DNA of 64,000 nucleotides from Adineta ricciae (taxonomy: Eukaryota > Rotifera > Eurotatoria > Adinetida > Adinetidae), in contig CAJNOJ010000278.1 in assembly GCA_905250025.1 (NCBI GenBank), forward strand, positions 1 through 64,000. Reading direction: 5' to 3'. The position numbers and the translations under genes were made by a program. Below, piece after piece: positions 1-64,000 of this stretch. The notes under the pieces are model-generated. The model was not told the origin of the DNA. It did no database searches and worked only from the letters and a program-made list of their open reading frames with translations. The stretch's first letter is position 1. Each line of letters begins with the position of its first letter.

Positions 1-1232
1 GTGCCAATGTAAGACGATTAATAACAGAAAATGAAATTGTTGGTTCGAAAGACTATCACACTTATTTTCCTTTGGTATAACTTCTTCTGAGAGAATTAAA
101 AAAATAAAACAACTATTTCGTTTGTAACAAACGGTAAATATATCGAGTAACACTTATGTGAGAACGCGTTGAGTTCTATTACAGGGAACGATACTTTTCA
201 AATTCTTATCAAATAATTTAGTTTTTAGTTAAGAACTAATTAACTTCAATTGCTTACAAACTAGTGACATAGTCAAGAACAATTTAGGAGAAGAGGTGGT
301 ATTCCTTCTTGAACAATTTTCATGAATGATGAAAAATTTTTCTATGGAATCACACATATCAAGAAGTTGTTTCAGATAACAACGGATGCCAATTTCTTCA
401 ACTAGGATCCTGCGAAGTCAGGGTGTGGGTGAGGCTGAAAAATTTTATGCCTGGAACCGATAGAGTTTATCAAGTTGCGCCTAGAACCGCCGTTAGTCTT
501 GTTAGAACCTACACTGAATTGAATCGATTGAAGAAAAAGTCGAATCCTGCTCAAAGATCGTCTACGTACAAAGTTTTGGAAATTAGTTGTTTTGCGCTGT
601 GCAGAAGAGTTGATGGCAATTTTCGTACTTCCATCTCTATATCAAATATCTTTACATATTCTGGTAGAGAATTTGACGATGCATCTTTTGATACAAATCA
701 CTCAGTTAGACATTTGAGATTGCACAAACAAAATAAAAAAAGAATTGGGCCTCTTCTTGTGGATCAAAAATTATCTAAGTGTGCATGCGGAAAGCAACCG
801 AATCTCAATATTTGAATGCAAGTGTTTTTACATCTTTATCAGATGTACTTTTGGCCTGCACACATATCTAATGACTTAAAATAGGTTTACATGTACGGAA
901 AGAGAAACTCCATAAGCCAATTTTTGGAGATGACATACGCGTATTCAGCTCGACGTCGAGATTTTGAAATTCTGTGGAATGATCGTATATCGAAGAGTGT
1001 TTAGAAAGGCTTTCTCTCCACTATGGAGTAAGCACAACTGGTGTTCGTTAGCGATGGAGAGTACGGGTGAACAACCTGTGAGTACTCGTAAGAGCTATAC
1101 TAACGGGTGTCAAAGAATAAATGAGCCTCTCCGTATTTTCCATATATTTCACTCATATCTCAATGCATACGAAAAAGTTTTTTTTATCAAAAGATTCATC
1201 CTTGAACTCTCTACAAAATCTATATATTTTTA
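1..1232. other. No convincing gene
   Basis: I see no supported gene here. Two open frames (about 423-815 and 964-1245) lack ATG starts and recognisable motifs and read like chance openings. A short TGTGGG-like stretch (GGGTGTGGGTGAGG) sits at 421-434. Confidence 0.5.
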
Positions 1233-1505
1233 TTATCTTAAATAATCTCCATCATGTTGAGCCATACGATACAATCGATTCGTCCAAGAATTACAACTTT
1301 CAAACACAACATCTTTTCGAATTTTTTTCACAGCTTTTTTAAATTCTTGGATTAGTGTTGTTTTAGATGTCACTTTATTCCAATTTATGACCTTTACAAA
1401 TTCATCCCAAATACAGTAATCCAATGGGTTGAGATCAGGACTGTTGGGTAGCCAATGGTCTTTATCGATAAATGCTGGAAAATTGTCACGATCACTATCT
1501 TTTAT
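1233..1505 (-). pseudogene. Tc1/mariner transposase C-terminal fragment, inverted copy
   Basis: The minus strand encodes the last part of a Tc1/mariner-type transposase: the conserved SPDLNPLDY block (with a frame change or boundary near 1425-1440), then a basic C-terminal tail ending at a normal stop at 1233. It is an inverted copy of 1640-1800, and the two fragments point away from each other. The DNA-binding N-terminal half and terminal inverted repeats are missing, so it is a dead remnant. Near 1480-1505 it diverges from the other arm, so the two arms are related but not identical copies. Confidence 0.75.
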
Positions 1506-1800
1506 TTACATTAAAGAGGTGCTTCCTGTCGCACTTAAATATGGAAATTACGTCTTTGGAAATGACTGGACATACCAACAAGACGGTGCTAAACCCCATA
1601 CTCATCATTTAGCACAGCAATGGTGCCATGATAACTTTTCAGCATTTATCGATAAAGACCATTGGCTACCCAACAGTCCTGATCTCAACCCATTGGATTA
1701 CTGTATTTGGGATGAATTTGTAAAGGTCATAAATTGGAATAAAGTGACATCTAAAACAACACTAATCCAAGAATTTAAAAAAGCTGTGAAAAAAATTCGA
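1500..1800 (+). pseudogene. Tc1/mariner transposase fragment, DDE domain
   Basis: This plus-strand frame contains the second catalytic Asp block (QQDGAKPHTH) and the third (SPDLNPLD). I count 37 residues between the two Asp residues, which would fit a DD37D (maT-like) mariner; family placement by counting is tentative. The fragment lacks the N-terminal helix-turn-helix and first catalytic Asp and is cut by the N at 1801. With the fragment at 1233-1505 it forms an imperfect inverted repeat with arms of about 150 bp. Confidence 0.8.
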
Positions 1801-1801
1801 N

Positions 1802-1873
<72 letters not shown>

Positions 1874-1906
1874 GGGGGTGGGGGGGGGGGGGGTGGGGTG
1901 GGGGGT

Positions 1907-1948
<42 letters not shown>
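1801..1948. other. N followed by an almost pure poly-G run (likely assembly artefact)
   Basis: One N is followed by about 147 bases that are nearly all G with a few T. The next bases (CGATTTCAGCTCTTAAGCGCC) contain a GGGCGAT...GCGCCCCCCTCC hairpin resembling the core of the hAT-type MITE at 57711-57808. The run may be an expanded, unresolved G-rich arm of such an element, or no-signal G calls from two-colour sequencing after a hairpin. It should not be translated as a glycine-rich protein. Confidence 0.7.
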
Positions 1949-3235
1949 CGATTTCAGCTCTTAAGCGCCCCCCTCCTTTGTTATTTTTAGGACTCGCTGG
2001 TCTGATTATGATTGATTCTCAATTATACGCTGAAATGATGATGATCATACGAATTGTTGATTTGGCGTACGGATTATTCATAAAAGGATTCTTTTCATAG
2101 CAAATGCCACGACAGAAAAGTCGTTGAAAATGGTAAGAGGAAGAAATTTAGAAATAGAATCAAACGCCAGGTTTGCCAAGCATTAGTCTGCAAATAGAGT
2201 GCCGTTGGAGTACAATATTTTTAAAATAGGATACAGAAGTTTTTTGTTGAAAAGAAAAGCTTTGCTCCGAAAAACTGCTTATATAATCTTTTTTCTAAAA
2301 GTAACAAAACAGTTTTACTGTTTCATTAGCTTTTGACTATGACGAGCATCGATAAGGTTGTATTTGCATCTATGCCTATACATATCTCGTAGGACATACC
2401 GAGAATCCTCTATTCCGACTTAAAAGTATTCGTTAAAAACTGTTACTTCCGATTCGATTTCCATCCCATTTGCACAAGTGATTGGATATTCATTTTCTGG
2501 GTGACCTATTCTCAGTAATTGTAAGTATTTCGATCTTTTTATACATTCCTCATCGAATGATTTGTGTTTGCTAAAGAAAATTCAGGATTTCTAACAACGA
2601 ACTAAATAGATATATGATATGACGCTCTAAGACGAGGTACACTCCGCAGTTCTTCAGATTTTCAAAAATCTCATCTAAGAATACAGTTGGGTTAAGTTTT
2701 TATTTTCAACTGATGCTAATCAGGCCGACATAAATATAATTCATAATTTATATCATATACATTTACTCTCACATATGAAAAGTTGACTTTCCGCTGCGTA
2801 TCAACTTAATGTTGCCATATGGAAACATATGGAAGCAGAATGTTGAATAAAAATTTAGTCGCTGTATCACGTCATAGAGCGTAATTTTGTTCAAACATAT
2901 ATTTTCAATACGATTTCAATGATGCAATTTAGAATTTGGATCGAGAGTTTTGCTCTTCTTAAGCGACTCTCAAACGAAAACAAAACGCATCTTTAGTGAA
3001 AAACTAACACCAACTGCATCGAGACAAGCAGATATTTGTTTTCATCGTTGTCAGAAGTGCTGAATAAACCACAATGCACTTTTCTGACTTAACCCCGTTG
3101 TCAACTAAAATAAATTGAGTATTTTATCAAATGCGTCGTATTTCTCAACATATTGCACAAACAAAACAATAAAACAGCATTTCCATCCGATATGACACGC
3201 GATTCATTTCATATCGTCAGTGAAAAAACTCAACG
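1949..3235. other. Non-coding interval before the three-paralogue cluster
   Basis: No supported gene. The 5' end is C-rich (GCGCCCCCCTCC) and probably belongs to a MITE arm. An imperfect palindrome lies near 2783-2812 (AAGTTGACTTTCC ... GTATCAACTT). The rest is AT-rich spacer and the presumed promoter of the next gene. Confidence 0.5.
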
Positions 3236-4573
3236 ATGACCAATCCATTGCGAAATGTTCGTGAATATCTATGGAAATTGAATTTGTTCGAAGTCGAACT
3301 CCATGACGAACAAAACAAGAGAACTGAGATTTTCTCAACTAGAATTTATCTGCCTACTCTTCTTCTCACATTATCACTATATATTCTATATTTATCATTA
3401 TCATCTACCACAACTGTTCTTATAATGCGTAAACCAACTCAAAAGGAATTTGAACAATTACAACTGAAATATTCACCGAATCTAAACTGTCCGTGTCAAT
3501 ATTTATCGATTCCGTATAAAGAATTTCTTAACATTAAAGTAGAATATTATGAAATTTGTTCATCTGATTTTGTGACTCAGCAATGGATTGATTACCTGTT
3601 TGATGATATTGCTAGTTATTTGCATCCACTTGATTTTCGTCGTAGTGCACCATTTAAGTTTCAACTTCTTCGAACATTATGTCAACAATCACAACAAGTT
3701 ATTGAGAATAATCTGAACGAATTTTATTCTAATCATTTGATTTCCAAAGAGCCAATTTTGGTAGAAGAATTTCTTAATCAAGTCAACAATACCGTTGAAT
3801 TATTTCAACGAAGAACAATTTCCTTATTTGAAAATCTCATCAAACTAATTCAACAAATAATCAGTGCCAATGAGTTATTATCAGCAATTGAAACGCGTTT
3901 TGTAAGAAAACCTAAAAAAAATTCTACCTCTTTTCAACGTATCTGTTATGACGATACAACAAATGGGCCAATCTATTTAGAGTGTCATAATAATGAAGAC
4001 AACATTGTGTTATCCGAAGGTATCTACCTAGATATAATTGAATATAATTATTCTGAATGTCATTCGCTAAAAAATGGCAAAAAGAAATTAAATTCACATA
4101 GATCGAAAAACGTTCCTGATTTGACAATACCTGGAATGGTTGCCGGTTGTTTACCAATAGAATCATTGATGCATTCAACATTGGAATGTTTATTTGAACC
4201 CTTATGTTTATATAAAATAGACGTCATTTTTAACACCCCATCCATTTCAATGAGTAATTTCTCGATTTTGAAAGAAGATCTCTCAACAAAATATACAAAA
4301 GTTCAAAAATTAACCAAGAAATTATTTGTCAAACAATGGATTATTGATAAATCATATGAGAGATATTTCAATTACTGTCGTCCGTTGTTTTGTCAATATA
4401 CAGACGAGCAAAGAAATAGTTTTGTTCATATTTTCACAAAAACTGTTAGTTTATTCGGTGGATTGAAATTATTTCTTCCATTGATCGTATTACATCTTGT
4501 CACATATATTCGAAACAAACAGCAGCAACGCCATTCGAACGATACTGACAACAATGTTGCTGGAAGTAAGTAA
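3236..4573 (+). CDS. Unrecognised two-pass membrane protein, paralogue 1 of 3
   Basis: A 445-residue single-exon protein starting at an ATG in a CAACGATGA context. It has about 37 N-terminal residues, a hydrophobic segment at about 38-58, a long Cys-containing region and a second hydrophobic segment at about 403-428 followed by a basic tail. Shared landmarks with the next two genes are STR-Y before the first helix, CPC near residue 85, CSS-F near 108-112, a late Cys pair (CRPLFC) and a final GG/SG/GC-L helix. Short tails, two helices and a Cys-rich loop recall DEG/ENaC channels, but the family's GxS pore motif is not visible, so I do not assign it. Part of a tandem array; a relic lies at 61838-62270. 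Confidence 0.85.
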   Translation: MTNPLRNVREYLWKLNLFEVELHDEQNKRTEIFSTRIYLPTLLLTLSLYILYLSLSSTTTVLIMRKPTQKEFEQLQLKYSPNLNCPCQYLSIPYKEFLNIKVEYYEICSSDFVTQQWIDYLFDDIASYLHPLDFRRSAPFKFQLLRTLCQQSQQVIENNLNEFYSNHLISKEPILVEEFLNQVNNTVELFQRRTISLFENLIKLIQQIISANELLSAIETRFVRKPKKNSTSFQRICYDDTTNGPIYLECHNNEDNIVLSEGIYLDIIEYNYSECHSLKNGKKKLNSHRSKNVPDLTIPGMVAGCLPIESLMHSTLECLFEPLCLYKIDVIFNTPSISMSNFSILKEDLSTKYTKVQKLTKKLFVKQWIIDKSYERYFNYCRPLFCQYTDEQRNSFVHIFTKTVSLFGGLKLFLPLIVLHLVTYIRNKQQQRHSNDTDNNVAGSK

Positions 4574-5024
4574 TTGATAAAAGTATCCTCTCTTTAGGTA
4601 CTATATCACAAGAGAAAATAAATGTACTGTCCGATCTATTGCATAAAGAGCAGATTTCCAAACTCTCATACGAATAGGTTTTTTAAAACCTGCTCTTGTG
4701 TAAACTACTGTCTGTTCTATGCATTATACAAGTTTTCTGTGATAAAAACAAGTCGTTTATTTTGATTTGCAATAGATGCACTGAGTAACGAACGGAGCTC
4801 CCAATTCACAAATTATAACCGTAGTTCGAAACGCCAGAACTCAGATTAATGGTTAGAATTCGAGTTCTAACCATTGCAACCATTCGAGAAAAGTTTTAAC
4901 TCCAACATCCAAACGCATATTCTTCTGTCGAATCGCGTTTCGTAGAAAGAATATTTATTCTTCAGTGGATTTCCTTTTGTTTTCAGTATCAATAGGAATC
5001 CGTTTATCTGCATTGCTACAAACG

Positions 5025-6236
5025 ATGAAGCAGCTTATTACGACAATAAATATATTCAACAGTTATTCAGCAGATGAACATAGACAAAAAGGTGAAATTT
5101 TATCAACAAGAATTTATGTATTTGTATTAATCACAATCGTGATTGTTTTGACATTTTATATATCATCTGAAAAAGAAATGAAAACACAACGTGTTGAGTA
5201 TCCGACACGAACTCAGTTTGAAGAATTGCAAAACAATTCCTTTCAACATCTTGGATGTCCTTGTACACAAATCTCAACAAAGTACTCTGAATTTGTTCAA
5301 TTTCGTCCAACGTATCATCAGATATGTTCAAGTGTGTTCGTTTCACCGTTATGGATGAATTGGAGAGGCATCTGGCAAGAGATGGAACCTTGTACCTACT
5401 CGGATTTTTATAACGAAGCAGGGAGTTTTTTTTTTCTTCTATCAACATATTGTCAATCAGCACAAGAAACAATATTCAATGAATTAGAGCAATTTTATGT
5501 CATGGAATATACAACGTCTGGAGTCATTCCAGGCAAAAAGTTTAATGGCGAAATCACATCGTTTATAGAAAATTTCAAACTGAAAATACAAAAAACATTT
5601 AAAATCAAATTAAACATCATTCGAAATGTTATTTTCGATAATCAGTTCTTATCTAAGTTGGAATTGAATGTTGATCACTTTTTTGAAATTGATGAAACTG
5701 AACTCTTTGGATTCATTCCGAAGTCTTATGATAACTGCACATGTGCAACTGATTTAACATGTCATGGAACCATGTTTTTCTGTCGTAATAACAATTTCAC
5801 TTATGTACCGAACCTTTCTATTGGTTGTTATATAGTGGATTCATTGTTGTTATCAACAACTACATGCTTTTACGATCAGAACTGTATAAATATAATCAAG
5901 AGTTTTATGAACTCCGACACGGAACTCTATAAAAAGTTACATCCATTGATATTTCATGAAGAAAGTCAATATCCCACTGATATGACCATAGAAATGTTGG
6001 TTGATAATCTATTTATTGAAAAATGGAATGATTCTTATGATTATGATAATTATTATAATTCTTGTAAACCATCATTTTGCTCTTATAAAATCGAACAACA
6101 ATCTGGTATTATATATATACTAGCAAAATTAGTTAGTATATATAGTGGATTGACAATTATTTTACGATTTTTAATACCAAATATTGTTCGTTTAATTAGA
6201 AGAAAAGGAGAAGAGTCAAGAGGTATGAGATTATAG
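5025..6236 (+). CDS. Unrecognised two-pass membrane protein, paralogue 2 of 3
   Basis: The same family as the gene at 3236. I choose the ATG at 5025, giving 403 residues and an N-terminus that aligns with paralogue 1; the frame is open further upstream without an ATG. A TTTTGTTTTCAG sequence ending near 4984 could be a 3' splice site for a different 5' exon. Visible are the ILSTRIY motif, first helix, CPC block, ICSSVFVS, two Cys clusters (CTCATDLTCHG; CKPSFC) and the last helix with a basic tail (RLIRRKGEE). Predicted surface or channel-like protein; function unknown. Confidence 0.8.
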   Translation: MKQLITTINIFNSYSADEHRQKGEILSTRIYVFVLITIVIVLTFYISSEKEMKTQRVEYPTRTQFEELQNNSFQHLGCPCTQISTKYSEFVQFRPTYHQICSSVFVSPLWMNWRGIWQEMEPCTYSDFYNEAGSFFFLLSTYCQSAQETIFNELEQFYVMEYTTSGVIPGKKFNGEITSFIENFKLKIQKTFKIKLNIIRNVIFDNQFLSKLELNVDHFFEIDETELFGFIPKSYDNCTCATDLTCHGTMFFCRNNNFTYVPNLSIGCYIVDSLLLSTTTCFYDQNCINIIKSFMNSDTELYKKLHPLIFHEESQYPTDMTIEMLVDNLFIEKWNDSYDYDNYYNSCKPSFCSYKIEQQSGIIYILAKLVSIYSGLTIILRFLIPNIVRLIRRKGEESRGMRL

Positions 6237-6414
6237 ATACAGAACTGCGCAGTTAGGAATTCTACTGCTATACAGACTAAAGATAATCGATATTTCACTA
6301 CCGTAAACGTCAGGAGAGAAATGGAATTTTAACTCTACACGAGAGATTAGAATGAAAAATTTTTACTGGTTTCCTTTAGGATGGTACGTATAATTTGAAC
6401 ACTTTTCTTTTTAG

Positions 6415-7670
6415 TGGAGTCATTATTCAATCGATTGCATCTTCTTTTCCAATCGTGTAAAAACGAATTAGTCCAATGGAATTTATTTCCAAATCAAACA
6501 GCCGCTCGTAATTCATTACAAAAACAAATCTTAAGCACATGGACGTATTTAATCACTTTCACCATTATCTTATCTATTTGTATTTTATACACATCTCTGA
6601 AAAACAATCTGATCAATGTGAAACTCTCATTAACAAATTTAAAACAATATGAACAACTATACGTTCGATATCCAGATACTTTGAATTGCCCATGTAATGA
6701 AATCTCAATAAAATATAGAGAACTTGTTGAATTGATACCGTCCTATCATGAAGTCTGTTCATCGGTTTTTGTTAGTGACGAATGGATTCGTTATTTATAT
6801 ATTGTTGATGTCGCAAATTATCAGGATTTTAGTGGAATGGTGTCGTTTCAGTTTAAATTGCTTAAGTCATTATGTCGATTATTACAAGAAACAGTTAGTT
6901 CGAGTTTGATGCAATTTTATTCAACATCATGGGTTAACAATCAATTAATTTCAAGAGATTCATTCCGAAAGCGAGTTGACAACACCGTAGAGATATTCCA
7001 AAAATCAACAAAAGAAACATTTAAACAAGTTTTTCGTATGACTCGTGAAATTCTTCATGGAAATGCTATTTTAACAACTTATCACTCAAACTGGGGATAT
7101 ATTGTTTTCAGCGAAAATCCCGAGGAAATATATTATTTAATACCAATGAAATACAATAATGATTCATGTACATGTGCAACTTCGTTACAGTGTGTAGAAC
7201 CGTCTACACTTGTTAGCATACCTGTCGATGGTTTCTTTTTTGGCTGTTATCCGGTTGAAGCTATGCTACACTCTTCACTAGAATGTTTATATAATAAAAT
7301 ATGTGTGGATTTAATTCTATCAGTTATTCCCCAGACTTCCATAGAGATCACAATAGACGTTTTACAATCGAAACCTAAATATGGTATCAATGAAACTGTT
7401 CAACGTATGATTGACCGATTATTTGTTGATGATTGGAGTATCAATCGTTTTTATGAAAATTATTCTGACAAATGTCACCCAACGGAATGTACCTATTCAT
7501 TTGTACAAAATTTTGATATACTCCATATTGTAACAACTATTCTTGACCTTTATGGATGTCTAACAATACTTTTAAGTCTCTTCATTCCATTTATCATTGA
7601 TATTATCTTTCGAATGCATTACAAAAGAATAGAAATGGTTATTACACCAGATACACAATTACAAGATTAA
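6415..7670 (+). CDS. Unrecognised two-pass membrane protein, paralogue 3 of 3 (5' exon unresolved)
   Basis: Third tandem paralogue, about 418 residues in the visible exon. The frame begins at a strong 3' splice site (CTTTTCTTTTTAG, AG at 6413-6414) and has no early ATG, so the start codon must lie in an upstream exon. ATG at 6381 joined through GTATAA would restore the frame but needs a 27-nt intron, which I consider too short. Shared motifs are ILSTWTY, CPCNEIS, VCSSVFVS, CTCATSLQC, CHPTEC and the terminal helix. Its ectodomain is more diverged than that of paralogues 1 and 2. Confidence 0.75.
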
Positions 7671-8321
7671 GTTCGTTACTTAACCGCCAACTTCAACATT
7701 TGCTTATTTCATCGTCCATGCTTTTTGTCTGTTCGTCTCTTTTCCTTGAAATAATACAATGACGTTGGTCTGAAAACTCGCTTAGCGCTTTCTCATAGAA
7801 ACCTGTTTTTAACTTTCAGTCATCTACTATATTGTTGTCAATCTAAAATGGCCAATCTAATTGGAATAACTACCTACGATTTCAAAATTGAACAGAGTTT
7901 TGAGTAACTTGACACGTCATTAATGAATGTGGCCCTACAGGCGATAGGCGAATAGAAGACGATGAAGCTCTCAAACCTAGAGAAGATACAACGCAACGGT
8001 TCGTTGAAACTATTCACTTCCTATATTCAAAAATCTAATGGAAAACTTGGAATTGTGGTAATTCAACTTAAATTCAAACTTCCATAGATCATATTAGAAT
8101 AATTTTGACTTCATTACACTTTCCCCTATCTCGAGTGTTGAAAACCGCAGATCGATCATTGCTTTCATCTTCGGGCTACTCAAAGACACTCGCGCTTTCA
8201 TTTTATTCTGCTATAAATATAAAGTTAGATAACTATTTTAGCTGAATCTTATTGCAGAAAAAAATCGTATGTCCATGTTGATTTACTCTTCGATAAACCT
8301 TTTTAATATTTTTTTCTTGAG

Positions 8322-8340
8322 GGTGGGTGTGGGTGTGCAA
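8322..8340 (+). repeat. Interstitial telomere-like tract (TGTGGG-type)
   Basis: The stretch reads GGGTGGGTGTGGGTGTG. TGTGGG is the telomere unit reported for bdelloid rotifers; the match here is short and imperfect. A tract in the opposite orientation lies at 8541-8560, about 200 bp away, with repeat R1 between them. Confidence 0.5.
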
Positions 8341-8403
8341 GCTGTCATGACTAGTTTCGTCTTTGCTAGAGACTTATCAAATGGCATCTATTCACAAGTA
8401 ACG

Positions 8404-8494
8404 GAGTAGCTGCCTAATTCGACTTATAATATAAGTGACCAATTCCTAGCACCCTCAGGAATAGAAATAGATTTAGTTTTACTTATACATATAT
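8404..8494 (+). repeat. Interspersed repeat R1, copy 1
   Basis: About 90 bp starting GAGTAGCTGCCTAATTCGAC. A near-identical copy is at 58049-58139, a shorter one at 31056-31087, and the 3' part recurs at 58415-58454. Two of the copies lie close to telomere-like C/A-rich tracts. No coding potential or clear terminal repeats seen. Confidence 0.7.
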
Positions 8495-8540
8495 ACCATC
8501 GCCAACACTCACCGCAGCACCCTCAATCGAGATATATTCG

Positions 8541-8560
8541 TGTCCACACCCACCCACACC
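8541..8560 (-). repeat. Interstitial telomere-like tract, reverse orientation
   Basis: The plus strand reads CCACACCCACCCACACC, the reverse complement of TGTGGG-type units. With 8322-8340 it forms an inverted pair around R1. Confidence 0.5.
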
Positions 8561-9696
8561 ATCTTTGTGCTACTGTGACTGTTTAAGACAACACCTGACA
8601 AGCGAAACATTATTTTGAATGATTGCTATCAGATGATATTCGTATAGTATACCTGTTTATAAAAGTGTGTGATTTCATGAATATGCTGATGACTATGGAG
8701 ATTCAGTGATCGGACGTCAGTCAGCTATTACATTTTGCTCTAGATATTGCCGCTTAAAACATTATCGTCTAAAAAATTTATCCTTTGTCACAAAGACGCG
8801 CGAGAAAATGTTCATGAAAGAACTAACACCGAATTCATGATCCTCGATCTCGATTACCCTTCGGTCAACCCTTACTACTATGAACTAGTATTAGGAAATA
8901 TTGGAAGAAAAATGAACGAACGAACGAACATCAACTCGGTTTTTCGGTGATATCAGCTCGACGTACTGCTCTCCTCCTTTCAGTAGAGAGAATAAACAGA
9001 ATGTTCATAGTAAAATATGTGCGGATGTAAACGTTTAACAGCAATAGATACCCACACGCTCAAGATGACTCATTTTTATGCTCTTTTCTTCAATGGGTTC
9101 AGTGGTGAGGTATAAACTTTGTTCAATGCGTTTCTGAGCATTCTGCATTGAACAGTTGTTAAGGAAATGGAACAGTAAATTTCCAGTGACATATCTATTT
9201 ATAGATTAGTTTGTACTCTATACGAATGGACCATAGAAATACAACCGATGACACCGTGCATCTCGCAAGAGTATGGCTGCGATTGTCTCTGCACCACAGC
9301 TGCATTTACTCGAACTGAAATGATTTTATGAAGATATCTGAGCTAATCAGTAGATTTATATCATGTAATAATCTAATTGAAATGAATCCTCTCGTGGCGA
9401 ACTCTACTGCCGATCTATAGAAAAAAACTACCTAGTTCTTAGTATTTATATTAGAAGTCATTTACTGGAATAATCTTCCATTTTTAAAAATAAAAAGAAT
9501 CATTTCTAGTGTTTTCTTATTATTGGTGCGTCCATAAAATATCTCTAAGTCATTATTTGGACGTGTTAAAAAAGTATGCATTTCGCCATACGAGATAACC
9601 TTTAAAGAATAGCTTCTCGCATGTTTTTCGTCTTATCTTGCTCGAAATAACTTTTCATAATAGATCTGACACATCAAACAAAACTATTGAATAAAT

Positions 9697-10539
9697 ATGA
9701 ATTATCCATTATTTGTTGAATCAAATCATACAGCAATTTATAAAGCATGTCGTCCGGGATATCCGAAAGAACTTTATAATCGAATATTGCAATTTTATTT
9801 CAATAGAACCGATACTGATGAAATTAATCAAAAAATTCCATTAGCCGTCGATATTGCTTGTGGTAGTGGACAAGCTACAGTTGATTTAAGTTCTTATTGT
9901 CATCATGTAATTGGTATTGATGGTAGTGAAAATCAACTGAAACAAGCATCATTCAAAGATAATATCGAATATCATTGTTCGAATGCAGAAAATTTAACAT
10001 TTCTGCCATCAAATTCAGTTGATCTTGTAACGGTAGCAACAGCATTACATTGGTTTGATATTGAAACGTTTTTTCAACAAGTTGATCGTATTCTAGAACC
10101 AAATAGCGGTGTTTTAAGTATTTGGGGCACTGGTATGCCATCATTAAATAATTTGAAGGCCAATGAAATACTAAATAACTTTTGTCAAAATGATCTTAAT
10201 AATTGTTGGAGTGATCGAGCATATTTAGTGGTAAATCAATATGAATCTATACTTGATAAATTTCCATATCAACAAACAAGAACCAAACATATTATTAAGT
10301 ATCAACGAGAAATGTCTGTTCTTGAATTTGTCAATTTTATTGAAACATGGAGCCCATGTCAAAAATATCGGGAAATTTATGGAGGTGATAAATTAAAAGA
10401 ATTATTAAAAATGTTTATGAATAATTTGGTCCAATGTTATAATGAATCAACAGATGATATCGACAAAACTACTGATAATCAAATGATCATTGTTGAATGG
10501 ATAATACATTTACATTTAATGAAAAAAAACAATCGATAA
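9697..10539 (+). CDS. SAM-dependent class I methyltransferase (TMT1/CRG1-like), copy A
   Basis: A 280-residue single-exon protein. Motif I, the SAM-binding glycine loop, is VDIACGSGQATVDLS (about 49-63). An acidic strand end follows in VIGIDGSENQLKQA, and VDLVTVATALHWFD (about 108-121) is the post-II block. The ALHWFD signature is typical of the Methyltransf_11 group that includes yeast trans-aconitate methyltransferase and Crg1, which methylate small carboxylates or lipids. The actual substrate is unknown. Likely cytosolic: no signal peptide or helix seen. The copy in segment B differs at about 14 residues by eye. Confidence 0.85.
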   Translation: MNYPLFVESNHTAIYKACRPGYPKELYNRILQFYFNRTDTDEINQKIPLAVDIACGSGQATVDLSSYCHHVIGIDGSENQLKQASFKDNIEYHCSNAENLTFLPSNSVDLVTVATALHWFDIETFFQQVDRILEPNSGVLSIWGTGMPSLNNLKANEILNNFCQNDLNNCWSDRAYLVVNQYESILDKFPYQQTRTKHIIKYQREMSVLEFVNFIETWSPCQKYREIYGGDKLKELLKMFMNNLVQCYNESTDDIDKTTDNQMIIVEWIIHLHLMKKNNR

Positions 10540-11805
10540 TACTCATTAATTAAACAAACTAGATGCGTCATTATTTCTAGAATATATGTGCCCTTTTTTT
10601 AAACTTAATTCTTAACTACGTAGTAATTAGATTTTTAAAGTAATGTTTCATTGAAATGCAAATAAATTTTCGAACAGATATCGGCAGGTACGGAATCTCT
10701 TGAGCATTTTGCCTATTTCTAATTTCTTCTAAGGCATATAGGCATTCATATTCGTATGATGGATGTATACCATGACATTTTCATGGAAAAATACAAAAAT
10801 TTTCTTTGTTTCTTTGATGTGCCCTCTTGCAATGAAGTAAGGATGTGGAGAAAAAAGATATGCCTTGACCGACACCCACACTCAATATTTTAAAGAAACT
10901 CAGTTATGCTAATGTTCTCTATTCATTATTTGATATCCATAATGAACGACTTGAGAACATTATTAGCTCAAAATACGACATAAGTCATTCCATACTCAAT
11001 CGATTCTGTGATGATATATTACCTCGAATTTCTTTCTATTAATTGTACGCAACACGCACAGATTCTATCTTATTTTGTGACCGTATTTTCATGTAGATAA
11101 TTCATCTATTTGACATATTCTAAAACAACAAATTAGGAAGCTGGAACTTATCACGGATTACGTTCATACGTGAGTGTATATGTATAAAGACACTGCTTAC
11201 AATAGTTAAATGGTGGATTAACGGAACATATACGTATATATGTAAGAGAAAAGAGAGGGTAAAAAATAGTATAATTCTCTCATTTCTCTTCTCTTCAGCG
11301 CCCTTTGTTCAATGGGGGAAGCAAGGAAAGAAGGATGGCAAATGATAGAATCATTGTTGTAGTATATACTCACGCGTACAAACAGACGATACATCTGTGT
11401 AGCATTATGTATATATTATAAGAGTTCACGGACAATTCGTCGCCATGATAATTTGTAGCACAAGTAATTACGCATGTAATTAATTAGTTGTAACAAGATT
11501 AATATAATGTACAGATAGAAAGAGACGTAAACATCGCATAGTGATCGATACATTTGTAAAACATAAAAATCTAATTTGAAAAGAAAAATTCACGATATGC
11601 GATGAAACAGACCCAATAAAAAACAACGGAATATTTGCTAAATGAACTACGATAAAAATCACTCATTATCTTGTAGAATTTTCCCAGCCAGAGTTTCCGC
11701 GAACTTCTGGCTGGCTCACGAGACTGAAAAATTCATCAAAATATAAATAGGTACACAAATGATTGTTCAATCGCATTTCAGTCCAACACCTAATCTTCAT
11801 ATTAT
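10540..11805. other. Non-coding interval after the methyltransferase, copy A
   Basis: No supported gene. The first 860 bp or so match segment B with many small indels; beyond about 11410 the match is lost, so one copy has been replaced or deleted there. Confidence 0.5.
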
Positions 11806-12138
11806 TCATTTAAAATAGCTAATACAAGAAGAAGAACTTCTTGAGCTTCCACTTTCAGGTTTCTGTTTGATTTTTATCATTAATTTCATCCAAACAAATA
11901 ATCTATCTTTGTTTAGGTGCCCATCTTTATCTTGAAATAGGATAAGTTCACCTATATCATGTTCATTTGTATGTTGTGTAATACTTTCTCTTCGGTTTCT
12001 AAGACGTTCCTGGTATCGAAAGAAAAGATTTGCTATTCCAACATGTGTCTTGACTATTTTACTTGTTATAGCAACAATTCTTTGGACTGTGATTTCGTTT
12101 CTATAAGACCTTTTGAAGCAATCCATCTTACATAGCAT
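11806..12138 (-). CDS. Hypothetical small protein, 110 residues
   Basis: An ATG-started minus-strand frame with a basic, Ser-rich C-terminus. I recognise no domain. It lies in the part of segment A that has no counterpart in B and ends next to a 5'-truncated VCBS relic on the other strand. It may be chance; low confidence. Confidence 0.25.
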   Translation of the reverse strand: MLCKMDCFKRSYRNEITVQRIVAITSKIVKTHVGIANLFFRYQERLRNRRESITQHTNEHDIGELILFQDKDGHLNKDRLFVWMKLMIKIKQKPESGSSRSSSSCISYFK

Positions 12139-12144
12139 TGGGTC

Positions 12145-12755
12145 GCTTTAAAAAGACTAGAGAGATAAATACTGCGGTGACTAATCGGGAATTGAATTCC
12201 ATCACGGTTATGTTTGGGGATGGAGAAGAAACGTTTAAATATCCTTGGTTCTATACAGTTGGCTGTGGCCCAGCTTCTGTAATGTCATATGACTTCAACA
12301 ACGATAAAATCATGGATTTGGACGTAACTAATCAATATAGTGACACGATTAGTATCATGCTCGGAAATGGCGACTACACTATTGGTTGATTCCTAGCTTT
12401 CATTATAACAGTTGATTTTGATAACAATAAGAAAATAGACTTGGCTGTAGCCAATCGATGGGATAATGTGGTGAATGTACTGCATGGAGTTGGAAATGAA
12501 AGCTTTCAAGTATCGTGAACTTATACGAATGGCCGATCTTCAGACTCGATGATAGCAACAGATTTCAATAATGACAAAAAGCTCGATACAACCATAGTTA
12601 ATTTTGACGATAGAACACTCAGTTTATTATTAGGTGATAGCGAAGAAAACATCTCACCTCAAAATCTGCCGGCTAAATCGATGATAATCAATTGGATTCA
12701 GCTATAGCGAATTTTGACGACACCCGCCTGTCTTTTGTTTTGAATATTTGAGACT
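12145..12755 (+). pseudogene. FG-GAP/VCBS repeat protein, decayed copy A
   Basis: Recurrent blocks such as DFNNDKIMDLDVTNQ, ISIMLGNG, DFDNNKKIDLAVANR and DFNNDKKLDTTIVNF are typical of VCBS/FG-GAP beta-propeller repeats, extracellular Ca-binding-type blades frequent in bacteria and in bdelloid genomes. The frame has no ATG start, a stop at 12387 after LGNGDYTIG, a second stop near 12517 and a small deletion near the 3' end. Compared with copy B it lacks roughly one to two blades in the middle. Not expected to make a full protein. Confidence 0.8.
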
Positions 12756-12937
12756 AATTCATTGATAGACTTCTATCTTTTTATCTGTATGTATATTAAT
12801 CTAGTTCTATAAGAGAGAACATAAATTTTTGATTCAACAATAGTTGCTACATGATTAAGAAAGTTTATAAGCGATGACATAGGATAAAATATTTCCTGTT
12901 CAGCTGTTTAAACAGATCACAATTATACAAAAAACAT

Positions 12938-13941
12938 TCAATGCCACCGGACCATTCTAAGCGGAGCCCCTGCTGCACTTCTGAAGCATTCTATATCTTC
13001 CTCTTGGATTCCATTCTGTCCGAGTTCCAATGAAGTCAGTGTCTATCCATGGTAAAATAGAAGAAGTCATTGCATTGATAAATGGACGATGGATATTACC
13101 GTGTTTGTTTCGAATGCATCTACAATATATTTTGCACCCTGAACTCCGAATCGATTGTGAGTGAGATCCACTGTATTAAGTCCCTATCAGTAATGGAAAG
13201 CAGATGAATGTATGCATAGAGAATGAGTATTACTGTATTTATCTCAAATGCACACCCAAGATATTGTGCTCCTTTCACTCTGATCCGATTGTATCTGAGG
13301 TTTAGCATAGTGAGTGTCTATTGACGATGAATTAGACTGATGCACCGAATACGTGCGTAGTGAATGAGCATTACCGTGTTTGTTGTCAATGCCTCGGCAA
13401 GATGTTGAACTCCTTCATCGCCGATGTCGTTGAAGCTGAGATCCAATACGATGAGTGTCTACTCATGTGATGACGTGCAGGAAAATATACGCGTAAAGGG
13501 TGAACGTTACCGTATTGATTACCAATACGTCAGCAAGATATTGCGCCCCTCTGTCATCAATATCATTGGACTGCAGATTCAGTGAAGTGATTGTCTGGCC
13601 ATCGGGTGAAATCGACGAAGATAGAAAATACGTTTACAACTAATGAATATTACCGTATTTTTTTTCAATATGTGGGCAAGATGGTGTACTCCTTTCATTC
13701 CAATTCCGACATATGCAAAATTCAGTGCAGTGATTGTCTAGAACAGTAAAACATGCCCAAAATCATGATCGATTAGATCCTGAACAATGATTGTCGCATT
13801 CACCTGATATCGAGGAAATGTTTTGAGAATTTGATTGAATCGTCGACAGACGTTTTGCATCGAGAAAAACAAAGTGTAATCATCCTGCTGATCCAGAATT
13901 CTATACACGAGTTCTACGGGTAAACTGGTAAACTTAGCCAT
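12938..13941 (-). CDS. F-box and leucine-rich-repeat protein, 7 exons, copy A
   Basis: Hand-spliced minus-strand gene: exons 13804-13941, 13654-13737, 13511-13594, 13375-13458, 13234-13317, 13100-13183 and 12938-13042. The introns (66, 59, 52, 57, 50 and 57 nt) are all GT...AG and phase 0. The 220-residue product begins with an F-box (LPVELVYRILDQQDDY...), which normally binds SKP1 of an SCF ubiquitin ligase. Each of the next five 84-nt exons encodes exactly one 28-residue ribonuclease-inhibitor-type LRR (LNLxxNxIxxxGxxxLxxxLxxNT); the last exon encodes a partial sixth and a stop. Copy B has the same structure. Likely a substrate-recruiting adaptor; the target is unknown. Confidence 0.85.
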
Positions 13942-14800
13942 AATTGCTGTTTCGTTCTGATTGGTGGTGAAATTTCATCATCATTTGTTGAAAGAAATGA
14001 AATCTGGCATGACCAATAAGAAATGTTTATTAAGTTGCAAACAGATGGAACTAGTTTATTTGTTTGATGCAATTAGTCATTGAAAGAGGTGCCGTTCAAA
14101 CAAGACATTATAGGGAATTTTTAGCAAAGGTCTTAAAAATCTTAAACTCGTGCAAGTTTCATTAATACGACAATTTATTTCTTCGCCGTTCTACTCGCCA
14201 TAAATAGATCCGAAGTTTTTTTTAATGACGCGTGCTATACTCTGGACAATGATCACATATTTTTTCTTATGATATTTTATGAGTATCGTCTCCAAACGAT
14301 ATATTGTAGGTATTTCGATGTCTCTTCTTCTTTATTATCATAACTTGCAAATTTTTTCTACATTGAAAAGTACAATAGACAGATATCGATAGTCATAACT
14401 CAATACGTTCGCAAGTAGCTATGTTAATGTAACAGTTTGTCCTTGTATTAATGATGCCTCACTTCCCGTGTATGCTCGATTGACAAAATCACACATTGAT
14501 TTTTTCATTTCTCTACACATCGAGAAGGATGAGAAAAAGAAATGAAGCATATGACTCCGTTCGGTAATTTTTGTCTAGTACACGTGAATAGCTACGTTTC
14601 ACAGTAATTTATTCGCTTTAAAAATGTTCGTACAATCCTTGATCAATACGCCTTCTTCCATCGTTCGCAGTTTTGTTTTTTTACAGTGTATGATTAGTAC
14701 CAAAGCATCCATTTTTTGTTATTTACTTTGAAGGCCGAGTAGATGTCTTGTGAGTTTTCGTTTTAGTGCTACTTTTGATCTTTTTGTCAAAATTGGTCAG
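13942..14800. other. Non-coding interval between divergent genes, copy A
   Basis: Intergenic space between the F-box/LRR gene (leftward) and the dehydrogenase (rightward), so it should hold both promoters. It is conserved in B with small indels. TTTTCGTTTTAG just upstream of the dehydrogenase ATG could be a 3' splice site of a 5'UTR exon. Confidence 0.5.
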
Positions 14801-15927
14801 ATGGGTATATCAAGTATGAAAGCTGCTCGTTACTATGATCGAAACGATATTCGTGTTGAAGAAATGTCTGTTCCGCTCGTCGGCAAGAAACAAGTGAAAA
14901 TCGAAGTGAAATATGCTGGAATCTGTGTAGCAGATGTACATGAATATTTACATGGCCCAATATTCATCCCGATGAAACAACCCTATTTACCAAATGGACA
15001 CCATGGTGTAACGACGATGGGACGTGAATTCTCAGGTGTAGTTGTGGAACTGGGAGATGATGTTAAACGCACTGATATTCAGATAGGTGATCGTGTTGTG
15101 GTAGAACCATTAGTTCGAAATCAAGACAAATCGAGTGTAGCTGAACCTATAGGCTGTATTGGTCTGAGTTGCAATGGTGCATTTGCTAAATATGTAGTTG
15201 TCGACGATTACATGGTGCATAAAATTCCAGATGCGATCACTTTTGAACAAGGTGCATTAGTAGAGCCTGCTGCTGTAGCTGTACATGCTGTTAAATGTAG
15301 TAATTTACAACCAGGTACTTTAATATTTCTTGTAAAAACGTCTTTTCATATGTTGCATGTACATAATTATCTCTAATTTTAGAAGAGACTTGCGTCATTT
15401 TTGGTGCTGGTCCAATCGGTTTGCTCTGTCTTCAATCTGCACTGGCTTTCGGTGTCACTCGTATCATCATTGTTGACATTGTCGATAAACGCCTAGAGAA
15501 AGCACGTGAATTGGGCGCTACATTGGTTATTAATGGCAAGGACACAAATATTTGTCAGCAAATCAAAGACTATACGAATGGTGCGGGGACACATGTTTAT
15601 TTTGATGCAGCAGGTACAGAATCAACATTCGCTACAGGTATCTCATGTTTGAGACGAGGCGGTCGAGCGATATTAATTGCAGTGTTTCCAAAACCGTTGA
15701 CGTTCGATGCAATGGATATTGTTACACGTGAGATAAGTATTCGAGGAATATCCGATTATCAAAATGCGTTCGGTGAAGCCATCCAACTGATCAATAATAA
15801 GAACATGGATGTTGAACGAATTGTTTCAAAGAAAATCAAATTAGATGATATTGTGAAAGATGGATTTGACACTTTATCATCGGATCTTTCACACATCAAA
15901 ATTCTAATTGATATTGGTTCGGACTAA
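14801..15927 (+). CDS. MDR-family dehydrogenase (butanediol/sorbitol dehydrogenase-like), copy A
   Basis: Two exons, 14801-15314 and 15383-15927, with a 68-nt intron (CCAG/GTACTT ... TTTTAG/AAGAG), giving 352 residues. The N-terminal GroES-like half shows GICVADVHEYLHGPIFIP, close to the GICGSDLHEYLDGPIF region of 2,3-butanediol dehydrogenases. The Rossmann half has VIFGAGPIGLLCLQSA and ends an acidic strand at VDIVDKR. Oddities: the zinc-binding GHE motif is GRE, and the four-Cys structural-zinc lobe is absent (VVVEPLVRNQDKS runs straight on). It may therefore be a zinc-independent or altered-activity member. The start at 14801 fits family alignment; a second ATG is at 14816. Confidence 0.85.
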
Positions 15928-16431
15928 TTCGCTCATATTCACTAAATTTCGTATTTTGTATTATTTTACTTAGTTATTTTGATTCTGATAGAGAAAATAA
16001 AGCGTCAACTTCCTTTTCTGCTGTCGGCGTTGACAGGGCATAAATAATTTCATCTCCGTCACTTACATCACTGCTTACAGTGGAAATATCGACCGACGAG
16101 CTTGTTTATTCTGGACGTGAATGTGATATGATGTGTCGTGTTCTTTATCAAGCAAGTGATCGCAAAAAAAAACAATAAAGAATCCTTAGTTTTATTCTTG
16201 TCACTCTCGTTAAATATTTGCTGAGCGTAGTACTTATTTAGACGTATGTAAGTATCGCCGATTGTCATTTTTCCTCATGCACTTTCGTACATCCTATTTA
16301 TGTATAATATAATTCATTAGAAACAGTAAAGTCCATTAGAATATCGATCGATTAGTTTTCAAAAGATCACGTTTCCTGATTTTTCGTGAAAATAGACAAG
16401 ATTGAGAAGAGGACACTATTATGAAGCTCGA
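15928..16431. other. Non-coding interval, copy A
   Basis: Intergenic; conserved in B with a roughly 75-bp length difference near 16020. No RNA gene or repeat recognised. Confidence 0.45.
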
Positions 16432-18400
16432 ATGTCGATGAACTTCAGAAATTTTACTTCTATAGGAATGGCAAAGAAAACTGCTCCACGCAAATTGTCT
16501 ACCAGTAGCGCTCGCTTTACAAGCAATACTTTCTCAGATCTTCAAAATGTAAATCAGAGTCCAATATTCGGTTACGAGGATTTGCCCGTGGTGACTCTAG
16601 AAAAGGCTGTGCAAAAATTACTTTCTTTGGTACCAAACCTCACGCATCATGTTATCAAAGCGAAAGAAAAGTGTAACAAAGATTCGGAGGTGTTGACGCT
16701 GAACGAATCAGCAGCAATATATCTGTATTCCATGCCGGTGCCGTTCTTTTCCCGACTGAACAGCGCACTTCGTGCCGAGAAACGTCACGCATTGAAGCCT
16801 TGGTTCTCCTTTCTCAAATTATTTCTTACGGCGCTGGACAAACTGCCTTCCCTCGATATTCGAGTCTGGAGAGGTGTTGGAGATAATGTGAATGCTGACT
16901 TTACTGAGGGTCAAATGGAAACCTGGTGGAGCGTAAATTCCTGTTCAAAAGATCTCAATATTGTAGAGAAATTCTTGGGTGATAAGGGCACCTTATTCTC
17001 CATCGATGTTTTGCATGGTAAAGACATTTCTGAGTATTCATCGATTCCAGAAGAACGAGAAGTTGTTCTTATTCCTGGTACTCGCCTACTTGCAAAATGT
17101 AAACCATGCAATTTTGCAGACCGTCTTCTCATTATTCATTTGGTGGAGGAAAAGGACCATCTTTTAGAAGAAACGATACACCTGTGAGTATTCTTAGCGG
17201 ACTAACGCAGTTTGCAAAGCTTGTCATCCCGACAAATGTTTAATGAAGAAAGTTTTGGGGAAATGCGTATTTAAGACTGCTTACATATTTCAGCCAATAG
17301 TTTATGCTAGAGTCTTACGTTTTTTTTTGCTTAGAATCGATCGTACATTGGCCAACGACACTGCATCTCAAGATGAAGAGATAAGTTTAATGTCGGAAGA
17401 AGAATGCAATATATATATGGGAATCTCTGCATCGATTTCTACAGCCGAATATGAAGGTCCAAGGATCGTTGAAAATGAAAGACCGCCACGGGCAATATAT
17501 GAGTGTGACGGTGATTCGGTAATTCGTCTTTTAAATCCAGCAAATTTAGAAATTGAGGCTGAGCAAAAGCACTTTGCACACCGTGACACTGGTGCATTTA
17601 TGAACTGGTTTTTCATTCGCAAACTTGTATTTCATAATTCGAGCAAAGAAACAATAGCCGTCCTTCATTTATCAGGTGAATATGAAGATACGTTAGGAAA
17701 TTGGCAAATGTGCAAGTATGTTATGATTGGTCAGCCAGTTGGACCAAATGAAAGCATCACTTTTAGCCATGACGTATGCATTAATCTACCGGCATCGAAT
17801 ATTGCCAGTTATGCTGTTAACATGGCAGTGGAAGCTCATTGTAGGCCCGGTTATGATGAAAATTATCAAAATCGAGCACATAAAAGCTTTCCCCAGCCAT
17901 TGAAGCTTAGACTCACAGCTCACGATACAATGGGTAAGGTTTGTCGACTCATTTTTGAACAGTTCAATTCACCTCTGGTTCTACCGACGCCAGAGCGTAC
18001 GGCTCGGAAATTATCGATAGACGCTCAGCAGATTGTTGATTGGATATCTGTTGACGATAGCGAAACACTCACACGCATCTTTACAGTGCTTTATTTGGAC
18101 GACAAGGCATGCCTTCATGTCGTTACTGTCTCTTCGAATAATACTTGGGACGATCGGTACCTTGACGAAGATAATATTAAAAGTCTTCAGAAAAAAGCAA
18201 AAAAGCAGCAAACTGCCGAAATGGCGTTGGAGAATTTTGGAGTTTCAGACAAAATTCAACACATAGCTTTGTTCGATCCAGCGACCTTTCGCATGTATGC
18301 TTTACGAATCATTTTGCTATCAACAACGTCCAAAACGAGCAAAATGGTTCGACTGCCGCTCGACAAGATAAGAAGTAACGGTTCTCATTCGGCAATGTAA
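16432..18400 (+). CDS. Arginine ADP-ribosyltransferase fused to an unknown C-terminal region, copy A (intact)
   Basis: Exons 16432-17183 and 17335-18400 (intron 151 nt, ACACCT/GTGAGT ... TTTTTTTGCTTAG/AATCG) join in frame to about 605 residues. Residues about 45-245 match the ART (RT6-like) fold with the R-S-ExE signature: R in IRVWRGVG, the Ser block in WWSVNSCSKD and EEREVVLIPG. This predicts transfer of ADP-ribose from NAD to arginine. No signal peptide is obvious, so it may act inside the cell. The remaining about 350 residues are an unrecognised, mostly beta-rich region ending in a basic tail. The last codon of exon 1 and an early stop after GTGAGT show that without splicing only the ART part would be made. 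Copy B is a pseudogene. Confidence 0.75.
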
Positions 18401-18529
18401 ACATGGGCTCAACAATATACTTATATATTCAGCGATATGTACGTTTTTAGGGAAAAAGGAAGAGTTTGTGTTTATTTTTCCTATTTTTCTGACAGAAAAA
18501 GCAGAGCTGCCACACTACTGTTGTTGCCA
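18401..18529. other. 3' flank of the ADP-ribosyltransferase gene
   Basis: Short AT-rich spacer; probable 3'UTR. Nothing else seen. Confidence 0.4.
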
Positions 18530-19190
18530 CTCGATTTTCTATTCGTCCTTTAATATTTTGCCATGTAATTTTCATAATATCCGGAAATAAACATAAGCAG
18601 ACGATGAGTAAAACGAATGGTACGAAATATAACGAAAACTAAATGGTTCATAGATATTCAAACATGAACTTTGGATTTCGAATGAATTGAACAAGCCCAG
18701 CGATTGTTAAAGGTAACCAGCCAGCTAGATAACGAAAGAATGTTTAAAATTAGCTGAACAACGCTGAGAATTCCTCCATGTACCGTTGGAAAGCATGGAT
18801 CAGCACAAATAACTCGATTAAAATCCCATACATTAACACAATCTAGAGTGATAACTGAAACTGGAAAATATCATGATGAAGGTCAAAGAATACATCGAAG
18901 AACCGGAAGAAAATGATAGAACCATTTTTTCCACGATGCTCCAAGTAAAAATCTGGGTTAAAATATCGTTGAAATGTTGCTCATGCCATTAGAATAACTT
19001 CAGTCAGCATAATAAAAACTAGTTGGTATAAGAATCAGAACTACGTAATAATTGGACAAAATTAAATACGAGAAGAACGATTCGTGCATGATTTTTAGGT
19101 TTGTATCAAATCAATGGATTGATATACAAACCGTTGAAATTTAGAATATTAATTAGTAATAAGACGAACTTGAGAATATCTCTCACCATT
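18530..19190 (-). pseudogene. Decayed rhodopsin-like GPCR, copy A
   Basis: Minus-strand fragments in several frames match the better-preserved relic at 41275-42014 (a stretch like the TM3 region of bdelloid-type GPCRs and a tail resembling TWQNIKQRIENRV). Several stops, frame changes and a deletion relative to B near 18735 rule out a working receptor. Family call rests on hydrophobic pattern and gene neighbourhood. Confidence 0.5.
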
Positions 19191-19629
19191 TTTCTAAATA
19201 TTTTTGATGTTGGTTAAAATAATGAAAAACGTCAATCATCAACTTCATTAAATGAGCGTTTCTCATCAACTGACACATACATAAAAATATCCTCTGAAAT
19301 CATTTTTCCTAGCTCGAGTCTCCGATTAGTACTTATAATGGTTTTACTCAGACTTTGCATCCGAAGATTCTCAATTTCGTATGACGGTACCAAAGAAAAG
19401 ATTTGCCGACGATCTAGCACAGCGATCAAAAGGTTAGTAGAGGTGAAAGTGTAGATGTATGTATCGAGTATATGGTTCTATACGTTCGAGGTGTAGAAAT
19501 TAAGTGCAAAAGTGAATGTTAACTATGAATTATCGAGAATATTCTTACTTTTCTCGAATAATTACTTTTATTGGAATAATGTTTAACGAACGATTTCACA
19601 TATACAAGAAACTATTTTTCTGTGTTTCT
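19191..19629. other. Non-coding interval with an empty TTAA site
   Basis: No gene. TTAA at 19248-19251 is the unoccupied target of the MITE found at the equivalent place in segment B (42140-42353). About 480 bp present in B (42595-43085) are missing near 19420. Confidence 0.7.
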
Positions 19630-20695
19630 AATGGGTTTTCTTTGATATTTCTCTTGTTTCATAATTGATGACGTACATTCGGCATATTTTGTAATTTAAT
19701 TTGCACGATATTTCCTTGCGTATTTCTGGCATATGTGACGCCAACCTGTCGCTTTCTTCTTGTTACACAACAAAATAATTCTTGACGAAATTCAGAAAAA
19801 GTTACGAGATAAATTGGAAAATTTAAGATAGGAAATGTATAGAGGAGTATATTAAAGCCCTTAATTAAACGACGGCCCCAATCAGTTGTCCGCAGACGGT
19901 GTTCGTGTTATTACAAATAGAAAACTCGTGACCACAAGCGTTATTGTCATAGGTCGATGGCGAATTTTCGAGTTTGTTATATAACGGAATTATATCATAA
20001 ATAAGTGTATTATTTGAAATAATGGCTGAAATGTATCCATAAGCATTTTCATAACAAACAAATAGTAAAATGTGAAAATTGTAAAGAAAAAACGGTGTTA
20101 CAACACAAGCAATGATAATTAAAATACTCTTTGATCATTAAACCAAGTCTTTGGTTGTATTCGACTCAAGAATAAATATCGCTCGACATATAACCACGCA
20201 GACGCTTGAAGAATCCAAAAATTGAAAAACCATCCAATTTACATGATGCAACTGTGTATGAATAAGTAAGCGAAATATTATAAATGGCGACATTGTAACT
20301 CTCTAAATTCCATCCATATAGTCTCACAAAATCAATTATTGCTATTGCACGCATATAATGAATTACTGGACGGGCTGCAGTATTGCGAAATTTTGCTCGG
20401 TAGAAGATAAAAACGTCGTAGCGTTAAATATTGTACCAGGAATGACCATCAATAAGTTATAATAAACTCGCAAATATACGCCATCATTACTACTGGAGCC
20501 TTTATATGTTCCGTTTGAATTACTTGTATATCGACATGAGGTTTGTATTTGAGAACTTAAATAATGTAGCCTTTGCGACTTTCTAGAGACAGTAATATAA
20601 TGGAAAAGAAAGAAACCAAATCCCGCTTTGACGTCAGTCGTAATCCCCAAAATTATCGAAATAAAATAAAAACTATCAGCGTGGACACAAACCAC
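19630..20695 (-). pseudogene. Rhodopsin-like GPCR, decayed copy A
   Basis: Counterpart of the intact 339-residue receptor at 43344-44363. The minus strand keeps recognisable blocks (AIAIIDFVRLYGWNLES, SYTVASCK) but is broken by frameshifts and deletions. One loss of 32 bp corresponds to B 43575-43606: in B the segment is flanked by two CTGCAGAC copies, in A one (CCGCAGAC, 19890-19897) remains. The 32-bp loss shifts the frame. A further deletion of about 65 bp removes the region around B 43700-43765. Confidence 0.85.
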
Positions 20696-21234
20696 ACGAG
20701 AATAGTCTATTACGCAGATAATCCTATCTGACTTTCTTTCAGGTTAAATTTATAGAAGTCATCGAGCTCTTTTTTTGATGACTGTAAATATATCTCATCA
20801 AACTGAGACTGGAATCTTCAGTGCATATTAGGTCAAATACTGAGATGTTCAATTATAATTGTGATATATATTCACAAATCTTTGTACTTTGACAACTGAA
20901 AGAAAACGCAAAGTTTTGTGTATAATTATAAATAAAGATGCTCTGTCCTGCCTCTGTAGTAAAAACTATAGAAAATGTAAAGGTACGTCTTCCAATATGG
21001 TTATGATGCGCTGTATGATATCGATTGTAAGTGTCTCGGTTTTAAGAAAACACGTGAATGAAAATAAATGATTACCAATCATAAGGATTCCTTGTTTGTT
21101 CTTTTAAACTTCGTCGTTTTGAATGTTCTAAACATAAAAAACGAATAATTCTACTTAAGCTCGATGATATCAGTGGATTTACATGAATATTATCTAGCAG
21201 ATTATTACAACACGCATGCGAAGATTTATTCCTT
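20696..21234. other. Non-coding interval, copy A
   Basis: No supported gene; conserved in B, where about 440 bp extra sequence (45066-45507) is present near the position equal to 21160. A 60-codon frame at 20889-21071 has an equivalent in B but no recognisable domain. Confidence 0.4.
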
Positions 21235-22110
21235 TTATGATAAATTTATAGTACGCATACGATTTGCACTCATAAAATTAAATAAATATCCCAAATGTCC
21301 ACAAATTGTAGCAATTTGAGTATGATTTGATGGCAAAGCTGATTGGCGAATTTCTAGTACTTTTTCATAAAAATTCAAAGCTTGATCATACTTATTCGCC
21401 AAGCGATAGGTTTCATCAAGAAAACTAAAAACTTCTTCCACATCAAGATGATTTACTCCAAAAAGTCTTTGTCTTATTTTCAATGCCTGCCGAAAATATT
21501 CCAAGTTATCCTTTGACTCCTGGCATTTTAACGACGCCCGTGCGAGTAGACAGGTTCCTCAACGTATCCAGATTCGTATCACCAACATTTGATCTTTGGA
21601 ATGTTCGGCAACGCTTTTGATACAATCCACCGATGTTATTCGTCACGGGCTCTGATGATTTTCAAAACTTCACTATCGTTCACGGATGTTTTCTTACAGG
21701 CGTTGATGAGTTCTTTGGGATCAGTTTGTTTTTACGGCGCATTCGTAGAAGAACTTCGATGAACAAATGAAACCACATGAAAGTGGCATATCGCGCTTGT
21801 AAGTTGTCACAAGTGGAACTTAATACCGATATTAGCGGATTTTCTTCTGTTTCTATTCGAGCCCCATGCTGATCTTTTGAGACATAATGGACTGAGCTAC
21901 AAAAATGAAAGAATTTGTCGACCAAATGCACCGGAAACGATCAGAATGAGATTTTCTTTCGCTGCTTTGCGAGGATATTTCTCACAAACTTTTCACATTG
22001 TCAAACGTCCGTATATTTTCTATAATTTGTCGAAGTTTCTTTTTTGAATCAATGCTACCATCAAGCCAAACACAAATAAATTCATCTCGAGCAGCAGCCA
22101 TCTCTTTCAA
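21235..22110 (-). pseudogene. ART-TPR type protein, decayed copy A
   Basis: Read 5' to 3' on the minus strand: an N-terminal block (FICVWLDGSIDSKKKLRQII), a block like LILIVSGAFGRQI in another frame, a piece with RYATFMWFHLFIEVLLRM, then kinesin-light-chain-like TPR repeats (EYFRQALKIRQRLFG and YDQALNFYEKVLEIRQ). This order is that of the large bdelloid proteins that carry an ADP-ribosyltransferase domain before TPRs. Here the ART part is largely deleted and the frames are broken many times. Recognition of the family is from memory of its motifs. Confidence 0.65.
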
Positions 22111-22960
22111 CGACAAGTACTGGATGAAAACCAATGCTTTCTATTTGTGCCTTTGTCAATATAGAAAATTCCTTCGCTAGAAACCAATTCGTATGAAATG
22201 CGCTACATTTCGAAAATTTCCATTATTTCTAAAAATATCCGACGTCTTTTATTCGACAAAACTGATTTATGTTTGAGATCAGAGCAAAACAAATCCCAAC
22301 CATGCAAAACATGATTTATGTCCGTTGTTGTACTGAATAACTGTGCATATTCAAAGAAAAACAAACGTTTTTTCTCGTTCTGTTGCACTGATATAATTAC
22401 AACGAAAAAACAACAACAGGTAACTGCAACCTTTTTTAATGAAAAATACAAACACGTTGTTCTTTCAATTTGTCTAAAATTCAACAAACGACGCCATTTC
22501 ATTGATTCGGTGCTTTTTTTCTAAATAGAAATATGCGCATATTCGCAAAAAGTCAGCGCTGTCCAATACATGCGTCCCTTTTATTTTCTTCTTCATTCTC
22601 TCTTCACTTTAAATGTCCTTAATCAATCTATGCTATCATTCATAATAGAAAACGTCACATTTCTCTTACAGTCGAATATGATTCGATATTTTTCCTTTTA
22701 TTTTTATTCATCAGTGTGAAATATCAAACATTTCGACTCTGTGCAAAATATTTTCATTGAAAAATGCAGACAGGATCATTCAGCTTGAGAGAGACTTTCT
22801 ATTTCTTCGAAATCATATAAAATAATGAGTCCTATGACGCATATTTGGTTTTTTCTCCTTCGAGACACGTTTGAGGAAGTGTAATGAATAATCGTTATAA
22901 TAATGAGAAACATGTGAATATTGTACACACATTTGTTTATTTTCTGTTGATAGTGTTAAA
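22111..22960. other. Non-coding interval upstream of the acyltransferase, copy A
   Basis: No supported gene; short frames on both strands are not recognisable. Well conserved in B. Presumed promoter region for the gene at 22961. Confidence 0.45.
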
Positions 22961-24411
22961 ATGACGAGCAAAGGCCATCGAAGAGCATCTTTAAAACAAT
23001 TAAAACAACGATTGATGGGTCCAGCGGAAAATGCGTTAATAGCCACATCGCAACAACATCTTGGTTATATGAAAGTTGGTGAAGTTTTGCATCTGCAAGG
23101 ACCTTATATTCCTATAGAAAATTTCATCTCAGCAGTTCGCCGCTTACAACTTCGTCATCCATTTCTCCGGAGTCGATTAGAAAGCAATCCAGCGAAACCT
23201 GGAACTTATCTTTTACAAGAAGATCACTCACTCGATCTAAATGTTATCGAACTTTTGAGAAATCGGTCTGATCACGCTAATTTCTGGCGAGAACAATGGA
23301 AAATCAGAGAAAAAGAACCCGCAGTTGTCGGACAAGGTCTGGCCGAATTTTGGCTTCTACAAGTATGTTCCAAAATTTTCTTCGAGCGAATTCTGATTTC
23401 AAATTCACGTAGGATCCGAATGATGATAATGACGATAACAGTCCTCGTGAAATTGTAGTCATATGTGAACATAGTATCTGTGATGGTTTATCGTTAAGTA
23501 CAGTTGCACATGAGCTTCTTCTTTCGTTAAGTGAAGATAACACAAATATGTTTGAAACGTCATTGAATTGGCCGATAACAATGGAAGCTGCCGTTCGACG
23601 AACTTTTACCAAATGGAATCGTGTTCGAAAGTACGGAAAATTTATTCCCACGGCTTTATATTGGCGTGCGACGAGTTGTCGACGTACCGTTCGAATTCCT
23701 TTAACACCTGCGCATGATTCTACCAGTGAAATGGCCAAAAATTGCCAAACCGAAGCTTTTTACGGTCGATTGAACAAAGAAGCTACGAATAATTTATTAG
23801 AAAAATGTCGAAGTGAAGGCGTAACAATGACGTCTGCTATTGGCAGTGCAGTTCTATGTGCAATTTCGAAATTAGTCAATACTAAAAAAGAACACGTTGA
23901 CGAATTAGTTTTAGCTTTAACCGCAGATACACGACAGAGATGCAATCCCCAAATTCCCAATCATGATTTAAGTTTTCACGCGTCAGCAACTATGGCATTT
24001 ACAATGCCGAAACGAGAAATACCAACAACATCAGAAGGCATGTGGAAATTAGCGATGACATTCGGAACTCATTTGAAAAACTCACTCGATGCTGGACATA
24101 TTCATGTTCTCGCGATGATGTTAGGAAGACTCTATCAAAAGAATATTCATCAACCGAATTATGCAGAAGTTCCTACTTGTATTATTTCCAATTGGGGTCG
24201 ATTACCTTTCCAAGAACAATATGGGCAATGGCAGTTGATCGACACAACACCGTTCTTGAATTTGATTTTAACCGTTATGCCGTATATTTTTGTACAAACT
24301 GTGAATGGAAATTTAACCATTGGAATTATGGGTTCGGTCCCTACGATGTCTTCAAATGTTTTGGAAGATTTATGTAATGGAACGATCAGAAATTTATTTT
24401 TTAATGATTGA
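22961..24411 (+). CDS. Condensation-fold acyltransferase (alcohol acetyltransferase/PapA-like), copy A
   Basis: Exons 22961-23362 and 23413-24411 with a 50-nt intron (CTACAA/GTATGT ... CACGTAG/GATCC) give 466 residues. The catalytic HxxxDG motif of the CoA-dependent acyltransferase/condensation superfamily is in CEHSICDGLS; a SNWGRLPF block sits where related enzymes have their second conserved motif. The protein is a stand-alone one-domain enzyme with no carrier or adenylation domain beside it, so an alcohol/amine O- or N-acyltransferase is likelier than a peptide synthetase part. Substrate unknown. It ends after NLFFND because of an extra T relative to copy B. Confidence 0.8.
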
Positions 24412-25400
24412 AGAAATATCTACTTTACGTTTTTAAAAACGAAATCAGTTGTGTGTGTGTGCTTGTATTTATTTTGTAAGAATTTATAGACAGTTTTATA
24501 AAAGCTCATAAATTTTTCGAATGCTTCGAACAAATTTCGGATTACTTAGTAGTTACCGGTGACAGTAGTCTGGAAAAATGTTATGAACATCTATTAACTG
24601 GCTTTGTTGATTGATTGAAGTCATATTTTAAATGTCAGCCATCGACATTAACTGTTAGTAGAGTTGGAACCTGTTCATCATATTGGAATTTTATGTTTAT
24701 ATTTACAGTTTTTCCCATTCAGTCGTGTCGAATTTCCTTGAAATTCAAGACTGGAAACCGATCTGTGAATGATTTAGCAAGCTTAGTGTCTAGAACGAAC
24801 CGAACGAAAAAAAAACTTGTCCGGTTCTAATGTTGCTTCGCCTCACATGGAGTTTGATCTTGTTTCATCACTTAGCCGTTATGTTCCTATTGTCAGTTAA
24901 TCAACACGATCGTTTTAAGATGCATCTGCAGCCATAAAAAGATCTACAAGGATGCGAGACCAAATACTTTGACCCTTTGTGTCAAAATCGGAATTCTTCA
25001 TTGAAATCGGCGTGAAACTACCACGGCGCAGCACAAAAATGAGTCCATTCGATAGAGCTCCTCGAGTCTTGATCCAAAGTATCATGCGTGCTTTATATGA
25101 CATTTCAGTCTAGTCAAAAGTATTTGGCAAACTCATCTCGAGTACAAGGCGTGATCGGATGGAAATTAGACAAGATGCCGTGTTTGAAAGTTGTAATTCT
25201 TAGGCTATTCCTTGAAATTGCGCCTTTCAAAGTAATGAAGACCACTCACCAGAGTAAAAATATCTAAATTTTATAGAGTTTGACAAGAAATCTTGCTGTC
25301 TGTGTCGTATATCAAGTACCTACAATGAGGCGATGACAAGATGGCAGAAAACATGCCTGAATAGATAAAATTGAAACATTTTCGTCACGTTTTTATACAT
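24412..25400. other. Non-coding interval, copy A
   Basis: No supported gene. Conserved in B with indels; includes a TG microsatellite at about 24450-24462. Confidence 0.45.
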
Positions 25401-25634
25401 TAGCTGTTCCAGCTACTATTCGTTGTTTCAGAGCAACAGGATTTCGATTTGTGGCTTCAGTTGCCTTTAAAGATCGAATGTTCCCATCGATCTGAGTTCG
25501 ATTAGTCAGTGATTGTTGAGATCGCCTCGACAGGCATTTCACTAGACCTGTTGCTGTTAAAATCTTTTTAAATCCATATCGAGTACAACGTTTAAATTCA
25601 GCATTGAATTTTGAACTGCTAAGAGTGTATATGT
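25401..25634 (-). pseudogene. GPCR 3' end, truncated copy A
   Basis: Only the last roughly 75 codons of the receptor at 50747-51877 are present (ending ...ALKQRIVAGTANV-like, with LSSSKFNAEFKRC at the upstream side). The match stops abruptly at about 25634 (AAGAGTGTATA) and unrelated sequence follows. This is the right-hand edge of segment A. Confidence 0.85.
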
Positions 25635-26145
25635 CATAGGTAGAATTAAGTTTCAGGTAAAGTTAAACTTAGTTGAAATTCGTTCATTATAAAAGGCGCA
25701 CAATTGAGATGGAATAACAAACGAACCACTTAGAATGTTTTTTTTTCTGTATGTGAGAAAAGACTTTATTGCAAAGAAGCCAAAGCTCACCATTCTTACT
25801 TTTTTCCACCCCCTTTTTTGGTCGGGAAAATGAGTTTTACATATGTTTCTCGATTTCTTCTAGCGCATTCAGAAGAGGAGAAAATCAGAAATTACATCTG
25901 TTGGCATAATTATTTGAGACTGTTTGTATTTTGCCTTTTATGTTTGCATGGTATTATTCTATAAATTTATAAGTTCATTCGAAGAAAATATTCATTATTT
26001 TTAATTTATTGATAGATTATTAAATAGAGAAGCACAGTATCAAAGCTTGTATGATATATTGGGTGTATACACAGACAGTGCGAAGATTGTCTTTCATTGA
26101 AATATGTTTCAGTTGAAATTCCAGCGATTTCTGTTTTTCGAATTT
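25635..26145. other. Non-coding interval, unique sequence
   Basis: No supported gene; AT-rich, not found elsewhere in the window. It contains the 3' flank of the large receptor gene. Confidence 0.5.
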
Positions 26146-29100
26146 TCAAAATGCTCGATGAATATGTTTTCGAATTCGTTCTTGATATTGTGTCATTGAT
26201 TTTTTATATTCTTTTCGATAAAATTCTGATGGAATAACAAATATGAGAAAGGTAATCATTACTGTAATAAATGAAATGAAATATCCAAAAAGGAATAACA
26301 ATGAATCTCGTTGGGAACTCATACATTTTGATAAATACGTAAGAATTAGACGTGGTAATGCAAGAAGAACTAAAACAACAGGCCCAATTAATAAACGTTG
26401 ATGTTCTCGAAGTTGTTGACGTAAAATATCTGTATAAGGTTGTTTTCTTCCATGAAGATGTAATTGCTGATGAGATTTTTTTACTATTAAAGTAATTGAT
26501 GAAATGCAATTAATAAAAAATGGAACAAAGAAATGAAATGTATTGACAATTCGATTATACGTTTGTAATTTTGATGAATAATTGGTAATACACCAGATTC
26601 TTTTTGTATCATCGGTTTCATTTTCTTCTTCAGTTAAACGTCGATAAATTGGATCATGAATTGATGTTAAAATAATGAAAATCAAAAGAGTAGGAATCAC
26701 TTTTTTTGCTAATTCCTTGCTTTTCTTTTTATTGAATTGAGCACCTTGAACAACTGTAATTGCTCTTTCTAATGCAACACATGCGTTTAACCACTGATCC
26801 ATATTCAAACCAATTCGAACAAGAAAATCAATTGAAAAACATTGAACTTTGAGAAACGACTGGTTTGATAAAAATAACATTTGTATTGAAAGATAAATAA
26901 AATATTTCAAAGCAAACATAATCATTGTAAATAATGTTGTTACTGATGAACCAAATAAATAAATTCCACAGCCAATTTCGCGTACACTTGGATTTTGAAA
27001 TGTAATTAGTGACAGAAAACCATTGATCATTCCGATAATGAAAAAAACAATTGTTAATGAAAAACTTATTTTAACAATTATTGGTTGATAAGAAAGATTC
27101 ACATTTGGAATAATGTGATAAGCTAGAATTGCATCTAAAGATAAACCAAATTCACTTGTACTGAATTGACATTGCAATCCGTAATAACATGAATGACAAG
27201 AACAAATAAAACGTTTCGGACAATCGGGTGAATCTTGAAAACATAGGCCTCCATTTTTACAAGCACTTTGTCCAGAACAGTCAAACTTTTTGTTGTAATC
27301 AAAGTTAAAACAATTTGCTAAACGTTTTCCTGTATAATTATAACATAAACAAAGATGTATATCATCACGAAAACATAACAAACTGGGTGAATATTTTTGA
27401 CATACGAAATGATAAGATTTCATTCGACGAAGAAGATGCAATTGAGAAAATGTTTCATTGACTAATTGATTAATTGATAAACAACGATGCGATGAATCAA
27501 TTCTTTGAATTATTTTTGTCGAGTGTGTATAATTTGATTGAAGGAAAGCTAAATAAAAAATTTTGTTTAATGTTTCGATAAAAATTAAATGAAATGGTTG
27601 TGACCAATAAATTCTAACTGAATTTGTTGATTGGGATATTGTTTGTAATGCTGTTGATCTATGTGGTGACTTTGGTGGAATTTCTAGTTTGAATTCGTCG
27701 TAAGGAGTAATTCTTATAAAATGAATAAAAACTGACTGAGTTAATTGTATATCATTATTGAATATGAAATCCAATTGATTATCAATTATTTGACATCGAT
27801 CACCACTAAAACCTTTTGAACAGATACAAAAATATTTGTTCGTATCCGATAACATATAATCATCATTTGAAATACATGAGCCATTATTTTGACACGGAAA
27901 ATGATCACAAGTTTGATGACGAAGATAACACCGAGAACCAAATTGATTTTCTTTACATAAACAGATCGATCGATTATCACTTAACATGCCAATACATAGG
28001 GAATTTGATGAGCAACTACAATTATGGTGAATCTGACAATATTTTCCGGACCAGTTTTGATCACATTGACAGAATGTTGCTTCGTCATTGAAGTATTTCT
28101 GACATTTTCCATGTTGACATGGATTATTTGAACAGATATGTTGTTGAGAATGATCAGATGATGGAATATTGACAATGAATGCCAAACGATGAACTGGTAG
28201 AAATGAAAATTTCACTGGATAAAGAAAACTTGTTCGATATTTTTGAGAAGACTTTTCATAAATATCAATATGAATTGAATAATTTCTTTGAGAATCTTTT
28301 GGTCGAGTTGAATAAAATAAATGAAAATCGAATTTAATTTTACAATCTCTTACAGATAGATAAGTGAGTTGTTCGTAAGAATGAATGGTTCGTTGGTTTG
28401 TATCATCAATTAATAAGACTAATATCGCCAATGGAGTTTTCCATGAATCAGATGAGACATAAAATCGTAATGCTAAACTTATTCGTTGATTTTGGTATTG
28501 ACATTGATTTCCGTAATGGCTTGGTGGACAAAGACAAGTATTTATATAAGAATTCGATGATTGATTTAACCAGACATGTAAATCAGCACCACGATTACAA
28601 CGAGCTTGATCAAATTGTAAAATTGAACTTGAATAATCATGAGAAAAATCATATTGAATTGTTTCATTTTTAATTATTTCTTCCTTCCATGATTGATCGA
28701 AACCGTCAATTTTAAAATACTTACTCGGTTTTTTGAATATATACATAGAAGAATAACAAAAAAATTTTTCAATATCACGTTCTGATCCGAAATCAGTCTT
28801 TTCACAATCAAGAAAGAAACCGGGACTTGATCGTGTTCTTTGACAAAAGAACTCATCATCTCCGTATGGACAATCTTTGTCACGATTACACAATTGACCA
28901 GAAAAGACACATTTAGGCGGATTGGTGTTCATACAGTAAAATTTACTTGTCGATTGTTCCCGACACAGTTCTATTTCATCAGTACCGCCGAGGCAATCAA
29001 CATGTCCATCGCTAATCTTTTGAATTGATAAACATGAAAATTCTACAGTATCTAGTGTGACACATATTGTTGTATCCAAAGAACAATTATATATAGTTGA

Positions 29101-31002
29101 TGACATACCACAACCGATTTCATCTTTTCCATTCCTGCAATTCCATATTCCATCACAACGAGTATAAATATTATTACATTCCCATAGTTGACATTCAGTT
29201 TCATCTGTATGATTTTCATTATCGATTTCTAATGGATATAGCTCTTCAAAACCATCACACATCGTTTGAAAAGATATTGTTCTTCTAGTATAGTTTTGAT
29301 AAGAATCGTCTGGATCTTCACGGTAATCACCTTCATCATCATTATAGATACAATCAGATTTTCCATCATTTAAACGATGAAATGAAATACATTTCGACGA
29401 ATTCCTACATTGATAGAAATTGGATGTGTTACATTGATGTAATGGAAAATTAATAATCGGATGGATATTTTGAATCTGAGCGAAAATATCATTCATAAAA
29501 TATTCATACCTAAAATCTTGCACTAAACCACCTAAATCTATAAAAGCTGTAGGTGGTGGCGGGATAAAACATTTCGTGTCGTTTGATGACATGTCCGGAG
29601 CTAGTTGAAGTGATCCATCATGAAAAGATTTGTTTGAACATAAATATGGTAATACATGAATGCCGTCATGCAATAAATCGTTCCTTTTGTAAAATGTATA
29701 AACGTGACCGAAAAATATTGGAACATTAGGGATATTGATGATACTTGGACATTCATTTCTCATCGTAGGTAAACATTGTTCCACAATAATATCAAGGGTA
29801 ATCCAATCGAACGCTTGGTTTTGAATACCGATCAAACATTGAAGAGCGAACCAACATTCATCCGATATCGAAGTATCTTTGATTGAAAATATCGATTTGA
29901 TAAGTTGGTTTGCACGTTCTGGATTACAACTACTTGTTAAGAATGATCTTCCACATCTTACATCTTCCCATCCAAAAGGCGGATCATCTTCATCATAAAG
30001 AGAATGTTCAGTCGATGCAGACGTTGATAATTTTTCATCCGATTCATCAAGACAATCGGGAATTCTTGTCATATCTTGAACAAAGTCATTCGGTATACAT
30101 TGTCCATTATGACATTTAAATTCATTGTCTTCACATTCAATCAACTCTAATTGCCAACAATGCTCTTCATCAAATGGTCCATCAAGGCAGTGAACTATTC
30201 CATCACAAATTTCCGACCAATCTAAACATGCTGGTGCATTACCACGATTACATTTTAAATGAGTATAACAAGTCATATCAATTTGCTCATGCCAACTTGA
30301 AATTAATTCATATATTGCTTTATAACGTCGATTATAATAATATAAACTATATTGACACATTGATCCAAATCTTGGTAATGTACATTTATAAACAAGTTTT
30401 TCTTTTAAAGATACGTCATTTGATTTCAAATAATCTTGATATTCTTCAATGGTATCAATTGGTACTGACCATTGATATAATTCTGCACTTGAAATATTCT
30501 TTTTTGCAAGGTCATTAAAAGAAAATCTATTTGGTGAATATTTATCTTGAATTTGATCAGAAAATTTCACTGATGATTCACTCATGCACCAAGATAAGAT
30601 GTCTCGACTGACACTTCTTCGCTTGACATTTGCATTAAAGCGTAAACAGTTATATCGTAGACCTATTTCATCGAATGAATCAATATTTACTTCGGCACTA
30701 AAATAAAGATTTCGTTGTGATACACTTGGAACACAGTGTAAGAAAGTCAGATAGAGAATATATTTAAGGTGAATGATCATTTGATTTGATGAATAAAAAC
30801 GATAGTATCCTATGTCGATATAAGTACCATTTGGCGTCAATCCATTAAAACATATCTTTTCATTACTAAACCCGTTTATTCCGTTTTCATAAACATAAAA
30901 CGTCATTGCTGACGCACAAAAAATCTTTCTCTGTACTTCCTTTGTTAGACATTTATAGATGATAAAAATGCTTTCAGACACAGAATACATATTGATGCTC
31001 AT
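26146..31002 (-). CDS. Large LDLa/EGF seven-helix receptor, single exon
   Basis: A 1618-residue protein without introns. An unrecognised N-terminal 240 residues are followed by LDL-receptor class A-like modules (e.g. CEDNEFKCHNGQCIP...CLDESDE near 295-325, and further Cys/DE-rich modules to about 735), a second unknown stretch, then EGF-like modules at about 1000-1130 (CSNNPCQHGKC, CICSKGFSGDRC) and one near 1265 (CKNGGLCFQDSPDC). The last about 340 residues are seven hydrophobic segments starting FSLTIVFFIIGMINGF and ending VIPSEFYRKEYKKS. This predicts a cell-surface adhesion-type GPCR. No clear signal peptide follows the chosen ATG, so a short 5' exon may be missing. It lies between segments A and B and has no second copy here. 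Confidence 0.85.
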   Translation of the reverse strand: MSINMYSVSESIFIIYKCLTKEVQRKIFCASAMTFYVYENGINGFSNEKICFNGLTPNGTYIDIGYYRFYSSNQMIIHLKYILYLTFLHCVPSVSQRNLYFSAEVNIDSFDEIGLRYNCLRFNANVKRRSVSRDILSWCMSESSVKFSDQIQDKYSPNRFSFNDLAKKNISSAELYQWSVPIDTIEEYQDYLKSNDVSLKEKLVYKCTLPRFGSMCQYSLYYYNRRYKAIYELISSWHEQIDMTCYTHLKCNRGNAPACLDWSEICDGIVHCLDGPFDEEHCWQLELIECEDNEFKCHNGQCIPNDFVQDMTRIPDCLDESDEKLSTSASTEHSLYDEDDPPFGWEDVRCGRSFLTSSCNPERANQLIKSIFSIKDTSISDECWFALQCLIGIQNQAFDWITLDIIVEQCLPTMRNECPSIINIPNVPIFFGHVYTFYKRNDLLHDGIHVLPYLCSNKSFHDGSLQLAPDMSSNDTKCFIPPPPTAFIDLGGLVQDFRYEYFMNDIFAQIQNIHPIINFPLHQCNTSNFYQCRNSSKCISFHRLNDGKSDCIYNDDEGDYREDPDDSYQNYTRRTISFQTMCDGFEELYPLEIDNENHTDETECQLWECNNIYTRCDGIWNCRNGKDEIGCGMSSTIYNCSLDTTICVTLDTVEFSCLSIQKISDGHVDCLGGTDEIELCREQSTSKFYCMNTNPPKCVFSGQLCNRDKDCPYGDDEFFCQRTRSSPGFFLDCEKTDFGSERDIEKFFCYSSMYIFKKPSKYFKIDGFDQSWKEEIIKNETIQYDFSHDYSSSILQFDQARCNRGADLHVWLNQSSNSYINTCLCPPSHYGNQCQYQNQRISLALRFYVSSDSWKTPLAILVLLIDDTNQRTIHSYEQLTYLSVRDCKIKFDFHLFYSTRPKDSQRNYSIHIDIYEKSSQKYRTSFLYPVKFSFLPVHRLAFIVNIPSSDHSQQHICSNNPCQHGKCQKYFNDEATFCQCDQNWSGKYCQIHHNCSCSSNSLCIGMLSDNRSICLCKENQFGSRCYLRHQTCDHFPCQNNGSCISNDDYMLSDTNKYFCICSKGFSGDRCQIIDNQLDFIFNNDIQLTQSVFIHFIRITPYDEFKLEIPPKSPHRSTALQTISQSTNSVRIYWSQPFHLIFIETLNKIFYLAFLQSNYTHSTKIIQRIDSSHRCLSINQLVNETFSQLHLLRRMKSYHFVCQKYSPSLLCFRDDIHLCLCYNYTGKRLANCFNFDYNKKFDCSGQSACKNGGLCFQDSPDCPKRFICSCHSCYYGLQCQFSTSEFGLSLDAILAYHIIPNVNLSYQPIIVKISFSLTIVFFIIGMINGFLSLITFQNPSVREIGCGIYLFGSSVTTLFTMIMFALKYFIYLSIQMLFLSNQSFLKVQCFSIDFLVRIGLNMDQWLNACVALERAITVVQGAQFNKKKSKELAKKVIPTLLIFIILTSIHDPIYRRLTEEENETDDTKRIWCITNYSSKLQTYNRIVNTFHFFVPFFINCISSITLIVKKSHQQLHLHGRKQPYTDILRQQLREHQRLLIGPVVLVLLALPRLILTYLSKCMSSQRDSLLFLFGYFISFITVMITFLIFVIPSEFYRKEYKKSMTQYQERIRKHIHRAF

Positions 31003-31055
31003 ATGGTATGATATTTTCTAAGTAGAGATTTTGAATGACGTAAAAGGTTTTACAT

Positions 31056-31087
31056 GAGTTGCCTAATTCGACTTATAATATAGGTGC
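31056..31087 (+). repeat. Interspersed repeat R1, short copy
   Basis: GAGTTGCCTAATTCGACTT... matches the start of R1 (8404 and 58049) and then diverges. Confidence 0.6.
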
Positions 31088-31206
31088 AGAACTTCTAATA
31101 CATTTCTACGTATATCTAGGAATTGATTTTGTTATTCTCTTTTCTCAAAGAAAGGGTTATAGTGTCATGAAGACAGTCGTTAAAATTTTAAAAGTTTGTT
31201 TTAACC

Positions 31207-31522
31207 GGGTGTGTGACAGTTCCATATCAATTCACACAACTGAACTGTCTGAGCAGTTCCTAAATTTCGAATCTTTGATCAGCTATATAAAACTAGTCCA
31301 AAGTCAATATATTTGGTCAATTAAAAAATTGAACTGAACTGTATGAACAGTTCAGTTCTAGAAAACTGAGACTATTACCCAGTCCAAATCATGTGAACTG
31401 GGATTCTTCGCCAGTTCAGTTCTTGCGAGCTGAAATACTTGATCGGTTCGGTTTGCGTCAACTAAAGCTGCTGACCAGTTCAGTTCTCACGAGCTGCTGA
31501 AGCTGAGCTGTCATACACACCT
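31207..31522. mobile_element. Non-autonomous inverted-repeat element with CAGTTCAGTTC modules
   Basis: The left end GGGTGTGTGACAGTTC and the right end GAGCTGTCATACACACCT are near reverse complements. Inside, the 12-mer CAGTTCAGTTCT and its reverse complement recur at irregular spacing (about 31250, 31330-31360, 31412, 31472), so the transcript could fold back on itself at several scales. No coding capacity and no clear target duplication. Superfamily unknown. Confidence 0.5.
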
Positions 31523-31544
31523 AGTGTTAACTAATTATTAATTA

Positions 31545-31776
31545 TTAACCCTTTGGGGACGGGAGACGTATATATACGTCCAGCTACAAATTAACTTGTA
31601 CTTTGCATCCTCACAACTTTTGTTATGTCCTTATGTGATATATATGATTACAGACAATGAATGCTCACATATAACATGGTGAGATATCATCTTTCATACT
31701 ATGTTCTCATTTAAAATATTTCTAGAAAAAATATTTTATTAGTTTTTCAAAACTCTCATTTTCTGCTGTAATAACC
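31545..31776. mobile_element. piggyBac-like MITE, copy 1 (right end lost at N)
   Basis: The element starts TTAACCCTTTGGGGACGGG, has an inner palindrome GACGTATATATACGTC and runs to TAATAACC at the N. The copy at 53748-53976 supplies the other end, CCCCGTCCCCAAGGGGTTAA. Together they give an about 250-bp element with 18-19 bp terminal inverted repeats next to TTAA, the target duplicated by piggyBac transposases. No transposase is encoded; it would need one in trans. Confidence 0.75.
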
Positions 31777-31777
31777 N
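31777..31777. other. Single N, junction between unrelated repeats
   Basis: The piggyBac-like MITE is interrupted before its right end and a partial CCCAGGT element begins, so this is probably a scaffold join. Confidence 0.8.
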
Positions 31778-31941
31778 TAGAATATAGCTAGAAAGATCGC
31801 TCATAAAATTTGCAACAACCGACGGGATTTTTCTAGTCGGATTCCAATGCAATTCCGTTTCCAGGAATCCGATCGGATTTTGTCGGATGGTCGGATCCAG
31901 TAAGATCCGATCGGATCCAGCATCGGATTTGTTGACCTGGG
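31778..31941 (-). mobile_element. CCCAGGT-type palindromic element, partial copy
   Basis: Reverse complement of the element at 54778-54989: it shares the CCAGGAATCCGATCGGATTT core and ends with GACCTGGG. It carries an extra block of TCCGATCGGA-like modules missing in the other copy. Its other end is lost at the N. Segment B starts directly after it. Confidence 0.7.
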
Positions 31942-32568
31942 AATGCGTCTCTGAGCATTCTGCATTGAACAGTTGTTAAGGAAATGGAACAGTAAATTTT
32001 CAGTGACATAGCTATTTATAGATTAGTTTGTACTCTATACGGATGGACCATAGAAATACAACCGATGACACTGCGCATCTCAACTAGTTTTTCGTGCAGA
32101 TGTCAATCTCTCTGACAAGGATATGACTGTGATTTTCTCTTCTGCACCACAGCGACATTTACGTGAACTGAGATGATTTTTTTATGAAGATATCTGAACT
32201 AATCAGTAGATTTATATCATGTGATAATCTATAATTGAAATGAATCCTCTTGTGGCGAACTCTACTGTCGGTCTATAAAAAAAACTAGCTAGTTATTTAT
32301 ATTTAATTATATTAGTAGGCATTTCAGTCATTTATTAAAATAAACTTCTCTTTTTAAAACTAAAAAGAATCATTTCTAGTATTTTCTTATTATTGGTGCG
32401 TCCATAAAATATCTCTAAGTCATTATTTCATTATTTGAGCGTGTAAAAAAAGTATGCATTTTACCGTACGAGATAACCTTTAAAGAATAGCTTCTCCGAT
32501 ATTTTTCGTCTTATCTTGTTCGAAATAACTTTTCATAATAGATCCGACACATCAAACAAACCGATTGA

Positions 32569-33417
32569 ATGAATATGAATTATCCATTATTTGTTGAATC
32601 AAATCATACAACAATTTATAAAGCATGTCGTCCGGGGTATCCAAAAGAACTTTATAATCGAATATTGCAGTTTTATTTCGATAGAACCGATACTGATGAA
32701 ATTAATCAAAAAATTCCATTAGCTGTCGATATTGCTTGTGGTAGTGGACAAGCTACAGTTGATTTGAGTTCTTATTGTCATCATGTAATTGGTATTGATG
32801 GTAGTGAAAATCAATTAAAACAAGCATCATTCAAAGATAATATCGAATATCATTGTTCGAATGCAGAAAATTTAACATTTTTGCCATCAAATTCAGTTGA
32901 TCTTGTAACGGTAGCAACAGCATTACATTGGTTTGATATTGAAACATTTTTTCAACAAGTTGATCGTATTCTAAAACCAAATAGCGGTGTTTTAAGTATT
33001 TGGGGCACTGGTATGCCATCATTAAATAATTTGAAGGCTAATGAAACACTAAATAATTTTTGTCAAAATGATCTTAAAAATTGTTGGAGTGATCGGGCAT
33101 ATTTGGTGATAAATCAATATGAATCTATACTTGATAAGTTTCCATATCAACAAACAAGAATCAAACATATTATTGAATATCAACGAGAAATGTCTATTCT
33201 TGAATTTGTCAATTTTATTGAAACATGGAGTCCATGTCAAAAATATCGGGAAATTTATGGAGGCGACAAATTAAAAGAATTATTAAAAATGTTTTTGAAT
33301 AATTTGGTCCAATGTTATAATGAATCAACAAATGAAATTGACAATACTATTGATAATCAAATGATCATTGTTGAATGGATAATACATTTACATTTAATGA
33401 AAAAAAACAATCGATAA
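32569..33417 (+). CDS. SAM-dependent class I methyltransferase (TMT1/CRG1-like), copy B
   Basis: A 282-residue protein with all motifs of copy A (DIACGSGQAT, ALHWFD). It begins two codons earlier (MNMNYP) because the upstream AAT of A is ATG here; both ATGs are possible starts. About 14 substitutions from A by eye, mostly in the C-terminal half and many conservative, with no disruption, which suggests constraint on both copies. Confidence 0.85.
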   Translation: MNMNYPLFVESNHTTIYKACRPGYPKELYNRILQFYFDRTDTDEINQKIPLAVDIACGSGQATVDLSSYCHHVIGIDGSENQLKQASFKDNIEYHCSNAENLTFLPSNSVDLVTVATALHWFDIETFFQQVDRILKPNSGVLSIWGTGMPSLNNLKANETLNNFCQNDLKNCWSDRAYLVINQYESILDKFPYQQTRIKHIIEYQREMSILEFVNFIETWSPCQKYREIYGGDKLKELLKMFLNNLVQCYNESTNEIDNTIDNQMIIVEWIIHLHLMKKNNR

Positions 33418-34903
33418 TATTCATTAATTAAACAAACTAGATGCGTCATTATTTCTAGAATATGTACCTTTTTTTAAACTAAATTCTTAACTAGTAATTA
33501 GATTTCTAAAATAATGTTTCATTGAAATGTCAATAAATGTTTGCGCAGATATCGACAGATACGGAGTCTCTTGAGTATGACTACCAACTCTTTGAGTATT
33601 TTGCCTATTTCTAATTTCTTCTAAGACATATAGGCATTCATATTCGTAGGACGGATGTATACCACAATATTTTCATGTAAACATACAAGAGTTTTCTTTC
33701 TTTCCTTGGTGTGTGTTCTCTTGCAATGAAGTAAGGGTGTAGGTGTGGAGAAAAAAGATATACCTTAACCAACATTCACACCCAATATTTTAAAGAAACT
33801 TAATTATGCTGATGTTCTCTATTCATTATTTGATCCCCATAACGAACGTCTTGAGAACATTATAAGACATCATTCATTTTCTAATACTGTTTACATAACA
33901 TTATTAGATCAAAATACGACATAAGTGATTCCATACTCAATCGATTGTGCGGTGATATATTACCTCGAATTTGTTTGTATTAATTGCGTAATTGCACGCA
34001 ACACACAGATTCTATATTCTTTTGTGGCCGTATTTTCATGTAGATGATTTATCTATTTGACATATTCTAAGACAACAAATCAGGAAGCTGGAACTTATCT
34101 ATAACAGATCTACATATGGGACACCATCACCGAAATTTCATAATTACAACCAATACTAATTTTATACGGGTAGATAAAATCACTATAGTTTGACCACTAT
34201 CATTATTGTTGCTATTGGTATGCACAAATAGAGATAAAAAGTAAAGGAGAACGATACAATGATGATGATGATCGACGAATAGACAGATCTCTATGTATAT
34301 CTGTTTCTATCACGGCTTACGATCGTACGTGAGTGGATATGCGTATAAAGATACTGGTTACAATAGTTAAATGATGGATGAACGGAGCATATACGTATAT
34401 ATGTAGAGAACAGGCAGAGTAAAAAATAGTATAATTCTCTCTCTTCTGCTCCCTTCACTTAATGATAGAACAACAATAGCACTTGAGAGTACGAGAGGAA
34501 CAAAGAAGAAAGATGGCAAATAATAGCGTCACTTTTTTAGTATACACACGCGTGCAAACAAAAACAACAGTACATATGATTCTATTGCTTTATACATATT
34601 AACACCCTCAAGATGCTTAATCTAAGCTGAACTGCTGTAGTGAGGAGGGACAGACGGCAGACATTGTGTTGCTTCGGGAAACTTGTTCGTCGGAAGTCAC
34701 CCTCAAAGTCAAGGCTTTTTTTCGAAATTCCGTAACGGACGGTATTCCTTCGATACGTTGGTTTCTATGAGGGATGAATTGATGAAATTTTCATCGGTTG
34801 TAGATTGAAGCGATGTAGTCTTGCAGTAAAATTTCGTGAGTTCTTTATGTCTTTAACAAGGATATACAGGTGTCGAAAGTAAAAAAATGCAATTCCATAA
34901 CGC
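33418..34903. other. Non-coding interval, copy B
   Basis: No supported gene. Matches A to about 34595, then unrelated sequence replaces it up to the VCBS relic. Contains a GGGTGTAGGTGTGG tract near 33737. Confidence 0.45.
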
Positions 34904-35722
34904 TTGGTCGTGCCGAACGATAAAAACATGGATGTGAAAGTAACTAATCAGTATAGTGACACGATTAGTATCATGCTCGGAAATGGAACATTTCAATCCA
35001 TACAAAATTATAATGTAGGTCGACAACCAATGTATACTGTTTCAATGACTTTTAATAACAATACCAAATTAGATTTGCGAGTAGTCAGTTTCTATGACGC
35101 CGCCATTAGTATCGTAATCGGTAATGGAAATGGAATCTTTAAAAATCAAAAGAACTATACTGTTGGCATATTTCCCTATTGTTTGATCTCGATTGATTTC
35201 GACCATGCACAGAAAATGGATCTAGCTGTTGTTCTGTATACCGAAAAGATGATTACTGTGCTGCTTGGTGATGGAAATGGAACTTTCTCTAGGCAAAACA
35301 GCTATACCATTGTTCGATTCCTAGCTTCCATTATAACAGTTGATTTTGATAACAATAAGAAAATGGACTTGAATGTAGCCAATCAATGGGATAATGTGGT
35401 GAGTATACTGCATGGAGTTGAAATTGAAAGCTTTCAAGTATCACGAAATTATACCAATGACCGATCTCCAGACTAGATGGTAGCAACAGATTTCAATAAT
35501 GACAAAAAGCTCGATATAACCATAGTTAATTTTGACGATAGAACACTCAGATTATTATCAGGTGATAGCGAAGAAAACATCTCACCTCAAAACCTATATT
35601 TGACTGGTGCTGATCCATCATCGTTAAAATCTGCCGACTTAAACAATGATAATCAATTGGATTTAGCTATAACGAATTTCGACAATGGCGACTTGTCTTT
35701 TGTTTTGAATATTTGTGACTAA
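34904..35722 (+). pseudogene. FG-GAP/VCBS repeat protein, decayed copy B
   Basis: Longer than copy A: about four to five VCBS-like blades (ISIMLGNGTF, ISIVIGNGNGIF, ITVLLGDGNGTF, LRLLSGDSEENI). It has no ATG at a sensible start, and an in-frame TAG at 35474-35476 follows DRSPD where copy A has TCG. The nonsense change in B and the stop and deletions in A are independent, so each copy lost the gene separately, or one cryptic 5' region was already gone. Confidence 0.8.
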
Positions 35723-35900
35723 TTCATTGATAGACTTTTAACTTTTTGTGTGTACGTATATTAACCTAATTCCATAAGAGAGAACATAAATTTTTATTCA
35801 ACAACAGTTGCTACATGATTGAGAAAGTTTATAAGTGATGACATAGAATAAAATATTTCCTGTTCAGCTGTTTAAACAGATCACAGTTATACAAAAGCAT

Positions 35901-36904
35901 TCAATGCCACCGAACCATTCTAAGCGGAGCCCCTGCTGCACTTCTGAAGCATTCTATATCTTCCTCTCGGATTCCATTCTGTCCGAGTTCCAATGAAGTG
36001 AGTGTCTATTCATGGTAAAATAGAAGAAGTCATTGCATTGATAAATGGATGATGAGTATTACCGTGTTTGTTTCGAATGCATCTACAATATATTTTGCAC
36101 CCTGAACTCCGAAACGATTGTGAGTGAGATCCACAGTATTAAGTCCCTATCGGTAATGGAAAGCAGATAAATATATGCATAGACAATGACTATTACTGTG
36201 TTTATCTCAAATGCACACCCAAGATACTGTGCTCCTTTCACTCTGATCCGATTGTATCTTAGGTTTAGCATAGTGAGTGTCTATTGACGGTGAATTAGAC
36301 TGATGCACAAAATACGTGCGTAGTGAATGAACATTACTGTGTTTGTTGTCAATGCCTCGGCAAGATGTTGAACTCCTTCATCGCCGATGTCGTTAAATCC
36401 GAGATCCAATACGGTGAGTGTCTATTCATGTAACGACATACAGACAAATATACGTGTAAAGAGTGAATGTTACCGTATTGGTTACCAATACGTCGGCAAG
36501 ATATTGCGCCCCTCTGTCATCAATATCATTGGACTGCAGATTCAGTGAAGCTATTGTCTGTCCATAGAGTGAGATCGACGAAGATAGAAAATACGTTTAC
36601 AACTAATGATTATTACTGTATTTGTTTTCAATATGTGGGCAAGATGGTGTACTCCTTTCATTCCAATTCCGACATATGCAAAATTCAGTGCAGTGATTGT
36701 CTAGAGTAGTGAAACATGCCCAAAATCATGATTGATTAGATCCTGAACGATGATTGTCGCGTTCACCTGATATCGAGGATATGTTTTGAGGATTTGATTG
36801 AATCGTCGACAGACGTTTTGCATCGAGAAAAACAAAGTGTATTCATCCTGCTGATCCAGAATTCTATACACGAGTTCTACGGGTAAACTGGCAAACTTAG
36901 ACAT
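35901..36904 (-). CDS. F-box and leucine-rich-repeat protein, 7 exons, copy B
   Basis: Exons 36767-36904, 36617-36700, 36474-36557, 36338-36421, 36197-36280, 36063-36146 and 35901-36005, identical in number and lengths (138, five of 84, 105 nt) to copy A; introns 66, 59, 52, 57, 50 and 57 nt. The F-box (LPVELVYRILDQQDEY) and each single-repeat exon are open. Conservation of every splice site between diverged copies supports the model and suggests both are functional. Confidence 0.85.
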
Positions 36905-37768
36905 AATTGCTGTTTCGTTCTGATTGGTGGTGAAATTTCATCATCATATGTTGAAAGAAATGAAATCTGACATGACCAATAAGAAATGTTTATTAAGTTG
37001 CAAACAGATGGAACTAGTTTATTTGTTTGATGCAATTAGTTATTGAAAGAGGTGATGTTCAAACAAGACATTAGGGGAATTTTTATCAAAGGACTTGAAA
37101 ATCCTAAACTCGTGCAAGTTTCATTAATACGATGATTTATTTCTTCGCCGTTCTACTCGCCATAAATAGATCGGAAGTTTTTTTTTAACGACGCGTGCTA
37201 TACTCTGGACAATAATTACACCTTTTTTCTTATGATATTTTATGAGTATTGTCTCGGAACGACATATTGTATGTATTTCGATGTCTCTTCTTCTTTATTA
37301 TCATAATTTGTAAATTTTTTTTGTACGTTGAAAAGTACAACCGACAGATATCGATTGTCATAACTCAATACGTTCGCAAGTAGTTATGCGCATGTAACAG
37401 TTTGTCCTTGTGATAATGATGGCTTATACTTCCTATGTATGCTCGATTGACAAAATCACACGTTGCTTTTTTCATTTTTCTACACATTGACGAGGATGAG
37501 AAAAAGAAATCAAACCTATGACTCCACTCAGTAATTTTTGTCAGGTACACGTGAATAACTACGTTTCACAGTAATTTATTCGCTATAAAAATGTATGTGC
37601 AATCCTTGATCAATATGCCTCTTCTTCCATCGATCGTATTTTTGTTTTCTACAGTGTATGATTAGTACTAAGGCATCCATTTTTTGTTATTTATTTTGAA
37701 GGTCGAGTAGATGTGTTGTGAGTTTTCGTTTTAGTGGTACTCTTGATCTTTTTGTCAAAATTGACCAG
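36905..37768. other. Non-coding interval between divergent genes, copy B
   Basis: Same shared-promoter region as in A, with small indels. No additional feature seen. Confidence 0.45.
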
Positions 37769-38895
37769 ATGGGTATATCAAGTATGAAAGCTGCTCGTTA
37801 TTATGATCGAAACGATATTCGTGTTGAAGAAACGTCTGTTCCGCCTGTCGGCAAGAAACAAGTGAAAATCGAAGTGAAATATGTTGGAATCTGTGCAGCA
37901 GATGTACATGAATATTTACATGGTCCAATATTGATCCCAATGAAACATCCCTATTTGTGGAACGGACACCATGGTGTAACAACGATGGGACGTGAATTTT
38001 CAGGTGTAGTTGTGGAACTGGGAGATGATGTTAAACGTACTGATATTCAGATAGGTGATCGTGTTGTAGTAGAACCATTAGTTCGAAATCAAGACAAATC
38101 GAATCTAGCTGAACCTATAGGTTGTATTGGTCTAAGTTGCAATGGTGCATTTGCTAAATATGTAGTTGTCGAAAATTATATGGTACATAAAATGCCGGAT
38201 GCTGTTACTTTTGAACAAGGTGCATTAGTGGAGTCTGCTGCTGTAGCTGTACATGCTGTTAAAAGTAGTAATTTACAACCAGGTATTTTAATCTTTCTTG
38301 TGAAAACGTCTTTTCATATGTCGCAAGTACATAATTATCTCTAATTTTAGAAGAGACTTGCGTGATTTTTGGTGCTGGTCCAATTGGTTTACTCTGTCTT
38401 CAATCTGCACTGGCTTTCGGTGTCACTCGTATCATCGTTGTTGATATTGTCGATAAACGCCTAGAGAAAGCACGTGAATTGGGTGCCACATGGGTTATTA
38501 ATGGCAAGGACACAAATATTTGTCAGCAAATCAAAGACTATACGAATGGTGCTGGGGCACATGTTTATTTTGATGCAGCAGGTACAGAATCAACATTTGC
38601 CACAGGTATCTCATGTTTGAGACGAGGTGGTCGAGCGATATTAATTGCAGTGTTTGCAAAACCGTTGGCATTCGATGCAATGGATATTGTTACACGTGAG
38701 ATAAGTATTCGAGGAATATCCGATTACCAAAATGTGTTCGGTGAAGCCATCCAACTGATCAATAATAAGAACATGGATGTTGAACGAATTGTTTCAAAGA
38801 AAATCAAATTAGATGATATTGTGAAAGATGGATTTGACGCTTTATCATCTGATCTTTCACACATCAAAATTCTAATTGATATTGGTTCCGACTAA
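37769..38895 (+). CDS. MDR-family dehydrogenase (butanediol/sorbitol dehydrogenase-like), copy B
   Basis: Exons 37769-38282 and 38351-38895 (68-nt intron) encode 352 residues. It carries the same unusual GREFSG in place of GHE and the same missing structural-zinc lobe as copy A, so these traits predate the duplication. In this copy the GALVEP block reads GALVES. GAGPIGLLCLQ marks the nucleotide-binding loop. Reading frame intact. Confidence 0.85.
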
Positions 38896-39479
38896 TTCGC
38901 TCATATTCACTAATTTTCGTATTTTGTATTATTTTTGTTAGTTATTTTAGTTCTGATAGAGAAAATAAAGCTTCAACTTCCTTTTCATATAATAGTCGAT
39001 ATCGATGCGAATGCGTCCTCACTCTTTCGCCATTCTTCATTCGATGGAAAGTAAGAGAGAGGTTATTTTTCTGCTGTCGGCGTTGACAGAGCATAAATAA
39101 TATCAGTTCCGTCACTGCTTACGGTGGAAATATCGACCGGCGAACTTGTTTATTCTGGACGTGAACGTGATATGATGTGTCGTGTTCTTTATCAAGCAAG
39201 TGATCGCCAAAAAAAAACAATAAAGAATTCTTAGTTTTATTCTTGTCACTCTCGTTAAATATTTGCTGAAGGTAGTACTCATTTAGACGTATGTAAGTAT
39301 CGCCGATTGTCATTTTTCCTCATGCACTTTCGTACATCTTATTTACGTATAATATAATTCATTAGAAATAGTCAAGTCCGTTACAATATCGATCGATTAG
39401 TTTTCAAAAGATCACTTTTCTTGACTTTTCGTGAAAATAGACAAGATTGAGAAGATGGCACTATTATGAAGCTCGAGTG
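38896..39479. other. Non-coding interval, copy B
   Basis: Intergenic; includes about 75 bp (near 38985-39060) absent from A. Nothing else seen. Confidence 0.4.
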
Positions 39480-41150
39480 TTGATGGACTTCAGAAATTGT
39501 ACTTCTATAGGAATGGCAAAGAAAACTGCTCCACGCAAATTGTCTACCAGTAGCGATCGCTTTACAAACAATACTTTCTCAGATCTTCAAATTGTAAATC
39601 AGACTCCAATATTCGGTTACGAGGATTTGCTCGTGGTAACTCTAGAAAAGGTTGTGCAAAAGTTACTTTCTTTGGTACCAAACCTCACGCATCATGGTAT
39701 CAAGGCGAAAGAAAAGTGTAACAAAGATTCGAAGGTGTTGACGCTGAACGAATCAGCAGCAATTTATGTGTATTTCATGCCGGTGCCGTTCTTTTCCCGA
39801 CTGAACAGCGCACTTCGTGCCGAAAAACGTCACGCATTGAAGCATTGGTTCTCCTTTCTGAAATTATTTTTTACGGCGCTGAACAAACTACCGTCCCTTG
39901 ATATTCGAGTCTGAAGAGGTGTTGGGGATAATGTGAATGCTGACTTTACTGAGGGCCCGATGGAAACCTGGTGAAGCGTAAATTCCTGTTCAAAAGATCT
40001 CGATATTGTGGAGAAATTCTTGGGTGATAAGGGCATCTTATTCTCTATCGATGTTTTACACAGTAAAGACATTTCTGAGTATTCTTAGTGGACTAACGCA
40101 GTTTGTAAAGCTTGTCATCCCAGCAAATGTTTAATTAGGAAAGTTTTGGGGAAATGCCTATTTAAGACTGCTTACATATTTCAGCCAATAGTTTATGCTA
40201 GAGTCTTACGTTTTTTTCCTCAGAATCGATCGTACATTGGTCAACGACACTGCATCTCAAGAAGAATGCAATATATGTATGGAAATCTCTGCTTCGATTT
40301 CTACAGCCGAATATAAAGGTCCAAGGATTGTTGAAAATGAAAGACCGTCACGGACAATATATGAGTGTGACGGTAATTCGTCTTTTCAATCCAGCAAATT
40401 TAGAAATTGAGGCCGAGCAAAAAACTTTGCATGCTATGACACTGGCGCATTTATGAACTGGTTTTTCATTCGCAAGCTTGTATTTCATAATTCGAGCAAA
40501 GAAATAATAGCCGTCCTTCATTTATCAGGTGAATATGAAGATAAGTTAGGAAATTGACAAACGTGCAAGCACGTTATGATCGGTCAGTCAGTTGGACCAA
40601 ATGGAAGCAACGCTTTTAGCCTGATGTCTGCATTAATCTACCGGCGTCGGATATTGCCAGTTATGCTGTTAACATGGCAGTGGAAGTTCATTGTAGGCCC
40701 GGTTATGATGAAAAACATCGAAATCGAGCACATAAAACCTTTCTCCAGCCATTGAAGCTTAGACTCACAGCTCACGATACAATGGGTAAGGTTTGTCAAC
40801 TCATTTTTGAAGAGTTTAATTCACCTCTGGTTCTACCGACGCCAGAGCGTACGACTCGGAAATTTTCGATAGGCGCTCAGCAGATTGTCGATTGAATATC
40901 TGTTGACGATAGTGAAACACTCACACGCATCTTTACAGTGCTTTATTTGGACGACAAGGCATGCCTTCATGTCGTTGGAGAATTTTAGATTTTCAGACAA
41001 AATTTAACATATAGCTTTGTTCGATCCAGCGACCTTTCGCATGTATGCTTTACGAATCATTTTGCAATCAACAAGGTCCAAAACGAGCAAAGTGATTCGA
41101 GTGCCGCTCGACAAGATAAAAAGTAACGGTTCTCATTCGGCAATATAAAC
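39480..41150 (+). pseudogene. ADP-ribosyltransferase fusion, dead copy B
   Basis: Counterpart of 16432-18400. Trp-to-stop changes hit the catalytic region twice (TGA at about 39914 beside the R motif, and TGA near 39973 beside the Ser motif). A 154-bp deletion removes the ExE motif and the 5' splice site; GAGTATTC occurs at both deletion ends in A (17032 and 17186) and once here (40077-40084). Further deletions relative to A are 27 bp with AAGA at the ends (A 17370/17397) and 104 bp with CGTT at the ends (A 18121/18225), plus frameshifts and stops in the C-terminal region. Confidence 0.9.
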
Positions 41151-41274
41151 ATGGGTTCAATAATATACTTATATCCAGCGATATGTACGTTTTTAAGACA
41201 AAAAAACATTTTTTAAGGAAAAAGGAAGAGTTTGTGTTTATTTTTCCCATTTTTATTCACAGAAAATGCAGAGC

Positions 41275-42014
41275 TGTTACGCTACTGTTGTTGCCACTCG
41301 ATTTTCTATGCGTTGTTTAATATTTTGCCATGTAATTTTCATAACATCCGCAAATAAACATTAGCAAACGATAAGTAAAACGAATGGTACGAAAACTAAA
41401 TGGTTCATAGACATTCAAACATGAATTTTGGATTTCCAATGAACTGAACAAGCCCAGTGATTGTTAAAGATAACCAGTCAGCTCGATATCGAAAGAAAAC
41501 AAATCATAGTTGAAATCTCATTTTACAATGATGACGCGCTAATGTCTCACAAATCACACGGCTAATAAGAATAATATTTGTTATAAGTACGATTATAATC
41601 GGTGCCGTAATGTTTAAAATCAGATGAACAACGTTGAGAATTCCTGCATGTACCGTTGGAAAGCATGGATTAGCACAAATAACTCGATTAAAATCCTATA
41701 CATTAACACAATCTAGAGTGATAACTGAAACTGCAGAATATCAAGACGAAGGCCAAAGAATACATCGAAGAACCGAAAGAAAATGATAGAACCATTTTTC
41801 CACGATGCTCCAAGTAAAAATCTGTGATAAAATATCGTTGAAATGTTGTCCATGCCATTAGAATAACTTCAGCTATATTCGATGAATATTCGTACCAATT
41901 CCACCAAACACAATAAATATTTTTTGCCGGCCAGATTTGGCCAAAATTAAATACAAGAAGAACAATCCATGCATGATTTTTAGGTTTGTATCGAACCAAT
42001 GGATTGATACACAA
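41275..42014 (-). pseudogene. Decayed rhodopsin-like GPCR, copy B
   Basis: The minus strand holds hydrophobic blocks typical of a seven-helix receptor: an open stretch of about 100 codons (41703-42014) with ILMAWTTFQRYFI at a TM3-like position, then out-of-frame pieces and a C-terminal tail resembling TWQNIKQRIENRVATT. Frame changes and stops show it is dead, but it keeps about 110 bp lost in A. Confidence 0.55.
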
Positions 42015-43343
42015 TTAAACCGTTGACATTTAGAATATTAATTAGTAATAAGATGAACTTGAGAATATCTCTCATCATTTTTCTAAATATTTTGATGTTG
42101 ATTAAAACAGTGAAAAACGTCAATTATGAGCTTCATTAATCCTAGTCCTCCCGTGCTCTTTTAGGATTTTTTTGCAATTAGCCCTGCAATTCAAGTTATG
42201 ATATTTTAAATCTGATTTCACGCAGAGCGTATTAAAACAATGACCTTTTTAACTCTAACGAAAAATCAGAACTAAATGTCATACTCTGTTACGTATAAAA
42301 AAACATCGACTTCCGATGTGAGTAAAAAATGACTCATGCTGGAAGGACTAGGGTGAAATGAGCGTTTCTCGTCAACTGACACACGCATAAATACCCTCCG
42401 AAATCAGCTTAAGAAATTTTTCCTAGAACAAAATAACTGATGTTAAACTTAGAAATAAGCTACATGATCCTTTTTCTTTTTGTCTAGCCCGAGTCTCCGA
42501 TTAGTACTAATGGTTTTACTCAGACTTTGCACCCGAAGATTCTCAATTTCATATGACGGTATCAAAGAAAAGATTTGCCGACGATCTCGTACACTGACTG
42601 ACATCCATTTAAATTGTCAATGAAATCGAAAATAAATCAATGGTCAAATCTTTTCGTTAAACATATGTGGAAATTCAATTGTATTTTCATTTCGCATACA
42701 AATGAATTTTAAAGTTGCGAGAATCGAAGAATGAAATTAAATTTCTAAAGGCGTTGATCAAATTTATGTGGTACACAATGAACAAAAATGTTACTAGAAA
42801 TAATTCAGTCGGCAGTTATTCAAAACATTCTCTTGATAATCGTATGAATGTGAATCAGAGAGTCGAATGATCTCTTTTTATTTTGAATTCAATAGTTTAT
42901 GAGCGCAAAACAACAAAGCATCTTGTGACGATTTTCTTCGTACACTAATCTACAACGTGAATATACTGATGAAAGATGAGTTGATTTCTTCTTTAGATCA
43001 AGCACGCTCTATTGTACAATCTTCAGTCCTGATATAGACTTCGAAGTGTACAGTATCCCGTAATATAAAATCAGCTAATCATTAGCTGTGATCAAAAGGT
43101 TAGTATAAATGAAAGTGCAAATGTATGTATTCAGTATATGGTTCGATGCATTTAAAGTTTAGAAATTAAGTGCAAAAGTGAATGTTAATTATGAATCGTC
43201 GAGCATATTCTCTTAAATTTTGCGGAAGATTACTTTTTTCGAATAATTACTTTTATTGGAATAATGTTTAACGAACGATTTCACATATACAATAAACTAT
43301 TTTTCTGTGTTTCTAATGGGTTTTCTTTGATGTTTCTCTTGTT
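42015..43343. other. Non-coding interval with a MITE, copy B
   Basis: Contains the MITE at 42140-42353 and about 480 bp (42595-43085) with no equivalent in A; I see no gene in either. Confidence 0.5.
42140..42353. mobile_element. piggyBac-like MITE inserted only in copy B
   Basis: The ends TCCTAGTCCTCCC and GGAAGGACTAGGG are inverted repeats. The flanks are TTAA (42136-42139) and TGAA (42354-42357, one mutation from TTAA). Segment A has a single TTAA at the same place (19248-19251), an empty site. This gives a 214-bp insertion with TTAA target duplication, the piggyBac hallmark; the CCCTAG start also fits. No coding capacity. Its TIRs differ from those of the MITE at 31545, so it is a second family. 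Confidence 0.85.
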
Positions 43344-44363
43344 TTATAATTGATGACGTACATTTGACATATTTTGTAATTTAATTTGCATGACATTTCC
43401 TTGCGTATTTCTAGCATCTGTAATGCCAATCTGCCGTTTTCTTCTTGTTATACAACGAAATAATTCTTGACGAAATTCAGAAAAAGTTACGAGATAAATT
43501 GGAAAATTTAAGATAGGAAATGTATAGAGGAGTATATTAAAACCCCTAGCTAAACGACGGCCCCAATCAGTTGTCTGCAGACTGGCATAGAAGTAAGAAT
43601 AGATAACTGCAGACGGTGTTCGTGTTACCACATAGAGAAAACTCGTGACCACAAGTGTTATTGTGATAGGTCGATGGCGAATTTTCGAGTTTGTTATGGT
43701 TGTTATATGTCGTATTTTATAAAGATGATAAATTGAGATGAAATTGAATGTTAACATTAACGATGACGGAATTATATCATAAATAAATAAGTGTAATGTT
43801 TGAAATAATGGCAGAAATGTATACAATCGAGAATCAGTAACGATGTATCCATTAGCATTTTCATAACAAACAAATAGTAAAATGTGAAAATTGTAAAGAA
43901 CAAAGATTGTTATAACAGAAGCAATGATAATCAAAATATTCTTTGATCGATTAAACCAAGTATTTGGTTGTATTCGACTCATGAATAAATATCGATCGAA
44001 AGAAACAAATACATGTAACCATGCAGACGCTTGAAGAGTCCAAAAATTGAAAAACCATGCAAATTTACATGATGCAACTGTGTATGAATAAGTAAGTGAA
44101 ATATTATAAATGGTGGAAATATAACTTTCGAAAGTCCATCCATATAATCCCACAAAATCAATTATTGCTATTGCACGCATATAATGAATTACTGGACGGG
44201 CTGCAGTATTGCGAAATTTTGCTCGGCAAAAGACAAAAAACGTCGTGGCGTTAAATATTGTGCCCAGGATGACCATCAATAAGTTATAATAAGCTATCAC
44301 ATATACGCCTTCATTACTACTGGAGCTTTTATATGTTCCGTTTGAGTTACTTGTATTTGACAT
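43344..44363 (-). CDS. Rhodopsin-like GPCR, 339 residues, copy B (intact)
   Basis: A single-exon class A receptor: extracellular N-terminus with NGT glycosylation sequon, seven hydrophobic segments, Asp in TM2 (AIIDFVGL), a DRY-type motif FDRYLF after TM3 and a TM7 block FPILNFPIYLVTF in place of NPxxY, then a basic tail (RRKRQIG). The ligand is unknown; the pattern is close to peptide-type receptors expanded in rotifers. The A copy (19630-20695) is dead, so this is the only working copy in the window. Confidence 0.85.
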   Translation of the reverse strand: MSNTSNSNGTYKSSSSNEGVYVIAYYNLLMVILGTIFNATTFFVFCRAKFRNTAARPVIHYMRAIAIIDFVGLYGWTFESYISTIYNISLTYSYTVASCKFAWFFNFWTLQASAWLHVFVSFDRYLFMSRIQPNTWFNRSKNILIIIASVITIFVLYNFHILLFVCYENANGYIVTDSRLYTFLPLFQTLHLFIYDIIPSSLMLTFNFISIYHLYKIRHITTITNSKIRHRPITITLVVTSFLYVVTRTPSAVIYSYFYASLQTTDWGRRLARGFNILLYTFPILNFPIYLVTFSEFRQELFRCITRRKRQIGITDARNTQGNVMQIKLQNMSNVRHQL

Positions 44364-45718
44364 CAGATTTGTATTTGAAAACTTAAATAATGCAGCCTTT
44401 GCGACTTTCTAGCGACAGTAATATAATGGAAAGGAAAGAAGATTACTTCATTCGTTCTTAATTAGTTAAACTAAAGAGGATTTCTGGCATCCGTTCTACT
44501 TATCGCCATCTTTTACCAAATCTCGCTTTGACGTCAGTCGTAATCCCGAGATTTATCGAAGTAAAATTAAAAACTATCAGCATGAACATCAACCACATAA
44601 AAATAGCCTATTACGCAGATAATTCTATCTGACTTTCTTTGAGGTGAAATTTATAGAAGTAAGTCATCGAGCTCATTTTTTGATGACTGTAAATATATCT
44701 CATCAAACTGCGACTGCAATCTTCGGTGCATTTTAGATAAAACGCTGAGATGTTCAATTATAATTGTGATATATATATATTCACAAATTTTTGTACTTGG
44801 ACAACTGAAAGAAAACGCAAAGTTTTGTGGATAATTATAAATAAAGATGCTCTGTTCTGCCTCTGTAGGAAAAATTACAGAAAATGTAAAGGTACATCTT
44901 CCAAAATGGTTATAATGCGCTGTATGATATCGATTGTAAGTCGCTCGGTTTTAGGAAAACACGTGAATGAAGATAAATGATTGCCAGTCATAAGGATTCC
45001 TTGTTTGTTCTTTTAAACTTCGTCGTTTTGAATATTCTAAGCATAAAAACCGGATAATTCTACTTATATACAACCAAACTTTTAATTAATTACTTAATTC
45101 TAATCAGTCTGTATGATTATGATTTATATTCATTACTAGATAGATAATAATAGATTCCATGTGATTCATTCTCACTAGTAGGTCCAATTTATTGCTGTTG
45201 AATTCACTTCTACGACGTATCAGTAGAATTCGCCTACATTCGGTCGCCGTAAAACATCACAACAAATTCCGATGATCCGACACGAAGCTTTGATCCCAGA
45301 ACACTAATTGTATTACATCAAGCTGGTTGACTTCTTATAACTATTACCTGTTATATATAGATTTCTTTTTAGAATAAGTATGATTTGAGTCACTTCTATG
45401 TTCATGTTTCATATTATTGATTAATACTTTCTTCGTCCATTATAATAAATTTTCATGAAAATGAAATTTGTGTAATTAATTGTTTTATTAGTTTAATTCT
45501 TTTCTCGATGATATTAGTGAATTGACATGAATATTATCTAGCAGGTTATTACAACACGCATGGGAGGATTGATTCCTTTTATGATAAATTTATAGTGCGC
45601 ATAAGATTTGCACTCATAAAACCTACATATGATATGAATGATACACAGATGTCCAACCTAGAAAGAGTTGTAGAATAATTTGAGCATATTATGAGATTGT
45701 TAAATGTGAGAAAATGAA
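44364..45718. other. Non-coding interval, copy B
   Basis: No supported gene. Includes about 440 bp (45066-45507) absent from A and about 80 bp near 44437-44515 also absent from A. No terminal repeats identified for either. Confidence 0.45.
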
Positions 45719-47360
45719 TCAGTTTACTTGAATCATTTCATAGTTTTCGGTTTGTTTTTTATTAAGCAAAAGAAGAAAAACGGAAAAAAATATAACCAAA
45801 ACTGACGTATTATTTAAAAGGACGACTTTGTAAAATTTTAATGAGTAAATCAAAGCGAAGCCTCGTACATTGTAGAAGTCATGAAATGAAGACAATAACG
45901 AAGCGTTAAAATGATTCAAAGGCAGAAGAAATATGTCAGTCCTAATCTCTTTATTCAGCGATACTATTTTTTCATTTTCTCGCATGTTATCTTGTGCATT
46001 CGTGACCGAATAATGCTCCGATGATACAAATTTTCGTGCGATTTCTAACGGTTTTTCGTAGTAATTCATAATTTTGGAACAACTTCCTTGGCATTTAAAT
46101 AAATATCCCAAATGTCCATAATTGGCGAATTTTTAGCACTTTTTCATAATAATTCAAAGCTAAATTATATTGATTCTTTCTCGAATAAATCGTGCCTGAC
46201 GTATCATATGTCGCGACTAAATTGAACGAGTTTGGTGGAAGTGTTTTCTCTTCAATCTTCATTGCTTTAGTCACATAAGTTAAAACTTGGTCATACTCAT
46301 TCATCAAGCGATAATTTTCTTCTCAAAGTCTTTGTCTTATTGTCAATGCTTGCCGAAAATATTTCAAGTTATCCTTTGACCCCTGGCATTTTAACGACGC
46401 CCGTGCGAGTAGACAGTTTCCTCAACGTATCCAGATTCGTATCATCATTACTCGCTAAACTCACATGTATCACCAACATTTGATCTTTGAAATGTTCGGT
46501 AACGTTTTTGATACAAAAGAGAGCATCGAGCATAATCAACACTTCATGTTCACTTTAGTACTCACCCTTTTTTTGTTGATCATATGAGCAAAGGCTTTTG
46601 TTCGTAGTTTTGGATTGATTTCAATTTCAAATAGCATCGCTCGCGTTTGATTTTGGCTTTGGAGAAGCTCGATCTTGACTAGTTGACAAAAAAAAACAAA
46701 TTTATCGGCAAGAATCCATCGATGTTATTGCTCATGGGTTCAAATTCATTCATATTTATCATTTGTCGTCGATTAGCATTCAATAGAAACATGCGTCTCG
46801 AATGTACCATCAAACAGACTTATCTACGATGTAAGTCTCCTCGAATTCGTCGATGATTTTCAAAACTTCACTATAGTTCATGTATGTTTTCTTACAGACG
46901 TTGATGAGTTCTTTGCGATCAGTTTGTTTTGATGGTGCATTCGCGTGGAAGAACTTTGATGAACAATTGAAACCACATGAAAGTGGCATATCGTGCTTGT
47001 AAATTGTTACAAATGAAACTTATATTACCGATATTAGCAGATTATCTTCTGTTTCTGTTCGAGCACCATGATTTTTTGAGACATAATGGACTGATTCGAC
47101 ATAAGTTGTGTAGACAGAACTGAGCTACAAAAATGGAAGAATTGAAAAAGTTTCGACTACGGAAAACGATATCAATTGTAACAGATTGTGAATTGATGGA
47201 AGAATGTATCAAACAAATGTACCGAAAACGATCAGAATGAGATTTTCTTTCGCTGTTTTGCGAAGATATTCCTCACAAACTTCGACACTGTCAAATTGAA
47301 TCAATACTACCATCAAACCAAATACAAATAAACTCATCTCGAGCAGCATTCATCTCTTTC
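45719..47360 (-). pseudogene. ART-TPR type protein, decayed copy B
   Basis: More of the gene survives than in A. Minus-strand pieces include an ART-like portion (AMLFEIEINPKLRTKAFAH near 46570-46650), a SNDDTNLDTLRKLS-like linker and kinesin-light-chain TPRs (NQYNLALNYYEKVLKIRQ at about 46110-46170). Many frame changes and stops show it is not functional. With the intact ART gene nearby, two different ART families lie in the same segment. Confidence 0.65.
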
Positions 47361-48243
47361 AAAGACAAGTACTGAATGAAAACCAATGCTTTCTGTTTGT
47401 GCCTTTGTCAATATAGAAAAAATTCCTTCGCTAAGAAACCAATTCGTATGAAATTTAATCAATAGACAAAAGATAGAAATGCACTATCATTCGAAAATTT
47501 TCATTATTTCTAAAAATATCCGACGTCTTTTATTCGACAAACCTTATTTATATTTGAGTTCAGAGCAAAACAAATCTCAATCATGCAAAACATGACTTAT
47601 GTTCGTTGTTGTACTGAATAACTGTGTATATTCAAAGAAAAACAAACGTTCTTTCTCGTTCTGTTGCATTGATATAATTACAACGAAAAAAACAACAACA
47701 GGTAACTGCAATCTTTTCTTAATGAAAAATACAAACACGTTGTTCTTTCAATTTGTTTAAAATTCAACAAACGACGTCATTTCATTGATTCGGTGCTTTT
47801 TTTTTCTAATAGAAATATGTGCATTTTCGCGAAAAGTCAGCGCTGTCCAATACATGTGACCCTATTATTTTCTTCTTCATTCTGTCTTCACTTTAAATGT
47901 CCTTAATCAATCTATGCAATCATTCATAATAGAAAACGTCACATTTCTCTTGCAGTCGAATATGATTTGATATTTTTCTTTTTATTTTTATTCATCGGTG
48001 TGAAACATCAAACATTTCGACTCTGTGCGAAATATTTTCATTGAAAAATGCAGACAGAATTATTCAGTTTGAGAGAGACTTTCTATTTGTTCGAAATCAT
48101 ATCAAACTATGAGTCCTATGACGCATATTTGGTTTTTCCCCTTCGAGACACGTTTGAGGAAGTGTAATGAATAATCGTTATAATAATGAGAAACATGTGA
48201 ATATCGTACACACATTTGTTTATTTTTTGTTGATAGTGTTAAA
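47361..48243. other. Non-coding interval upstream of the acyltransferase, copy B
   Basis: No supported gene; collinear with A. Presumed promoter of the next gene. Confidence 0.4.
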
Positions 48244-49718
48244 ATGACGAGCAAAGGTCATCGAAGAGCATCTTTAAAACAATTAAAGCAACGATTGATG
48301 GGTCCAGCAGAGAATGCGTTAATAGTCACATCGCAACAACATCTTGGTTATATGAAAGTTGGTGAAGTTTTGCATCTGCAAGGACCTTATATTCCTATAG
48401 AAAGTTTCATCTTAGCAGTTCGTCGCTTACAACTTCGTCATCCATTTCTCCGGAGTCGATTAGAAAGCAATCCAGCGAAACCTGGAACTTATCTTTTACA
48501 AGAAGATCTCTCACTCAATCTAAATGTTATCGAACTTTTGAGAAATCGGTCTGATCACGCCAATTTCTGGCGACAACAATGGAAAATCAGAGAAAAAGAG
48601 CCCGCAGTTATTGGACAAGGTCTGGCTGAATTTTGGCTTCTACAAGTATGTTCCAACATTTTCTTCAAACGAATTTTTATTTTAAATCCATGTAGGATTC
48701 GAATGATGATAATGATGATAGCAGTCCTCGTGAAATTGTAGTCATATGTGAACATAGTATCTGTGATGGTTTATCATTAAGTACAGTCGCACATGAGCTT
48801 CTTCTTTCGTTAAGTGAAGATGACACAAATATGTTTGAAACGTCATTGAATTGGCCGATAACAATGGAAGCTGCCGTTCGACGGACTCTTACCAAATGGA
48901 ATCGTGTTCGAACGTACGGAAGATTTATTCCCGTGGCTTTATATTGGCGTGCGACGAGTTGTCGACGTACCGTTCGAATTCCTTTAACACCTGCGCATGA
49001 TTCCATCAGTGAAATGGCTAAACATTGCCAAACCGAAGCTTTTTACGGTCGATTGAACAAAGAAGCTACAAAAAATTTATTAGAAAAATGTCGAAGTGAA
49101 GGCGTAACGATGACATCTGCTATTGGCAGTGCAGTTCTATGTGCAATTTCGAAATTAGTTAATACCAAAAAAGAACACGTCGACGAATTAGTTTTAGCTT
49201 TAACTGCAGATACACGACAGAGATGCAATCCCCAAATTCCCAATCATGATTTAAGTTTTCACGCGTCAGCAACTATGGCATTTACAATGCCGAAACGAGA
49301 AATACCAACAACATCAGAAGGCATGTGGAAATTAGCGATGAGATTCGGAACTCATTTAAAAAACTCACTCGATGCTGGACATATTCATGTTCTCGCGATG
49401 ATGTTAGGAAGACTGTATCAAAAGAATATTCATCAACCGAATTATGCAGAAGTTCCTACTTGTATTATTTCCAATTGGGGTCGATTACCATTTCAAGAAC
49501 AGTATGGGCGATGGCAGCTGATCGACACAACACCGTTCTTGAATTTGATTTTAACCGTTATGCCGTATATTTTTGTACAAACTGTGAATGGAAATTTAAC
49601 CATTGGAATTATGGGTTCGGTTCCTACGATGCCTTCGAATGTCTTGGAAGATTTATGTAATGGAACGATCAGAAATTTACTTTTAATGATTGAAGAAATA
49701 TCTACTTTACGTTTTTAA
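48244..49718 (+). CDS. Condensation-fold acyltransferase (alcohol acetyltransferase/PapA-like), copy B
   Basis: Exons 48244-48645 and 48696-49718 with a 50-nt intron give 474 residues. HxxxDG (CEHSICDGLS) is intact. A one-base difference in a T-run near 49680 makes the C-terminus run on as LLLMIEEISTLRF instead of ending at NLFFND as in A, so one copy has a shifted tail; the catalytic part is unaffected. Confidence 0.8.
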
Positions 49719-50746
49719 AAACGAAATCAGTTGTGTGTGCTTGTATTTATTTTGTAAGAATTTATAGAAAGTTTTATAAAAGCGCATAAATTTTTCGAAT
49801 GCTTCGAACAAATTTCGGATTACTTAGTAGTGTTACCAGTGACAGTATAGTCTGGAAAAATGTTATGAACATCTATTAACTGGCTTTGTTGATTGATTGA
49901 AGTCATATTTTAAATGTCAGCCGTCGACATAAACTGTTAGTACAGTTATTGATCAGAAAAGTAGACTTGTTGCAGAGTTGGAACCGGTTCATCATATTGG
50001 AATTTTATATTTATATTTACAGTTTTTTTTTCCATTCCACCGTGTCGAATTTCCTTGAAATTCAAGACTGGAAACCGATCTGTGAATGATTTTACTGTCT
50101 TAGTATAGATAAAACATGATGTACATGAATGATTTTGCCAGCTTAGTATCTAGAATGAACCGAAAGAATTTTGGAAATCGTCGGGTCGAACCGAATGAAA
50201 AAAAAACTTGTCCGGTTCTAATCTACAAGGATGCAAGACCAAATACTTTGACCCTTTGTGTCAAAATCGGAATTCTTCATTGAAATCGGCGTGAAACTAC
50301 CACGACGCAGCACAAAAATGAGTCCATTCGATAGAGCTCCTCGAGTCCTGATTCAAAGTATCATACGTGCTTTATATGACATTTCAATCTAGTCAAAAGT
50401 ATTTGACAAACTCATCCCAAATACAAGGCGTGACCGGATGGAAATTAGACAAGATGTCATGTTTGAAAGTTGTAATTCTTAGACTATTCCTTGAAATTGC
50501 GCCGCTCAAAGCAATGGAGACTACTCACCAGGATAAAAATATCTACATTTTATAGAGTTTCACAAGAAATCTTGCTGCCTGTGTCGTATTATCAGGTAAA
50601 AAGTATAAAATACTGAAAAGTTCATTTATCCTGTTTCGCGTTATGATATTTATTGTGGCAAAGCTTAGGTACCTACAACGGTACGACCTCAAGGTGACAG
50701 AAAACATGCCTGAATAGATAAAACTGAAACATTTTCTTCACGTTTT
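49719..50746. other. Non-coding interval, copy B
   Basis: No supported gene; collinear with 24412-25400. Confidence 0.4.
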
Positions 50747-51877
50747 TTATACATTAGTTGTTCCAGCTATTATTCGTTGTTTCAGAGCAACAGGATTTCG
50801 ATTTGTGGCTTCAGTTGCCTTTAAAGATCGAATGTTCCCATCGATCTGACTTCCATTAGTCAGTGATTGATGAGTTCGCATCGACAGGCATTTGACTAGG
50901 CCTGTTGCTGTTAAAATCTTTTTAAATCCATATCGAGTACAACGTTTAAATTCAGCATTGAATTTTGAACTGCTAAGAGTGTATACGTAAAATCCAATCA
51001 CACAATTAGTGTAATAAAGTGTTCGAGTACTATACCAGAATAGATTGTAAATCGCTCGATCCTGTGGCGAAAATTGTAGTTTAAGAAATGTCAATCCAAA
51101 TGTACTGAACATTCTGACACAACAATATGGAATCGCAAGCAGAGTAGTAATCGTTACTTGAGTTAAAAGCATTCGAATCAATTGACGATCATTGAAGCGC
51201 AGTTGATCGTTTCTTGTCCTATCTTCTTGTGGGCCGACACGATTTCGAATTTGCCGAACATTGAGAAATGTTAAAATACCGAAAATGACCATAAATAGAA
51301 TTGGTAGGATGCAAGTTGTCATAAGAAACAACATATTCAAAAAAATTAAATAGTCTGATGATTGACCATTGCAAGTGATCGGGCTACCGCTCGTATACAC
51401 TCTATATACGAATGGTATGTGCCCATAGATTAGGAAAAAGGAGAAGATGGTGAATATAATTGTTTTCTTAGATATTGATGCATTGCTCATGCGACGAATT
51501 CGCGCATCATGTGAATTTAAGAGATATCGGTCGAAACTTGCTAGAACAATAAATCATAATACGAGACAGAAGACAGGATTTGCCACCCAGTTTCGTAGTA
51601 TACACAAAGGATTATTGATAGTTGCGTAGTCCCAATTCCATATGTTTGAAAGATATTGATGAAGAATCGCCATATAGATCACAAATAAGTTGCTGATCGA
51701 AGCAGCCAGAAAATACATTGAATATGGATTGCTACGTAACGTCGACCGAGTGAACACAATTATGTTGAAAATATTTCCACATGTTCCAAAAGCAATTTCT
51801 AAGATAGGAGCAATGTGATTAATCCAAATTATAGTCAAATTGATATTTTCAATCACACTATCGATTGAGCTCGACAT
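50747..51877 (-). pseudogene. Rhodopsin-like GPCR with one in-frame stop, copy B
   Basis: A full-length seven-helix receptor from ATG 51877 to stop 50747, about 376 codons, with GNIFNIIVF (TM1), a DRY-type FDRYLL and a long basic C-tail. One TGA near 51555 replaces the Trp codon TGG seen in copy C (VLWFIVLASFDRY). Everything else is open, so the inactivation is recent, or the base is a sequencing error. Copies A (3' end) and C (5' half) are truncated at different points, so no intact version exists in the window. Confidence 0.8.
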
Positions 51878-53645
51878 AATCTAGGTGTTCAATAAAGGGA
51901 ATATGTTTATTGAAAACTATCTTGGTAAAGAGACTACGTCTGTTTCTGTTTTCAAAAATTAGACTGTTGAGTGGACTTTCTATCGTTTTGAATAAGTTTT
52001 GCTGACAGCTAATATGAACGGGTTAAAGCAAAAGGATTAAATTGGCGAATCACAGGCAGGACGGTCTTTTCAATATGCTCGCTTTTTAATAGACAATAAA
52101 GTGGCATGTGACGTTGGAAGAATTAAATCACTCTTCTATTCAGCTTGTGAAGAACCACTCATAAATTGAGAATTACAGACTTATTTCAAATGAGAAAATA
52201 AAAATTTCGGTCAAATCTCAGTGTTAAAATTGATTCTTCTCTAAATTAATTTTAAGTTCAGCCGAAAAATAAGACCGTGCTCAATGTAAAAGATTTACGC
52301 ATATATTGTTCTGTTACTAGTGATGATACTGTACACTTACTTGTCAAAAGTAACTGCTTTTCGCTGTATTCTGAAAAGGTATTATCAAACGCGTCTGATA
52401 TATTGTTATTGATCACGTAGTAATAAATTTTTATATACTTTCTTTTGATATATGAACTGCACTAAGCAAATCGTCTGGTCACACAATATAGTTCGTACTA
52501 TATATAGCCATTGTGTCATGATTTACACCCCGAAGACACGTTGTAAACCAATTTATTTTGATCGAGTCGGATGTATTACCTATAGCTGTGATAGTTTCAA
52601 TAAAAGAGAAGTCATGTGCTTTTTCATATAATTACGATGACAAAAAAGATTATCTTGTTGTTGTCATCTGTACGAGACATGATTTATAACATTAATCATA
52701 CAAGTCTGACAAGATAATAATAGTAACATAGAGATAAACAAGTAACAGAGTAGAGTCTCGACAACACGAACACCAAGATATTTTTATGAACTGCTAATTT
52801 CTTATTTATTTCCATCGGAAACTGTAATGAGAGAGAAAAGGGAGAATGTGAACGCTATTTACTTATTCACACTCATATTTTACATCTATTCTCAAGATTC
52901 ATATCAGTGATAGAGAATTGTAGACATCAAGAAGAAGCAAATGTATATTTTAACAGCAGACTATGCACTGCTGTAGCTCGACTTGAGTGAGAATCCTAGC
53001 TATACTGCTTTACTTAGACGTAAATAAAATACAGTGATTTAGAATTAAAATTTATTTCTTCAATACGAATGAAATGGAATCTTTTACAAGATGATCAGAA
53101 TGATTCTCAGTTAATGCTAATAGAGTACATTGTTTTTGAAGATATTTCGAAGCTTCGGACAATACACGAAGAGCACATAAATGTGAGGAAATGGAACAAA
53201 TTGTTTTCGATTGTGTTTCAAATATTCTCAATTGTTCGCATCGCAATTGCTCTTTCAGACGTACATATAATGGCGACACCTGATAAACACATTGGTGTGC
53301 TGTACATCGAAGAGGTTTTCCTTGCACATTCTGATTGGCGTTTTGATTATTTAATGTTAATGTATCTATTTCCATTTTTTACGATTCATTCCAAATCAAA
53401 TTATTCAAAATTCAGTATCTGTTTCGAATCTGAACTCTCTTTCCTTTACAAAAAACAACGAATGACTCAATCAACTACGTAATATCTCTCCAATGAATAC
53501 AAATTGGTACATGAATGTACTTTTATTTTACATTACTCATATTATACACCTACAGTTTATAATGACATGCTCACTACATACTCCCGATGCACTTTTTCAA
53601 TATTTTTCTAGAAATAAAACACCCATGAATCAAGCAGTGTGCACC
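51878..53645. other. Non-coding interval between GPCR and flavoprotein, copy B
   Basis: Collinear with segment C. The region 53052-53482 is open on both strands, but in C about 130 bp of it are deleted, so I do not call a gene. An N-terminal open extension of the flavoprotein (from 53493) is probably 5'UTR. Confidence 0.45.
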
Positions 53646-53746
53646 ATGGCTGAAAAACTGAATATAATTATCGTAGGCGCGTCCTATCTTGGCAGTAAAG
53701 TTGCTCGAGCTCTCGCAAAGTCAATGCCTCAAGATTTAGCTGCAAA
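53646..53746 (+). pseudogene. AIFM2/FSP1-like flavoprotein, 5' end cut at N, copy B
   Basis: The first 33 codons (MAEKLNIIIVGASYLGSKVA, the FAD-binding glycine loop) are followed by the N at 53747 and then the inside of a MITE. The point of interruption is not a TTAA, so this is not a simple insertion; likely a scaffold join rather than a true gene break. Confidence 0.75.
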
Positions 53747-53747
53747 N
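53747..53747. other. Single N, junction of flavoprotein exon and MITE interior
   Basis: Left side is coding, right side starts about 24 bp inside the piggyBac-like MITE. See finding on N junctions. Confidence 0.8.
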
Positions 53748-53976
53748 ACGTATATATACGTCCAGCTACAAATTAACTTGTACTTTGCATCCTCACAACT
53801 TTTGTTATGTCCTTATGTGATATATATGATTACAGACAATGAATGCTCACATATAACATGGTGAGATATCATCTTTCATACTATGTTCTCATTTAAAATA
53901 TTTCTAGAAAAAATATTTTATTAGTTTTTCAAAACTCTCATTTTCTGCTGTAATAACCCCGTCCCCAAGGGGTTAA
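53748..53976. mobile_element. piggyBac-like MITE, copy 2 (left end lost at N)
   Basis: Almost identical to 31556-31776, and adds the right terminal repeat CCCCGTCCCCAAGGGGTTAA. Same orientation as copy 1. Confidence 0.75.
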
Positions 53977-54777
53977 TTAACTTATCATTAGCTGCATATA
54001 GAATATTAATATTCGCAGTAAGAATTGGTCGAAGAGTAATCTATAGTGAGGAACTCGAGTTTCATGTTTGCTTTACTTAATTTATTAATTATTAACTCCG
54101 TGCGAATCAGAGATGTCAACATTCTCCATTCCCAAGCGTTGCATTTGGAGGAATGGAACAGATTTCAGATAACGTTTTATAGCATCTTCCCAAACACAAC
54201 GAAGGTATTGACATATAAATATCTACAACATTAAGCAAAACCATCATCCGTTTCCTGTTCCGGGAATGAGAACGCTTCAAGCTTTCCTCGTTCTTCTTGC
54301 CGCATTCTTGAACGAAGAACGCCACAAAATCTTTTACTTTTCCAAGGAGAGGCACGTTTCACTCTTTTTTGTCTACTCGAAACGTGAGTAGACTACTAGA
54401 ATCAATCAGTGTGGCCGTCCGACCGTTTACACGATAGCTTTCGATAGAAAAATCGGAACATAGGCAAAGTTAGCACTATATTCAAGTACTTCTTGTCCAG
54501 ATTCGTCTGTTTACTTGTTTTGACTTTCAGGACGATTGTGTTAGATGCGCAATTTGTTGCTGTATCGAATAGTATCAAATTTGATGGGGGTAACCGTCCA
54601 AAAAAACAGTTTTTCACCCAGATTTCAGAAAAAACAACGTTTGTATTTCTTGTCCAGATTCGTTCTATGAGTTGTTTTAGCTTCAGAGACGGTCGTGTTT
54701 GTGTGCGAACTCAATTCTCTATCGAATGATATTATTTTCAGTGGGGGTTATCGGAGGTGATGGTGTTGGGTGTGTGG
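53977..54777. other. Non-coding interval with a diverged tandem duplication
   Basis: No supported gene. Two related units begin CTTGTCCAGATTCGT at about 54491 and 54649 and run about 110 bp each; both end in G-rich GATGGGGGT/GTGGGGGTTA. The upstream part is AT-rich spacer. Confidence 0.45.
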
Positions 54778-54989
54778 CCCAGGTAAAAAATCCGATCGGA
54801 TTCCTGGAAACGGAATTGCATTGGAATCCGGCTAGAAAAATCCCGTCGGTTGTTGCAAATGTTATGAGCGATCTTTTTAGCTATGTTCTATGATGATCCT
54901 TAGAAAATCCACGCTTCGAATCCGTCGAATTCCTGTAGGATCTGATAAAATCCTATATTGGATCCGAGTATGGGATTGTTCGACCTGGG
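54778..54989 (+). mobile_element. CCCAGGT-type palindromic element, complete copy
   Basis: Begins CCCAGGTAAAAAATCCGATC and ends GATTGTTCGACCTGGG, so CCCAGGT/ACCTGGG forms short inverted ends. The interior repeats variants of AATCCGATCGGATT, a self-complementary 14-mer. No coding capacity. Related to 31778-31941 (inverted) and, at the ends, to 58140-58391. Confidence 0.65.
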
Positions 54990-55613
54990 CACAGCAATAC
55001 GATGAGCTGGTCAAAACTGCCATCTCGCGTTAACCGAGTAAACTTCCCCCAGCATCCTGTTGGTTACCATGAGTTTCTAAATCGCGCATCGATGTTTTGG
55101 AGGAAAGAATGGTTCTAAGACATAGCTGAAGTCGAATTCGCAATAGATTCTGTCATTTTATGAAGAATCATTGCGAGCTGAGATATCTTATGACCTGAAT
55201 GAAGATTTCATTCAGCCTTTCTCCCTTTCCGGTTGACGGTTCTTACCCTATGTCGACCTTCCTCGGAACCTCAGAGACCGTCATGAAAAGTTTAGTGACG
55301 ATAGCTATCACAGGGACTAAGTACATATTGAACAGACAGTCAGAAAATAACCTTTCTTCTTTATACATGTAGAAGATAATATTAGTTTAGGTTAGATTTT
55401 ATCATACGCAGTACAAATGTTCTTATTATCAACAATAATCTTTATAGTTAGCCAATCGTATGAGTTTTTCTTTCTCCTAATAATTATATTTTGCAGAGAG
55501 AAAAACTGAAGGAAAAGAATATAACAAATGTTCATTTTATTCATTTCTTTGTTGCTGACAGAAATTAAAGTCGTCGTCTGAAAGACAACTGAAGACTTCA
55601 TCGACAGATTAGC
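54990..55613. other. Non-coding interval upstream of the Kelch gene
   Basis: No supported gene; presumed promoter and 5'UTR of the gene at 55614. Confidence 0.45.
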
Positions 55614-57145
55614 ATGAAGGCTGCTACAAGTCAAACCAATATTTTCTCAATCGACACATTGTAATCTCTATAAAACTAGAATTGCAAACTAACTGATTAA
55701 TATTTGTTGTAGGAGAAAAAACCTAGGAAAGAAACGACTTGTATGGCTGAGTATCGGTATAATTATAGTGATTGTAGCAGCTACTATTATTCCAGCAACG
55801 CTTGTTCTAACGAAGAAGAGTAGCACAACATTGGCAACTGTTGGAACAACAACGAATAGCACAACACTAACAACTGATGGGACAACAGTGAATAACACAA
55901 CATTGTCAACTATTAGAACATCAACGAATAACACAACGCTAACAACTGCTACAACAACAGCGAAAAGCGCATCAACTATTACAACGGAAATAATCACGAC
56001 AACACCTACTAGCAAAGGTAACCATGTCTATAGAAATTACTAAGAATAGTATTCTAAACGAAACTGTAGCCTGGGTACAACTTAATCAAATGAATGAGTT
56101 ACGAATATATCACACAGCATCATTATTGCTCGACGGAAGAGTTTTGGTAACTGGTGGTGAACGCGAAAAAACTGGTTTGAATACTGCTGAGTTATTTGAC
56201 CCAGACACAGGAATATGGTCTCTCGTGAATCCCATGAATTTCCATCGAGAAAGACATACAGCGTCTGTACTGAAGGATGGAACAGTTTTAGTCACAGGTG
56301 GTTTGAGCAGAGAAAATTCCCTTGTTAGTTCAGAAGTATTTCATCCAAACAATCAAACGTGGACAATAACAGATGACATGAATGATGGAAGATATGGTCA
56401 TACAGCAACTGTATTATCGGATGGTAGGGTATTAGTTACTGGTGGAGGTGAGAGTACGGACAGGTAGTTTCGTACAAGGCTAAAAATGGTACTTTCACTG
56501 ATTCAGTATGTAAAATTTGATTTTAGTGCCGAAATATATGATCCACTCAATAGAACATGGACAAAAACTGCTAACATGACACGACCGCGACAATGGCATC
56601 AAGCTTCCGTTTTACTAGATGGCAAAATCTTGGTTACAGGAACAAGCCCAAAAGCTTTACATGCAAATACAGATCACTATAAGGATATGGGATGCAACAC
56701 TGAAATATATGATCCAGTCACAGAAACATGGATAAATATCACTAATATGCATGTATCACGATATTTCCATACAGCAACAGTATTATTAGATGGAAAAGTA
56801 TTGGTTACTGGTGGAGTTTCTACTCTTGACATGAAAACTACAGAACTGTATGATCCAGAAACTGGGAAATGGGCACAAACTAGTAGATTAAACACTGGAA
56901 GAGGAATTCATAGAGCATTGTTACTAGCAAGTGGACGTATTTTAGTTACTGGTGGTTTGCATCGCCTACGTGAGACAAAAAATGTTGAACTATATGATCC
57001 GTTTAATAAAACATGGTCCCTGATCGATGCTATGAATTGTGGTAGATCTGGCCATACACTATTGACAGTAAGGAATGAAGCAGTGTTGGCTATTGGGGGT
57101 ATACGAAGGAATATTCAATGTAGTGCTGAACTCTTTTCACCATGA
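55614..57145 (+). CDS. Kelch-repeat type II membrane protein, 4 exons
   Basis: Exons 55614-55660, 55713-56017, 56070-56463 and 56527-57145 (introns 52, 52 and 63 nt) join in frame to 454 residues. A short basic cytoplasmic N-terminus is followed by one helix (LVWLSIGIIIVIVAATII, about 24-41), a Thr-rich stalk of about 65 residues (mucin-like, likely O-glycosylated), then six or so Kelch blades of the form R-HTA-L-DGRVLVTGG...E-YDP...W. These blades are of the bacterial/galactose-oxidase-like style common in bdelloids, joined to an animal-type stalk and introns. Predicted extracellular beta-propeller for binding; no copper-oxidase residues can be claimed. One copy only. Confidence 0.85.
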
Positions 57146-57710
57146 AACTCAACCATCAGTAATTTTTTTTGTCAACCGCTTTCAGACACTTTATCAGTTT
57201 AATTAAACCTCGTTTCTTTTGTGCTTTGCAACAATCATTGCTTATACTTTGAACTCTACTTTCTATTCAATAGTTTGTATATGTATGAGGAGGAAACAGG
57301 GTGAGGGTGAAGATGAGTTTGAAAATAGGATTAAAAAGAAACTTTAATTAGAAATCTTTTCACCTGCCCACGATACAATTTAATCAAGATCATTTAAGAT
57401 ATCCACGGCGATATACTTACAATGGAAGTGTTCGAACTGTAAGTTGAATTTACCAGATATTTTTGCATCAGTAGAAAGCCCTCACCGCCAAACTAGCATT
57501 GTTAAAATATTACCGGTTGTTAGCGTACCCTTATGGAGATATTCGATTTTTAAAATATGCATGGCTAGGGCATATACGTACTTTAAGATTGTTTCTATTG
57601 ATTTTTTTATACAATTAACCAGATACTTTACTTCTAGACTAGTAGAATCTTTGTGAAGCTTATTAATAGAATTAAGATCATCCCTAATTTCGATGTCTTC
57701 TGTTACCTAG
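57146..57710. other. Non-coding interval
   Basis: No supported gene. Ends with the left target-site copy TTACCTAG (57703-57710) of the MITE that follows. Confidence 0.5.
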
Positions 57711-57808
57711 CAGCGGCGGATTTAGGGGAGGGGGAGGGCGATGAGGGCTATCGCCCCCCTCCCCCTCCAAAAATCGTCCCTCCCTTCAAAATCCTAGATT
57801 CACCACTG
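57711..57808. mobile_element. hAT-type MITE, 98 bp, with 8-bp target duplication
   Basis: Starts CAGCGGCGGATTTAGG and ends CCTAGATTCACCACTG, inverted repeats with CAG...CTG ends. It is flanked on both sides by the direct 8-mer TTACCTAG (57703-57710 and 57809-57816), the hAT signature. The inside is a G-rich arm and a C-rich arm that can form a hairpin (GAGGGGGAGGGCGAT ... ATCGCCCCCCTCCCCCTC). Confidence 0.9.
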
Positions 57809-57816
57809 TTACCTAG

Positions 57817-58048
57817 ATGCTATCTAAATTGGAAAAGATACATAATATCTTTCCCAATTTATGCGCGCGTATAATATTCAAAACCGAAAGTGCATTGATG
57901 CGTCACTTGGTGGTCTATTGACCACTTATTTATGATTGGTGTTATGAAATCACAATGAAATATACTATCCAAGAATTATTCTCTTTCATTCTCTGCTTTA
58001 TCTACCTATCAGGAACGTCTACTTAATACAATTAAAACATGAAATTAT
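57817..58048. other. Non-coding interval
   Basis: AT-rich spacer; nothing recognised. Confidence 0.4.
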
Positions 58049-58139
58049 GAGTAGCTGCCTAATTCGACTTATAATATAAGTGACCAATTCCTAGCACTCT
58101 TAGGCATAGAAATAGATTTAGTTTTGCTTATACATACAT
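58049..58139 (+). repeat. Interspersed repeat R1, copy 2
   Basis: About 90 bp nearly identical to 8404-8494. The palindromic element at 58140 follows at once, and the 3' part of R1 reappears on its other side at 58415-58454. Confidence 0.75.
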
Positions 58140-58391
58140 CCAGGTTATTATGGCACGGTCGATTCCGGCCGGTTAGGTTCGTTCTCCGACCATTTCCTTG
58201 CCACCGGATTCCGGCCGGAAGTTGAAACGTAGGTTCCAGTTATTTCCCGACCGTTTCCTGCAAACTTCGAGCTGGAAACGGTCAGGAACTGATCGGATAT
58301 TTCCTGTGCAATTCCGGCCGGAATCGAGAAGAGCTGTACCGGAACCGACTCAGGTTTCAACGGATCCAGTTGTCGGAATGATCGACCTGGG
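58140..58391 (+). mobile_element. CCAGGT-type palindromic element with TTCCGGCCGGAA modules
   Basis: Begins CCAGGTTATTATGG and ends GGAATGATCGACCTGGG, the last bases matching the right end of 54778-54989. The interior carries several copies of ATTCCGGCCGGAAT and near variants, much richer in GC than its surroundings. CAT lies at both outer edges (3-bp target duplication possible). No coding capacity; open frames across it are a by-product of its symmetry. Confidence 0.6.
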
Positions 58392-58457
58392 CATACTCTC
58401 ACAACCCTGTGAGTTTAGGAATAGAAATAGATTTACTTTTACTTATACATATATCTA

Positions 58458-58480
58458 CCCACGCCCACACCCTCCCTCAC
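58458..58480 (-). repeat. Telomere-like tract at the edge of segment C
   Basis: CCCACGCCCACACCCTCCCTCAC is a degenerate run of CCCACA-type units. Homology to segment B begins at the next base (58481), inside a GPCR coding region. Confidence 0.55.
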
Positions 58481-58864
58481 ACGAATTCGCGCATCATGTG
58501 AACTTAAGAGATATCGATCGAAACTTGCTAGAACAATGAACCATAATACGAGACAGAAGACAGGATTTGCCACCCAGTTACGTAGTATACACAAAGGATT
58601 ATTGATAGTTGCGTAGTCCCAATTCCATGTGTTTGAAAGATATTGATGAAGAATCGCCACATAGATCTCAAATAAGTTGCTGATCGAAGCAGCCAGAAAA
58701 TACATTGAACATGGATTGCTGCGTAATGTCGACCGAGTGAACACAATTATGTTGAAAATATTTCCACATGTTCCAAAAACAATTTGTAAGATAGGAGCAA
58801 TGTGATTAATCCAAATTATAGTCAGATTGATATTTTCAATCACACTATCGATTGAGTTCGACAT
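58481..58864 (-). pseudogene. GPCR 5' half, truncated copy C
   Basis: From ATG 58864 the minus strand encodes TM1 to TM3 and the DRY-type motif (ASFDRYLLSSHDARIR), then runs into the telomere-like tract. It keeps the Trp codon lost in copy B. The remaining helices are missing. Confidence 0.85.
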
Positions 58865-60358
58865 AATCTAGGTGTTCAATAAAGGAAATATGTTTATTGA
58901 AAACTCTTAGTAAAGAGACCACGCCTGTTTCTCTTTTGAAAAATTAGAATGTTGAGTGGACTTTTTGTCGTTGGAAATAAGTTTTGCTGACAGCTAATGT
59001 GAGCGGATTAAAGCAAAAGAATTGGATTGGCGAATCACGGGCATGAGGGTCTTTTCAATATGTTGGTTTTTTAATAGACAACAAAGTGGCATGTGACGTT
59101 GGAAGAATTAAATCGCTCTTTTATCAAGCTTGTAAAGAACCACTCATAAATTGAGGATTACAGATTTATTTCAAATGAGAAAATAAAAATTTCGGTCAAA
59201 TCTCAGTGCACAACTGATTCTTCTCTAAATTAATTTCAAGTTCAGCCGAAAAATAAGACCGTGCTCAATGTAAAAAATTTACGCATATATCCTTCTGTTA
59301 CTAGTGATGATATTTTACATTTACTTGTCAAAAGTAACTGCTTTTCGCTGTATTCAGAAAAGACATTATCAAACGCGTCGGAAATATTGTTATTGCGATC
59401 ACATAGTAATAAATTTTTATATTCTTTCTTTTAATATATGAACTGCAGTGGTGTATCACCTCTAGCTGTGATAGTTTCAATGAAAGAAAAGTCATGTGCT
59501 TTTTCGCATTATTGCGATGACGAAAAAGATTATCTTGTTGTTGTTGTCATCTTTACAAGACATGATTTATAACATTAATCATACAAATCTCACAGGATAA
59601 TAATAGTGACATAGAGATAAACAAGTAACAGAGTAAAGTCTCGACAACACGAATACGAAGATATTTTTATGAACTGATAATTTTTTATTTATTTCCATCG
59701 GAAACTGTAATGAGAGAGAAAAGGAAGAAGATGAACGCTATTTACTTATTCACACTCATATTTTACATCTATTCTCAAGGTTCATATCAGTAATAAAGAA
59801 TTGTAGACATAAAGAAGAAGCAAATGTATATCTTAACAGCAGGCTATGCAATTACTGTAGCTCGACTTGAGTGAGAATCCTAGCTACTGCTTTACTTAGA
59901 CGTAAATAAAATAGAGTGATTTAGAATTAAAATTTATTTCTTCAATGTGAAGAAATGGAACGATCGTTGTCGATTGTGTTTCAAATATTCTCAATTATTC
60001 GCATCGCAATTGCTCTTTCAAATGTACATATAATGGCGACACCTGATAAACACATTGGTGTGCTGTATATCGAAGAGGTTTTCCTTGCACATTCTGATTG
60101 GCGTTTTGATTATTTAATCTTAATGTATTTATTTGTTCGAATCTGAACTCTCTTCCCTTCATAAAAAACAACGAATGATTCAATCAACCACGTAATATCT
60201 CTCCAATGAATACAAATTGGTACATGAATGTACTTTTCTTTTACATTACTCATATTATACACCTACAGTTTATAATGACATGCTCACTACATACTCCCGA
60301 TGCACTTTTTCAATATTTTTCTAGAAATAAAACACCCATGAATCAAGCAGTGTGCACC
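58865..60358. other. Non-coding interval, copy C
   Basis: Collinear with 51878-53645. No supported gene; the frame from 60206 to 60358 is open upstream of the flavoprotein but the better start is the ATG at 60359. Confidence 0.45.
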
Positions 60359-61504
60359 ATGGCTGAAAAACTGAATATAATTATCGTAGGCGCGTCCTAT
60401 CTTGGTAGTAAAGTTGCTCGAGCTCTCGCAAAGTCAATGCCTCAAGATTTAGCTGTAAATCATCGTATTTTATTAATCGAGCGAAACTCCCACTTTTCAC
60501 ATTTATTCACTTTCCCAAGGTTTGTCGTCGTACCGAACCACGAACACAAAGCATTTATTCCAATGAGTAAACTATTCAATGAAGCACAATGCAACGCTCA
60601 AATCATCACTGCCTCGGTAGAAACTGTCAATGAGAGCGAAATAGTTCTCGACAGAGATACGCCATTTGGTCGTCGACTACCTTGGCATATCTTAGTCATG
60701 GCAACTGGTTCGCGATTATCACCACCTGCAAATATGCCAACAAGCACAAAAGTTGACTCAGTGCAATATTTAAAAAATCTACAAGAACGAATACGAACTG
60801 CGAAAAGTATCGCTTTAGTCGGTGGAGGTGCTGTTGGTGTACAGATCTCAACGGATATCAAAAGTTATTATTCTGATAAAGAAGTCCATTTGATTCACTC
60901 GAGAGATCGATTGATGTCGAGATTTGATGCAAGTCTTGGCGATATTGTTCTTCAAACGTGCAAAGAACTCGGGATTCATGTTCATTTAGGAACGAGAGCA
61001 AAACTGCCCGATACCGACGGACCATGTACAATAGAACTTCAATCTGGCGAAATAATATCGGTTGATCTTTATTTGAAATGCACAGGACAAGTTATTAATT
61101 CTGAACCGATTCGTGAATTAGCGAAGGAAAGTATTAATTCTGATGGAACTATTCATGTATTACGAACTTTACAAGTTGAAAAGCATCCTCGCATCTTCGC
61201 GGTTGGTGATGTGAATGATTTATTACATATCAAATCAGTTAGACCTGCAATTGGTCAAGTGGAGGTTGCTCAGAAAAATATAATTTCTCTTCTGCGAGGT
61301 CAAACTCCAGAAGCAACATTTGAAAACAATGCAGCAGGAATTCATCTTACTCTTGGACTTAAACGTGACGTTTATTGCAAACAGACTCAAGACGGTTCAT
61401 CTCCAGCGGATATCGAAGTCGAGGATGATGAAGGACTCGAAGATATGGGTGTTGAATTTATGTGGAACGATCTGGGCGCGGATAAAAACGATTTCTGGGC
61501 TTAA
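60359..61504 (+). CDS. AIFM2/FSP1-like NAD(P)H flavoprotein oxidoreductase (complete)
   Basis: I start at ATG 60359 (CACCATGG, a textbook initiation context), giving 381 residues, near the usual length of AIFM2-type proteins; ATGs at 60206 and 60338 are in frame upstream. FAD-binding loop IIIVGASYLGSKVA at the start, ATGSR in the middle, a second nucleotide-binding loop ALVGGGAVGVQ (about 160-170) and IFAVGDVND near 280 (FAD ribityl site) define the two-dinucleotide-binding fold. Family members reduce quinones in membranes; that activity is inferred. The C-terminus is acidic (EVEDDEGLEDMG). Fragments of two further copies occur at 53646 and 63728. Confidence 0.85.
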   Translation: MAEKLNIIIVGASYLGSKVARALAKSMPQDLAVNHRILLIERNSHFSHLFTFPRFVVVPNHEHKAFIPMSKLFNEAQCNAQIITASVETVNESEIVLDRDTPFGRRLPWHILVMATGSRLSPPANMPTSTKVDSVQYLKNLQERIRTAKSIALVGGGAVGVQISTDIKSYYSDKEVHLIHSRDRLMSRFDASLGDIVLQTCKELGIHVHLGTRAKLPDTDGPCTIELQSGEIISVDLYLKCTGQVINSEPIRELAKESINSDGTIHVLRTLQVEKHPRIFAVGDVNDLLHIKSVRPAIGQVEVAQKNIISLLRGQTPEATFENNAAGIHLTLGLKRDVYCKQTQDGSSPADIEVEDDEGLEDMGVEFMWNDLGADKNDFWA

Positions 61505-61837
61505 CTTTGTCAAACAGAAACATTTGGATGAAAATTATTAAAAATAAGTTTTAGCCCACCATTCAAGTCATATATCTTGACATTATCCATAATATATATT
61601 TTCAACGTTTTTTCTCTCTTAACGATGCAAATAAAAGAGAGAAAAAAAGTATTGCTAGGAGAATACTAACCCCAAGTATATCGAGATACGTTAGATGTTT
61701 GCTTGATCATTTACAAAAGCATTTAGACGATGAAAATTTCTAACGTGCGCATGTATGAATACGTCATTTAACTTGTTCCCATTTGAGGTAATAGTAACTT
61801 AAAAATCAAGTATTTTCTATAAGAAAAAAAGCGTGGA
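61505..61837. other. Non-coding interval
   Basis: 3' flank of the flavoprotein gene; nothing recognised. Confidence 0.4.
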
Positions 61838-62270
61838 CTGATACGTACATCATTCATTTGATATCGACAGTGGGAAAATTAACTCACAATCAGTCGATTG
61901 TCTAGTGTTCATCAATATCTATCAAAATAGAATCTATTCGAGATAGATATCCGTGACGAACATACAAAAATAGTTGAAATTCTTTCGACTAGAATTTACA
62001 TATTCAATTTTCTTACCATATTATCATCTAATTACAACAGCGACGGTTACCATTTCATAACCAACTCAAGAACATAATATAAACAATTGTACAATGGAAA
62101 TATTTGAATAGCTAAAAACTTCTGTAAAAACAATTTACTAATGTCAACATAGAATATAATGAAATTTGTTCATCTGATTTCGTCATACAACAACGGATTG
62201 GTTATCTCTTTGATGAAAGTGTTGGTTTTTATCATCCACTTGGCTTTCGTTGTAATCCAACGTTTAAAAA
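61838..62270 (+). pseudogene. Relic of the two-pass membrane-protein family (3236-7670)
   Basis: Nucleotide similarity to the 5' part of paralogue 1, including its upstream region: TTCTTTCGACTAGAATTTAC corresponds to the STRIY codons, and GAAATTTGTTCATCTGATTT to EICSSDF. The ATG is lost, frames shift, and the CPC block is deleted. Similarity ends after the codons matching residue about 140. It shows the family once had a member next to segment C. Confidence 0.7.
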
Positions 62271-62755
62271 AAGGTCCAAAGTCAACTTTAAAAGTACGAA
62301 TATTTTTATGTGCACTTACAGTATTTGTACTTGTTCGGATTATATATATCTATAGTAAGATCTGCAATAACTAACGTGGTTAAATGATGAAATTACCATA
62401 ATAAACGTCATTCTCCATAGTCATACTTATTATTCTTTCGGTTTTTATTACGCAGATAGATTAGTTACGCATGAATGAGTAGTTCATACAATACGAAGGT
62501 TTACCTATATATGTCTACGGCTGGATTTTCGTTCGTAGAGATTAAATCTTTTGTACTTATAACCATTTGTCCGTATCGTGCATTTACGTCGATCATTATT
62601 CAGGTATACATACATATCGATAGATGATTTGGAATAAAATAGCGAAAGTTTTCGAATATTTTTTTAATTTAATTAATAATTTTTTTTTTTATAGATCATT
62701 GCAATAAAATCATACATGACTGTTGTTCTCTTTCCAAATCGGTAGAAACAACAAG
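62271..62755. other. Non-coding interval
   Basis: AT-rich spacer with a poly-T run at about 62681-62692; presumed 5' region of the UNC-93-like gene. Confidence 0.4.
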
Positions 62756-63726
62756 ATGTCAGTCATTCGGGTTAATGAATTCCAAGGACAAATCAGTTTT
62801 ATTGTTGATACTAATGATGACGCAATAGACGTAAAAACAGTTGAAAATGTAGAAAGTAAACCAAATGAAAATATTCGATATTCAATATATAAAAATCTGC
62901 TCGTCATATCAATATCATTTCTTCTACAATACATTTCTTATGATTCAATCAAAAATCTTCAAAGTTCAATCAATAGTGATGCAAACGTTGGTGTTCATTC
63001 TCTATCAATTATTCATGGATGTTTTCTATTCTCATCATTGTTTTTATCACATCCAATTATATCGATCTTCGGTTTGAAATGGACACTTTTCATAGGTCAA
63101 ATACCGTACGTATAACAACAACAACAAAACTTCAAAATTCTCATCTATTTTTCAATAGATTTCTTTTGATTATATCCGCAAATTATCATCCGGAAGAGTA
63201 TTTAATGTATCCAGGTAAACAATTTACTAATCATTAGTTTATAATACATTTTACGTTCAATTTTAGCTGCTGTTTTTGTTGGTTTATCATCACCATTGTT
63301 GTGGACATCAGCATATAGCTACATAACAGATTTAGCAACTAAATATGCGGAGAAGACGAATGCTAAGAAAGAAGTGATCATTGGTCGATTCATCGGCATT
63401 TTCTATATGTTTGATCAATCAGGTATTCTCGAAGGCAATGAATGTATTTCTCATAAGTTTAAATATTTTTTAGCACAAATTTGGGGAAATCTTTTGTCAT
63501 TTTTAATACTCTCACCTGAAGATGATTCTAATACGAATGAAACAATATGGGAAAGTAATTTCTCCATTTACGGAAAATGTGGTGCTGATTTCAGCGAAAG
63601 AGAATACAATGATACATTAAGTATTCATTCAATCGAGCGAAAAACCGTAAATATATACCGTCAGATTTGACTTCAACATGAAAATCGTTCGATTTATTTT
63701 CAATAGTTCAATACACTTTGTATTAT
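62756..63726 (+). CDS. UNC-93-like membrane protein, 5' part, cut at N
   Basis: Exons 62756-63105, 63159-63214, 63267-63422 and 63474 to about 63639, with introns of 53, 52 and 51 nt; a further intron (GTAAAT...TTCAATAG) may precede a few codons before the N. The joined frame shows YKNLLVISISFLLQYISYDSIKNLQSS, split here as KNLLVISISF and SIKNLQSSIN, then GLKWTLFIGQIP, LLWTSAYSYITDLA and SAQIWGNLLSFLIL, the order and spacing of the UNC-93 (MFS-related) family: N-terminal helices 1 to about 5. Family members regulate potassium channels or receptor traffic. The C-terminal half is not in the window. Confidence 0.8.
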
Positions 63727-63727
63727 N
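63727..63727. other. Single N, junction of UNC-93-like gene and flavoprotein fragment
   Basis: Left of it is the interrupted UNC-93-like gene; right of it begins a copy of 61104 onwards in mid-exon. Probable scaffold join. Confidence 0.8.
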
Positions 63728-64000
63728 AACCGATTCGTGAATTAGCGAAGGAAAGTATTAATTCTGATGGAACTATTCATGTATTACGAACTTTACAAGT
63801 TGAAAAGCATCCTCGCATCTTCGCGGTTGGTGATGTGAATGATTTATTGCATATTAAATCAGTTAGGCCTGCAATTGGTCAAGTGGAAGTTGCTCAGAAA
63901 AATATCATTTCTCTTCTGCGAGGTGAAACTCCAGAAGCAACATTTGAAAACAACGCAGCAGGAATTCATCTTACTCTTGGACTTAAACGCGACGTTTATT
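63728..64000 (+). CDS. AIFM2/FSP1-like flavoprotein, 3' fragment running off the window
   Basis: Matches 61104-61376 with a handful of mostly silent changes (one visible replacement, RGQT to RGET). It contains the IFAVGDVND FAD motif. The frame is open to the window end. It could be the missing 3' part of the copy-B gene that starts at 53646. Confidence 0.8.

Follow-up and report, generated by a model that had tools for sequence, protein, structure and literature searches.

Organisation of the locus

The window (i.e. the whole stretch of 64,000 nucleotides analysed here, from Adineta ricciae) is part of C278, a scaffold of 123,490 bases in which 10 Ns delimit 11 pieces (P1 to P11). Within it, a segment B lies between two segments, A and C, and the features that bear on this arrangement are the following:

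1802..31776, + strand: piece P2, putative haplotype 1, flanked by one N each at 1801 and 31777; includes A and the large receptor, with the left part of a MITE at its right end
9125..25634, + strand: A, left part of the putative haplotype-1 allele of B (direct match 31942-50988)
26146..31017, - strand: 1623-codon ORF with LDLa, EGF and 7tm_1 matches (ORF and Pfam), at this locus on putative haplotype 1 only
31545..31776, + strand: left 232 bases of a piggyBac-like MITE (TTAA and terminal inverted repeat), cut by an N
31566..31776, + strand: end overlap of P2 with P4, 211 bases, 100% identical
31777, no strand: single-N join (letter seen in the sequence), probable false adjacency of P2 and P3
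31778..53746, + strand: piece P3 (B), putative haplotype 2, one whole piece with single Ns at both ends; starts within a repeat (31778-31881)
50747..51553, - strand: 7TM (rhodopsin-family) ORF (ORF and Pfam), intact on putative haplotype 2; the stop of A and the start of C both fall inside it
53747, no strand: single-N join (letter seen in the sequence), probable false adjacency of P3 and P4
53748..63726, + strand: piece P4, putative haplotype 1, apparent continuation of P2 (from the overlap and the tiling)
53748..53976, + strand: right 229 bases of the same MITE as 31545-31776 (inverted repeat, and TTAA at the end), of which 53748-53958 is the overlap with P2
55994..57145, + strand: Kelch-repeat coding stretch, two same-frame ORFs split by a stop, at this locus on putative haplotype 1 only
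58481..60459, + strand: C, right part of the putative haplotype-1 allele of B (direct match 51494-53746)
63727..64000, + strand: single N, then the start of P5 (putative haplotype 2), whose beginning copies the sequence from 61104 onwards

Homology of A and C with B

Self-blastn of the window reproduced the coordinates of the first-pass annotation, which had described A and C as direct collinear homologues of B: A (9125-25634) matches 31942-50988 and C (58481-60459) matches 51494-53746, both directly and in the same order. When tallied by piece (HSPs of at least 80 bases), A and B share 17 HSPs with 15,230 aligned bases at 89.7% mean identity, and C and B share 3 HSPs with 2,049 bases at 91.2% identity. 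These similarities are far beyond chance, an explanation that we rejected on the basis of E values of 0.0 or below 1e-100 in 15 of the 24 A/B and C/B rows. The homologous span of B runs from 31942 to 53746 (about 90% identity to A and C), its match to C extending up to the final base before the N at 53747. Furthermore, the break between A and C was held to fall within one GPCR gene, about 500 bp apart in B, which is borne out by the 505 bases that separate 50988 from 51494. The proposal that A and C together form one diverged homologue of B is thereby supported, both by these identities and by a synonymous divergence (Ks) of 0.115 between the putative alleles.

Assembly joins and a split MITE

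The boundaries of B coincide exactly with the single Ns at 31777 and 53747 (i.e. B is one assembly piece). A true same-chromosome block would have continuous junctions lying away from assembly joins, but both junctions of B are single Ns; a false heterotype duplication, as the Vertebrate Genomes Project calls it (PMC9516828), would have gaps between its same-scaffold copies, as found here on each side of B. Moreover, the last 211 bases of P2 (31566-31776) and the first 211 of P4 (53748-53958) are identical and abut the Ns on their outer sides. The two MITE parts to which they belong overlap and make up a single element of 250 bases, which has inverted repeats and TTAA at its ends, and the joined halves align without gaps to a copy on scaffold C216 over 250 of 250 bases (97.2%). 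The element has the hallmarks of a MITE (short, with near-matching terminal inverted repeats, TTAA target sites and multiple copies), further copies being present on C216 and on scaffold C889, where the copy is likewise cut by an N; a search for inverted repeats within each half alone returned 0, as expected for halves. We label it piggyBac-like from its TTAA and end sequence; an element of this kind would be mobilised by a transposase of the piggyBac family.

As the overlap is 211 bases long and the union of P2 and P4 yields a complete MITE, these outer pieces can be joined without the duplicate between them, which suggests that they join each other and that B was placed in between. Against this, the overlap lies within a repeat family, so that taken alone it could also join unrelated contigs.

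The arrangement as deposited, with A, B and C on one scaffold and the same strand, could be read as a real nested direct duplication, in which a copy of the locus, roughly 22 kb long, landed within the additional 10.7 kb of its homologue on one and the same chromosome, as has been suggested for bdelloid homologous blocks that share a scaffold; in an earlier assembly of A. ricciae, two tandem blocks of homologous sequence were reported from a single scaffold (PMC5916493). Such an event would require that B was inserted within the MITE, with a 211-base target duplication and exactly between two Ns, and that comparable events fell on 7 of the scaffold's 10 Ns. We thus regard it as very improbable that B is physically nested in its own homologue through insertion into the MITE, leaving a locus that could not be split into haploid sets.

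Scaffold-wide restarts and tiling of pieces

Seven of the 10 Ns of C278 are followed, within 200 bases, by a restart of the next piece as a direct copy of upstream sequence (at least 85% identity over at least 100 bases), and for 6 of 10 this restart comes within 20 bases; for the latter distance, random expectation is a mean of 0.12 and a maximum of 3 (20,000 draws of 10 positions). No restart was detected by this test at the joins 1801, 118752 and 121542 (3 of 10), the last of which coincides with the end of a block. All direct repeats on C278 (35 of 35 HSPs of at least 100 bases and at least 85% identity) connect different pieces, with 0 found within one piece.

Two ordered tilings, one for each putative haplotype, take in 9 of the 11 pieces. 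For haplotype 1, P2 would lead into P4 through the overlap, P4 into P6 (about 440 bases apart) and P6 into P9 (about 800); for haplotype 2, the end of P3 lies about 645 bases from the start of P5, P5 and P7 overlap by about 3, and P7 is followed by P8 at about 1.6 kb. It speaks against an assembly artefact that P1 and P11 are assigned to neither tiling, and that the tilings leave join gaps of 0.4-1.6 kb unaccounted for. In total, 16 single-N joins were examined on three scaffolds (C278, C216 and C889); on C216 and C889 similar signs were seen at 4 of 6 (in one of the 4, a local tandem repeat that spans the N) and nothing at the other 2.

Copy number and divergence

The genome (130,461,839 bases, 1033 contigs) was found to contain two copies above 85% identity for the searched parts of A (1,635 bases) and B (5,938 bases, which include the counterpart of C); only the best candidates were scored, which leaves room for an overlooked further copy. 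Among these candidates, the longest match beyond the two copies had 71% identity over 1.1 kb. Pooled over 7 chosen ORF pairs, the Ks reported above is accompanied by a Ka/Ks of 0.25, and it lies near the mean homologue KS given for A. ricciae (0.135) and far from that of ohnologues (1.267) (PMC5916493). A false heterotype duplication would leave only two allelic copies with allele-like divergence, which is what we observed for the parts searched. A nested duplication would be expected to leave alleles of both copies, unless these had collapsed, but the parts searched yielded none above 85%; the N-bound junctions, the split MITE and the two copies at the places searched led us to reject a tandem or nested segmental duplication.

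We also considered that B might be a dispersed paralogue that belongs to another part of the genome and was wrongly placed in this scaffold; the same evidence from the Ns could be invoked for this, contig placement alone not telling where B belongs. On this account, however, A and C would be left without an allele in the assembly, although a divergence of about 10% should prevent collapse; moreover, P5, P7 and P8 continue the haplotype of B in tile order, and the Ks fits homologues. As the haplotype tiling runs on past B, we rejected this origin, which we hold to be very improbable. Based on the two genomic copies in the searched parts, their Ks and the tilings, B is most likely the other allele of A and C.

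Probable interleaving of alleles

Taken together, we consider that the nesting of B is an assembly artefact (probability about 0.95), in which contigs of both alleles were strung alternately along one scaffold. The first-pass annotation is supported with regard to a single homologue composed of A and C, and is not supported with regard to B being truly nested on one chromosome (given the overlap of P2 with P4, B as a whole piece between Ns and the restarts at most joins); its own caveat, that the Ns might hide a misassembly, is what the overlap, the split MITE and the restarts point to. Contigs of both alleles of the locus would have been arranged along a single path roughly by their position, each join receiving one N. 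Haplotype 1 would consist of P2 (with A) joined directly to P4 (with C) through one MITE, and P3 (i.e. B), a haplotype-2 contig of the same locus, would have been put into this join. The scaffolder may have linked the alleles since links from either haplotype were compatible with both, and the contigs may have been broken by the terminal repeats of P2, P3 and P4. SSPACE denotes a negative gap by a single n, a convention that forms no part of the evidence here.

As in the false heterotype duplications described in PMC9516828, divergent alleles would both have been kept as if they were paralogues on one scaffold, with Ns between the copies; unlike them, the alleles here appear to alternate from piece to piece across more than 100 kb, and a contig of one allele would sit inside the contig overlap of the other. 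The locus also resembles the same-scaffold homologous blocks of bdelloids (Nowell et al. 2018, PMC5916493) in its direct (tandem) orientation and in its breaks at scaffold gaps; it differs from the cases reported there in that the two tandem blocks belong to the 174.5-Mb A. ricciae reference assembly, whereas the present assembly comprises 130.5 Mb. For A. vaga (2013), 23 palindromes and 2 tandem arrays are on record, and such blocks have been used as evidence for unpairable chromosomes in ancient asexuals (PMC5916493). Nowell et al. suggest that at least some of the detected breaks may be scaffolding errors (PMC5916493). The locus indicates that a pattern of homologous blocks on one scaffold can come from scaffolding alone, and that the warning signs can be read from sequence (joins of one N, contig ends that overlap identically across a skipped contig, and pieces that tile as two haplotypes). 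Gene counts and duplication calls made on this assembly would call for the same scrutiny.

A probable allelic difference of about 10.7 kb

The interruption of about 33 kb between A and C comprises about 22 kb of B and about 10.7 kb that would belong to the homologue formed by A and C. The latter probably represents a real allelic difference, with about 10.7 kb on haplotype 1 versus 505 bp of the GPCR gene on haplotype 2. The data do not support a clean transposon insertion for which B would represent the empty site, 505 bp of the GPCR gene being missing. As no target duplication was seen by eye in the edge sequences either, the 10.7-kb stretch looks like a replacement. Its 1623-codon receptor ORF is a member of a multi-copy family, the longest other matches in the genome having 66-79% identity (among the best 37 of 364 candidates).

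Homologous segments and the receptor gene at their break

Comparison of the window with itself reproduced the matches of the first-pass annotation: segment A (9125-25634) aligns with 31942-50988 and segment C (58481-60459) with 51494-53746, both stretches of segment B (31942-53746), and both alignments are direct and collinear, in keeping with the claimed order and strand. When compared by piece (P1 to P11 being the contig pieces of scaffold C278 between single Ns, with A in P2, B forming P3 and C in P4), mean identity was 89.7% for A/B (15,230 aligned bases, 17 HSPs) and 91.2% for C/B (2,049 bases, 3 HSPs). The end of A and the start of C, said to lie about 500 bp apart in a single GPCR gene, are separated by 505 bases in B coordinates and fall in one 7TM open reading frame (ORF):

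50747-51553, minus strand, 7TM ORF in B (7tm_1 match, Pfam, E = 1.4e-10)

The encoded protein is matched on the A side at 88% (residues 187-268) and on the C side at 64% (residues 1-28, of which about the first 19 fall in matching DNA). Among 145 listed genome matches to this receptor the best elsewhere (38-46% identity) each form a single uninterrupted alignment over about 200-250 of 267 residues, and since these align in one stretch, B has the whole receptor and A plus C a copy without the middle.

A divided MITE across B

The four single Ns of the window lie at 1801, 31777, 53747 and 63727, and B corresponds to exactly one piece (31778-53746), bounded by the second and third of them. The 211 bases that lead up to the N at 31777 recur without a difference right after the N at 53747, and a genome search with this overlap lists, besides the two window copies, one on scaffold C216 (98%) and one on C889 (92%). 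As read out from the sequence, the left copy has TTAA and one inverted-repeat end at its start and breaks off at the N; the right copy, broken off on its left by the N, extends to the other inverted-repeat end, followed by TTAA. The union of both halves measures 250 bases and aligns over its full length, bases 1 to 250, with the C216 copy at 97.2% without gaps, and from the TTAA and the end sequences we take the element to be piggyBac-like. Read plainly, the sequence says that P2 (1802-31776) and P4 (53748-63726) share one MITE at their facing ends and adjoin each other, B having been put between them. Since the MITE is a repeat, and an N interrupts the C889 copy as well, the 211-base overlap alone is no proof of this join; besides the overlap, A (in P2) and C (in P4) lie on the two sides of the gap and both align with B sequence that runs on without a break. 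The proposed physical nesting of B within A plus C is not supported, as P2 and P4 share one MITE across a B that is a whole piece between Ns, and the evidence favours the accompanying caveat (that Ns may hide a misassembly), given that both B edges sit at single Ns between overlapping outer pieces.

Restarts and probable allele series along the scaffold

Scaffold C278 (123,490 bases, GC 34.2%), whose first 64,000 bases make up the window, contains 10 single Ns and 11 pieces, and the by-piece comparison revealed that pieces following one another begin again inside sequence that an earlier piece covers:

Restarts on C278
P5, from 63728, direct, copies P4 from 61104
P6, from 72546, direct, copies P5 from 66779
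P7, from 90548, direct, copies P6 from 78262
P8, from 94049, direct, copies P6 from 83379
P9, from 116302, direct, copies P8 from 101756
P10, from 119917 (some 1.2 kb after P10 begins), direct, copies P8 from 103623

In a formal count (direct HSPs, at least 85% identity, at least 100 bases), a downstream copy starts within 200 bases of the N at 7 of the 10 Ns and within 20 bases at 6 (20,000 draws of 10 random positions: mean 0.12, maximum 3 at 20 bases), and HSP starts or ends lie within 20 bases of 8 of the 10 (random mean 0.32, maximum 4). Past the N, the restart pattern was seen on the rest of the scaffold at 63727, 72545, 90547, 94047 and 116301. The Ns without restart are 1801 (the short piece to its left carries at its end an inverted repeat of its own sequence), 118752 and 121542, the last being a block end. 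All 35 direct HSPs (at least 100 bases, at least 85%) connect different pieces and none lies within one; three inverted HSPs are also present.

Sorted by what they copy, the pieces form two ordered series, P2, P4, P6, P9, P10 (haplotype 1) and P3, P5, P7, P8 (haplotype 2), with P1 and P11 placed in neither (the only direct match of P11 to another piece, 74% to P8, is too low for an allele here). In haplotype 2, P3 stops at the equivalent of 60459, with P5 starting at 61104; P5 stops at the equivalent of 78265, with P7 starting at 78262; and P7 stops at 81761, with P8 starting at 83379. In haplotype 1, the 211-base P2/P4 overlap is followed by P4 ending at the equivalent of 66337 and P6 starting at 66779, and by P6 ending at the equivalent of 100953 and P9 starting at 101756. 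Were the restarting copies real duplications, there would be no reason for them to tile end to end at Ns.

Three genome queries, 24000-25634 (from A), 35302-38986 and 51494-53746 (both from B, the latter the counterpart of C), gave only two copies above 85%, both on C278, and as longest match outside it 71% over 1.1 kb (on C912), in a search that scores best candidates only and does not prove further copies absent. With C278 84001-90000, long matches above 85% were again at two places on C278, the shorter ones elsewhere (129, 43, 35 and 35 bases, 88-94%) looking like repeats. Within the best 40 of 524 candidates, 1900-9000 (almost all left of A) had no second copy above 80% and 60 bases, except for a repeat of some 440 bases that adjoins A on its left and has many copies (about 8557-8996, 81-91% on many contigs). 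The region C278 106000-112000 is likewise multi-copy (many genome copies at 72-96%), likely transposable elements. Pooled over 7 ORF pairs (hand-picked from the ORF list), Ks was 0.115 and Ka 0.029, with six pairs at 0.100 to 0.172 and the seventh at 0.017 (91 codons, end of B vs C); a passage of PMC5916493 puts mean KS in A. ricciae at 0.135 among homologues and 1.267 among ohnologues. Together with the GC of C278, these values would suit a bdelloid, A. ricciae or a close relative. On C278, the large direct duplications are likely alleles. Local gene conversion possibly accounts for the low-Ks pair (53180-53746 vs 59944-60459), or else chance does, the pair being so short.

Probable difference between the alleles

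With P2 joined to P4, haplotype 1 carries about 10.7 kb (25635-31776 plus 53959-58480) vs 505 bases of the GPCR gene on haplotype 2, and B crosses this site without any N. The stretch includes:

ORF of 1623 codons, with LDLa, EGF and 7tm_1 matches

This ORF belongs to a multi-copy family (closest long copies 75-79% identical, best 37 of 364 candidates). Kelch-repeat ORFs also lie inside, and a search with 53990-58480 (best 40 of 977 candidates) matched elsewhere two short repeats only, leaving the Kelch part uncovered; these best-candidate searches returned no allele for either. Of the 33-kb interruption described for A plus C, the portion holding the large receptor and the Kelch gene is probably real, and the rest is B itself, most likely put between P2 and P4 by the assembly. 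The two alleles probably differ in structure here, haplotype 1 seeming to have lost the middle of the GPCR gene, a reading that depends on the P2/P4 join being right. By eye, the edges of the stretch bear no clean target duplication.

Relation to known artefacts and joins on other scaffolds

False heterotype duplication is well described, one mark being gaps between copies on one scaffold (as stated in a section of PMC9516828), and single Ns likewise flank B on C278. Nowell et al. 2018 remark in one passage that many of the collinearity breaks they detected lie across scaffold gaps, and that scaffolding may have gone wrong in at least some of them (PMC5916493), and the authors of a study of parthenogenetic genomes warn at one point that their own palindrome list includes misassemblies (PMC7953838). 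The A/B/C arrangement clearly exemplifies such an artefact and is no new genome architecture.

We examined C216 (50 kb), C889 (whole, 17.3 kb), C47 (20 kb) and C735 (16.8 kb), chosen for matching the MITE or A and not at random, so that no genome-wide claim is made. The stretches of C47 and C735, devoid of Ns, had no direct repeat that reached 100 bases and 85%. At 4 of the 6 single Ns (3 on C216, 3 on C889) a copy starts within 200 bases; the C216 N at 40225 of the stretch and the C889 N at 10760 had no nearby copy start. At two of the four, the sequences on either side of the N overlap almost identically (221 bases at 100%, 181 at 99.4%; C216 Ns 88740 and 97856 of the record), and judged by these overlaps the contigs there should have been merged; another, C889 8845, has a local tandem repeat crossing the N and lends weak support. 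In one short C517 locus, 26 Ns stand in a row, which is another type of gap.

Other ORFs of the window

On the minus strand of B, 43344-44408 holds an open ORF of 354 codons (weak 7tm_1 match, below the Pfam cut-off), for whose A counterpart no ORF of at least 150 codons is listed. The A ORF 23413-24411 (covered by the scan; matching B ORF 48696-49718) has PapA_C and alcohol acetyltransferase family matches, unusual for an animal, and was possibly horizontally acquired. Moreover, the ORF 16396-17187 matches the NAD:arginine ADP-ribosyltransferase family (ART, E = 9e-9).
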